From: Betaproteobacteria bacterium
GTDB lineage: Bacteria; Pseudomonadota; Gammaproteobacteria; Burkholderiales; SG8-41
Length of the DNA stretch: 41,230 bases
NCBI GenBank assembly: GCA_947476215.1
Contig: CANJQI010000027.1
Location: forward strand, 1-41,230
Direction: 5' to 3'
The notes under the pieces are model-generated. The model did no database searches. It was given only the letters and a program-made list of their open reading frames with translations, and was not told the DNA's origin. Of the stretch, positions 1 through 41,230 are shown piece after piece. A program made the translations under genes and the position numbers. Every line of letters starts with the position of its first letter. The stretch's first letter is position 1.

Positions 1-159
1 GACCTCGAGCACTGCCCGCAGTGTGGCGGCGACTTGAAGATCATCGCCGCGATCGAAGAACCGGCGGTGATTGTCAGGATACTCACGCATCTGGGTTTGC
101 CTGCACGCGCGCCGCCGCGCTCGCCGGCGCGGCGGCTGGATCTCTTCCAAGCGGCCTGA
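1..159 (+). CDS. IS91-type transposase, C-terminal end (partial)
   Basis: Reading frame 1 is open from the window edge to TGA at 157-159 and encodes the last 52 residues of a protein. It has a CPQC zinc-knuckle-like pair near the start, then KIIAAIEEPAV and ILTHLGLPARAPP, and ends in LDLFQAA. This tail is what I recognise from the C-terminus of IS91-family (Y2 tyrosine) transposases. The N-terminal catalytic part lies outside the window, so whether the element is intact cannot be judged. It marks the left border of this region as a place of past insertion. Confidence 0.7.
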   Translation, partial: DLEHCPQCGGDLKIIAAIEEPAVIVRILTHLGLPARAPPRSPARRLDLFQAA

Positions 160-329
160 TTCGCAAGACAAAAGCGGTTTGGCAACATCGCTGATGATCC
201 CGCGCGGCCGGCGCTCAAGTGTGGCGGTCGGAGTGAGGCGATTTGGGACGATGTAGGGCTCAAATAGGCATCGCAAGAGGAGAATTTTCACCAAACACCG
301 CGCGATTGACCACTTCCAGAGCCGGCGAT

Positions 330-881
330 ATGGTAGTCAATAGGGGGAAAGGTGCTTTGACATGCCTATCCTCGATAAAGGCAGTCGTCGGTGATGCGGC
401 CCCGATCGAGAATGAAACCCAGCTGCTGCACGCATTACGCGGACATCCTGAAGAAAGCAGTATCAAAGTGCTGCGAAACAGCCTGGAGCTGGTAATCAAC
501 GGGAATAAAACGTTCATGCCTCGCGTGCTTTCACAACGCGGTGTTTATGCTTCAGGTTTGCTGTTCGGTCCAGTCACTTTCCGTGACGCCGATGAAATCC
601 GTATGCGCGGTTTTATGGTGCACCACGTCGAGCCAGGCTCGCACGGCGAATCGCAGGAGGTTTTAAAATCCGACTTGCTTGAAGCGATCGATGGCGAGAA
701 AGTAGAGGACTTGGATAAACTATTTAAGCGATTGTCCGACGCGCAAAATAAAGGCGGCGGCGTTCAGTTTACGTTCAAGAGAGTCAGCGACAACAACTAT
801 ACAATGTTTAGCTATATTCAACGCACCTTGACGATAAGCGATCTGCGCGTTATTGGTCCTGTCCTCGCTAATTTAAAATAG
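330..881 (+). CDS. PDZ-domain protein, possibly an N-terminally truncated fragment
   Basis: This frame encodes about 183 residues from ATG 330. The C-terminal half resembles a PDZ domain: a GFMVHHVEPGSHG stretch corresponds to the carboxylate-binding loop region, followed by DLLEAIDGEKVEDLDKL, the usual PDZ pattern in bacterial proteases and secretion proteins. No protease domain, signal peptide or membrane segment is visible. The frame is open further upstream to about 243 without a convincing start; an AGGAGA at 276-281 is not followed by a good start codon at normal spacing. It may be a remnant of a longer gene cut by the neighbouring insertion element. Function unknown. Confidence 0.45.
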   Translation: MVVNRGKGALTCLSSIKAVVGDAAPIENETQLLHALRGHPEESSIKVLRNSLELVINGNKTFMPRVLSQRGVYASGLLFGPVTFRDADEIRMRGFMVHHVEPGSHGESQEVLKSDLLEAIDGEKVEDLDKLFKRLSDAQNKGGGVQFTFKRVSDNNYTMFSYIQRTLTISDLRVIGPVLANLK

Positions 882-915
882 ACCATTACCTGTGTGTTGG
901 GGCGGCCACCTATGA

Positions 916-932
916 GAAGCTTGCGAAGCTTC
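916..932. repeat. short perfect hairpin
   Basis: GAAGCTT and AAGCTTC pair perfectly around a 3-nt gcg loop. The hairpin lies 34 nt after the PDZ-fragment stop and has no U-tract. The surrounding 882-1053 stretch holds no gene that I can support; it may be debris of a mobile element. Confidence 0.35.
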
Positions 933-1053
933 GTGTTACCCACGACCTAATCCGCAGAAAGTAGGGCAACTGATGGGGTAACAGACACGTTCCATTTTCG
1001 GTGGGGGAGGTGGTTGGATTCGAGCTCACAGTACGTATTGCTACGTACACACG

Positions 1054-1374
1054 CTATTCCCTGCCTGCCTGCTGCACCACCACTTTGTCCTGCTCAATAA
1101 TCTTGCGAAACGATACACTGGTCGATGCCCAATCCACCATGTCCACCTTGAACGGCAGATCGGATTCGGCGAAATCGTCGGTCAGTGCGCCGCTGAGGTT
1201 GAAGCTCATGGGCTCCTTGGTGATCACCGCCAGATCAAGATCGGAATACTGCTTGGCTTTCCATTTGGCGCGCGAGCCGAATGCCCATACCTCGCATTGC
1301 GGCACGTGCTTGTCCAGAATATCGCGCACGATCACCCACAGATCGGGGCGGATGTCGATGTGCGGCGTTTCCAT
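1054..1374 (-). CDS. mntA: MntA-type nucleotidyltransferase antitoxin
   Basis: A 106-residue minimal nucleotidyltransferase. Gly33-Ser34 followed by ten residues and then Asp45-Leu-Asp47 gives the GSX10DXD catalytic motif of the MNT family. In characterised MntA/HepT pairs the MNT enzyme transfers AMP to a tyrosine of the HEPN toxin and so neutralises it. The start codon overlaps the stop of the upstream HEPN gene by one base (TGATG), so the two are translationally coupled on the minus strand. Length is normal for the family. The motif and partner are seen directly; the antitoxin role is by family knowledge. Confidence 0.82.
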   Translation of the reverse strand: METPHIDIRPDLWVIVRDILDKHVPQCEVWAFGSRAKWKAKQYSDLDLAVITKEPMSFNLSGALTDDFAESDLPFKVDMVDWASTSVSFRKIIEQDKVVVQQAGRE

Positions 1375-1778
1375 CAGGCGAGGCGGGATCGGAGTTGATC
1401 CCGCAGGAAGCGTGCTTCATCAAGGAATGGTGTGATGCCGGCGACAACTTCCAGCGCGGTTTCTTCATCGTATGTATGGCTGGTTTTGGCACGCATGTCA
1501 CGATAGCCTTTCCATGCGGGCCAGTCCTTCAGCAATAAGCCCTGCTCATTTGCAGAACGAATGATGTAGTTGAAATCCGCAGCGTTGTATTCTTGCGGTG
1601 TTGGCGACACGCTCTCAAGGAAGCGTTTGAGCGTTCTATGGGCCACTTCATACGTAAACTCAAAACGCTGTATCAGCCCGTCGCGAATTTGGGTGTCGCT
1701 GACATCGCGCTGGTAACGGGCAAGGCCTTCTTCCAGGCGGGTGATGGCTTTGGCGAGCGGTTCGATGTTGACGGTCAT
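1374..1778 (-). CDS. hepT: HepT-type HEPN toxin (nucleotidyltransferase substrate-binding family)
   Basis: A 134-residue, mainly helical protein of the HI0074/HepT family. Arg96-AKTS-His101-Thr-Tyr103 fits the RX4HXY motif, in which Arg and His are the HEPN RNase residues and Tyr is the site of AMPylation by the partner MntA. AAAGGA lies a good distance upstream of ATG 1778. The gene is first in a two-gene minus-strand operon with the MNT gene. Its position next to an IS91 fragment fits a mobile toxin-antitoxin module. It could instead be only a nucleotidyltransferase accessory protein, the older name of the family. Confidence 0.8.
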   Translation of the reverse strand: MTVNIEPLAKAITRLEEGLARYQRDVSDTQIRDGLIQRFEFTYEVAHRTLKRFLESVSPTPQEYNAADFNYIIRSANEQGLLLKDWPAWKGYRDMRAKTSHTYDEETALEVVAGITPFLDEARFLRDQLRSRLA

Positions 1779-1950
1779 TTTTGTCCTTTCAGCGGGAATT
1801 CAAACATCACCAGATTATCTCGTATTGAGTGCCGTGAATATTCGGATTCCGCAGATGAGATACTTGATTGTATTATGCGCCTATGACGCGGTGGTCGTAA
1901 TCTGGCATTCGCGCTGTCATTTGATGTTCGATACTCCTGCGGAGGAAACA

Positions 1951-2928
1951 ATGCGAAATTCATACTTGGTGGCATCATGTGTGTTGGCAGTGGCAGCCGT
2001 TTCGACGGCCCATGCTCAGGATGCGGCAGTCAGTTACCCGGCCAAGCCGGTGATCATGGTGGTGCCGTTCGCGCCGGGCGGGGGCACCGAGATTGAAGGT
2101 CGCACATTCGTGGCCAAGCTCAGCGAGAATCTGGGCCGGCAGTTCATCATGGATTTCAAGCCTGGCGCCGCCATGACCATAGGGATGACGCATGCGGCGC
2201 GTGCCGCGCCAGACGGCTACACGCTGTTGTTTGTGTCGGCCAACTATCCGCTGGTGCCATTGGTGGCGAAAGACTTGCCGTACGATCCGGTGAAAGCGTT
2301 CGCGCCGGTGTCGCTGCTGAGCAAGCGCAGCGCGTTGATGGTGGTGCATCCGTCGTTGCCGGTGAAGAACGTCAAGGAATACATCGCGCTCGCCAAGGCA
2401 CGCCCTGGTGAAATCAATTTCGCCACCGGCGGGCCGGGCGGCATACAGCACCTGACCGGCGCGTGGCTGAACAGCATCACCAGGACCAAAACGACGTTCA
2501 TCCACTACAAGGCCAGCGGCGCGATGATTCCCGATCTGCTGGCGGGGCGCTCGCATATCTCGCCGATGTCGTTTCCACTCGGTTTGCCGCTGGTGAAGTC
2601 GGGGAAGATGCGCGCGCTAGGCGTCGCCAGTCTTGAACGCAGTCTGCTGCTGCCGGAGTTGCCGACGTTCGCGGAGCAGGGCGTGCCGGATTTCGAGTAT
2701 TCAACATGGCTGGGTGTGCTGGCGCCGGCGCAAACGCCGGTTGCGATCATTAACAAGCTCAGCGCCGAGTTGATCAAGATCACGAAAAGCCCCGAGGTGG
2801 CGCAGCGGCTGGGGGATGAAACACGCTTGATCGGCAGCACGCCGGAGCAGTTTCGTAAACACGTCGCGGTCGAGACTGAACGCTGGCGCAAGGTGGTGCA
2901 GGAAGCGCAGATAAGGTTTGATGAATAA
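1951..2928 (+). CDS. Bug/TctC-family periplasmic solute-binding protein 1
   Basis: A 325-residue tripartite-tricarboxylate-type binding protein. Start chosen at ATG 1951 because GGAGGA is at 1941-1946 and a clean signal peptide follows (cleavage likely after Ala22 in AHAQ); the longer upstream frame is unsupported. Family landmarks are seen: PAKPV at the mature N-terminus, PFAPGGGTE, APDGYTLL, YDPVKAFAPVS, HPSLPVKNVKE, LPTFAEQGVPDF and GSTPEQF. The usual Asp of the GGxxD loop is Glu here (GGGTEIEGR). Bug proteins bind small carboxylates or amides. No TctA/TctB gene is nearby. It is first in a long plus-strand gene set and its last bases approach the amidohydrolase start. Confidence 0.9.
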   Translation: MRNSYLVASCVLAVAAVSTAHAQDAAVSYPAKPVIMVVPFAPGGGTEIEGRTFVAKLSENLGRQFIMDFKPGAAMTIGMTHAARAAPDGYTLLFVSANYPLVPLVAKDLPYDPVKAFAPVSLLSKRSALMVVHPSLPVKNVKEYIALAKARPGEINFATGGPGGIQHLTGAWLNSITRTKTTFIHYKASGAMIPDLLAGRSHISPMSFPLGLPLVKSGKMRALGVASLERSLLLPELPTFAEQGVPDFEYSTWLGVLAPAQTPVAIINKLSAELIKITKSPEVAQRLGDETRLIGSTPEQFRKHVAVETERWRKVVQEAQIRFDE

Positions 2929-2941
2929 GGAGATTTTCCAA

Positions 2942-3781
2942 ATGAATATTACCGATGCACAGGTTCATATCTGGGGGCCGGACACGCCGGAGCGGCCGTG
3001 GCGCAAGGGGCCACGCAACGAGGCGCACCGGCCGACGCCGTTTTCGAAGGACGACCTGTTGAAGGAGATGGATGCGGCCGGCGTGGCGCGGGTCATCCTG
3101 GTGCCGCCGTCGATGGAGGGCGATCGCAATGATCTGGTGCTGGACGCGGCGCGCCAGCATCCGGCGCGTTTCGCGGTCATGGGGCGGCTGGACGTGGAGT
3201 CACCTGCCTCGCGCGGTGTGCTCGCGACATGGCGTCGCCAGCCGGGCATGCTGGGCCTGCGGCTTACTTTCAGAGCGGACTCTTTCCGGTCGGTGCTTGC
3301 GGACGGACGCGTCGACTGGTTGTGGGCGGAGGCCGAGCAGGCCGGCGTGCCGATCATGCTTATGGTCGATTACGAGCAGGTGCATCTGATAGACGGGATT
3401 GCCGAACGTCACCCGCGGTTGAAACTGATACTGGATCACCTGTGTCTGAGCGCGGGGCAAAAAGACGACGTAGCATTTGCCGGCCTGGATCACATGCTGG
3501 CGGTCGCAAGGCGCGCGAACGTCGCGGTCAAAGCCAGTGCGTTGCCGTGTTATTCCGGCGATACTTACCCGTATCGGCGTCTGCATCCGTATCTGCGTCG
3601 TGTCTACGATGCGTTCGGGCCGAAGCGCATGTTCTGGGGCACGGACTTTACGCGGCTTCCGTGCACCTATCGACAGGCGGTCACGATGTTTACGGAAGAG
3701 ATGCCGTGGATTAAGGCTGAAGACATGGAGTGGGTGATGGGACGGGGGTTGTCGGAGTGGGTGGGGTGGAGGGGGGCGTAG
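2942..3781 (+). CDS. amidohydrolase-2 family TIM-barrel hydrolase
   Basis: About 279 residues of the PF04909-type metal-dependent hydrolases, which open lactones or hydrolyse or decarboxylate cyclic and carboxylated substrates. The N-terminus reads DAQVHIWGP, the strand-1 metal motif with Gln in place of the first His, a variant I associate with the lactonase-like branch. LILDHLC and, near the C-terminus, FGPKRMFWGTDF (metal-binding Asp) follow. ATG 2942 is preferred over the upstream 2918 start because AAGGAG lies at 2927-2932. It follows Bug 1 by 13 nt and is surely cotranscribed. Substrate unknown; a carboxylated lactone would fit the neighbours. Confidence 0.85.
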   Translation: MNITDAQVHIWGPDTPERPWRKGPRNEAHRPTPFSKDDLLKEMDAAGVARVILVPPSMEGDRNDLVLDAARQHPARFAVMGRLDVESPASRGVLATWRRQPGMLGLRLTFRADSFRSVLADGRVDWLWAEAEQAGVPIMLMVDYEQVHLIDGIAERHPRLKLILDHLCLSAGQKDDVAFAGLDHMLAVARRANVAVKASALPCYSGDTYPYRRLHPYLRRVYDAFGPKRMFWGTDFTRLPCTYRQAVTMFTEEMPWIKAEDMEWVMGRGLSEWVGWRGA

Positions 3782-3841
3782 TTGTGCATTCTTGCCAGCG
3801 CCCACGATCGGCAGGGTACAGGTGCGCTTGAATAGCCATTC

Positions 3842-3867
3842 GGCGGAAGGCGCTGCACTTTTCCGCC
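3842..3867. repeat. REP-like palindromic element
   Basis: GGCGGAA (3842-3848) pairs with TTCCGCC (3861-3867) around a 12-nt loop in the gap between two plus-strand genes. The core resembles the intergenic palindromes scattered through many proteobacterial genomes. It could also weaken transcription after the amidohydrolase gene, but no U-tract follows. Confidence 0.45.
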
Positions 3868-3954
3868 CTACGGCCGGGACGACGATATCTTTATACGAGC
3901 GTGTCTCGAAATTTTGGAAAATCAATAATGAGCAATTCAAACGGAGCACAACTC

Positions 3955-4935
3955 ATGCGAAAAACTGGATTGAGTTACATGCTGATCACGGCGTGCGTGG
4001 CGCACGCCGGTGTGCTGGCGTTCGATGCGGCGGCGCAAAGTTATCCATCACGTCCCATACGCATCGTCGTCGGTTTCGCGGCCGGCGGTGCAACCGATCT
4101 CAGTGGGCGCATGGTGGCGCAGAAATTATCCGAGCGGCTGGGCCAGCCGGTGGTGGTTGAGAATCGCGCCGGCGCGAGCGGCATGATCGCGGCCCAAACC
4201 GTGGCGAAGGCGCCTGCGGATGGTTATATGCTGTTACTGACTTCGGCATCCGACACCATATTGCCGGCGCTGCGTGCTTCACTTCCGTATGATCTCGATC
4301 GCGATTTCGCGCCGGTGTCGCTGGTGGCGGGCATACCGACCGTGCTGGTGATACATCCGTCAGTGCCGGCGCGCACGCTCAAGGAATTGATCGCCATTGC
4401 GCGTGTTCAGCCGGGCAGATTGAGCTATGGATCGTCCGGCGTCGGCGCCTCGTCTCATCTGGCGGGCGAACTGTTTAACACGCTGGCCAAGGTCAGTGCC
4501 GTGCATGTTCCTTATCAGGGCGCCTCGGCATTTGTACTCGCCACGGCGGCAGGGCAGATCGACATGAGTTTTTCGAGTGGCGCGGCAGCGCTGCCGGTGC
4601 TGAATGCCGGCAAGGTAAGAGCGCTCGCGGTGACCACGCTGAAACGCGCTGGGTCGATGCCGTCGATACCCACGCTCGACGAATCCGGGGTGCCCGGCTA
4701 CGAATATTTCAACTGGAATGGCGTGAGCGCACCAGCGGGTACGCCGCGCGACATCATCGCACGCCTCAACGCTGTCATCGTGGAGGCGGTCAATACCGCC
4801 GAAATGAAGGAAGCATTCGCCAGGCAGGGACTCGAAGCGCAGACCAATACGCCGGAACAGTTTGCACTGCTCATTCGAAGCCAGATCGCGCAGAATGCGA
4901 AGCTGATCAAGGCAACCGGAGCGAAACCCGAATAG
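3955..4935 (+). CDS. Bug/TctC-family periplasmic solute-binding protein 2
   Basis: 326 residues from ATG 3955, chosen over 3901 because ACGGAG stands upstream and a signal peptide begins at once (cleavage near Ala27-Gln28, AAAQ). SYPSRPIRIVV, GGATDLSGRM, the full ligand loop NRAGASGMIAAQ, PADGYMLL, YDLDRDFAPVS and HPSVPARTLKEL are the classic family features. It keeps the complete NRxGASG loop, unlike several paralogues further right. It lies 173 nt after the amidohydrolase and 150 nt before the alpha/beta hydrolase. The ligand cannot be read from sequence; a di- or tricarboxylate is likely. Confidence 0.9.
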   Translation: MRKTGLSYMLITACVAHAGVLAFDAAAQSYPSRPIRIVVGFAAGGATDLSGRMVAQKLSERLGQPVVVENRAGASGMIAAQTVAKAPADGYMLLLTSASDTILPALRASLPYDLDRDFAPVSLVAGIPTVLVIHPSVPARTLKELIAIARVQPGRLSYGSSGVGASSHLAGELFNTLAKVSAVHVPYQGASAFVLATAAGQIDMSFSSGAAALPVLNAGKVRALAVTTLKRAGSMPSIPTLDESGVPGYEYFNWNGVSAPAGTPRDIIARLNAVIVEAVNTAEMKEAFARQGLEAQTNTPEQFALLIRSQIAQNAKLIKATGAKPE

Positions 4936-5028
4936 CGCGTGCAGTCTTGTTTCTTACGCGATGATAGTCGTGCCGTCGCAGGTCGGCGTCGAGTAAGATT
5001 CAGGTATTCGTAGTTCGCGCTTTCCAGA

Positions 5029-5046
5029 CCCCGGCCTGCGCCGGGG
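5029..5046. repeat. GC-rich perfect hairpin
   Basis: CCCCGGC and GCCGGGG pair perfectly around CTGC, between Bug 2 and the alpha/beta hydrolase gene. No U-tract follows, so it is more likely a dispersed repeat or mRNA-stability element than an intrinsic terminator. Confidence 0.45.
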
Positions 5047-5085
5047 TGACGAGCTGAAATTCAAACGATCGCCACGGAGCTTTGC

Positions 5086-5883
5086 ATGTCATTTCTTGAA
5101 TTGTCGCCGGACTTCAAACCGTTTTACGAGATAGATGATTACACCGATCCATGGACGCGACCGCAGACGGTGCTGTTCGTGCATGGCTTCACCGAGACCA
5201 CCGAGGCGTGGCGTGCATTCGTGCCGCATTTCTCGCGCCGTTATCGCATGATCCGCTTTGATCTGCGCGGGTTCGGACAGTCGGGTGCGGTGGCCGACGA
5301 CTTTACTTATTCTCTGGACTTGTTCGTCGACGACATGGTGCGCATCATCAACCATCTGTCGCCCGATCCGGTGCACGTCGTGGCAGGCAAGAGCGGCGGC
5401 GTGCTGGGTGTCAAACTTGCGGCGATGCGGCCGGACCTGGTCAAAACACTGACGCTGGCATGCACACCACCCAAGCCGCCCAAGACCGATGGCTGGATAG
5501 AGCATATGGAGCAGCACGGCATGCGCAGCTGGGCGCGTTCCACCATGCGCGCGCGGCTCGGCGACTCGATGCCGCAGCGGGGCATAGACTGGTGGGTGGA
5601 TATGATGGGCGCCACCGCAGTATCGACGGCGCGCGCGTACTTGCGCTGGGTCGGCGGCGCTGACGTTTCAGCGGATCTGAAAAACGTGCAGTGTCCGACG
5701 CTGGTGATCACCACCAATTTGCCGGAGCGCATCAAGCTGGGCGAGATCTTCCGCAAGGGTATACCGCGCGCGGAACTGGCGGCGCTGCCGGTGGATGGTT
5801 ACCATGCGGCGGGGACGAATCCCGATATTACGGCCAAGGCTGTGCTGGATTTTATTGCGCGGCACCGTGATGTCGGTCAATAA
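5086..5883 (+). CDS. alpha/beta hydrolase
   Basis: A 265-residue alpha/beta-hydrolase-fold enzyme without a signal peptide, hence cytoplasmic. The oxyanion-hole motif HGFTETTEAW is at about residues 33-42, DLRGFGQSG at 59-67, the nucleophile elbow GKSGG places Ser103, and the catalytic His is probably His240 in DGYHAAG. An acidic residue after strand 6 was not assigned with confidence. CGGAGC precedes ATG. It sits between two Bug genes, in an order where binding proteins alternate with hydrolytic enzymes, so ester or enol-lactone hydrolysis of an imported carboxylate is a fair guess. Exact substrate unknown. Confidence 0.85.
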   Translation: MSFLELSPDFKPFYEIDDYTDPWTRPQTVLFVHGFTETTEAWRAFVPHFSRRYRMIRFDLRGFGQSGAVADDFTYSLDLFVDDMVRIINHLSPDPVHVVAGKSGGVLGVKLAAMRPDLVKTLTLACTPPKPPKTDGWIEHMEQHGMRSWARSTMRARLGDSMPQRGIDWWVDMMGATAVSTARAYLRWVGGADVSADLKNVQCPTLVITTNLPERIKLGEIFRKGIPRAELAALPVDGYHAAGTNPDITAKAVLDFIARHRDVGQ

Positions 5884-5898
5884 AACGGGCAGTGCCAT

Positions 5899-6867
5899 AT
5901 GACTTCGATTCATGAATTGTCGCTGAGATTGGGTATCGCCGCGTCGCTGGTCTGTGCGGCAGGGCCGGCAGGCAGCCAGAATTACCCCGCAAAACCAATA
6001 CGCCTTTTCACCTCGGCAGTGGGAGGCGGCGCTGACTTCGCGGCGCGCATCGTTGCGCAGGAACTGACCACTGCGTACGGACAGCCGGTGGTCGTGGAGA
6101 ACCGCGGCGGCGCTGGATTTGTCGCCGCGGAAATCGTCGCCAAGGCGCCGCCCGACGGCTATACGCTGCTCGTCTATGGCCCGCCGTTCTGGATCGGGCC
6201 CCTCATGCAGAAGGCGGCCTATGATCCTGTGCGCGATTTCATGCCGGTTGTGCTGGCGATCAGTTCGCCCAATATCCTCGCGGTTCACCCGTCATTGCCG
6301 GTGAAATCAGTGCGTGAGTTGATCGCGCTGGCCAAAAGCCGGCCTGGCACGCTGAACTATGCGTCGGGACAGTCGGGGTCTTCGAATCATCTCGCGGCAG
6401 AGCTCTTCAAAGCGATGGCGGGCGTGGACATCGTGCGTGTCACCTACAAGAGCGGTGGTTCGTCGATCAACGATCTGATCGCGGGACAGGTGCAGTTGTC
6501 GTTCTCTTCGGTGGCCATCGTAGGCCCACATATGAAAGCCGGCCGCTTACGCGGACTGGCGGTCACAAGCGCGCAGCCATCGGCGCTGGCGCCGGGCATG
6601 CCGACGGTTGCAGCGTCGGGACTGCCCGGTTATCAGTCGGTTTCGACGCTGGGCGTGTTTGCGCCCATCAAGACACCCATGGCCATCGTCAACCAGTTGA
6701 GTCTGGAGATTACGCGGGCTCTGCAGCAGCCGGAGAGCAGGGACAGGTTGTTCAAAAGCGGTGCTGAAGTTGTCGGCAGCACGCCGGAACAGTCATTAGC
6801 GGAAATCAAAGCGGATATCGGGCGGCTGGGCAAGGTCATCCGGGACGCTGATATACGTGGTGAGTAG
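5899..6867 (+). CDS. Bug/TctC-family periplasmic solute-binding protein 3
   Basis: 322 residues, starting 15 nt after the hydrolase stop. The signal peptide runs to about residue 26 (AGPAGSQ). Family features are NYPAKPIRLF, GGGADFAARIVAQ, PPDGYTLL, YDPVRDFMPV, VHPSLPVKSVRELIALA, SSNHLAAELFKAMAG and LGKVIRDADIR at the end. The ligand loop is shortened to NRGGAGFVAAE. Close in sequence to Bug 4, Bug 7 and Bug 9, indicating repeated duplication within this region. Ligand unknown. Confidence 0.9.
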   Translation: MTSIHELSLRLGIAASLVCAAGPAGSQNYPAKPIRLFTSAVGGGADFAARIVAQELTTAYGQPVVVENRGGAGFVAAEIVAKAPPDGYTLLVYGPPFWIGPLMQKAAYDPVRDFMPVVLAISSPNILAVHPSLPVKSVRELIALAKSRPGTLNYASGQSGSSNHLAAELFKAMAGVDIVRVTYKSGGSSINDLIAGQVQLSFSSVAIVGPHMKAGRLRGLAVTSAQPSALAPGMPTVAASGLPGYQSVSTLGVFAPIKTPMAIVNQLSLEITRALQQPESRDRLFKSGAEVVGSTPEQSLAEIKADIGRLGKVIRDADIRGE

Positions 6868-6951
6868 CGCCCGCCGGGATTATTCCAAGTATATGAATTA
6901 ATGTATGTTTTGTGAGTATTAACGGGCTGTCTCAAGACGTGGGAGGCAGCA

Positions 6952-8187
6952 ATGAGCGATGTTCAGGATGTTGGGAAAGGTTTTACGACCATGACGAATA
7001 ACAAGTCTGCGAAGGCAACCGGAAGGTTGATGCTCTATGCCAGCGTGGGGGCCGAACTGGTGCACTACGATGTGGATGTCGACAACGCCGCGCTTATCAG
7101 ACGCGGGTCGGTGCGGCTCGATGCGAGCGTGATGTATGTGTGTCCGCATGCCTCGAAGCGATACCTCTACGTGGTTACCAGCAATCGCGGACTGTGGCCT
7201 AACAAGGGCGCGCCCGGCGACACACATCAGGTGGTGGCGCTGCGTATCGATCCCGAGACCGGTGCGTTACACACGCACGGTGCTCCGGTGGCGTTGCGCA
7301 ATCGTTCGCTGCACATCACCACGGATGCGCGTTCGGAACATGTGTTGATCGCGTGTAACGAACCCAGTGAGTTGATCGTGCATCGCATCAATGGTGACGG
7401 CACGGTGGGCGATGAAGTTAAACAGTCTGCGCTGGATACCGGCATATATGCGCATCAGGTGCGGGTCAGTCCATCCAATGATGCGGCGATATTGGTGACT
7501 CGCGGCAACGATGCGCATGGCGCAAAGGCCGAGGATCCGGGCGCGCTCAAGGTGTTCAGTTTCCGGAATGGCCGGCTTGGAGATGGTGTGTCGATTGCGC
7601 CGGGGAATGGCTATGGTTTCGGACCCCGGCATCTTGATTTCCATCCATCACAACCGTGGGTTTACGTGTCGCTGGAACGCCAGCACAAGATCTGTTTGTT
7701 CACGTTGAATGGCAGTACGTTGAGCAGTCTGCCGCTGTTCAGCGTGGACACACTTTCGGACACAAAAAACATCCGCCCACGGCAAATGGCCGGCACCGTG
7801 CACGTGCACCCCAACGGACGCTTTCTGTACGGTTGTGAGCGTGCTGATGCGACCACGGAGGTTGATGGCAGGCAGGTATTCGCGGGCGGCGAAAACTCGA
7901 TCTCCGTGTATGCGATCGATCAGGTTAGTGGCGAGTTGGTGCCCGTGCAGCACATCAATACCCGGGGATTTCATGCGCGCACATTTTCCTTCGATCCCGG
8001 TGGACGCATCCTGGTCGCCGCATGCAAGTCTCCGGTCGTGGTCCAGGAGGGAAATGCCACGCGCACCGTGTCAGCCAGCCTGGATGTTTTCCGCATGGGG
8101 GTGGACGGCAGGCTTGAGTACATCAGAAAATACGATATCGATGTCGGCAATGCGTCGCTGTACTGGTCCGGGTTGTTACAGTTATAA
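6952..8187 (+). CDS. lactonase-family beta-propeller protein
   Basis: 411 residues with the repeated blade pattern of the PF10282 lactonase / 6-phosphogluconolactonase-like family: RLMLYASVGAELVHYDVD at blade 1, RYLYVVTSNRG, RSLHITTDARSEHVLIACN, YAHQVRVSPSNDAAILVT, FGPRHLDFHPSQPWVYVSLE, GTVHVHPNGRFLYGCERAD and HARTFSFDPGGRILVAACK. No signal peptide. GGGAGG precedes ATG 6952; a second ATG at 6991 is possible. It follows Bug 3 after an 84-nt AT-rich gap and lies 12 nt before Bug 4. It probably opens a lactone or is a propeller sensor; family members are often only inferred to be enzymes. Confidence 0.85.
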   Translation: MSDVQDVGKGFTTMTNNKSAKATGRLMLYASVGAELVHYDVDVDNAALIRRGSVRLDASVMYVCPHASKRYLYVVTSNRGLWPNKGAPGDTHQVVALRIDPETGALHTHGAPVALRNRSLHITTDARSEHVLIACNEPSELIVHRINGDGTVGDEVKQSALDTGIYAHQVRVSPSNDAAILVTRGNDAHGAKAEDPGALKVFSFRNGRLGDGVSIAPGNGYGFGPRHLDFHPSQPWVYVSLERQHKICLFTLNGSTLSSLPLFSVDTLSDTKNIRPRQMAGTVHVHPNGRFLYGCERADATTEVDGRQVFAGGENSISVYAIDQVSGELVPVQHINTRGFHARTFSFDPGGRILVAACKSPVVVQEGNATRTVSASLDVFRMGVDGRLEYIRKYDIDVGNASLYWSGLLQL

Positions 8188-8199
8188 GGAGTCCGGATT

Positions 8200-9147
8200 A
8201 TGCGGCGCAGCGTTGGTTTGTTTGCCTTGCTGATCGCAGGCTATGGCGCGGCGTGGGCTCAGGCATATCCCACCAAGCCCATCCGCATGGTGACCCATCC
8301 GCCCGGTGGCAGCAGCGATCCGGTGGCGCGGCTCATCGCGCAAGGCATTTCGGAATCACTGGGCCAGCAGGTCATCGTCGACAATCGCGGCGGAATCATC
8401 GCGCCGCAGACCGTGGCGAGGGCGTTGCCGGACGGGTATACGTTGCTGTTGTTCGGCACGCCGTTCTGGATTTCTCCGCTGGTGCAGGACAACGTTTCCT
8501 ACGATCCAGTCAAGGATTTTGCGCCTATCACGGTTGCAACCAGCTCGCCGAGCGTACTGGTCGTCAATCCATCGGTTGCGGCGAAGTCGGTCAAGGAATT
8601 GATTTCGCTCGCGAAGTCCAAACCGGGGCAGCTCAACTACGCATCCGGGGCGGCGGGATCGGCCAATCATTTGGCCGCGGAGTTGTTCAAATCCATGGCC
8701 GATGTCGATATCGTGCGTATACCGTATAACGGCGCTGGCCCGGCGCTGACCGATGTCATCGCTGGCCGCGTGCAACTGATGTTCCCGAACGCAACCGCGG
8801 TGATACCGCATATCAAGTCGGGAAAAATGCGCGCCTTGGCCATTACCAGTGCCACGCCGTCGGCACTGATGCCGGATCTGGTGACGGTTTCCGCCGCGGG
8901 ACTGCCGGGTTACGAATCGGCCTCTATTTTGAGCATACTTGCGCCCGCGAAAGTGCCAGAGGCCATCATCAATCGGCTCAACCGCGAGATCGTGCGGTTT
9001 CTTGGGATCGCGGATGTGAGGGAGCGTTTGTTGCGCGCGGGTTCGGATGTGATAGGCAGCACGCCGCGGGAACTCACCGTGACCATGAAATCGGAAATGA
9101 CGCGCATGGGCAAGGTGATCAAGAACGCCGGCATACGCGCCGAATAG
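8200..9147 (+). CDS. Bug/TctC-family periplasmic solute-binding protein 4
   Basis: 315 residues, with AAGGAG just upstream and a signal peptide cleaved after Ala20 (AWAQ). AYPTKPIRMV, PPGGSSDPVARLIAQ, LPDGYTLLL, YDPVKDFAPIT, NPSVAAKSVKELISLA, SANHLAAELFKSMADV, GLPGYESAS and MGKVIKNAGIR mark the family. The ligand loop is shortened (DNRGGIIAPQT). It is the last Bug gene before the first UGSC selenoprotein gene, 184 nt downstream. Confidence 0.9.
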   Translation: MRRSVGLFALLIAGYGAAWAQAYPTKPIRMVTHPPGGSSDPVARLIAQGISESLGQQVIVDNRGGIIAPQTVARALPDGYTLLLFGTPFWISPLVQDNVSYDPVKDFAPITVATSSPSVLVVNPSVAAKSVKELISLAKSKPGQLNYASGAAGSANHLAAELFKSMADVDIVRIPYNGAGPALTDVIAGRVQLMFPNATAVIPHIKSGKMRALAITSATPSALMPDLVTVSAAGLPGYESASILSILAPAKVPEAIINRLNREIVRFLGIADVRERLLRAGSDVIGSTPRELTVTMKSEMTRMGKVIKNAGIRAE

Positions 9148-9258
9148 CTTGGGCTGGGTTCCAGTAGAAGGCATGCGCGCCTACATATCTCGATACCCTC
9201 CCTTGCACGTAGTGCGCGGGGGAGGAAAAAGATGTAGATACGTATGGTTGGAAGGAGT

Positions 9259-9282
9259 ATGGCGGCATACCCATGCCGCCAT
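9259..9282. promoter_or_regulatory. perfect 10-bp inverted repeat upstream of a selenoprotein gene
   Basis: ATGGCGGCAT (9259-9268) and ATGCCGCCAT (9273-9282) are exact reverse complements around ACCC. The element ends 49 nt before the UGSC start codon, and a second, imperfect GC-rich hairpin (about 9190-9225) precedes it. No U-tract follows, so it is either an operator-like or leader structure for the downstream gene or a dispersed repeat. Nothing coding is supported between 9148 and 9331. Confidence 0.5.
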
Positions 9283-9331
9283 CGTCAATTTACGGCAATT
9301 GTTTGCCAACATGTATTGAAGGAACGTTGAT

Positions 9332-9871
9332 ATGACCCAACAGATACGCCTGGTTGTGCCTGAGGCGCGGACCGTGCAGGTCGAGCACACGCGATCGCAG
9401 CGCGAACTCACGCTCGACAGCCTGCGCATCGGCATCCTCGATAACAACAAGGGCAATGCCGATCATCTGCTGCGTTTCATCGTCGACGGTTTGCAAGCGG
9501 CGTTGCCGGTGAAATCGGTGATCGCGTTGCGCAAGCCTGCGCCCAGCGCGGGGGCCACGATGGAAGTGCTCGATCAGCTTGCCGCGGACGCCGATTTCGT
9601 CGTCAGCGCGATGGCGGATTGAGGGGGGTGCACATCGTGGAGTGTCCACGATATGACCGAAATTCGTAAACGCGGGGTGTTGGCCGCCGTCATTTGTTCC
9701 AGTCCCTTCATGAATCTGGGCAAAGCCCAGGCGCGCACGTTCGGCGTCCCGGATCTGCGTCTGGTGGAAATTCCGCATCCATTCGGCGGCCTGGCGCTGG
9801 GGAGCGTGCAAGTGCGCGCCGCGGCAGTGATACCGCAGTTGGTGTCCCTCATCAAGGAGCATATCAAGTGA
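9332..9871 (+). CDS. UGSC-family selenoprotein A (stand-alone form, in-frame UGA at 9620-9622)
   Basis: Read through UGA, this frame gives 179 residues. The N-terminal half contains a Rossmann-like RIGILDNNKGNADHLL segment (about residues 31-46). Codon 97 is UGA in the motif Sec-Gly-Gly-Cys100, then TSWSVHD, Cys122 in AAVICSS, and EIPHPFGG near residue 148. A hairpin begins 11 nt after the UGA (9634-9652). The protein ends at TGA 9869-9871, overlapping the GTG of the partner gene. GAAGGA lies upstream of ATG 9332. The UGSC family is known from environmental selenoproteome surveys; its reaction is unknown. Sec97 and Cys100 could form a selenenylsulfide (inference). Conventional calling would stop at 9622. 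Confidence 0.88.
9634..9652 (+). promoter_or_regulatory. SECIS-like hairpin of UGSC A
   Basis: ATCGTGG / CCACGAT form a perfect 7-bp stem with loop AGTGT, starting 11 nt after UGA 9620-9622. The stem can extend outward by two pairs after one mismatch. The apical loop has a GU, as in known bacterial SECIS loops. It lies inside codons for S-W-S-V-H-D. Confidence 0.85.
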
Positions 9872-10989
9872 CGGCGATATCCGCGTTGCTCGACGCTGAC
9901 GGCGCCAGCGTTTACTCAGATGACGATTTCGATGCGGTGAATGCGCTGGTGCGTGAGCGTGGCTGGGGCGATGGATTGCCCGTGGTTCCGCCCAGCGAAC
10001 AGCGTGTCGCTGCCATGCTCGAATGGTGCGATCGCCCGTGGGATGAACCGTTCGCCACCATGGCGCCGCGCTATAGCGGTGTGACGCCCTTGCTGCTCGC
10101 GGCAAACGCGGTCATGGCGGGCTGCCGGCCGGAATATTTTCCGCTGGTCATGCTTGCGATCGAGGCCTTGTGCGAGAAACAGTTCAATCTGTACAGCATA
10201 CAGGCCACCACCCACCCGTGCGCACCGTTGCTGATATTCAACGGTCCGGTCGCGCGCGAGCTTCATATTAATGGCGGCAACAACGCCTTTGGTCAGGGCG
10301 TGCAGGCCAATGCCACCATCGGACGCGCGGTGCGTCTGGCGCTGGTGAACATTGGTGGCGCGGCGCCGGGCATTGCGGACATGGCCACGCATGGCTCGCC
10401 CGCCAAGTACACATACTGTGCGGCGGAAAACGAGGCCGCCAGTCCGTGGGAGCCATTGCATGTGGAGCGCGGCTTTCCGAGCGACGCGACAACGGTCACC
10501 GTGATAGGCGCGGAATGTCCGCACAACATTAACGATCACCAAAGTTTAACCGCCGAAGGCGTGATGATGACCATCGCGGGAACCATGGCAACGACCGGAG
10601 CCAACGATATTTATTATCCCGCGCAAAGACCATTGCTGGTGCTGGGGCCGGAACACGCCCAGACCATCGCCGACGGCGGTTATTCCAAAGCCGACGCCAA
10701 GCGCTTTTTGCAGCAACACGCGTGGCTTGCGCTGAACAGATTTTCGCCGGAGAACATCGGGCGGCGCTTCATGGTGACGTTCAGGGACCAGTATGCAAAC
10801 GCCGCTCCGGATGCGCCTGTCCATGCCGTCAAACACGCCGAAGACATAATCATCGTCGTCGCGGGTGGGGTCGGCAAACACTCGATCTACATGCCGACTT
10901 TCGGCGGGTCAACGACACCAGTGACTTGCGCGCTCAAGCGTCGTGACGGGTCATATGTGCAGACTATTGATGAGTGTCGCCGCGCATAG
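9868..10989 (+). CDS. UGSC-partner protein (free form of the UGSC-fusion C-terminal domain)
   Basis: 373 residues from GTG 9868, which overlaps the UGSC stop (GTGA). It is homologous over its length to the C-terminal domain of the fused UGSC genes in this window. Shared motifs in order: GWGDGLPVVPP (residues 32-42), NAVMAGCRPEYFP (80-92, Cys86), NGPV (125-128), NATIGRAVRL (148-157), PGIADMATHGSP, YCAAENE (Cys184, Glu187, Glu189), PWEPLHVERG (193-202), TVTVIGAE, GPEHAQTIADGGYSKADAKRFL and a C-terminal GGVGKHSIYMPTFGG. No signal peptide or membrane segment. I cannot name a characterised family. The obligate linkage suggests a complex with the selenoprotein; two conserved cysteines could be redox partners. 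Tail-to-tail with the next gene (10 nt). Confidence 0.85.
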   Translation: MTAISALLDADGASVYSDDDFDAVNALVRERGWGDGLPVVPPSEQRVAAMLEWCDRPWDEPFATMAPRYSGVTPLLLAANAVMAGCRPEYFPLVMLAIEALCEKQFNLYSIQATTHPCAPLLIFNGPVARELHINGGNNAFGQGVQANATIGRAVRLALVNIGGAAPGIADMATHGSPAKYTYCAAENEAASPWEPLHVERGFPSDATTVTVIGAECPHNINDHQSLTAEGVMMTIAGTMATTGANDIYYPAQRPLLVLGPEHAQTIADGGYSKADAKRFLQQHAWLALNRFSPENIGRRFMVTFRDQYANAAPDAPVHAVKHAEDIIIVVAGGVGKHSIYMPTFGGSTTPVTCALKRRDGSYVQTIDECRRA

Positions 10990-10999
10990 GCTTTCCGAT

Positions 11000-12739
11000 T
11001 CACGTATTGGCTTCTTTCAGCATGCGCTGCCAGTCCGCGGGCAGATTGATCTTCTTCGCAACCGGAAAACCGAGAAAGCCGTTGTGCGCGAACACGTATG
11101 CATTGTTGCGCAGTGGGTCGCCGCTCACCACGATCATGATGTCCTTGGGCTCCCAAACGATGGGCACCATGCGGTTCGGATCGTCGGATTCGCGGAACAG
11201 TTTGGGGATGAGGCTCTTCTGGACATCGTCGTCTATGCTCCACACGCCGCGTATCGTCCAGTCGCGCAGATAGCGGTCGTATTCCCATGCGTGGTATCGG
11301 GCATGGTCGAATAGAAATTTCTGCACATCAAGTTTCGACCATCCCGCCTTGGCAATATTTTCCGCAACGATGGGCGTGATCACGACCAGCGGGCGCAATG
11401 AGCCGTTGCCGTGACTGGTCGTGAAATGTATCTGCCATGTGTGATACTTGAGCACCGAATCGGCAAGGTAGGGCAGCATCTCTTCCGGCGAACTGCCCGA
11501 GATCGAGGAAAACGATCCGCCGCCGGTATAGCGCGCGATGGTGACGGTATTATCGCCCGCCGCAAATCCCATCGCCTGGCTGTTGGTTTCCCAGCCTATG
11601 CTTTTGAGGACATCTTCATTTTCCGCCAGCACCACTCTGAACGTATTGCCGAACGTCGCTTTGTCCGTCTTGTGCGGCAGAAAACCCGCAACATTGCGCA
11701 GGTAGAGGCGCCAGAAGCGGCCGATCGAGGTATTCGCCATGAAGCCATCGCGCAATGCACCCTGCGTGTAGTTGAATTCCAGATCCTTGATGATGGGACC
11801 GTTCAGTATGATCAGAGTCTCGCCGCCCGGCGTATTGCCGCTGTGTTCGACGCCGTAAATCGGATCGCACATCGCTTCGATGAGCGCAATCAGTACCGGC
11901 ATGTACTCGGGACGGCATCCGGCCATCACACCGTTGACAGCCACGCTCCAGATCGTCGCGGAACGGCTGTCGGGCAATATCGTGCCCAGTGATTCGTCGG
12001 GGTCTCTGTCGGTATAGCGCAGAAATGCATCGATCTCGTTGCGTGTCGGCGGAACGACAGGCAATCCATCGCTGAGTTCGTTCTTGTAGAAATAGCGGTT
12101 GACGTCCCTGGCACTGCCTTTGAATACGATGTCACGTGCGCCGGGTTCGCTCTTGTCCATGCCGGTCGCGGGCGGGCGCGTCAGGGTTTCGATGACGCGT
12201 TCCAGCGTCACCTCAAGTATGTTGTGACGCAGTTCTTCCTTGTTTTGTACGCCGACGTGGCCGGGAACGACGGACAAGGGAATGTTGGGTAAACCGAGGC
12301 CGATGGATGTCGCCGCGGCCTGGCGCAGGAATCCTTCGCATACCAGCGACGTGGTCGGCACTCCGGCGTTTTCGCATACAGCACTGGCCCGCAACACGGC
12401 GGGCGTGCAGCTCCCTCAACACGCCATGCCGGAAATCACCGCGTCTACGCCCAGTTCCTTGAAGCGTTGGGGCAGCGCCGCGAGGACTTCCTTTTCGTTG
12501 CCGCAGTGCGAACTTCCAAACTCGCGCCAGCTCACGAAGCGGATGTCGGGGAAGCGCGCCTTGAGGCCTTCCTCCAGCAGCGCAAATACTTCATCGCCAC
12601 GAAACACCATGTCCCAGAGCTGTGCCACCGTTTTTCCATTCAGTGTTTCAAGGCGCGGCGCTAGCGGCCTTACCTTGGTCTGGCGCGGTGAACGCGGCCA
12701 GTAAACTTCATGAAAATCATATTCCCTTTGTTCAGCCAT
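11000..12739 (-). CDS. divergent UGSC-fusion selenoprotein B (in-frame UGA at 12416-12418, minus strand)
   Basis: Read through UGA, 579 residues. ATG 12739 is preferred over 12763 because AAAGGA stands 7 nt upstream. The UGSC domain (about 1-200) has the motif Cys107-Sec108-Gly-Ser-Cys111 followed by TPAVLRASAV, not the TSWSVHD of the others, and a later Cys134 in SLVCEG. The C-terminal domain keeps DGLPVVPP, NGVMAGCRPEYMP, NGPI and NTSIGRFWRL but has diverged after that: VLAENED replaces the Cys-containing AENE motif and PWEPLHVERG is lost. A different 6-bp hairpin starts 11 nt after the UGA. Divergent from Bug 5 across 253 nt. Likely a separate subfamily with another substrate (inference). 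Confidence 0.82.
12387..12404 (-). promoter_or_regulatory. SECIS-like hairpin of UGSC B
   Basis: On the minus strand GCCCGC / GCGGGC form a perfect 6-bp stem with loop CGTGTT, again starting 11 nt after the UGA (12416-12418). The sequence is unrelated to the other five hairpins and encodes different residues, but spacing and a GU in the loop are the same. It is therefore independent support for recoding. Confidence 0.72.
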
Positions 12740-12798
12740 GATTATTTCCTTTGTTATCCGCAAAGCCGGTCAAGTTTTGCCAGCACGCGCGTTTTCGA

Positions 12799-12826
12799 TT
12801 GCTTGACTGCGAAAAACGCCTATGAT
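12799..12826 (+). promoter_or_regulatory. possible sigma70-type promoter toward Bug 5
   Basis: TTGCTT (12799-12804) and TATGAT (12821-12826) are 16 nt apart in the 253-nt divergent region between UGSC B and Bug 5. The -10 matches five of six consensus bases, the -35 only three. An alternative -35, TTGACT, pairs with a weak -10. The rest of 12740-12992 shows nothing I can support. Confidence 0.3.
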
Positions 12827-12992
12827 ATCTCTTTAACGATGCCGATAGAGGTTCTCGTTTCCCGCATATTTCATTACGCGTGCATCGCCGGGAAAAAATT
12901 TTTCCGCGCGGCGCATTTCCGAAGCACAATCGAGAATGGCATGTATGTCGGCAAGCACTTATTCAAACCCATGGCGGCGGCGGGGACCAGTG

Positions 12993-13985
12993 ATGATTCG
13001 AGTCAAACCATGTTTGTGCATGTTGTTCGTCGTCCTGATGGCCGGTGGTGTGCCGCCTCGTCTCGCGCATGCGCAAAGCGACTATCCGTCCCGCCCGGTG
13101 CGGCTGGTGATACCGTTCGCGCCCGGCGGCAATACGGACATCTCGGGCCGCGTTCTTGCCGCCAAACTCAGTCCGCTGCTGGGACAGCAGTTCATCATCG
13201 ATAATCGCGCCGGCGCGGATGGCGCCATAGGCAGCGCCGAAGTCGCGCGGCGTGCCAAGCCGGATGGCTACACGCTGCTGCTCGGTACCGGCGGCAGCCA
13301 CATTATCAGTCCGTTGACCCGCAAGGATCCCGCTTTCGATCCGGTCAAGGACTTTGCGCCGATCGCGGTTTTTGCGGTGGTTTCGCAGGGCTATGCCGCG
13401 CATCCCAGCGTGGCGAAGTCGTTGCAGGAGTTGATCAAGCGCGTGAAAAGCAATCCGGGCAAATTTTCCTATGGTTCGGCGGGATTAGGCGGACTGGGTA
13501 ATCTCGCGGGCGAGTTGTTCAAGCGGCAGGCCGGCGGTCTGGATATCGTGCACATACCCTATAAAGGCGGCGGACCCAGCGTACAGGATCTCATGGCCGG
13601 CCAGATTCCACTGGCCGTGGTTTCGTTCAGTTCGACGCTGGAATTGCACCGTTCGGGCAAGGTGCGCTTGCTTGCCGTGTTCAGCGAAAAACGCTTGAGT
13701 ACCGCGGCCGACGTGCCGACGGCAATAGAGTCGGGCATTCCGGGCATGGTGGCCTACAGTTTTACCGTGCTTCTGGCACCGACGGGAACACCCAAACCTG
13801 TCATTGACCGCTTATACGACGCCGTGGCAAAAATCATGGCGGACCCGGCTTTCCACAAAGAACTGACCGGGCTAGGGCTGGAGGCTGTCACCGATTCCAG
13901 CCCTGACAAGGCAGCGCAATTTATTCGCGACGAAATCGCCCGGTGGGCGCCTATAGTCAAGGCAGTGGGCGTGTCGGCGCAATGA
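12993..13985 (+). CDS. Bug/TctC-family periplasmic solute-binding protein 5
   Basis: 330 residues from ATG 12993; the in-frame start at 12936 would put a polar 19-residue stretch before the signal peptide, so the later start is preferred. Cleavage is likely after Ala27 (AHAQ). DYPSRPVRLVIPFAPGGNTDISGR, the full loop DNRAGADGAIGSAE, KPDGYTLL, FDPVKDFAPIA, AHPSVAKSLQELI and PTGTPKPVIDRLY are canonical. With Bug 2 it belongs to the more typical, full-loop branch. Its head-to-head position with UGSC B suggests shared regulation; CapA-like follows after 27 nt. Confidence 0.9.
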   Translation: MIRVKPCLCMLFVVLMAGGVPPRLAHAQSDYPSRPVRLVIPFAPGGNTDISGRVLAAKLSPLLGQQFIIDNRAGADGAIGSAEVARRAKPDGYTLLLGTGGSHIISPLTRKDPAFDPVKDFAPIAVFAVVSQGYAAHPSVAKSLQELIKRVKSNPGKFSYGSAGLGGLGNLAGELFKRQAGGLDIVHIPYKGGGPSVQDLMAGQIPLAVVSFSSTLELHRSGKVRLLAVFSEKRLSTAADVPTAIESGIPGMVAYSFTVLLAPTGTPKPVIDRLYDAVAKIMADPAFHKELTGLGLEAVTDSSPDKAAQFIRDEIARWAPIVKAVGVSAQ

Positions 13986-14012
13986 CTGCAGTTAAATAAA
14001 ACCGCGGAGTAA

Positions 14013-15155
14013 ATGAATATGGATCTCGTGAAAATCGCCGCAGTGGCGGATATCTGTACTGGTCATCAGCCGCCCGAAAGTGCGTTTACCAACGTGCTTG
14101 CAACGCTGCGCGGTGCTGATTTGCGCTTCGCCCAGGTGGAACGCCTGTATGCGCGGCGCGGCAGCTATCAGGAGCAGAATGGCATGTCCGGGCGACCGGC
14201 ACGCCAGGATCCGAGCTTTGCGGATGTGTTCAAAACCGTGCCATTCGACATACTGTCGCTGGCGTCCAATCATACCGGCGACTGGGGACCTGAAGCGGTT
14301 GAGGATACCGTTGAAACATTTCGCCTGCTTGGTATTCCGACCGTGGGCGCGGGGTGCAATGTCGCAGAAGCGCGCAAGCCGGTCATACTTGAACGCAATG
14401 GCGTGCGCATTGCTTTTCTCGCTTACGTATCGACGGTGCTGCCGCAGTTCTGGGCCAACGAAAGTCGCGCCGGGGCCGCGCCCATGCGCGCGCATACGTA
14501 CTACGAGCCTTATGAATATCAGCCGGGTGCACCGGCGCGCGTGGTCACCGTGCCGCACGCCGCCGATCTCGAACATCTCGTCGCCGATGTCAAACAGGTC
14601 AGACAACACGCGGACGTCGTTCTCGTGTCCTTGCATTGGGGCGTTCATTATGTGCCGCGTCCGTGTGACTATCAGCCGGTCGTCGCGCATGCAGCGATTG
14701 ATGCCGGCGCCGACGTTATCCTTGGCCACCACGCGCACCAGCCGCAGGGCATCGAAATCTACAAGAATGGCGTCGTCTTCTACAGCATGGGCAATTTCGC
14801 GTTCGCGCCGCCGCGCAGGAAAGGCAGTCATTCGCTGGCCATGCCGATGGGCGAATATGTGCAGAAGGACGTTTATTCGCTGGAGCCCGATCCCGGCTTT
14901 GTTTTCGATTACCGCCGTCATTTCAAGGAGGGCGGTATTGTGTTTCTCGATGTGGATCGCAAGGGAGTCGCGCGCGTGAACTACATGCCCACGCTGATGA
15001 ATGACGATGGGCAGCCGGATATCGTGCGCCCCGGTCAGCCCCAGTTTGAGAAGCAGCTCGAATATCTCAACTGGGCGGGCCGCTTTATCAAGGGCGGCGT
15101 GACCGCGATGAAGGCGGCGGGCGACAGGTATGAGGTCTATGTGCGCGGCGCGTGA
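14013..15155 (+). CDS. CapA-family (PGA_cap) metallophosphatase-like protein
   Basis: 380 residues of the CapA / poly-gamma-glutamate biosynthesis superfamily, which has a metallophosphoesterase-like fold. Typical blocks are RFAQVERLY (the position of the usual NLE block), LSLASNHTGDWG (metal-binding Asn-His), VVLVSLHWGVHY (His), GADVILGHHAHQPQGIEIYKNG and VVFYSMGNFAF. No signal peptide or transmembrane anchor, so it is not a capsule-export CapA; it more likely hydrolyses a small molecule. It sits between two Bug genes in a plus-strand set, 27 nt after Bug 5. Soluble CapA-like proteins of catabolic clusters are mostly uncharacterised, so the specific role is open. Confidence 0.85.
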   Translation: MNMDLVKIAAVADICTGHQPPESAFTNVLATLRGADLRFAQVERLYARRGSYQEQNGMSGRPARQDPSFADVFKTVPFDILSLASNHTGDWGPEAVEDTVETFRLLGIPTVGAGCNVAEARKPVILERNGVRIAFLAYVSTVLPQFWANESRAGAAPMRAHTYYEPYEYQPGAPARVVTVPHAADLEHLVADVKQVRQHADVVLVSLHWGVHYVPRPCDYQPVVAHAAIDAGADVILGHHAHQPQGIEIYKNGVVFYSMGNFAFAPPRRKGSHSLAMPMGEYVQKDVYSLEPDPGFVFDYRRHFKEGGIVFLDVDRKGVARVNYMPTLMNDDGQPDIVRPGQPQFEKQLEYLNWAGRFIKGGVTAMKAAGDRYEVYVRGA

Positions 15156-15191
15156 TCCCGGCGTGATCGATTATGGATTTATAACCATTTG

Positions 15192-15228
15192 ATTATTAAT
15201 AATATTTTGTGAAGTCTGTCAATATAAT
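15192..15228 (+). promoter_or_regulatory. AT-rich palindrome and TATAAT box upstream of Bug 6
   Basis: ATTATTAATAAT (15192-15203) is a perfect 12-bp palindrome in the most AT-rich stretch of the window, followed by TATAAT at 15223-15228. No good -35 is at normal spacing. It could be an operator with an activator-dependent promoter; the leader before GGAGGA (15238-15243) would be very short. Confidence 0.35.
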
Positions 15229-15246
15229 GTAAGGCATGGAGGATTT

Positions 15247-16206
15247 ATGCGGTTTGCATGTTATCGATTGCACATTCTTTTGAGCGGGGCCTTGGCGTTG
15301 AACGTCAGCATAGTCCTGGCTCAGGATTACCCGACCAGACCCGTGCGCCTCATAACCTCGGGTATCGGCGGCGGCACCGATTTTTCGGCGCGCATGATCG
15401 CCCAGGGGTTGACCGAAGCGCCGTTGGGCCAGCCCGTAGTGGTCGACAATCGCAGTTCCGCTCAGGCGTCCGATACCGTATCCAAGGCGCCGCCCGACGG
15501 TCATGTGCTGCTGCTGGTGGCGGGCAATCTATGGATAGGCCCGCTGCTGACCAAGATGCCCTATGACCCTATCAAGGATTTCGTTGCCATCTCCATTACC
15601 AATCGCTCGCCCAACATACTCGCGGTCCATCCATCGCTGCCGGTCAAAACCGTCAAGGATCTGATCGCGTTGGGAAAAGCCCGGCCGGGCGAACTCAACT
15701 ATGGATCGAGTTCGATCGGCGGCACGGCGCATCTGGCGGCCGAGCTGTTTCAGCATATGGCCGGCATACGCATGGTGCGCGTCAATTACAAGAGCAGCAC
15801 GCCCGTGGTCAATGATCTGATCGGCGGCCATATTCAACTGACGTTCAGCACGGCGGGCGTTACCACGCCACACCTGAAGTCGGGACGATTGAAAGCGCTG
15901 GCGGTCACCACCTCGGAGCCCTCACCGATGGTACCAGGTGTCCCCGCCATCGCGGCAACGCTGCCAGGGTACGAAGCGGCCATCGTCTACGGATTATTTG
16001 CGCCCGCGGGAACGCCGGCCGGCATCGTCACTCGCCTGAGTCAGACAGTCATCCGTTACCTGGGCCGGGCGGATGCCAAGGAGAAGTTTTTCAATGCCGG
16101 ACTGGAGACCGTCGGCACCACGCCAGAGCAAACGGCGGCGTATATCAAAGCCGACATGGCACGCATGGGCAAGGTCATCAAGGACGCCGGCATTAAAGTG
16201 GATTAG
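15247..16206 (+). CDS. Bug/TctC-family periplasmic solute-binding protein 6
   Basis: 319 residues, preceded by GGAGGA at 15238-15243. Signal peptide to about Ala25 (VLAQ). DYPTRPVRLITSGIGGGTDFSARMIAQ, PPDGHVLLL, YDPIKDFVAIS, VHPSLPVKTVKDLIALG, GTAHLAAELFQHMAG and MGKVIKDAGIK identify it. The ligand loop is shortened (DNRSSAQASDT). It lies upstream of the TcuA-like dehydrogenase gene, so a tricarboxylate ligand is a reasonable guess. Confidence 0.9.
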   Translation: MRFACYRLHILLSGALALNVSIVLAQDYPTRPVRLITSGIGGGTDFSARMIAQGLTEAPLGQPVVVDNRSSAQASDTVSKAPPDGHVLLLVAGNLWIGPLLTKMPYDPIKDFVAISITNRSPNILAVHPSLPVKTVKDLIALGKARPGELNYGSSSIGGTAHLAAELFQHMAGIRMVRVNYKSSTPVVNDLIGGHIQLTFSTAGVTTPHLKSGRLKALAVTTSEPSPMVPGVPAIAATLPGYEAAIVYGLFAPAGTPAGIVTRLSQTVIRYLGRADAKEKFFNAGLETVGTTPEQTAAYIKADMARMGKVIKDAGIKVD

Positions 16207-16268
16207 CGATAGGTCAGTATCCTTGTTTCATATTCGCCTCACGTTACAGACTATCGATCGGAATTGGA

Positions 16269-17774
16269 ATGGCAATGAGCGCGGCAGATAAATCCTATGA
16301 TGTGATCGTTGTGGGCGCGGGTAACGCCGCGCTGTGCTCCGCCCTGTCGGCGCGCGAGCAGGGTGCGCGGGTACTGGTGCTGGAGCGCGCGCCGCGCGAT
16401 CAACGCGGTGGTAACAGCAGTTTTGCCGGTGGCGGGTTGCGGGTCGTGCACAGCGGCACCGAGGACGTGAAAAAGATTATTCCGGATTTGACCGCCGAGG
16501 AAATTGCAACCACCGACTTTGGCGTCTACACGAGGGAGCAGTATCTAGACGATCTGGCGCGCGTCACCCAGTTCCATGCCGATCCGGATCTGGCGGAAAT
16601 CCTCGTCGATTCGAGCACCGATACCGTGCACTGGATACGCGGACAGGGCATACGCTTTGTTCCGTATTATGGCCGCCACTCGTTCAAGCATGAAGGCCGC
16701 TTCAAGTTCGTCGACGGCGTGGTCATCGCCGCCGTCGGCGGCGGTCGCGGACTGGTCGATGCGGAGTTTAAGGTTGCGGAGAAAGCCGGCATTGAAATCC
16801 GCTATGGCGCACATGTAACGGCGCTGCTGCGCGGCAATGGCGGTGTCGAGGGCGTGCGCGCGATTACGGCGGGCAAGCAGGAAGAACTGCGCGCCCGAGC
16901 GGTGGTGCTCGCATGCGGCGGATTCGAAGCCAATCGCGAGTGGCGTGCGCGCTACCTGGGCGCGGGCTGGGATCTGGCCAAGGTTAGAGGCACGCGCTAC
17001 AACACCGGCGATGGTTTGCGCATGGCGCTCGATATAGGCGCGCAACCGCATGGCCAGTGGTCGGGATGCCATTCGGTGCCGTGGGAGCGATACGCGGCCG
17101 ACTTCGGTTATGTAGACGCCCATATGACGCATACCAGCGGCCAGCGCTACAGTTATCCGTTCAGCATCATGGTCAACGCCAACGGCGAGCGCTTTCTCGA
17201 CGAAGGTGCTGATTTCCTGACCTATACCTATGCCAAATACGGCGGCGTGCTGCTAAGGCAACCGGGCAGTCATGCGTGGCAGATATACGATGCGCAGGTG
17301 ACGCGGTTGCAGCGCGATGAATATCGCGAGCGCGATACAACCAAGGTACAGGCTGATACGCTGGAAAAACTTGCCGAGCGCATGGAGGGCGTGGACGCCG
17401 CGCAATTTCTTGCGACCGTGCGTGAATACAATGCTGCGGTACGGCGCGATGTGCCGTTCAACCCCACGATCAAGGATGGGCGTGGCACCACGGGACTTGC
17501 AATCAACAAATCGAACTGGGCGAATCCGATCGAAGTGCCGCCGTTCGAGGCGTACCCCGTCGGCACCGGTATTACTTTTACCTTCGGCGGCATCAAGATC
17601 GACAATCGTTCGCGTGTGCTGGACATCGCCGATACTCCCATTCCCGGGCTATATGCCGCCGGAGAAATGGTGGGCGGACTTTTCTATTTCAACTATCTTG
17701 GTGATGCCGGATTGGTGTCGGGCGCGGTGTTCGGGCGTATTGCGGGTCGCGAGGCCAGAGCGTTTGCAAACTGA
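16269..17774 (+). CDS. tcuA: FAD-dependent tricarballylate dehydrogenase-like flavoprotein (TcuA family)
   Basis: 501 residues of the fumarate-reductase/succinate-dehydrogenase flavoprotein superfamily, closest in pattern to TcuA, which oxidises tricarballylate to cis-aconitate. The FAD dinucleotide motif VVGAGNAALCSALSA is at about residues 13-27, followed by ERAPRDQRGGNSSFAGGG. VVLACGGFEANREWR is in the middle, and the C-terminal FAD block GLYAAGEMVGG plus GDAGLVSGAVFGRIAG closes the fold. No signal peptide: cytoplasmic. Start at ATG 16269 or 16275. It is flanked on both sides by Bug genes of a tricarboxylate-binding family, which supports a carboxylate substrate. No tcuB is present, so the electron acceptor is unclear and the exact substrate may differ. 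Confidence 0.82.
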   Translation: MAMSAADKSYDVIVVGAGNAALCSALSAREQGARVLVLERAPRDQRGGNSSFAGGGLRVVHSGTEDVKKIIPDLTAEEIATTDFGVYTREQYLDDLARVTQFHADPDLAEILVDSSTDTVHWIRGQGIRFVPYYGRHSFKHEGRFKFVDGVVIAAVGGGRGLVDAEFKVAEKAGIEIRYGAHVTALLRGNGGVEGVRAITAGKQEELRARAVVLACGGFEANREWRARYLGAGWDLAKVRGTRYNTGDGLRMALDIGAQPHGQWSGCHSVPWERYAADFGYVDAHMTHTSGQRYSYPFSIMVNANGERFLDEGADFLTYTYAKYGGVLLRQPGSHAWQIYDAQVTRLQRDEYRERDTTKVQADTLEKLAERMEGVDAAQFLATVREYNAAVRRDVPFNPTIKDGRGTTGLAINKSNWANPIEVPPFEAYPVGTGITFTFGGIKIDNRSRVLDIADTPIPGLYAAGEMVGGLFYFNYLGDAGLVSGAVFGRIAGREARAFAN

Positions 17775-17837
17775 TCCGGGATCTCGGTATCAAAGGGAAT
17801 TAGCGCAACGTTTCGTCCACTTCGCTCGGGAGAGTCT

Positions 17838-18815
17838 ATGTCCATGCGTGGTTACACCGTGGCGGCAATTGTGGCCATGGCCGGGTTGGTCTGTCCCGGC
17901 GATCGTGATGTTTGGGCGCAGAACTACCCAACCAGACCGGTGCGCATAGTTACCGCCGAAGCCGGTGGCGGCCACGATTTTATTTCGCGCCTGACCGCCC
18001 GCGGGATGACCGATCATCTGGGGCAGCAATTCGTGGTCGACAATCGGGGCGCGGCTAGCGGGGCCATCGCGGCGGAGACGGTGGCCAAGGCCACGCCCGA
18101 CGGTTACACGTTGCTGCTGCACGGCGCCCCGGTCTGGTTGCTACCCTACCTGCGCAGCAACGTGGCTCACGACCCGATACGCGATTTTGCGCCGATTACG
18201 TGGGCGACAAACTCACCCAACGTGCTGGTCGTCAATCCGTCGGTGCCGGTTAAATCGGTGTCCGAATTGATAGCACTCGCCAAGGCGCGTCCGGGCACGC
18301 TGAACTATGTTGCATCGACCATAGGCGGCGCTTCGCATCTTGCCGCGGAACTGTTCAAGGCGATGGCGACCGTCGATATCGTGCGCGTGACCTACAAGGG
18401 AACCGGGCCTGCCCTGAGCGACCTGATAGGCGGTCATGTGCAGCTGATGTTTGGCACCGGCGGCGCGGTGACACCGCACGTCAAATCCGGGAAACTGCGT
18501 GCCATTGCGGTTACCAGCGCGGAACCGTCCGCGCTGATGCCAGGGCTGCCGACGGTGGCGTCGGCGGGACTGCCGGGCTATGTTTCCGTAACCATTAGCG
18601 GGTTCATGGCGCCGTCCCGCACGCCGGCATCGCTGGTCCGGATGCTGAATCAGGAGATCCTGCGCGTCATCACCAATCCGGTGGCGAAAGAACAACTGTT
18701 CAATTCCGGAATAGAAGTCGTGGCGAGCACACCGGAGCGGTTTGCCGAGACGATCAAGTCCGAAATGGCGCGCATGGGCAAAGTCATCAAGGATGCCGGC
18801 ATCAAGTCAGACTAA
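17838..18815 (+). CDS. Bug/TctC-family periplasmic solute-binding protein 7
   Basis: 325 residues; GGGAGA lies upstream of ATG 17838 (ATG 17844 also possible). Signal peptide to about Ala27 (VWAQ). NYPTRPVRIVTAEAGGGHDFISRL has His where most members have Thr or Ala before the Asp. TPDGYTLLL, HDPIRDFAPIT, NPSVPVKSVSELIALA, ASHLAAELFKAMATV, GLPGYVSV and MGKVIKDAGIK follow. It is the last gene of the plus-strand run and converges on UGSC C across a hairpin terminator. Confidence 0.9.
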   Translation: MSMRGYTVAAIVAMAGLVCPGDRDVWAQNYPTRPVRIVTAEAGGGHDFISRLTARGMTDHLGQQFVVDNRGAASGAIAAETVAKATPDGYTLLLHGAPVWLLPYLRSNVAHDPIRDFAPITWATNSPNVLVVNPSVPVKSVSELIALAKARPGTLNYVASTIGGASHLAAELFKAMATVDIVRVTYKGTGPALSDLIGGHVQLMFGTGGAVTPHVKSGKLRAIAVTSAEPSALMPGLPTVASAGLPGYVSVTISGFMAPSRTPASLVRMLNQEILRVITNPVAKEQLFNSGIEVVASTPERFAETIKSEMARMGKVIKDAGIKSD

Positions 18816-18818
18816 AAT

Positions 18819-18840
18819 CGATCGCAATAAATTGCGATCG
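18819..18840 (-). terminator. terminator between convergent genes (Bug 7 / UGSC C)
   Basis: CGATCGCAA (18819-18827) and TTGCGATCG (18832-18840) pair perfectly around TAAA and extend by three more pairs including one G-T. On the minus strand the stem is followed by TTTT, so it fits an intrinsic terminator for the minus-strand operon ending at 18844; on the plus strand the U-tract is weak. Confidence 0.7.
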
Positions 18841-18843
18841 GTT

Positions 18844-20460
18844 CTAACCCGGCAATATGATTTCGCGTGTCGTCGAACGCGTATGCGCCGACACCGGAAA
18901 ATATACCGAGTGGGTTCCTGGCCCGCCGGCAACTATGATGCTGATGTCGTCGGATTTCAGCGAGATCGGCAACATCGTATCCGGCGTCAGTTCACCCAGT
19001 TCCGCACGACGCGATTCCTGAACGCGTCCGAAATCCTTGGCGGACAGCCGTTTTGCCGCGAGTTTGGAATTGTCCCAAAGGCCGCGTTTGACATCTGCCT
19101 TGCTCAAGCCTTCGCGCTTGAGGAGGTGCGCATGCTCCGGCGATAACATGATCCACGGCCGGCCGCCATTCACGTAGTCGCTGCCGACCGGGAATGCCAT
19201 GGTGTCGCCGATGACGCGCAGCAGGTCTTTGGAGTCCTTGGCATGCGTGTTCATGTTCCACGTGCCCAGCGCGCCGACGACCGTGGCGGTACTGGCGCCG
19301 GGCGCAAAGCCGCGCTCGACATGCAGCGGCTCCCACGGATTGGCGGCTTCGTTCTCGGCGCAACAGAATGTGTACTTGCCGGGCTGTCCCTGCGTGGCTT
19401 TGTCCATGATGCCCGGCAGGCCGCCACCGATGTTCTGCAGTATCAGGCGCAATGCACGCCCCAGTGTGGCGTTGGCCCAGTTGCCCTGACCCAGACAGTT
19501 GTTGCCATAGTTGACGCCCAGCTTTTCGATGATGGGCCCGTTGATGACCAGCCACACGGCAACGGGATTGGTCGTCGCCTGTATGCTTTGCAGGTGGAAT
19601 TCGCGCGCGCCGACAGCTTCGGCGGCCGCAATCAGGACTGGCAGATATTCCGGACGGCAACCCGCCGCGACGGCATTGATCGCAATGAGTTCGACGGTCG
19701 CTGCGCGATACGCCGGCGCTATGGTTGCGACCACTTCATCGGGGGCACGGTTGGTGTGCTTGAGCATGCGTGCGACGCGTTCCCTGGTCGGTGCGATGAT
19801 GGGCAGGCCGTCGCCCCATTTCCGTTCTATGAAGAATTGATTCAGTTCGTCGGCGTCGCCGGGAACCTCAACCAGTTCTGCGCGCGGCGCAGGTTTGTCG
19901 CTTGCGCGTGCCGCTCTGCTTTTGGAGCCCGGGTCCTGCAGTTGCCGTGCGATGTCTTCAACGCACTGGCCGGCAATCGTGCGCAACTCATCGCGGTTAC
20001 GGATGCCGAATGGATGCGGCACCACCGCGATCGGCAGATCGGGATAGCCCAGCGCCTTGGCCTGCGCGCGCCCGAGTCCGAGAAAATCGGATGAGCATAC
20101 GGTTATGGATGCCAGGCCGTGCTTTGCTGCCGTTACACTGTCGTGGATACTCCACGACGTGCAGGATCCTCAATCGCCGGACCCGGTAATGACGGCATCG
20201 CACTGGTCGCTGAGTTCCTGCATGACCGCGTCTGGCACCGGCACGCCCGCGCCGCGTTTGCGGCGCTTGACGACTCTTTCAACACCGTGCTTGCTTACCA
20301 GCAATTCCGCGAGGTCGTCGACGAGATAGTTGAAATTGGGTTTGGCGTTATCGATGAAGCCGACGACTTTGCCGGCCAGTCCATCCAGCGACTGCCGCAA
20401 TTGCTGCGGTCCGCTGTACTCCGGCGCCACCGGGTCGTATACCTGCCTGCCTGTTGTCAT
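18844..20460 (-). CDS. UGSC-fusion selenoprotein C (in-frame UGA at 20170-20172, minus strand)
   Basis: Read through UGA, 538 residues. N-terminal UGSC domain: GKVVGFIDNAKPNFNYLVDDL (no more than this block), CDAVITGSGD, then Sec97-Gly-Ser-Cys100, TSWSIHD, Cys122 in ITVCSS and VVPHPFG. C-terminal partner domain from about residue 215: KWGDGLPIIAP, NAVAAGCRPEYLP, NGPI, NATLGRALRL, PGIMDKATQGQPG, FCCAENE, PWEPLHVERG, SPEHAHLLKREGLSKADVK and GGPGTHSVYFPV. GGAG lies 8 nt before ATG 20460. A hairpin starts 11 nt after the UGA. It is last in a six-gene minus-strand operon, after a D-2-hydroxyacid dehydrogenase. Reaction unknown. Normal annotation would give a 96-residue and a 393-residue piece. Confidence 0.88.
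20140..20158 (-). promoter_or_regulatory. SECIS-like hairpin of UGSC C
   Basis: On the minus strand GTCGTGG / CCACGAC form a perfect 7-bp stem with loop AGTAT, 11 nt after UGA 20170-20172. The outer pair is G-C where UGSC A and D have A-T. The single loop change (G to A) turns Val into Ile in the protein. Confidence 0.85.
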
Positions 20461-20559
20461 TATTGTTTCTCCAAAGCTGCAAACCGATGATGATACCGGG
20501 CGGTGTCACCGGCTGTCCAATTTGAGTATTGACCGAATCTCGGCGTAGCGAGGAAGTAG

Positions 20560-20579
20560 GTCGGCAAACCTTTGCCGAC
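20560..20579. repeat. perfect 9-bp hairpin after the dehydrogenase gene
   Basis: GTCGGCAAA and TTTGCCGAC pair with only CC between them, about 20 nt beyond the stop of the minus-strand dehydrogenase gene and 100 nt before UGSC C. No U-tract. It resembles dispersed proteobacterial intergenic palindromes; it could also partly uncouple the two genes. Nothing else is seen in 20461-20599. Confidence 0.45.
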
Positions 20580-20599
20580 ATCTGACTGCCGGTTCGAGG

Positions 20600-21580
20600 T
20601 TAATACCAGCTCTTCTTGTCCACGATATTGCGCAGCGGTGTGCCGTCGATCAGGTGGCGTGCATTCTCCAGTATGACTTCGTAGCGGCGCTCGTTCAGAT
20701 GCGGACCTATGCCGGACGTATGCGGTGTGATGAATACGCCGGGCATGCTCCATAGCGGATGGTCTTTGGGCAGCGGCTCGGTTTCGAATACGTCCAATCC
20801 GGCGCCGGCAAGTCTGCCGTCGCGCAGAGCGGCGGTCAGCGCGTCGAGGTGCGTCGTTTTGCCGCGGCCGATGTTGATGAAGTAGGCGCCTTTTTTCATC
20901 CGTGCGAAGCGGGCTGCGTCAAACAGTCCGCCGGTCGCCGGAGTATGAGGAATGGTGAGCACAACAAAGTCAGCCTGCGGCAACAGGTCGTCGAGCTCTT
21001 CCGGGCGTCCGAGGAGGGCAACGCCGGGCGGTGCGCTTACGCGCCGCGCGTCTATGCCGATGACCCGCATGCCAAACGCACTGGCGATGCGTGCGGTCTC
21101 GGCGCCTACGCCTCCCACGCCGACGATGAGCATGGTGGCCTCGGGCAGCGCGAGTACTCCGGTCTCGTCGGCCGACCCGGTTTTTTCCTTGGGCGGTATC
21201 CATTCATGGCGGATTTGCTGATGAAAATAACGATGCATGCCGCGCGCGAAATTGAGCACGTACATCATGATGTGCGCGGAGATGTGGTCATTGTAGATTT
21301 CACGGAAATTCGTGACCACGACCGGGTGCGAAATCAGCGCCGGGTAGTAGTAGCCCGCGGCGGGCGCTGCGTGTGGCGCCTGCAGCCAGCGCAGTTTTTG
21401 TGCCTGCGCGAGCACCTCAGGCGCAACGGTGCCAAACGCGGCATCGGCGTCGACTATGGCGGTCTTGGCTTCCTCGTTGGTTTCGGTCAGCACCACTGAC
21501 ATGTCGCGACAGTCGGTCATCAGTCGTGCGGCCCAGTCGCGCGTGGCCTTGTTTTGCGGGGGGATGAAGACAAACTTCAT
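20600..21580 (-). CDS. D-2-hydroxyacid dehydrogenase (NAD-dependent)
   Basis: 326 residues with a complete D-2-hydroxyacid dehydrogenase layout. The NAD motif GVGGVG is at residues 154-159, Asp177 at the end of the next strand suggests NAD rather than NADP, and the catalytic residues are Arg239 (NIGRG), Glu268 (ETEPLPKDHPLW) and His287 (TPHTSG). The N-terminal substrate domain carries WLQAPHAAPAAG and FREIYNDHISAHIM. It interconverts a 2-oxoacid and the D-2-hydroxyacid in the cytoplasm. AGGAG precedes ATG 21580. It is cotranscribed with Bug 8 (59 nt upstream) and UGSC C (139 nt downstream). The substrate is not readable; a carboxylated hydroxyacid would suit the locus. Confidence 0.9.
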   Translation of the reverse strand: MKFVFIPPQNKATRDWAARLMTDCRDMSVVLTETNEEAKTAIVDADAAFGTVAPEVLAQAQKLRWLQAPHAAPAAGYYYPALISHPVVVTNFREIYNDHISAHIMMYVLNFARGMHRYFHQQIRHEWIPPKEKTGSADETGVLALPEATMLIVGVGGVGAETARIASAFGMRVIGIDARRVSAPPGVALLGRPEELDDLLPQADFVVLTIPHTPATGGLFDAARFARMKKGAYFINIGRGKTTHLDALTAALRDGRLAGAGLDVFETEPLPKDHPLWSMPGVFITPHTSGIGPHLNERRYEVILENARHLIDGTPLRNIVDKKSWY

Positions 21581-21639
21581 AGTGGGAGTCTCCTGGACCG
21601 CGGCTTGCGCCGCGGGGCGAGTTGATTATTAAGGAGCTG

Positions 21640-22599
21640 CTAGTCGGCGCGTATGCCGGTATCCTTGATGACTTTGCCGCTGCGCGTCATGTCGGCCTTG
21701 ATGATCGCAATGAATTCCTCGGGCGTGCTGCTTGCGGCTTCCATTCCCACGCCCAGAAACTTTTCCTTCACGTCGCCGGCGGCCAGCGCGCCCTTGAGTT
21801 CAATGCTGAGCCGGTTGACGATGGCGGCAGGCGTTTTCGGCGGGGCGAACATTCCATAAATCGACGTCATTTCGTAGCCGGGCAGGCCTGATGCCGCCAA
21901 TGTCGGCAGATCCGGAACCAGGGCAGAGCGCTCCGCGCTCGTGACGCCCAGAGCCCGCAGCCGTCCTGATTTGATATGCGCGGTCACGGATCCGGGTGTC
22001 GCAAACGACAGTTGCACTTCATTGCCGAGCAAAGCATTAAGACCCGGCCCGGTGCCTTTGTAGCCTATGCGCACGATGTTGATACCGGCCATGGACTTGA
22101 GCAGTTCCGCGGCGAGGTGTTGGGCGGACCCGGTTGAACTGGAGCCATAGTTCAGAACACCGGGCTGGGCCTTGGCGAGTGCGATCAGATCATTCAAGGT
22201 CTTGAGCGGCAACAACGGATGCACGACCAATATGTTGGGGGACAGAGCGCTCAGTCCGATCGGCGTGAAATCCCGCCGTGCATCGAAGGGCGGCAAATCC
22301 CGCAGGTACGGGGATATCCACAGGCTGCTGCTGTAAAACAACAGCGAGTAACCGTCAGGTGTGGCTTTGCTGACAATTTCCGAACCGATGGAACCACGAT
22401 TTTCAACGATGACCGGTTGACCCATAGCTCCCGACAGTTTTTGCGCCACGATGCGCGCGGCCAAGTCATTGCCGCCACCCACGGCGGCGGCGACGATGCG
22501 GATATGTTTTGATGGAAAAGTCTGCGCCGATAACACGCCTGCATAGGCGACAACCACCATGAAGACGAAATATCGGATGTGTGCAGTTGAGAGCCTCAT
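21640..22599 (-). CDS. Bug/TctC-family periplasmic solute-binding protein 8
   Basis: 319 residues, starting 4 nt after the MmgE/PrpD stop, so translation is probably coupled. Signal peptide to about Ala25 (LSAQ). TFPSKHIRIVAAAVGGGNDLAARIVAQ, TPDGYSLLF, FDARRDFTPIG, VHPLLPLKTLNDLIALA, SAQHLAAELLKSMAGI, GLPGYEMTS and SGKVIKDTGIR identify it. The ligand loop is the shortest type (ENRGSIGSEI). The linkage to the D-2-hydroxyacid dehydrogenase and PrpD-like genes suggests a hydroxy-carboxylate ligand. Confidence 0.9.
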   Translation of the reverse strand: MRLSTAHIRYFVFMVVVAYAGVLSAQTFPSKHIRIVAAAVGGGNDLAARIVAQKLSGAMGQPVIVENRGSIGSEIVSKATPDGYSLLFYSSSLWISPYLRDLPPFDARRDFTPIGLSALSPNILVVHPLLPLKTLNDLIALAKAQPGVLNYGSSSTGSAQHLAAELLKSMAGINIVRIGYKGTGPGLNALLGNEVQLSFATPGSVTAHIKSGRLRALGVTSAERSALVPDLPTLAASGLPGYEMTSIYGMFAPPKTPAAIVNRLSIELKGALAAGDVKEKFLGVGMEAASSTPEEFIAIIKADMTRSGKVIKDTGIRAD

Positions 22600-22603
22600 G
22601 GCA

Positions 22604-24061
22604 TCATCCGGGTGTGGCGAGATTCATGATGTCCCTGATATTTTTGATTTTTTCCAGGGACTCCAGGGCTGCGAGCAGCTCGTCGGTCCGTTTTGGGTTT
22701 TCATGTATCAGTTTCGCGTTGGCGCGGAATTTCGACACCACATCTTCACGCGTGCACGGTCGGCTGGGAAAGCCCAGCAGTTCCGGTGCCGAGCGTACCA
22801 GCGACCGGCCATCCCTGAGTTTTACGGTGACTTCGCCACGTTGTTCCCCGAACCACGATGCCTCGTCGGCGGTGTAAGTGACGCGGCTTGCCAGTTCGAG
22901 CACGGCGGGCTCGGTCACCTTATCGGCGGTGAAACTCAGCGGCCCCAGTTCGCCGTCCGCGAGCAGGCGTGCCAGCAGATAGGGCAGGCTGAAGCGCGCG
23001 TTGTACGGCGTCGGATGCAGTTTGGTTTCCTTGGGTTCGAAGTGAAACTCGATGCGCTGCGCGGGCGCTCGGCAGTCGATTTGCAGCACGTCCTGCGGAC
23101 GCAGTTTGTATTCGATTACCAGTGATTTGAGAGCTTCCATGAAGTGGTGCGGGCCATGTCCCGCCGGGTAAAACTTCAAAACGTTCTTGAGCGTAGTCCA
23201 CTCGGTGCCCAGGCCACTCGTCAAACGCGTGGCATCATGCAGATCCTTGCCGATAACGGCCAACAGTCCGCGGTCTCCTTCATAGATCAGTCTGGGGCCG
23301 CGTAGACCATCGTGTGCCCACGAAGCAGCAATGATGCCCGAATGCGCAGCCCAGGCTGCATGAACATGCGAGTCGGCCCCTTCGCGGTGTGATTGTCCGA
23401 GGAACAGACCGAGCCCGCCGACCAGCCCCTGTGCCGAGGTGAGTTGTTGGGCATTCAATCCAAACAGCCGGCCGGCGATCAGCGCCGATGAATACAGTCC
23501 GGGCACGTAGGCCCGCACCAGCATGCCGCCCTCATGGTGCATGCGGTGGTGCGCGGCCAGTTCTTCCGCTCCCCACGTTGCACGCGCCGCGCGTACGCCA
23601 TAGCGGTCCACCATCAGCGATGCACCGACGCGCGGTGCAACTTCATAGCCGATGACCACGGCGGTGATCAGGTCCTTGCCCGTGCAATTGGCGGCCTCGC
23701 CGGCGGCAAGGGCGGTGGCGACGACGTGACGGCTCATGTGGTTGCCGCCGCCGCCGTAGTCAGTGTCGTCGTAGTCGAGCGCGGCGATGCCGATGCCGTT
23801 GGCGATCGCAGCATTGGCCGCAGCTATGCGTCCCGCGTGGCCTATGACGGTGGCTTCGGGCGGTCCCGCCAGTTTCCGGAATACGCTACTGCCGTTCCTT
23901 GCCCACTCCATGGTGCTGCCGGCGAGGGCGTTGCCGATGGAGTCCAGTATGTGGGTGCGCGCCTTGGCGGCGACTGCGGCCGGGATATCCTCGTAGCGCA
24001 GATTGGCAACGAAGTTCGCGAGGGTTTCCGAACAGCTTTGTTCACTTGATTCAATGGGCAT
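22604..24061 (-). CDS. MmgE/PrpD family protein 1
   Basis: 485 residues, the normal length of the 2-methylcitrate dehydratase (PrpD) / MmgE superfamily, whose members dehydrate or isomerise citrate-like acids (cis-aconitate decarboxylase and iminodisuccinate epimerase also belong). Seen blocks: FVANLRYEDIPAAV near the N-terminus, ARTHILDSIGNALAGS, ANAAIANGIGIAALDYDDT with the conserved Asp-Asp, VVIGYEVAPRVG, and YPAGHGPHHFMEALKSLV in the C-terminal domain. AAGGAA lies upstream. It sits 16 nt after UGSC D and 4 nt before Bug 8, clearly in one operon. The reaction is not decided by sequence. Confidence 0.88.
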   Translation of the reverse strand: MPIESSEQSCSETLANFVANLRYEDIPAAVAAKARTHILDSIGNALAGSTMEWARNGSSVFRKLAGPPEATVIGHAGRIAAANAAIANGIGIAALDYDDTDYGGGGNHMSRHVVATALAAGEAANCTGKDLITAVVIGYEVAPRVGASLMVDRYGVRAARATWGAEELAAHHRMHHEGGMLVRAYVPGLYSSALIAGRLFGLNAQQLTSAQGLVGGLGLFLGQSHREGADSHVHAAWAAHSGIIAASWAHDGLRGPRLIYEGDRGLLAVIGKDLHDATRLTSGLGTEWTTLKNVLKFYPAGHGPHHFMEALKSLVIEYKLRPQDVLQIDCRAPAQRIEFHFEPKETKLHPTPYNARFSLPYLLARLLADGELGPLSFTADKVTEPAVLELASRVTYTADEASWFGEQRGEVTVKLRDGRSLVRSAPELLGFPSRPCTREDVVSKFRANAKLIHENPKRTDELLAALESLEKIKNIRDIMNLATPG

Positions 24062-24077
24062 GCGGGTCGTTTCCTTC

Positions 24078-25682
24078 CTATGGGAGTATTACGCGGGTTA
24101 CCGAGCGTGTGCTGCCGAGGCTGGGCACATAAGTGGAATGCGTGCCGGGTCCGCCCGCCACCAGGATGCCGATATTGTCCGGCGTGGTGGCGATGGGCAA
24201 CAGCGTGTCCTGCGTAAACGTGCCGAGCTCGGGGCCGCGCACGCTTTGTATGCGCGCGAAGTCGATAGGCGGCAGCAGACGAACCGACATCTTGGATTGT
24301 TCCCACAGCCGGGATTTGACCTGCGCTTTGGTGAGTCCCGCGGCGTGCAGGATATGCGCATGTTCGGGGCTCAGTACGATCCACGGATTACCGCCGTTCA
24401 GATAATCGTTGCTCGGCGGGCGCGGCAGCGTGGCCGCGATGACATTCAGGATCTCGTCCGCATTCTTGGTATGCGTGTTCATGTTGAGTGTGCCTTCGGC
24501 GCCGACCACGGTCACCGTGCTCTGGTCCGCGCGGTAACCTTTTTCGACGTGCAGCGGCTCCCACGGAGTTTCCGTTTCATTTTCGGCACAGCAGAAGGTG
24601 TACTTGCCGGGCTGTCCATGCGTGGCGCGATCGAGTTCGCCCGGCACAGCCCGGCCGATGTTCAGCAGTATCAGATGCAGCGCGCGTCCGAGCGTGGCAT
24701 TGGCCCAATTGGTCTGGCCCAGGCAGTTGAGGTTGCCGTTCATTCCCAGGTCCTGCGCAATCGGACCATTGACGATGAGCCATACCGTCGCTGGATTGGT
24801 CGTGGTCTGTATGGTTTGCACGTTAAATTGCGGCGGCGTGACCGCTTCCACGGCCGCGATCAGTACCGGCATGCAGGCAGGATCGCAGCCGGCCATGACG
24901 GCATTGATGGCGATGCGCTGCACCGTTGCCGCACCGAAGCCCGGCGGAAGTCTGGCCACGATTTCGTCAGGGTGTCGAGTGGTGGCTTCAAGCATGCGCT
25001 GCACGCGCTTTTGCGTGGGCGCCACGACCGGCAGACCATCGGTCCAGCCCTGTGCCCGAAACAGCGCATTGACGTCATCGGCATCCGCACCGACATCGAC
25101 GAGTGCCGCACATTCAGTTTGCGCAGGTGTGCCGGCAGCGACGGCGTCGGTGGATTTGCATGCGAGAGACGCAATATCGGCCACCAGCGATACAGCCAGC
25201 GTGCGCACGCCATCGCGCGTCAGCGTTCCGAAGGGATGCGGCATGACCGCGATCGGCAAATCGGCATAGCCGAGCCCGCGCGCCTGCGCACGTCCCATGC
25301 CCAGGAATGAGGTGGAGCAAACCTGTACTGCCGTTACACCGCGTTTCGCGGCGTTTACGCTATCGTGGACACTCCACGATGTGCAGCCCCCTCAATCCCC
25401 CGAGCCTGTAATGACCAGGTCGCAGTGCGTCGTCACCTCGCCCATGATTTCCTCGGGCGCGGCTATGGATGGCGCCCGTTTCCTGAATTTCATCGTATCT
25501 TTGACGCCATAGCGGCTTTTCAATACGGTCGCAAGTTCATCGACCAGATGATTGAAATTGGGTTTGGTGTTATCGATGAACCCCACGACTTTGCCTGCCA
25601 GCGTATCGAGCGTGGTTCCTTGTAGCTGTCCCTCGCTGCGATAGGGTGCGCTGGGGTCGAATACGGATGTGTTGGTCGTCAT
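24078..25682 (-). CDS. UGSC-fusion selenoprotein D (in-frame UGA at 25392-25394, minus strand)
   Basis: Read through UGA, 534 residues from ATG 25682; the frame is open further upstream to 25826, but this start makes Sec97 as in its paralogues. UGSC domain: KVVGFIDNTKPNFNHLVDE, DLVITGSGD, Sec97-Gly-Gly-Cys100, TSWSVHD, Cys122 in AVQVCST, MPHPFG. Partner domain: WTDGLPVVAP, NAVMAGCDPACMP, NGPI, NATLGRALHL, PGELDRATHGQPG, FCCAENE, PWEPLHVEKG, TVTVVGAEGTLNMN and GGPGTHSTYVP. Very close to UGSC E, with which it is arranged back-to-back. The hairpin starts 11 nt after the UGA. Second in a minus-strand operon, 52 nt after Bug 9. Confidence 0.88.
25362..25380 (-). promoter_or_regulatory. SECIS-like hairpin of UGSC D
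   Basis: On the minus strand ATCGTGG / CCACGAT form a perfect 7-bp stem with loop AGTGT, 11 nt after UGA 25392-25394. The outer pair is A-T, encoded by the third bases of ACA (Thr) and GAT (Asp). Confidence 0.85.
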
Positions 25683-25734
25683 TGTCGGCCTTGAAGGTGC
25701 GGGCTCTGATGCAAATACGCGGGAAAACGGCATA

Positions 25735-26694
25735 TCAGTCGCGTATGCCAGCGTCCTTGATGATTCTACCCCACTTGGAAATGTCGGATTTAATGACCGT
25801 CCCGCATTGTTCCGGCGTGCTGGCAATGACCTCCGTGCCGGTCAGCAAGAGCCTGTCCCTGACCTCATCCCTGTTCAGGCTGCGCACCATTTCCTGATTC
25901 AGCCGGCTCACTATGGCGGAGGGTGTCCCCGAGGGAGCGAACAAAGCCAGCGTCAGTATCGATTCATAGCCCGGCAGACCGGAGGACGCCACCGTGGGCA
26001 TGCCCGGTGCGAGTGCGGACGGGCCGGCGGTGGTGATGGCCAACGCGCGCAGTCGTCCGGTTTTGACATGCGGCATGCCGCTCGCCGCGGCGACAAACAT
26101 GAGTTGAACCTGGCCTGATATCAGGTCGGTCATCGCGGCGCCCGGACCCTTGTAGAACACGCGCACGATATTGACACCGGCCATCGATTTGAACAGCTCG
26201 GCCGACAGATGATTGGACGAACCCGCGCCCGATGCGCCATAGTTCAGTTCCGCCGGACGTGCTTTCGCCAATGCGATGAGCTCGCGCACGGACTTCACCG
26301 GAAATGTCGGCGTCACGACCAGTATGTTGGGTGAGCTTGCCGCCATGGTAATCGGCGCAAAGTCGCGTGCCACATCGTAGGGGACGTTGTCGTGCAAAAG
26401 AGGTCCCAGCCACAGCGAACTGCCGAAGGCAAGCAAGGTGTAACCGTCCGGCGGCGACTTCGACGCAACCTGCCCGGAGATGATGCCGCGGTTGTCCACG
26501 ATGAATTGCTGGCCGAGGCTGCTGGCGAGCGTGGGCGCCATCAGACGCGATACCAAGTCTCCGCCGCTGCCGGGATCGGTGGTGAGTATGCGTACCGGCT
26601 TCGTGGGGTAGACTGGGTTCTGGGACCAACTGCATTTTGCAATAGCGAAAAGCGCAATAGAGAGTACAACCAGGCCATACTTGTGAACGCGCAT
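25735..26694 (-). CDS. Bug/TctC-family periplasmic solute-binding protein 9
   Basis: 319 residues, first gene of the minus-strand operon. Signal peptide to about residue 24 (SWSQ). VYPTKPVRILTTDPGSGGDLVSRL, PPDGYTLLA, YDVARDFAPIT, VTPTFPVKSVRELIALA, SSNHLSAELFKSMAGV, GLPGYESIL, ASTPEQC and WGRIIKDAGIR mark the family. The ligand loop is shortened (DNRGIISGQ). It resembles Bug 3 closely. It lies divergent from UGSC E across 206 nt, so the two may share a control region. Confidence 0.9.
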   Translation of the reverse strand: MRVHKYGLVVLSIALFAIAKCSWSQNPVYPTKPVRILTTDPGSGGDLVSRLMAPTLASSLGQQFIVDNRGIISGQVASKSPPDGYTLLAFGSSLWLGPLLHDNVPYDVARDFAPITMAASSPNILVVTPTFPVKSVRELIALAKARPAELNYGASGAGSSNHLSAELFKSMAGVNIVRVFYKGPGAAMTDLISGQVQLMFVAAASGMPHVKTGRLRALAITTAGPSALAPGMPTVASSGLPGYESILTLALFAPSGTPSAIVSRLNQEMVRSLNRDEVRDRLLLTGTEVIASTPEQCGTVIKSDISKWGRIIKDAGIRD

Positions 26695-26845
26695 GTTCGA
26701 AACTCCCGGCGAATATTTGCAGCGAGCGAAAGATTCATTTATCTATTCCTCGATTTATAACAGAAATCTGCGCCGTCGGCAGTTGCTGGCCTGTCGGTAA
26801 AAATTGCCGGCGGGTTTCATTGAAAGTGCCGCGTGCGCTACCGTG

Positions 26846-26875
26846 TTGACACTGTTGCAGGCACACGGTTACGAT
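26846..26875 (+). promoter_or_regulatory. sigma70-type promoter for UGSC E
   Basis: A perfect TTGACA (26846-26851) is followed after 18 nt by TACGAT (26870-26875, four of six consensus bases). Transcription would start near 26882, leaving a short leader that contains GAGGAG just before ATG 26901. The remainder of the 206-nt divergent region with Bug 9 shows no clear operator. Confidence 0.55.
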
Positions 26876-26900
26876 CAGCCGCGAAACTGAGGAGCCTGAG

Positions 26901-28511
26901 ATGAGTGTCGCAATGTCCGTGTTCGATCCCACCGCGCCTGAGTCCTCGGCGCCGCTACAGACGCGTCGTGTGCTTGACGGCCTCAAAGGCAAGGTGGTGG
27001 GATTCATAGACAACACCAAGCCCAACTTCCATTATCTGGTTGAAGATCTGTCGCGGATGATGCTGGATCGATATGGCGTCAAATCAGTCCTTAAGCGCAG
27101 CAAAGGCAAGGTTTCCATACCCGCGCCCGAGGAGTTGATCAGCGACCTTGCGGTGGAGTGCGATCTCGTCATTACCGGCTCCGGCGACTGAGGTGCATGC
27201 ACGTCGTGGAGTGTCCACGACAGCGTAGAAGTGGCGAAACGCGGCCTCGCGGCCGTTGAAGTATGTTCAACCGCGTTTGCGAGCATGGGGCAGAGCCAGG
27301 CGAAGGCACTGGGCCATCCCAGTTTGCCGATAGTGATCATTCCGCATCCGTTTGGCAGTCAGAGCCGCGCAAGCGTGCGGCAGATTGCCGAGCAATGCAT
27401 GTTGGATATTGCGCGCGTGGTGTGCGAAGCGGGACCTGCACCTGCGCAAAGCACCCAAGCCGGTCCGCGTGCTGCGATGATTGAAGTTGGCGACGATCTG
27501 GACACCGTCAATCAATTATTTCGCGAACGCCGCTGGTCCGATGGATTGCCCATCGTGCCACCGACCGCCGAGCGCGTAGCGCGCATGTTGCGCGGTACGG
27601 CGCGGTCACGCGATGAAGTCGTGGCGATTGTGGCGCCGGGATTTGGCGCGGCCAGCGTGGAGTTGATCGCGGTGAATGCGGTGCTTGCGGGGTGCGATCC
27701 GGAATACATGCCGGTATTGATCGCGGCGGTTGAGGCCATGACATCACCCAAGTTCAACCTTCAGGGCATACAGGCCAGCACCAACCCCGCTGGCGTGTGG
27801 ATGATAGTCAATGGCCCGCTCGCCAAGAGGCTGGGAATGAATTCCGGAATCAACGCCCTGGGGCACGGCAACTGGGCGAACTCCACCATGGGACGGGCGT
27901 TGCGCCTGATACTGCAGAACATTGGCCGTGCCTTACCTGGCGAACTGGACCGGTCGACTTTGGGGCAGCCCGGCAAACATTTGTTTTGCTGCGCCGAAAA
28001 CGAGGAACAAAGTCCCTGGGAACCGTTGCATGTCGAGCGCGGTTATAGGGCGGATCAGAGTACGGTGACCGTGGTGGGCGCGGAAGGCACGCTGAACATG
28101 AATACGCACTCCAAGGACGCGGCGGAAATGATACGGGTGATGGCCGAGACCATACGCCGGCCCACGGGCAACGACTACTGCAAGGGTGGCGACCCATGGA
28201 TGGTATTGTCGCCGGAGCATGCGGCGATACTCAAAGCCGGCGGACTGACCAAGGCAGAGGTAAAACGCATGTTGTGGGAGGCGTCGCGATTGCCCGCGAA
28301 TCGCATGGCGGTTATCGACATGAAGCGCACCATGAACCGGCGCCAAGCTGAACTCGGCGAGATACGCGTGGACACGTTGTTGCCTATATGCGTGGCGCCG
28401 GAAGGCCTCGGCATTATCGTATGCGGCGGTCCCGGTACCCACTCGGCGCATGTGTCGAGCTTTGGAAACACGCGCTCGGTTACGAGCGAAATTGACTGCA
28501 GCAGACCATGA
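26901..28511 (+). CDS. UGSC-fusion selenoprotein E (in-frame UGA at 27189-27191)
   Basis: Read through UGA, 536 residues. UGSC domain: KGKVVGFIDNTKPNFHYL, DLVITGSGD, then Sec97-Gly-Ala-Cys100, TSWSVHD, Cys122 in AVEVCST, IIPHPFG at about 147-152. A linker rich in Ala, Gln and Pro (about 178-190) leads to the partner domain: RWSDGLPIVPP (about 211-221), NAVLAGCDPEYMP, NGPL, NSTMGRALRL, PGELDRSTLGQPG, FCCAENE, PWEPLHVERG, TVTVVGAEGTLNMN, SPEHAAILKAGGLTKAEVK and GGPGTHSAHV. GAGGAG is 6 nt before ATG, and a promoter lies upstream. The stop overlaps the Bug 10 start (ATGA). A hairpin starts 11 nt after the UGA. First gene of its operon. Confidence 0.9.
27203..27221 (+). promoter_or_regulatory. SECIS-like hairpin of UGSC E
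   Basis: GTCGTGG / CCACGAC form a perfect 7-bp stem with loop AGTGT, 11 nt after UGA 27189-27191. The outer pair is G-C, from ACG (Thr) and GAC (Asp). Confidence 0.86.
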
Positions 28512-29497
28512 GCCGGCCTGAGATCATGAAGAGATCGTTCCGACGTTGCCTGCTTTGCGCCGCCTTCAGTGCGGCCGCGGTGCCATTGTTAACAACGGCG
28601 CAGAGCTTTCCGAGCAAGTCGATACGCGTGTTCACCGCCGAACCAGGCGGCGGACTGGACATGCTGGGGCGCTTGATCGGTCAGGGTGCCGCGCCCAGCC
28701 TTGGGCAACCGATGATCATACTCAATCGCGGCGCGGATAGCGGCGTTGAAGCGGCGGTGACGGTGGCCAAGGCGCCACCCGATGGACATACGCTGCTGCT
28801 ATACGGAAGCACGATGTGGACGCAACCCTTTCTGCGCGCCAACCTGCCGTATGATCCGGTGCGCGACTTTGCACCCATCACCGTGGCGGTGGTGTCGATC
28901 AATGTCTTAGTCGTCAACCGTGCGTTGCCGGTGCGTAATGTCAAGGAGTTGATCAGTCTTGCCAAAGCGCGGCCGGGCGAACTCAATTATGCGTCGGGGC
29001 CCGCCGGGACGACCACGCAGCTCGCTGCGGAACTGCTGATGCAGATGACCGGGACCAAAATGGTGCGCGTTAACTACCGCGGCAACGCGCCCGCGATTGC
29101 GGACGTGATCAGCGGCCAGGTGCAGCTCATGTTTCCAACTTCCGGAGTTGGTGCTCTGCACGTGAAGTCGGGCCGGCTGAAAGGGTTGGCGGTCACGAGT
29201 GCGGAGCCGTCGCCGCTGTTTCCGGGCATGCCCACGGTCGCGGAATCCGGGGTACCGGGATTTGAGTCCGTCACCATGTCGGGTCTGTTTGCACCCACCG
29301 ACACACCGGCTGCCATCATCCAGCGCCTGAATCAGGAGGTCGTGCGCGTGCTCAACATGGCGGAAGTGAAAACGATATTGATGAATTCCGGTGTTGAGGT
29401 CGTCGGCAGCGCGCCCGAGCATCTGGCATCAATGCTCAAATCTGAAATGGCGAAGTGGGGCAAGGTCATCAAGGCGGCAGGCGTGCGTGCCGAGTAA
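28508..29497 (+). CDS. Bug/TctC-family periplasmic solute-binding protein 10
   Basis: 329 residues from ATG 28508, which overlaps the UGSC E stop (ATGA); an internal ATG (codon 7) would give a more usual signal-peptide N-region. Cleavage near Ala31 (TTAQ). SFPSKSIRVFTAEPGGGLDMLGRLIGQ, PPDGHTLLL, YDPVRDFAPIT, NRALPVRNVKELISLA, TTQLAAELLMQMTG and WGKVIKAAGVR identify it. The overlap is the tightest UGSC-Bug link in the window and suggests that binding protein and selenoprotein deal with the same compound. Confidence 0.9.
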   Translation: MSRPEIMKRSFRRCLLCAAFSAAAVPLLTTAQSFPSKSIRVFTAEPGGGLDMLGRLIGQGAAPSLGQPMIILNRGADSGVEAAVTVAKAPPDGHTLLLYGSTMWTQPFLRANLPYDPVRDFAPITVAVVSINVLVVNRALPVRNVKELISLAKARPGELNYASGPAGTTTQLAAELLMQMTGTKMVRVNYRGNAPAIADVISGQVQLMFPTSGVGALHVKSGRLKGLAVTSAEPSPLFPGMPTVAESGVPGFESVTMSGLFAPTDTPAAIIQRLNQEVVRVLNMAEVKTILMNSGVEVVGSAPEHLASMLKSEMAKWGKVIKAAGVRAE

Positions 29498-29604
29498 GCA
29501 TCGCCTGATATCAGCGTCATCCGCCAGGTCGTGAGTGCGGGTCGGTATGCGATAATCGCGGCTCCACGGAAATCGTAGGTCGTGCACATCTAAAGGGGAT
29601 CAAC

Positions 29605-31833
29605 ATGAGCGATGCATGCGTCCTGCATGGCGTCCGGGTCATAGATTTTGGTCAGTACATGGCGGGTCCCATGGCGGCGATGTTGCTGGCGGATCAGGGT
29701 GCGGACGTCATCCGCATTGATCCACCGGGCGGGCCGCGCTGGAACACGCCGGCCAACGCAACCTGGAACCGCAACAAGCGCAGCATCGTACTGGACCTCA
29801 AGCAGGAAGCAGACCGGGATATCGCACGCAAACTCGTCGCCACCGCCGATGTGGTGATAGAAAATTTTCGTCCGGGTGTGATGGCACGTCTCGGCGTGGG
29901 CGTTGCCGAGATGACAGCGCAAAATCCACGCCTGATTTACTGCTCGTTGCCGGGGTTTGGCGCGGATGATCCGCGCTCGCAGGTCAGAGCGTGGGAAGGC
30001 GTGCTCGGGGCAGCAACGGCCACCTATCGCTCCAAACCCGTCTATGGTGGACGGCCTGTTTATACGGTCATACCCTATAGTTCCGCATTTGGCGCTTTCC
30101 TGTGCGCGGTCAGCGTCGGCATGGCGCTCAATGCACGAGAGCGCAGTGGCGTCGGCCAGCACGTGGAAATACCCTTGTACGACGCGACGTTCACGGCGAT
30201 AGGCGAGCGCGGGGTGCTGGTCAACGGCAAACGCGAACCGGAAGCGTCATTCAACTGGAACCGGATCCTGCCGTGCAAGGATGGGCGCTGGTTTCAGTAC
30301 AACGGCAGCAATAAACGGTTCGTGACGTTTCTCGAAAAGACGGGCATGAAGCAATGGCGCGACGCGGGGGTAAGTCCGAAAGAACTGGGCCAGCGTTTCG
30401 ACGAGATTGCGCGCACGCGCACTGCGTCGGAGTGGGAAGCGTTGTGCGCGGAAATCGGCACCGAGGGTGTAACCATACATACCAGCGCCGAATGGCTGGT
30501 GCACAAGCAGGCGCTGGAATCGGCGATCATTGCCGACTTCACCGATCCGGAACTCGGCAAGTTTCGCGGTCCGGGCATCAACGTGCGCTTGTCCAGAACG
30601 CCCGGCGCGGTGCGTGCCCCGCGTCCGGTGCTGAATGCGCATCACGACGAAATTATCAACGAGGTGTCGACACGCAAACCACCGGCCGCTCAGCCCGGCG
30701 ACACGGCATTGCGCGCGGCATTGCAAGGATTGCGGGTGCTCGACTTGTGCATCGTGCTCGCGGGACCTACCTGCGGCCGTACCCTCGCCGAATTTGGCGC
30801 CGATGTCATCAAGATCGACAGTCCGCATGTCAAAAAGGTGTTGCGCCACAATGACATCAATCGCGCCAAGCGCAGCATACTGCTGGATCTGAAGACGCCC
30901 GAAGGCCTGGAAATATTCTGGCGATTGATCGCCAATGCCGATGTCTTGTTGCAGAACTTCCGGACTGGTATCGCCGAGAAGCTGGGCATAGGGTACGACG
31001 CGGTGCGCGCGCGGCGACCCGACATCATCTATGGTTCGATGAATACCTACGGCCAGCAAGGGCCGTTCCGGGACCGGCCCGGGCATGAGGGCCTGGGGCA
31101 GGCCGTGACCGGCATGACGGCACGACTAGGGAGCGAAAAGCCGGCGGCTGGCCCGTTTCCGGGCAACGACTATGGCACGGGATTGATGGCTTGTTATGGC
31201 GTCGTGCTTGCCTTATTGAACCGGCGGCGCACCGGGCAGGGCCAGTTCGTCGACAGCTCGCTTGCCTATTCGGCGACGATGTTGCAATCAGCGTTGATGC
31301 AGGATTATCCGGGCAAGAAATGGGATGAGCCTCATGGTCAGGAGGCTTTGGGCAGCGGTCCGCTGCATCGTGCCTATCAGGCCGGCGATGGCTGGTTGTT
31401 TCTCGGCGCACGGCAGGGCGATCTCAAACGATGTCCGGAGCTGGCGGATCTTGCGACGATGGCAGGGGCGGACCTGGAGCGGGCATTGGAAACACGCATG
31501 CCGCAGCGCGGTGTTGCGGACTGGGTGCAACGCCTGACTGCGAGCGGCATAGGGGCCCATCGCATCGTGGCGACGGTACCGGAATTGATGCAGGATGATC
31601 TCGTAAAAGCGCGTGGCCTCAGCGTAACCCGCGATCACACGGAATATGGGCCGATCACGACCACCGCGCCGGGAATCAGGATGTCGCGCACCCCTCCGCT
31701 GGTCGGCAGGCCGGCACCCAAACCGGGATCGGATGCGGCCAGCGTATTGACCGAGATCGGGATGGGCGCCGAACTGGATCGGCTTATACGCGCACATATC
31801 ATCGCGGTCGATGGTGTTGCAGCCGGGCATTAA
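29605..31833 (+). CDS. tandem-domain CaiB/BaiF (family III) CoA-transferase
   Basis: 742 residues, about twice the family length, made of two CaiB/BaiF domains (about 1-355 and 370-742). Both have the N-terminal GxRVxD...AGP block, GADVIxID, KRSIxLDLK and ENFRPG/QNFRTG. Family III enzymes move CoA between acids through an aspartyl-CoA thioester. The C-terminal domain keeps the expected Asp (Asp522 in GNDYGTG); at the same place the N-terminal domain has Ser-Ser (about 159-160 in VIPYSSAFG). The fused protein may be a pseudo-dimer with one active half. AAGGGGAT precedes ATG. 107 nt after Bug 10 and 21 nt before the next CoA-transferase. Confidence 0.88.
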   Translation: MSDACVLHGVRVIDFGQYMAGPMAAMLLADQGADVIRIDPPGGPRWNTPANATWNRNKRSIVLDLKQEADRDIARKLVATADVVIENFRPGVMARLGVGVAEMTAQNPRLIYCSLPGFGADDPRSQVRAWEGVLGAATATYRSKPVYGGRPVYTVIPYSSAFGAFLCAVSVGMALNARERSGVGQHVEIPLYDATFTAIGERGVLVNGKREPEASFNWNRILPCKDGRWFQYNGSNKRFVTFLEKTGMKQWRDAGVSPKELGQRFDEIARTRTASEWEALCAEIGTEGVTIHTSAEWLVHKQALESAIIADFTDPELGKFRGPGINVRLSRTPGAVRAPRPVLNAHHDEIINEVSTRKPPAAQPGDTALRAALQGLRVLDLCIVLAGPTCGRTLAEFGADVIKIDSPHVKKVLRHNDINRAKRSILLDLKTPEGLEIFWRLIANADVLLQNFRTGIAEKLGIGYDAVRARRPDIIYGSMNTYGQQGPFRDRPGHEGLGQAVTGMTARLGSEKPAAGPFPGNDYGTGLMACYGVVLALLNRRRTGQGQFVDSSLAYSATMLQSALMQDYPGKKWDEPHGQEALGSGPLHRAYQAGDGWLFLGARQGDLKRCPELADLATMAGADLERALETRMPQRGVADWVQRLTASGIGAHRIVATVPELMQDDLVKARGLSVTRDHTEYGPITTTAPGIRMSRTPPLVGRPAPKPGSDAASVLTEIGMGAELDRLIRAHIIAVDGVAAGH

Positions 31834-31854
31834 TCAGTTCTCTGTCAGGAGGTC

Positions 31855-33063
31855 TTGACGTCGAAATTGTTGAGCGGAGTGAAGGTCATAGACCTGACCA
31901 ATATTCTTTCGGGGCCGCTTTGTTCGCACCAGATGGTCATGCTGGGTGCGGAAGTGATCAAGATCGAAAGGCCGGGTGCCGGTGATCTGTCGAGAAAGTT
32001 CGGAGCCGATTCGGCATTGAACGCGAAACTGATGGGGGTTTCTTTCTGCGCCGTCAACGCCGGCAAGAAGTCCATTACACTCAATCTAAAGGATGCCGAG
32101 GGCAAGGCGATACTCAAGCAGCTGGTCAAGGATGCGGATGTCGTGATGGAGAATTTTCTTCCGGGGACGATGAAATCGCTGGGGCTGAATTATGACGTGT
32201 TGAAAGAGATCAGTCCGGGATTGATCTATTGCGCGCTCTCCGGTTTTGGACAGACCGGGCCGTTGTCGCACAGGCCCGTTTATGATCAGATCATTCAGGG
32301 TTTCTGCGGCATCATGGCGCTGACCGGGGATGCGGAGACAGCCCCCGTGCGCTCCGGATATACGGTGTGCGACACCATGGCATCCATGATGGCGGCGTTC
32401 GGAATTTGCGCGGCACTGTACAACAAGCAGAAGACGGGCAAAGGGGAAATGATAGATGTGTCCATGCTGAATGCATCGCTGTCCACCATGGCGGCCTGGA
32501 CCATATCCAATTTCATGAATGCCGGCCAGGTGCCGGTTCCGCGGGGCAATGACAATCTAAGCGCCAGCCCTTCGGGAACATTTAAGACGAGTGACGGGCT
32601 GCTGAATATCGTCAACAATGAGGAAAAGCATTTTCACCGTTTGTGCGATGCCATCGGATTGCCGGATTTCAAGACCGATACACGCTTTTCATCGCGCGAC
32701 GCTAGATTACGTAACAGGGAGGAGCTGAAAACTCTCCTCGAACAGGCACTGCAGAAGAAAAACGCCACTGAGTGGGACAGGGTGCTGGACGAGGTCAGTG
32801 TGCCTGCGGGTCGCATATTGTCCGTGCCGGATATCATGAGCCATCCACAGATCGAGCATCAGCAACTTGTGAAGCATTTTGCCAACGTGCCGGGCGTAGG
32901 GCGCGGTATTGCGGTTACACGGATTGATTTCAATCTGGCCAGCGGTGTTCCGGATGTGGATACGCCACCGCCGCAGTTGGGGCAGGATACGGAGGCGATC
33001 CTCAAGGGCATCGGGCGCAGCACGCAGGATATCGAGGGACTGCGCCAGCGCGGCGTCGTTTAA
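31855..33063 (+). CDS. CaiB/BaiF CoA-transferase 2
   Basis: 402 residues of the family III CoA-transferases. LLSGVKVIDLTNILSGP, GAEVIKIERPGAGD, KKSITLNLK, ENFLPG, LIYCALSGFGQTGPL and the catalytic Asp173 in YTVCDTMASM are present, close to Asp169 of formyl-CoA transferase. The start is a TTG at 31855 very near AGGAGG (31847-31852); later TTG codons at 31867 or 31870 would give other spacings, so the exact start is uncertain. It lies between the double CoA-transferase and an SDR gene. The acid it activates is unknown; a dicarboxylate is likely from the neighbours. Confidence 0.88.
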   Translation: MTSKLLSGVKVIDLTNILSGPLCSHQMVMLGAEVIKIERPGAGDLSRKFGADSALNAKLMGVSFCAVNAGKKSITLNLKDAEGKAILKQLVKDADVVMENFLPGTMKSLGLNYDVLKEISPGLIYCALSGFGQTGPLSHRPVYDQIIQGFCGIMALTGDAETAPVRSGYTVCDTMASMMAAFGICAALYNKQKTGKGEMIDVSMLNASLSTMAAWTISNFMNAGQVPVPRGNDNLSASPSGTFKTSDGLLNIVNNEEKHFHRLCDAIGLPDFKTDTRFSSRDARLRNREELKTLLEQALQKKNATEWDRVLDEVSVPAGRILSVPDIMSHPQIEHQQLVKHFANVPGVGRGIAVTRIDFNLASGVPDVDTPPPQLGQDTEAILKGIGRSTQDIEGLRQRGVV

Positions 33064-33093
33064 CGCTATTCGCGCTTTACAGGAACGAATGGC

Positions 33094-33753
33094 ATGGATC
33101 TCGGCATCAGGGGCAAGGTTGCGCTGGTCACCGGATCGAGCGGCGGCATAGGCAAGGCGGTTGCGCATGCCCTGGCAGCGGAAGGGGTTGAACTCGTGTT
33201 GTTTGCGCGCTCGGAGTCGCTGTTACGTCAAAACGCCAGCGAAATCCAAGCACGCCTCCAAGTGCCGGTTTTACCCATTGCGGGTGACATGCGCTCCGAA
33301 AAGGACGTTGACGGCTTGCGCGATGAACTGGTGCGCCGGTATGGAGCACTCGATATATTCATACTCAACACCGGACGTCCGCCGCACCCTCAGCGCGAAG
33401 TGCTGGATGAAACAGACGAAACACGCTGGCATGATGCCTATCAGCCCCAGTTATTCGGGGCGGTCATGGTTACGCGCAAGGTGGCGCCGCTCATGCTAGC
33501 TCGTGGATGGGGACGCGTGGTCGCGGTCACGTCGGCTTCCGTGAAACAGCCCATGGCAAGACATGGGCTGTCGACAATATTCCGGGCAGGCGTGACTGCC
33601 TATATGAAACACCTGGCGAATGAAGTGGCGGCCAAAGGCGTCACCGTAAACTCGGCAGGGCCGGCTTCGATTAATTCCGCGAGTCCCAATAGCAGTTACA
33701 GAAACAATCAGGCTCTTATCGCGGAACACATCTCTGACGGGGTCATCACGTAA
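33094..33753 (+). CDS. short-chain dehydrogenase/reductase, short and lacking the Tyr-Lys pair
   Basis: 219 residues starting with the SDR cofactor motif VTGSSGGIG (about 13-21) and FARSE, followed by DIFILNTG in the NNAG position and VVAVTSASVKQ with the catalytic Ser. The usual YxxxK is missing: the region reads HGLSTIFRAGVTAYMK. The C-terminus stops at SDGVIT, some 35-45 residues before the normal SDR end, and overlaps the tail of the convergent lyase gene by 8 nt. It may be a truncated, possibly inactive copy, although some SDR relatives with LSxxxRAG in place of YxxxK are full-length. Function unknown. Confidence 0.7.
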   Translation: MDLGIRGKVALVTGSSGGIGKAVAHALAAEGVELVLFARSESLLRQNASEIQARLQVPVLPIAGDMRSEKDVDGLRDELVRRYGALDIFILNTGRPPHPQREVLDETDETRWHDAYQPQLFGAVMVTRKVAPLMLARGWGRVVAVTSASVKQPMARHGLSTIFRAGVTAYMKHLANEVAAKGVTVNSAGPASINSASPNSSYRNNQALIAEHISDGVIT

Positions 33754-34699
33754 CTGATGGGCGGAAGCGGCTCAGACTGCCGGCATGCATGATTTTTCCA
33801 GGCAGCGGGTGCCCGACGATGCTCTCCGCCATGCGCGCGCACTCGATCAGCGCGTCCAGATTCACACCGGTCTTGATACCCATTTCCTCGCACATATAGA
33901 CCAGGTCTTCGGTGCAGATATTGCCGGCGGCCGCTTTGTGTCCGGCGAACGGGCAGCCGCCCAGTCCCGCGCACGATGAATCGAAACTGTCGACGCCCAT
34001 CTGCAATCCCATCAGCGCATTGGCCATGGCCGCGCCGCGCGTATCGTGCAGGTGCAGTGTCAGAGGCAGGTCGGGCCAGCGCTCGCGCAGCGTGCCCACC
34101 ACGCGTGCAATGCTGTTGGGATTCGCCCAGCCCACGGTATCGGCGAGTCGCATGCGTTTCAGGGTAATGCCGAACTCACCGGCCAGATCAAGTATGGTGG
34201 CAACGCAGTCGCGTACGGTCCCGGGATCGACCGCGCCTTCGAAATTACAGCCGAAGGCGGTCATGACGATGGCGGTTTCCACCTTGACGTTGTTGATGCG
34301 GTAGAAGTCGAGCAGGCGCCGTTGCTCGTGCAGTGTCTGTTCCCTGTTCTTGCCGGTATTCTTGACCGAAAAAGTTTCAGAAGCGCTCATCTGCATGGAT
34401 CCCGCGATGTCCAGCGAGGTTTTGACGGCGCGCTCAAAGCCGCGCAGATTCAGCCACAGTCCGGTGTATTGCACGCCGTCGCGTCGCTTGATCTGTTTAG
34501 CTACTTCCTCCGAATCGGCCATGCCGGGAACGCGTTTCGGGTCGACGAAGGAAACGCACTGAATATGATGTAGTCCGCTGCCTGCCAGGGCTTCGATGAA
34601 GCGAACCTTGTCGGCGGTGGAAATGGGCCCCGGTTCTATCTGAAAACCTTCGCGTGGACCTTCTTCCTGAATGCTGATGGATTTGGGAATGTCGCTCAT
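33746..34699 (-). CDS. HMG-CoA-lyase-like (HMGL/DRE-TIM) enzyme
   Basis: 317 residues of the hydroxymethylglutaryl-CoA lyase family, which cleaves 3-hydroxy-3-methylglutaryl-CoA or citramalyl-type thioesters in a TIM barrel. EGPREGFQ at 13-20 holds the catalytic Arg16; Glu17 replaces the usual metal-binding Asp. HLHDTRG gives the metal His pair, and AGLGGCPFAGHKA gives the signature Cys and loop. CVSFVDPKRVPGMAD matches the family's second block. GGAGAACC precedes ATG 34699. It is a lone minus-strand gene between two plus-strand sets with CoA-transferases and a hydratase, which fits acyl-CoA catabolism. The Asp-to-Glu change suggests a non-HMG substrate (inference). Confidence 0.86.
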   Translation of the reverse strand: MSDIPKSISIQEEGPREGFQIEPGPISTADKVRFIEALAGSGLHHIQCVSFVDPKRVPGMADSEEVAKQIKRRDGVQYTGLWLNLRGFERAVKTSLDIAGSMQMSASETFSVKNTGKNREQTLHEQRRLLDFYRINNVKVETAIVMTAFGCNFEGAVDPGTVRDCVATILDLAGEFGITLKRMRLADTVGWANPNSIARVVGTLRERWPDLPLTLHLHDTRGAAMANALMGLQMGVDSFDSSCAGLGGCPFAGHKAAAGNICTEDLVYMCEEMGIKTGVNLDALIECARMAESIVGHPLPGKIMHAGSLSRFRPSVT

Positions 34700-34898
34700 T
34701 GGTTCTCCAATATTGACGGGCCAATCGGTGCACGGTAATCAGGCTGATTTATGTGCACGAAAGATAAACCTGCGATGTTGCGCTGGCTTGCCCTAGCTGT
34801 TCGATTCATGCAATTATACAAATCTTTGCGTGCGGTCGCGGATTTGTGCGCGACTGTCGGAGAATTTCCTGAAACAAATAATCTGACTGGAGGAATGG

Positions 34899-36125
34899 GT
34901 GGATAGTGCAAAACAGGGGCCGTTGGCAGGGATGCTCGTCATCGATTTTTCACGAGTGATCGCGGGTCCGTTCGCCAGCCAGTTTCTTGGTGATCTGGGG
35001 GCGGACGTCATCAAGGTGGAGGAGCCGGGCACAGGAGACCCGAGCCGCAAGAATCCGCCGTTTGCGGGCGGCGAAAGCCACTATTTCATGGCCTTCAATC
35101 GCAACAAGAAGAGCGTCGCGCTCGATCTGAAAAAACCCGCGGGCAAGCAGGCCGCGCTCGATCTGATCAACCGTGCCGATATCGTGGTCGAAAACTTTCG
35201 TCCGGCGGTGATGAAGAAACTGGGCCTGGACTACGACACCGTGAAGATCACCAATCCGCGCCTCGTCTATTGTTCGATCTCGGGCTTTGGCCGTGAAGGG
35301 CCGTTGCGTGACGTGCCGGCTTACAACGAAGTGGTGCAGGCCATATCCGGCATCATGAGCATGAACGGCGAGGAGAACGGCCCGCCGATGAAGCTGGGCG
35401 TGCCTATCGGTGATCTGGGCGGCGCCTTATTCGCGGTGATCGGCGTGCTCGCGGCAATCACCGAGCGCACGCGAACGGGCAAGGGTCAATGGATAGACAT
35501 TGCACTCTACGACACCATGATCAGTCTGCTGGGTTATTTCTCAAATCTTTATTTTGTGAGCGGCGCGAGCCCGAAGCGCATAGGCTCGGCGCACCATTCG
35601 ATAGGGCCGCTGGGCGTGTTCGCCACCAAGGATGACTATCTGGCGCTGAGCATATTCACCGATAAATTCTGGGGCAACTTCTGCAATGCGGTGGGATTGC
35701 CGGAATTGATTGCCGATCCGCGCTTTGTCGATGCCGCGGGACGGGTGGGCAACAAGGACGTGCTCGAAAAAATCCTGCGCGAGTTGTTTGCGCAGCGCAC
35801 GGTCGCGGAATGGGATGTTCTGTTGACCGCGGCGGACGTGCCGCATGCACCGGTGAGGAGTGTCGGTGAGGCGCTGGAAGCGGCGCACACCCGCGAACGC
35901 AAGATGGTCGTTGAAGTCGATCATCCGACCGCGGGACGCATACGCAATACGGGTCGCCCGATCAAGTTTTCAGAACATGACAGTGCCGCCGAAATGCGCG
36001 CCGCGCCGCTGCTGGGCGCGGATACCGTAAGCGTGCTTCAGCAGTTTCTCAAATACAGCGAAAAACAGGTGGCCGAGATGCTGGCACAGGGCGCCGTGGC
36101 GCAGTGGAAGGCGAAGGAGAAGTAA
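34899..36125 (+). CDS. CaiB/BaiF CoA-transferase 3
   Basis: 408 residues from a GTG with GGAGG a few bases upstream (34889-34893). GPLAGMLVIDFSRVIAGPFAS, GADVIKVEEPGTGDPSR, KKSVALDLK, ENFRPAVM, LVYCSISGFGREGPL and the nucleophile Asp172 in VPIGDLGGALFAV give a complete active enzyme, with a C-terminal EWDVLLTAADVPHAPV block. It is first in the plus-strand operon leading to enoyl-CoA hydratase, UGSC F, its partner and two PrpD-like proteins. The 199-nt divergent gap upstream holds no promoter that I could define. Likely activates the imported acid to its CoA ester. Confidence 0.9.
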   Translation: MDSAKQGPLAGMLVIDFSRVIAGPFASQFLGDLGADVIKVEEPGTGDPSRKNPPFAGGESHYFMAFNRNKKSVALDLKKPAGKQAALDLINRADIVVENFRPAVMKKLGLDYDTVKITNPRLVYCSISGFGREGPLRDVPAYNEVVQAISGIMSMNGEENGPPMKLGVPIGDLGGALFAVIGVLAAITERTRTGKGQWIDIALYDTMISLLGYFSNLYFVSGASPKRIGSAHHSIGPLGVFATKDDYLALSIFTDKFWGNFCNAVGLPELIADPRFVDAAGRVGNKDVLEKILRELFAQRTVAEWDVLLTAADVPHAPVRSVGEALEAAHTRERKMVVEVDHPTAGRIRNTGRPIKFSEHDSAAEMRAAPLLGADTVSVLQQFLKYSEKQVAEMLAQGAVAQWKAKEK

Positions 36126-36878
36126 TTGGATACAGTCATATCAGATACCAAGGACGGCGTCGCAACCGTCACCCTGCACCGGCCGGAACAGCGCAATGCG
36201 CTAAACCTGCAGATGGCCATCGATCTGCATGCAGCGATCAAGGAAGCAGAAACAGACGCCAGAGTGCGCATCGTGCTCATACGCGGTACCGGGACCAGCT
36301 TTTGCGCCGGTGCAGACCTGAAGGAACGCGTCGGTGTGACCGAGGCGTGGTTGCGTAACCGCAGGCAGACGGCATTTGCGGCATACAACGCGATTCAGTG
36401 GTGTATGAAACCGTGCGTGGCGGTAGCCCATGGGCCGGTGATAGGCGCGGGCTGCGAAGTCGCGACGGCGTGCGACTTCATCATCGCATCGACGCGCGCC
36501 ACGTTCCGCTATCCGGAAGCCGCCGTCGGGTCCGTGGGTGCCAGCCAGCGTCTGCCGCGTATCGTCGGCAGGGCGATGGCGAAAGAACTGATTTTTACCG
36601 GACGCACCATAGATGCCGCGGAGGCCTTGCGCATAGGTCTCGTCAACCACGTGGTGGAGCCCGATCAGCTTGAGGCCAAGGTGGCCGAGACCGTGGGCAT
36701 GATATTGAAAGCTTATCCACTGTCGGTGCAGCTTGCCAAGCGCTGCGTCGACGTAGGCATGGAGTCGGATCTGCGCACCGGCATGGATTTCGAAATGATG
36801 GCCATAGACCGCTGCCTGGCGGACGAAGAGTGGAAGAAAGGCGTGCAGGCGTTTTCCGCGCAACGTAAAAAGGATTGA
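36126..36878 (+). CDS. enoyl-CoA hydratase/isomerase (crotonase family)
   Basis: 250 residues from TTG 36126, directly after the CoA-transferase stop, with AAGGAG at 36115-36120. Oxyanion-hole segments are SFCAGADLKE and AHGPVIGAGCE. PEAAVGSVGASQRLP carries the first catalytic Glu position and KELIFTGRTIDA the second, so hydratase chemistry is plausible; the usual GAGG is GSVGAS. HRPEQRNALN at the N-terminus is typical. With a CoA-transferase before it and an HMGL-like lyase nearby, it could act like methylglutaconyl-CoA hydratase on a branched or dicarboxylic CoA ester. The stop overlaps the leader of UGSC F by two bases before its GTG. Confidence 0.9.
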   Translation: MDTVISDTKDGVATVTLHRPEQRNALNLQMAIDLHAAIKEAETDARVRIVLIRGTGTSFCAGADLKERVGVTEAWLRNRRQTAFAAYNAIQWCMKPCVAVAHGPVIGAGCEVATACDFIIASTRATFRYPEAAVGSVGASQRLPRIVGRAMAKELIFTGRTIDAAEALRIGLVNHVVEPDQLEAKVAETVGMILKAYPLSVQLAKRCVDVGMESDLRTGMDFEMMAIDRCLADEEWKKGVQAFSAQRKKD

Positions 36879-36880
36879 GC

Positions 36881-37420
36881 GTGTACCGAAAAATTACGTT
36901 TGTGGTGCCGGAGGCGCCGGCACAGGCCGCAGCGCCGCTTGCGGCACAGCGCGCGCTCGGCAAGCACGGCATACGGCTGGGCATACTGGACAACCACAAG
37001 GGCAATGCCGATCATCTGTTGGCGATGATCGTGGAGGGCCTGCAAGGGGCGCTGCCGATTGCCTCGGTCGTGTCGCTGCGCAAACCGACCGCAGTCCTGG
37101 CCGCGCCTGCCGACATGCTTGATCAACTCGCGCAGGAGGCGGACTGCGTAGTCAGCGCAATGGCGGATTGAGGGTCGTGCACGTCGTGGAGTGTCCACGA
37201 CATGGCGACGCTCAGAAAACGCGGCATCCTGACGGCGGTGATCTGTTCAGCGCCGTTTGAGCGGCTGGGACGTACTCAGGCCACCGTACTCGGGGTTCCC
37301 GAATTGCCGCTGTTGATGATTCCGCATCCACTGGGTGGTCTCTCGTATGAAAAGGTGCGCGAGCGCGCCGATCATGCAATACCAAAGATCGTTGATTTAA
37401 TTAAGGAAAATATGAAATGA
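36881..37420 (+). CDS. UGSC-family selenoprotein F (stand-alone form, in-frame UGA at 37169-37171)
   Basis: Read through UGA, 179 residues. GTG 36881 is chosen over TTG 36875: AAGGA lies 7 nt before GTG, and this start makes the UGA codon 97, as in four paralogues. N-terminal half: ITFVVPEAP, RLGILDNHKGNADHLL, VSAMAD, then Sec97-Gly-Ser-Cys100, the canonical motif, TSWSVHD, Cys122 in AVICSA and MIPHPLGG. Close to UGSC A (for example GILDNxKGNADHLL and RKRG are shared). A hairpin starts 11 nt after the UGA. The stop overlaps the partner start (ATGA). It lies in an operon with CoA-transferase, hydratase and MmgE/PrpD genes. Confidence 0.9.
37183..37201 (+). promoter_or_regulatory. SECIS-like hairpin of UGSC F
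   Basis: GTCGTGG / CCACGAC form a perfect 7-bp stem with loop AGTGT, 11 nt after UGA 37169-37171. The outer pair is G-C, from ACG (Thr) and GAC (Asp); two more pairs can form beyond one mismatch. Confidence 0.86.
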
Positions 37421-38535
37421 GCGACCTCGGCGTATTGCTGCAAACGGCAGGCGCGAGCTTCGAGGTCGACGAGGACCACGAGGCGCTCAACCGCCTGTGC
37501 ATGGAGCGTGGATGGGGCGATGGTCTACCCGTCGTTCCGCCGAGCTCGGAACGCGTTGAGCGCATGCTGGCCTATTGCGACCGGCCGTGGGATCAGCCGG
37601 TGGCCAGGATCGCGCCGCGCTGGGGTGAAGCGACACCGATCAGACTGGCTGCCAACGCTGTCATGGCAGGTTGTTTGCCGCAGTATTTTCCGCTCGTGGT
37701 CCTCGCCATCGAGGCGATGTGCGAGGAAGCTTTCAATCTTTATGGCATACAGGCAACCACACATCTATGCGCCCCGCTCATGATTGTGAACGGGCCTGTG
37801 GTCGCCGAACTTGGCCTCAACTTCGGGCACAACGCGATGGGGCCTGGTTGCCAGGCCAATGCAGCGATAGGCCGTGCGATACGGCTTGCGCTTCTGAATA
37901 TCGGCGGTGCGATACCCGGCGCGGGTGACATGGCCACGTTTGGTGCGCCGATCAAGTTCAGTTATTGCGTCGCCGAGAACGAAGCGGCAAGCCCGTGGGA
38001 GCCATTGCACGTCGAACGCGGGTTTCCTGCCGAGGCGAGTACGGTGACGGTGCTGGGCGCCGAGGCGCCGCACAATGTCAATGATCACGAGAGCATCAGC
38101 GGCGTAGGCATACTCAAGATGATCGCCGGCACGGCCGCCATTACCGGGTCGAACGACGCGACGCTGGGCGGCGGACAGCCGCTGATCATCTTCGGCCCGG
38201 AGCATGCGGCAACTGTTGCCGCGGACGGATACTCCAAAGCCGACGTGAAGCGCTATCTGTTCGAGCATGCGCAAGTGCCGTTCACCCATTTTTCCGACGA
38301 GTACATAGAGCGCCGCCTGAAGACCAGATTTCCGGAGCGGTTTGCGGCAGCCGGTCTCAACGCGCGCGTGCCAATCGCGAAATGCGCCGAGGATTTTATG
38401 GTTATCGTCGTAGGCGGCGCCGGCAAACATTCTGCTTTTACGCCGACGTTCGGCACGACTCGTTCGGTGACGCGTGCGCTCAAGCGGCGTGATGGTGAGT
38501 ATGCAAGTTCCGTGGAAGAGATGCGCCGCATTTAA
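37417..38535 (+). CDS. UGSC-partner protein (second free copy)
   Basis: 372 residues from ATG 37417, overlapping the UGSC F stop (ATGA). It parallels the 9868-10989 protein along its whole length: GWGDGLPVVPPSSERVERML, NAVMAGCLPQYFP, FNLYGIQATTHLCAPLMI, NGPVV, NAAIGRAIRL, PGAGDMATFGAP, YCVAENEAASPWEPLHVERGF (quoted in part), TVTVLGAEAPHNVNDHES, GPEHAATVAADGYSKADVKRYL and GGAGKHSAFTPTFGTTRSVT. No signal peptide or membrane segment. The two free copies share features not in the fused domains (FNLYxIQATTH, HNxNDH), so free and fused types are separate branches. Probably forms a complex with UGSC F. Confidence 0.86.
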   Translation: MSDLGVLLQTAGASFEVDEDHEALNRLCMERGWGDGLPVVPPSSERVERMLAYCDRPWDQPVARIAPRWGEATPIRLAANAVMAGCLPQYFPLVVLAIEAMCEEAFNLYGIQATTHLCAPLMIVNGPVVAELGLNFGHNAMGPGCQANAAIGRAIRLALLNIGGAIPGAGDMATFGAPIKFSYCVAENEAASPWEPLHVERGFPAEASTVTVLGAEAPHNVNDHESISGVGILKMIAGTAAITGSNDATLGGGQPLIIFGPEHAATVAADGYSKADVKRYLFEHAQVPFTHFSDEYIERRLKTRFPERFAAAGLNARVPIAKCAEDFMVIVVGGAGKHSAFTPTFGTTRSVTRALKRRDGEYASSVEEMRRI

Positions 38536-38598
38536 CGGCGGCGCGGGGCTATCCGGATTGCAGTTGCAGGTTTTTCTGAACATCGAAAGGAAGCAATC

Positions 38599-39996
38599 AT
38601 GACTATTGCCAACGAACTCGCGCAACGCATCGTGGCGATGCGCTATGAAGATCTGCCTGTCGACGCGGTGGAGTGGGCCAAGATATCCGCGGTCGACCTG
38701 ATAGGCTGCGCTCTCGCTTCGGCGGACGAAGAGGCGCCCAAGATCGTCGAGCGTCTGCTGAGTGTAAACAAGAGTGGCGGCACCAGCCTGATCTGGGGTT
38801 CGGACCGGCGCGTGTCGGCCATGGATGCAGCGGAAATCAACGGCGTGGCTGCGCATGTGCTGGATTATGACGACTGTGGCAATTCCATTGCCGGACATCC
38901 GACCGTGACCATATTTCCGGCGGTATTGGCGTTGGGCGAGCAGCTAGGCGCCAGCGGCAGGGATGTGTTGCTAGCCTATATCACCGGATTCGAGACGGTC
39001 GCGCATATGGGACGCGTCGTGCATATGCACCACTACGAAAAAGGCTGGCATCCGACCTCGACGCTGGGTGTATTCGGCGCCGCCGCCGGTTGTGCGCGCC
39101 TGCTCGGACTCAATGCCGACCAGACCGCCACGGCGCTATCCATAGCCGTATCGATGGCGGCCGGTGTGAAAGCCAATTTCGGCAGCATGACCAAGCCCCT
39201 GCACGCCGGGCAGTGCACGCGCCACGGCGCATACGCGGCGTTGCTGGCCAGGGAAGGCTTTACAGCGAATCAGGGCGCGTTCGAACACAAGCAGGGCTAC
39301 TTCGAGCTTTATAACGGTGCGGGCAATTACGATGTCAGCAAGATCGTGGCGCACTGGGCCGACCCGCTCGATATCCTCAAGCCCGGCGCCGGCCTCAAGC
39401 AGTATCCATGTTGCGCCGGCACGCATTCGGCTATCGACGCGATGTTGTCGTTGCGCGAAAAGCACGCATTGACGCCCGAAAAAGTGGCGAGCGTGGAGTC
39501 GACCACCCATGCGCGTGTGCTGATGCATACCGATAGGGCGACACCGCGCAGCATACTGGATGCCAAGTTCAGCGTGCAGTACTGCATCGCGCGCGCGCTC
39601 ATGCACGGCGATGTGGCATTCGGCCACTTCGAGGGGGAGGCGTATCGCGATGCTGACGTGCAGACGGTCCTGGCGCGTATCACGGCGCGTCCTCACGCGC
39701 ACCAGCCCAAAGGCATGGAGGAGAGTTTCGAGTGCGTGATGAAGGTCACCACGACGGATGGCAAGACTTATACGACGCGCGTCGATCAGCCGTTGCGCGG
39801 CCCCAACAACCTGGTACCGCCGGACCGCCTTGAGCCCAAGTTCCGCGACTGTGCGGCGCGTGCCTTGCGCGCGGATGCCATCACGCCGGTCTATACGGCG
39901 GTACGCAGCCTCGAAACAATGCCGGACGTGCGGCAGTTGACGGATTTGATGGCGGGCGCGATCAAGAACGAGACCAAGCTGCTTGAGACTGCGTGA
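38599..39996 (+). CDS. MmgE/PrpD family protein 2
   Basis: 465 residues, full length for the PrpD/MmgE superfamily. IVAMRYEDLPVDAV, AEINGVAAHVLDYDDCG with the conserved Asp pair, YITGFETVAHMG, GWHPTSTLGVFGAAAG, KPLHAGQCTRHGAYAA (active-site lid region) and KQYPCCAGTHSAIDAM are all family blocks. AAAGGAA precedes ATG 38599. It follows the UGSC partner gene after 63 nt and is probably cotranscribed. Family members dehydrate 2-methylcitrate, decarboxylate cis-aconitate or epimerise iminodisuccinate; this sequence alone does not choose among them. Confidence 0.9.
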   Translation: MTIANELAQRIVAMRYEDLPVDAVEWAKISAVDLIGCALASADEEAPKIVERLLSVNKSGGTSLIWGSDRRVSAMDAAEINGVAAHVLDYDDCGNSIAGHPTVTIFPAVLALGEQLGASGRDVLLAYITGFETVAHMGRVVHMHHYEKGWHPTSTLGVFGAAAGCARLLGLNADQTATALSIAVSMAAGVKANFGSMTKPLHAGQCTRHGAYAALLAREGFTANQGAFEHKQGYFELYNGAGNYDVSKIVAHWADPLDILKPGAGLKQYPCCAGTHSAIDAMLSLREKHALTPEKVASVESTTHARVLMHTDRATPRSILDAKFSVQYCIARALMHGDVAFGHFEGEAYRDADVQTVLARITARPHAHQPKGMEESFECVMKVTTTDGKTYTTRVDQPLRGPNNLVPPDRLEPKFRDCAARALRADAITPVYTAVRSLETMPDVRQLTDLMAGAIKNETKLLETA

Positions 39997-40057
39997 ACGC
40001 CAAACCAGATGCCGTGCCGGAACCCTTATCCCCCATTCGATCTGAACAATTCAAACT

Positions 40058-40171
40058 CTCAACGCGGAGGACGCAGGGGATCGCGGGGTATGGCAATGCT
40101 GTTATCGACAAATGGCATGCATTCCCCTGCGCCCCTCTGCGTCCCCCGCGTCCCCCGCGTCCTCTGCGTTA
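40058..40171. repeat. dispersed-type imperfect inverted repeat between MmgE/PrpD genes
   Basis: The left arm AACGCGGAGGACGCAGGGGA near 40060 is complementary to GCGTCCTCTGCGTT near 40157-40170, and the right half has three near-identical pyrimidine-rich units of GCGTCCCCC type. This purine-arm/pyrimidine-arm layout is familiar from intergenic repeats of betaproteobacteria. It may form a long hairpin between two otherwise adjacent genes. No gene is seen in 39997-40190. Confidence 0.55.
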
Positions 40172-40199
40172 AGCGGTTGCTTTGCTAAAGGTGAAAAAA

Positions 40200-41230
40200 T
40201 TGACTTCAGATGCCATTCCGGCGATTTCGCTAAGCATCGCCGAATTCACATCCAGATTTTCCTATGACGATCTGCCGCAGCGGTTGCGTGAGTTTGCGCG
40301 CTATCACGCGCTCGATACCGTAGGCACGTCGCTGGCGGCGACGAAAACGGACTTTGCACGCAGCGCGTACGAGGGACTGGCGCCGCTGGCCGAGGGCGGC
40401 GCTTGTTCGGTCATCGGCATGTCGGCCAAGCTGGGATTACGCGACGCGGTGCTGCTCAACGGCATACTTGCGCATGGGCTGGACTACGACGACACGCATA
40501 CGCCGTCCCAGATGCATCCCAGCGCCAGCGCATTTCCGTGCGCGCTCGGCCTGGCGGAGTTTCAGAACAAGAGTGGATGCGAGCTGCTTATGGCATACGT
40601 GTTGGGCGCTGAGATTTCGATACGCACCGCGATCGCGTCGGCCAACACCATGCAATCGACGGGATTTCACTCCACGGGCGTGATTGGGCATTTCGGCTGC
40701 GCGATCGCCGCATCGAAACTCTATGAGTTGAATGCCGCGCAGACGTGCATGGCGCAGGGTTTGGCCGGCAGCACTGCCTCCGCGCTGGGGGAGTACCGTT
40801 CCGATGGTTCGTGGAACAAACGCATGCACCCGGGCTGGGCCGCGGTGGGCGGCATCACCGCGGCGAGCCTCGCCCGCGGCGGGTATGTCGGTTCAAAAAA
40901 AATCTATGAAGGCAGGGACGGAGTTTTTCGGACACATGCCGGACCGAACTTCGAAGCAGTCAAACTGGATGCCATGCTCGACGGTCTGGGCAGCGAGTGG
41001 CGCTTTGAAGGCGCGGCCATCAAACCGTTGCCCGTCTGTCACTTCCTGCACGCGTGCGCGGATTCGGTGCTCGCCTTACGGCGCGAACATAATCTTGATC
41101 CTGACGATATCCTGGAAGCGCAGGCACTGTTGCCCAAGGACGCATTTCGCGTCGTGTGCGAACCTGTCGACATGCGCCGCCGGCCCGCTTCGGAAAACGT
41201 CGCGCAGTTCAGTGCGCAGTTTGTGGTCGC
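40200..41230 (+). CDS. MmgE/PrpD family protein 3 (partial, runs off the right edge)
   Basis: An open frame from TTG 40200 (AAAGGTGA upstream; GTG 40191 also possible) to the end of the window, 343 codons without a stop. ISLSIAEFTSRFSYDDLP, RYHALDTVGTSLAAT, LLNGILAHGLDYDDTHTP with the conserved Asp pair, YVLGAEISIRTAIA, GFHSTGVIGHFGCAIAAS, SDGSWNKRMHPGWAAVGG and KPLPVCHFLHACADSVL are superfamily blocks. It is only distantly similar to the preceding PrpD-like gene, so it is not a recent tandem copy and may have its own substrate. It lacks roughly the last 100-120 residues because the window ends. Confidence 0.85.
   Translation, partial: MTSDAIPAISLSIAEFTSRFSYDDLPQRLREFARYHALDTVGTSLAATKTDFARSAYEGLAPLAEGGACSVIGMSAKLGLRDAVLLNGILAHGLDYDDTHTPSQMHPSASAFPCALGLAEFQNKSGCELLMAYVLGAEISIRTAIASANTMQSTGFHSTGVIGHFGCAIAASKLYELNAAQTCMAQGLAGSTASALGEYRSDGSWNKRMHPGWAAVGGITAASLARGGYVGSKKIYEGRDGVFRTHAGPNFEAVKLDAMLDGLGSEWRFEGAAIKPLPVCHFLHACADSVLALRREHNLDPDDILEAQALLPKDAFRVVCEPVDMRRRPASENVAQFSAQFVV

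Follow-up and report, generated by a model that had tools for sequence, protein, structure and literature searches.

A UGSC selenoprotein family with an obligate partner domain is multiplied in a betaproteobacterial genome

Six UGSC genes on one contig

A stretch of 41,230 nucleotides from a draft betaproteobacterial genome (GenBank assembly GCA_947476215.1, contig CANJQI010000027.1), in the following termed the window, contains six reading frames that are each interrupted by one internal stop, always TGA, which is followed by Gly-X-Cys and an open frame up to a stop of its own. This organization raises the question whether the codon is read as selenocysteine (Sec) and which purpose a bacterium would have for so many related selenoproteins. 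A sequence-only reading had described six frames with one in-frame UGA, a Gly-X-Cys sequence and a homologous continuation, and this description is confirmed for all of them, as illustrated by matches of each protein to the profile PF24696 (E-values between 8e-30 and 1e-46, 104.6–159.7 bits compared to a cut-off of 25). The genes and, for the two split forms, the adjoining partner genes are:

9332–9871, plus strand: UGSC selenoprotein, split form, 179 residues; UGA codon 9620–9622; PF24696, E = 2.7e-41
9868–10989, plus strand: partner domain of split UGSC 9332–9871, 373 residues; GTG start overlapping the UGSC stop
11000–12739, minus strand: UGSC selenoprotein fused to partner domain, divergent subgroup, 579 residues; UGA 12416–12418 (codon 108); PF24696, E = 8.4e-30
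18844–20460, minus strand: UGSC selenoprotein fused to partner domain, 538 residues; UGA codon 20170–20172; PF24696
24078–25682, minus strand: UGSC selenoprotein fused to partner domain, 534 residues; UGA codon 25392–25394; PF24696
26901–28511, plus strand: UGSC selenoprotein fused to partner domain, 536 residues; UGA codon 27189–27191; PF24696
36881–37420, plus strand: UGSC selenoprotein, split form, 179 residues; UGA codon 37169–37171; PF24696; NF041046, 136.4 bits; start codon GTG, or TTG at 36875
37417–38535, plus strand: partner domain of split UGSC 36881–37420, 372 residues; ATG overlapping the UGSC stop codon

The two partner genes were absent from the sequence-only reading. Its placement of the UGA at codon 97 stands for five genes, the exception being 11000–12739, which is assigned to a divergent subgroup by its position in a phylogenetic tree. 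The Cys that it had located at position 122 in the same five is found in all six proteins, although in 11000–12739, where the UGA follows 11 codons later, this is a coincidence of numbering. The family itself is already named and catalogued (PF24696, NF041046), and the Sec-Gly-x-Cys motif is common to the catalogued family and the window proteins. Only one of the six, 36881–37420, passes the equivalog cut-off of NF041046 (125 bits), with four others scoring 113–123 bits and one 45 bits. A passage in one publication refers to 33 UGSC genes in 26 organisms (PMC5029168).

An expansion predating the species

The genome of the window (5.75 Mb, 98.5% complete, 326 contigs) contains 58 rows matching UGSC, 54 of them with an in-frame UGA, and 50 of these are otherwise uninterrupted. 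The 50 intact genes, 33 fused and 17 split, include one that runs off its contig (C104). The TGA rows left out of this number are C7:46801 (a broken gene with a second row lacking the TGA), C307 and C45, which carry an extra TAG and TAA, respectively, and C37:36241, which is either broken or truncated by the end of its contig; the four rows without TGA are C7:47087, C158:2894 (UGSC part truncated) and the Sec-less C76:16708 and C80:22300. The identity of each protein to its nearest paralogue has a median of 62% and a maximum of 73%, and no DNA match between paralogues above 150 nt exceeds 80.2%, except for the two rows of one broken gene. Judged by their sequences, the UGSC genes are thus distinct paralogues and not strain copies. 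We therefore consider it very improbable that the large count is an artefact of assembly with several strains or species binned together. Such an artefact would be compatible with a draft in 326 contigs and with the protein identities if taken alone, which would also fit a mixture of distinct species, and part of a review warns of mixed binning for another record genome (PMC13188914); against it stand the divergence of the paralogues, a listed contamination of 1.17%, the presence of six copies on the single contig of the window and the 40 and 26 UGSC rows found in two named genomes by the same search.

On a wider scale, UGSC genes were detected in all 74 genomes searched of the family to which the window belongs, compared to 5 of 368 further genomes sampled from the class. 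The lineage-specific expansion proposed from the six copies thus holds, but was understated in view of the 54 UGA-bearing rows in this genome. In a tree including relatives, whose bootstrap is not settled and in which long branches are flagged, the 52 rows of the window's genome require 21 label changes, of which well-supported branches force only 4. Since the relatives were fetched with the sequence of one subgroup, the divergent subgroup of the window's genome is left almost without outside rows. Recent duplication within the species is rejected by this tree as main source of the copies, and the expansion looks older than the species.

UGA as a presumed Sec codon

Our confidence that UGA is decoded as Sec draws on conservation, local RNA structure and the presence of the decoding machinery. 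Among the best 80 of 413 relatives, fetched by patterns outside the UGA codon, the codon is TGA in all 78 loci where it is readable, with a 79th locus beginning after it, and none of the 78 encodes Cys. A Cys form of the family does exist, as had been anticipated: a fused homologue in another genome (G410) encodes CGLC at the UGSC site, a single case, and part of the GOS survey lists 21 Cys homologues compared to 255 Sec forms (PMC2398784). All six window genes are followed by a stem-loop resembling a bacterial SECIS element (bSECIS):

9634–9652, plus strand: bSECIS-like stem-loop ATCGTGGA-GTG-TCCACGAT, 11 nt after the UGA of 9332–9871
12387–12404, minus strand: bSECIS-like stem-loop GCCCGC-CGTGTT-GCGGGC, 11 nt after the UGA of 11000–12739
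20140–20158, minus strand: bSECIS-like stem-loop GTCGTGGA-GTA-TCCACGAC, after the UGA of 18844–20460
25362–25380, minus strand: bSECIS-like stem-loop ATCGTGGA-GTG-TCCACGAT, after the UGA of 24078–25682
27203–27221, plus strand: bSECIS-like stem-loop GTCGTGGA-GTG-TCCACGAC, after the UGA of 26901–28511
37183–37201, plus strand: bSECIS-like stem-loop GTCGTGGA-GTG-TCCACGAC, after the UGA of 36881–37420

These stems are rarely equalled upon synonymous resampling (p ≤ 0.045 in all six). Across the 54 TGA rows of the genome, 51 show a stem scoring at least 12 after the UGA, and the mean score of 18.3 compares to 5.1 under synonymous codon resampling, with p ≤ 0.05 in 46 rows. No stem occupies the expected position in three intact genes (C104, C136 and C14:44693), and in five further TGA rows it is often equalled by resampling (p 0.09–0.43). 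In a register chosen on the same data, 177 of 180 and 129 of 144 stem cells are paired in the two subgroups, compared to 20–57% and 33–50% in slid versions; changes on both sides occur in 1 and 8 cells, not above some of the slid versions (0–1 and 1–9), and thus provide no signal of covariation. The codons within subgroup I are uniform, with the Ser preceding Trp encoded by TCG in 29 of 29 and the Ser following it by AGT in 26 of 26 cases. A search of the genome with Rfam RF00031 (SECIS_1) gave no match, but is uninformative since the model was equally silent in 14 controls.

The four genes selA (584 bits, cut-off 268), selB (446, cut-off 242), selC (74, cut-off 47) and selD (424, cut-off 125), the last itself with an in-frame TGA, were all detected in the same genome, where selA, selB and selC share one 8-kb contig with a thioredoxin-reductase-like (TrxR-like) gene. 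An Rfam scan of the window and locus L047 (E ≤ 5) identified tRNA-Sec on L047 and seven other matches below their gathering scores. UGA also terminates 28 of the 50 intact UGSC genes, and a genome-wide reassignment of the codon can thus be rejected. The same count is what might be cited for UGA as a plain stop leaving short products or pseudogenes, whose probability we regard as negligible given the conserved continuation, the SECIS-like stems and the complete set of sel genes. Short of mass spectrometry, decoding as Sec is near certain from these sequence features.

An obligate partner domain

A domain of about 370 residues is either fused to UGSC or encoded directly beside it in 50 of 50 intact genes and is thus an obligate partner. 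The partner domains of all 33 fused genes match a split partner at E ≤ 1.4e-42, and profile searches find no Pfam or NCBIfam match for it. Modelled alone and without alignment, the domain reaches a pLDDT of 32.5. A fusion of UGSC to a second domain was noted earlier as UGSC/Unknown_1 in a section of PMC2398784. The part of the literature covered by our survey mentions neither an obligate partner, nor a link of UGSC to GrdB, nor a genome with fifty UGSC copies.

Kinship to GrdB and PrdB

GrdB and PrdB of glycine/sarcosine/betaine and D-proline reductases (PF07355, TIGR01918, TIGR04483) carry a Sec-x-x-Cys motif at the same place as UGSC, within about 100 alignable columns. In hhalign comparisons, UGSC aligns over these columns with a GrdB/PrdB profile, Sec on Sec/Cys (probability 89%, E = 2.2e-6), although the PrdB-like sequences used fall below the PrdB cut-off, which is exceeded in none of 398 genomes. 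A single GrdB sequence gives a probability of 74% (E = 2.9e-5), compared to 0.1–1.6% (E 0.03–0.5) for three unrelated single sequences. The PrdB model TIGR04483 matches one of the six window proteins (11000–12739, E = 7e-4), PF07355 (GRDB) none of them up to E = 1, and the GrdB of the same genome matches the two UGSC models weakly and below the cut-off of either (E = 0.006 and 0.027). UGSC is thus likely a remote relative of GrdB/PrdB by these profile comparisons, in a region confined to their Sec-bearing half. When single sequences are compared, the partner cannot be aligned with the one Gly_reductase protein taken from the same genome (hhalign probability 0.1) and reveals no sequence kinship to GrdB (probability 0.3), limiting the analogy to GrdB to one part.

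We predicted the structure of the protein of 26901–28511 (pLDDT 94.8, pTM 0.93). In the model, strand-helix units follow one another, and Sec is placed between strand 89–95 and helix 98–113. Neither this order of elements, from which the topology was read in place of coordinates, nor a Foldseek search with the full model suggests a thioredoxin topology: no thioredoxin is found among the 50 matches listed, which are all weak (best E = 2e-4, query TM 0.17) and were given no weight in judging kinship. Profile searches among PDB sequences yielded nothing convincing. These observations bear on the view of UGSC proteins as thioredoxin-like enzymes, either general thiol/selenol oxidoreductases or peroxidases, that were multiplied for redox defence. 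A likely Trx-like fold is stated in part of the 2008 GOS paper (PMC2398784), UxxC is a common redox motif and the sel cluster includes the TrxR-like gene. The confident model and the profile kinship to GrdB/PrdB argue in a different direction, and an obligate partner of this size together with catabolic neighbours is unlike general defence, rendering this view rather unlikely.

Catabolic neighbours and a proposed mechanism

The genes surrounding UGSC, called as longest open reading frames by a simple procedure and clustered by BLAST, are catabolic, with one arrangement being CaiB-ECH-UGSC-partner; a few neighbour frames are counted twice due to the overlap of loci L063 and L090. Within the window they include:

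20600–21580, minus strand: D-2-hydroxyacid dehydrogenase (PF02826, 7e-53), upstream of UGSC 18844–20460 on the same strand
21640–22599, minus strand: TctC/Bug-type receptor (PF03401, 2.2e-64), between PrpD and dehydrogenase
22604–24061, minus strand: MmgE/PrpD (PF03972, 4e-48), downstream of UGSC 24078–25682
34899–36125, plus strand: CoA-transferase family III (PF02515, 2.6e-133), upstream in the same tight series as UGSC 36881–37420
36126–36878, plus strand: enoyl-CoA hydratase/isomerase (PF00378, 8e-54), directly upstream of UGSC 36881–37420
38599–39996, plus strand: MmgE/PrpD (PF03972, 7e-64), after partner gene 37417–38535
from 40182, running off the window: second MmgE/PrpD (PF03972, 1.4e-60)

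The window holds many TctC/Bug-type receptors. Throughout the genome, a first look gave 995 TctC candidates, with 150 of 150 scored ones above the cut-off, and since these genes are so common their nearness to UGSC says little, for which reason their co-localization was dropped as a functional signal.

The same neighbours could also suit catalysis without redox change, in which Sec would be the nucleophile of a lyase, isomerase or hydratase with hydroxy-acids or acyl-CoA esters as substrates, as CoA-transferase, enoyl-CoA hydratase, PrpD and hydroxyacid dehydrogenase might suggest. In the same direction point the paralogues C76:16708 and C80:22300, which contain Ala and Thr in place of Sec and Cys while retaining the partner, indicating that some copies can do without the redox pair. 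Conversely, in an alignment of 84 of 130 prepared UGSC references and two partner proteins, all 82 rows with Sec retain the Cys three residues further on, as found in redox pairs, and the relatives GrdB and PrdB are reductases; we thus judge non-redox catalysis to be unlikely. Improbable is also a role in the handling of metals or organometals, for which large selenoprotein operons of the SAO type, described in part of a review (PMC13188914), could serve as precedent, but no family conferring resistance to mercury, arsenic or other metals was found among 27 neighbour proteins scanned with Pfam.

Our preferred explanation, held with moderate confidence, is a two-part Sec-dependent reductase that would cleave C-X bonds and was multiplied so that every copy would have a small carboxylate of its own as substrate. 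We infer its chemistry and substrates, and the roles of the partner and Cys 100. The first part would be the α/β domain of UGSC, presumably a remote homologue of the Sec-bearing half of GrdB/PrdB, with Sec between strand and helix (U97-G-x-C100), the second the partner domain, which follows it in the same protein or is the product of the adjoining gene. At the interface of both, the selenolate would attack the activated carbon of a small carboxylate, leading to reductive cleavage of the C-X bond (X being N, O, S or halogen). The oxidized enzyme would be resolved by Cys 100 and recharged by a thioredoxin-type system, to which the TrxR-like gene of the sel cluster is a candidate link. Copy number would then reflect substrate range, each paralogue serving a different acid in company with neighbours of its own (CoA-transferase, hydratase, PrpD or hydroxyacid dehydrogenase). 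A precedent may be found in passages of PMC10838667, where GrdB/GrdE paralogues sort by substrate and a GrdB paralogue is proposed for C-F cleavage in fluoroacetate.

Discussion

The assignment of UGSC to a Sec-dependent family of unknown reaction, made from the six genes, is still right; a likely relationship to GrdB/PrdB and a partner domain that is obligate can now be added. In total number of selenoprotein genes, the genome is comparable to the giant selenoproteomes reported for Olavius algarvensis Delta 1, with at least 57 genes, for a Methylomirabilota MAG, with 63, and for Desulfosediminicola flagellatus, with at least 46 (PMC13188914, PMC12013277). These figures are total counts, whereas here 50 intact genes belong to a single family. 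According to passages of a 2026 review, selenoprotein-rich organisms are predominantly anaerobic and aerobes rarely retain selenoproteins (PMC13188914). In contrast, the genome of the window contains one gene of a haem-copper oxidase, and its organism is thus, on this genomic evidence, probably able to respire oxygen. A lineage combining this oxidase with fifty copies of one Sec family would run contrary to the mostly anaerobic view in that part of the review. UGSC is described as frequent in non-marine aquatic metagenomes in part of PMC2398784.

Gene callers that stop at UGA truncate genes of the UGSC type. With the link to GrdB/PrdB and an obligate partner, what was a 'hypothetical selenoprotein' becomes a testable enzyme, and the fifty or so copies perhaps serve the breakdown of many different small organic acids. 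We tentatively propose, with somewhat less confidence than in the reductase itself, that probable oxygen respirers of one betaproteobacterial family may possess an undescribed modular catabolic system based on Sec, with up to fifty substrate-specific two-part selenoreductases, an expansion that would be larger than any seen so far within a single selenoprotein family. If true, the system would be the selenium-based equivalent of an arsenal of oxygenases or dehalogenases.

UGSC genes of the window and their protein family

Six reading frames of the window belong to the UGSC type, either fused to a second domain of about 370 residues, termed the partner, or split from it:

9332-9871, split UGSC gene of 180 codons
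9868-10989, partner gene, overlapping the preceding stop codon
11000-12739, long UGSC gene with fused partner
18844-20460, long UGSC gene with fused partner
24078-25682, long UGSC gene with fused partner
26901-28511, long UGSC gene with fused partner
36881-37420, split UGSC gene of 180 codons
37417-38535, partner gene, overlapping the preceding stop codon

Three of the six UGSC frames reside on the minus strand. As described in the sequence-only reading, the single internal stop in each of the six is a TGA followed by Gly-X-Cys and an unbroken continuation, and it is located at codon 97 in five cases and at codon 108 in the sixth. The second domain of the four long genes corresponds to the product of the two adjoining partner genes. 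The Pfam model PF24696 (UGSC) matches all six genes with E-values between 8e-30 and 1e-46, and NF041046 detects all six, one of them above its cut-off. Individually, the genes belong to an established family, which the available text of the 2008 GOS survey catalogues with 255 Sec- and 21 Cys-containing members, including a fusion to 'Unknown_1' (PMC2398784), and which a 2026 review, in its available part, places among families with largely uncharacterised functions (PMC13188914). Within limited literature searches, the scale of the expansion, the obligate unnamed partner and the link to GrdB/PrdB seem to be new.

Copy number in the genome

The window constitutes an entire contig of a 5.75 Mb draft genome of 326 contigs, listed as 98.46% complete and 1.17% contaminated. 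Scoring of all 71 candidates yielded 58 rows matching PF24696, 54 of them with an in-frame TGA. Four of the latter are broken or cut, leaving 50 genes with UGA as sole internal stop (33 fused, 17 split), which carry the motifs UGSC (29), UGGC (12), UGAC (7) and UGTC (2). The family of Sec-dependent paralogues proposed from the window was thus correctly recognized but understated. Since the nearest paralogues of the 58 rows share at most 73% protein identity (median 62%), the rows do not originate from strain copies. With selD, one GrdB-like and two PrdB-like genes, the apparently intact selenoprotein genes amount to 54, a total confined to these families; published records, as far as given in the available text of the source, are at least 57 and 63 (PMC13188914).

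Decoding of the UGA codon

Decoding as Sec had been made contingent on selA, selB, selC and selD in the same genome, and all four were found above their cut-offs. A single 8-kb contig holds, consecutively on one strand, tRNA-Sec (74 bits, cut-off 47), a thioredoxin-reductase-like gene, selB (446 bits, cut-off 242) and selA (584 bits, cut-off 268), while selD (424 bits, cut-off 125), whose frame itself contains an in-frame TGA, is located on a different contig.

In 51 of the 54 TGA rows, a stem scoring at least 12 begins 10-14 nt 3' of the UGA. The mean score is 18.3 compared to 5.1 under synonymous codon resampling, with p ≤ 0.05 in 46 of the 54 rows. The stems are of two types, TCGTGG/CCACGA with GTG or GTA at the apex and CCCGC/GCGGG with an apex of mostly CGTGTT. 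In the best registers, picked on the same data, 177/180 and 129/144 cells are paired, which falls to 20-57% and 33-50% upon sliding by 1-3 nt. Cells changed on both sides of a pair number 1 and 8, compared to up to 1 and 9 in the slid versions. In light of this choice of registers and of double changes that do not exceed those of some slid registers, the stem is supported by pairing and codon choice and not by covariation. In subgroup I, the Ser preceding Trp is encoded by TCG in 29/29 and the Ser following it by AGT in 26/26 cases. Three genes lacking the usual stem 3' of the UGA (C104, C136 and C14:44693) form one clade, and different hairpins fold at this place in two of them; the three stemless split genes may use another SECIS shape. 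In the stemless split genes at L070, L071 and L058 (16646-17209), the partner gene is located upstream. Taken together, the UGA of UGSC genes is almost certainly decoded as Sec.

The partner domain

In tblastn searches, the partner was found in the same polypeptide for all 33 long intact genes and, for all 17 short genes, in an adjacent gene on the same strand that is located downstream in 11 cases and upstream in 6, separated from the UGSC gene by 0-53 nt or overlapping shortly. As the queries included the own end of each fused gene, searches were repeated excluding self-matches, where a match to a split partner was obtained for all 33 fused ends (E ≤ 1.4e-42) and a match to another partner for all 50 partner sequences (E ≤ 6e-72). 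Apart from chance-level hits to DUF7739 and DUF5703, no Pfam or NCBIfam match to this domain was obtained with the long proteins or with the window's two split partners, and a PDB sequence search with the partner returned nothing convincing. The Cys of its MAGC motif is conserved in all 72 rows having a residue there in alignment A1 (84 of 130 prepared UGSC references plus two partner proteins) and in at least 90% of alignment A4, with an Ala at locus L049. In the genes C76:16708 and C80:22300 (L088 7056-8906, L089 7268-8998), Sec and Cys are replaced by Ala and Thr, and the partner is retained.

Probable kinship to GrdB and PrdB

The PrdB model TIGR04483 matches the divergent UGSC gene of the window (E 7e-4). 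A UGSC profile of 29 rows aligned to a GrdB-/PrdB-like profile of 12 sequences from the same genome and its phylum with a probability of 89% (E 2.2e-6) over 104 columns, placing Sec on Sec/Cys, and to a single GrdB-like protein with 74% (E 2.9e-5), compared to 0.1-1.6 (E 0.03-0.5) for three unrelated single proteins of the genome. The GrdB-like protein clears TIGR01918 (419 bits, cut-off 65) and PF07355; the PrdB-like proteins used score below PrdB's own cut-off. We consider it very probable that UGSC is akin to GrdB/PrdB.

The GrdB-like selenoprotein (L200 on contig C148, 4790-7554, motif UGTC) is immediately followed by a Gly_reductase gene (PF09338), a pair of glycine/sarcosine/betaine-reductase-like type in a genome encoding a haem-copper oxidase. 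Two PrdB-like selenoproteins (L177 on C99, L195 on C52) carry UPNC, where relatives from the phylum mostly contain CPxC and two UPVC.

A confident structure model of a fused protein (pLDDT 94.8, pTM 0.93) displays strand-helix units in the UGSC half, where Sec follows strand 89-95 and precedes helix 98-113, and thioredoxin is absent among the 50 Foldseek matches listed, all weak and varied. On this modelled basis, we doubt the Trx-like fold suggested for UGSC in 2008 (PMC2398784, available text).

Distribution and age of the expansion

UGSC genes are found in each of the 74 genomes searched within the window's taxonomic family, with counts that are lower bounds because at most 40 candidates were scored per genome, and in at least five genomes besides the window's own in an even draw of 369 from the class (at most nine candidates scored per genome). 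Twelve named genomes contain the following numbers of rows: RIFCSPLOWO2_12_FULL_62_13 (Betaproteobacteria bin) 40, Burkholderiales bin SJ103 26, K_Offshore 7, SG8_41 (placed in the window's family by match coordinates identical to those of one of its members) 6, two Tectomicrobia 8 and 4, Entotheonella 5, a Deltaproteobacterium 4, a Nitrospinota bin 3, and Chloroflexota, Acidobacteria and Proteobacteria SZAS-71 bins 1 each. Among related loci from the 80 best of 413 relatives, located with patterns outside the codon, TGA occupies the Sec position in all 78 readable of 79. The predicted Cys homologue was encountered once, as CGLC in genome G410.

On a 130-row tree, the 52 rows from this genome require 21 label changes compared to a shuffled mean of 40.9, and many duplications therefore seem to predate the species; well-supported branches force just 4 of the 21, and the bootstrap is unsettled. 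The UGSC-type proteins of G405 (L204, L205) and G410 (L203) carry the motifs USTC, UGSC and CGLC, and three of four read in these genomes have N-termini resembling signal peptides by eye, possibly reflecting exported selenoproteins. MAG contigs titled, for example, Bordetella parapertussis or Chitinophaga pinensis (L094, L098, L099, L116 and others) encode UGSC proteins grouping with betaproteobacterial ones, and their labels look doubtful.

Gene surroundings and proposed mechanism

The split gene at 36881 is part of a tight series of CoA-transferase III, enoyl-CoA hydratase, UGSC and partner, followed by two PrpD genes, and a minus-strand series comprises UGSC, PrpD, TctC, hydroxyacid dehydrogenase and UGSC. 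Across 45 UGSC loci, with neighbour clusters named from one scanned member each, TctC is commonest (173 ORFs in 43 loci), followed by CoA-transferase III (13), FAD_binding_2 (10), TauD-type (9) and PGA_cap (8 ORFs, the window's PF09587 gene being at 14013-15155). TctC/Bug receptor genes are very numerous in the window and throughout the genome (995 first-look candidates, 150 of 150 scored being above cut-off), and we thus gave no weight to TctC as a specific UGSC partner.

In the proposed mechanism, Sec would act as nucleophile attacking the substrate and Cys100 as resolving thiol, the partner would provide either the substrate or the electron side, and the product would be a reduced acid, with different paralogues serving different acids. 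A precedent is the GrdB family, in which, according to the available text of PMC10838667, paralogues sort by substrate, and one was proposed to cleave the C-F bond of fluoroacetate. The chances are even or slightly below even that UGSC proteins perform reductive chemistry on C-X bonds, each copy serving its own substrate.
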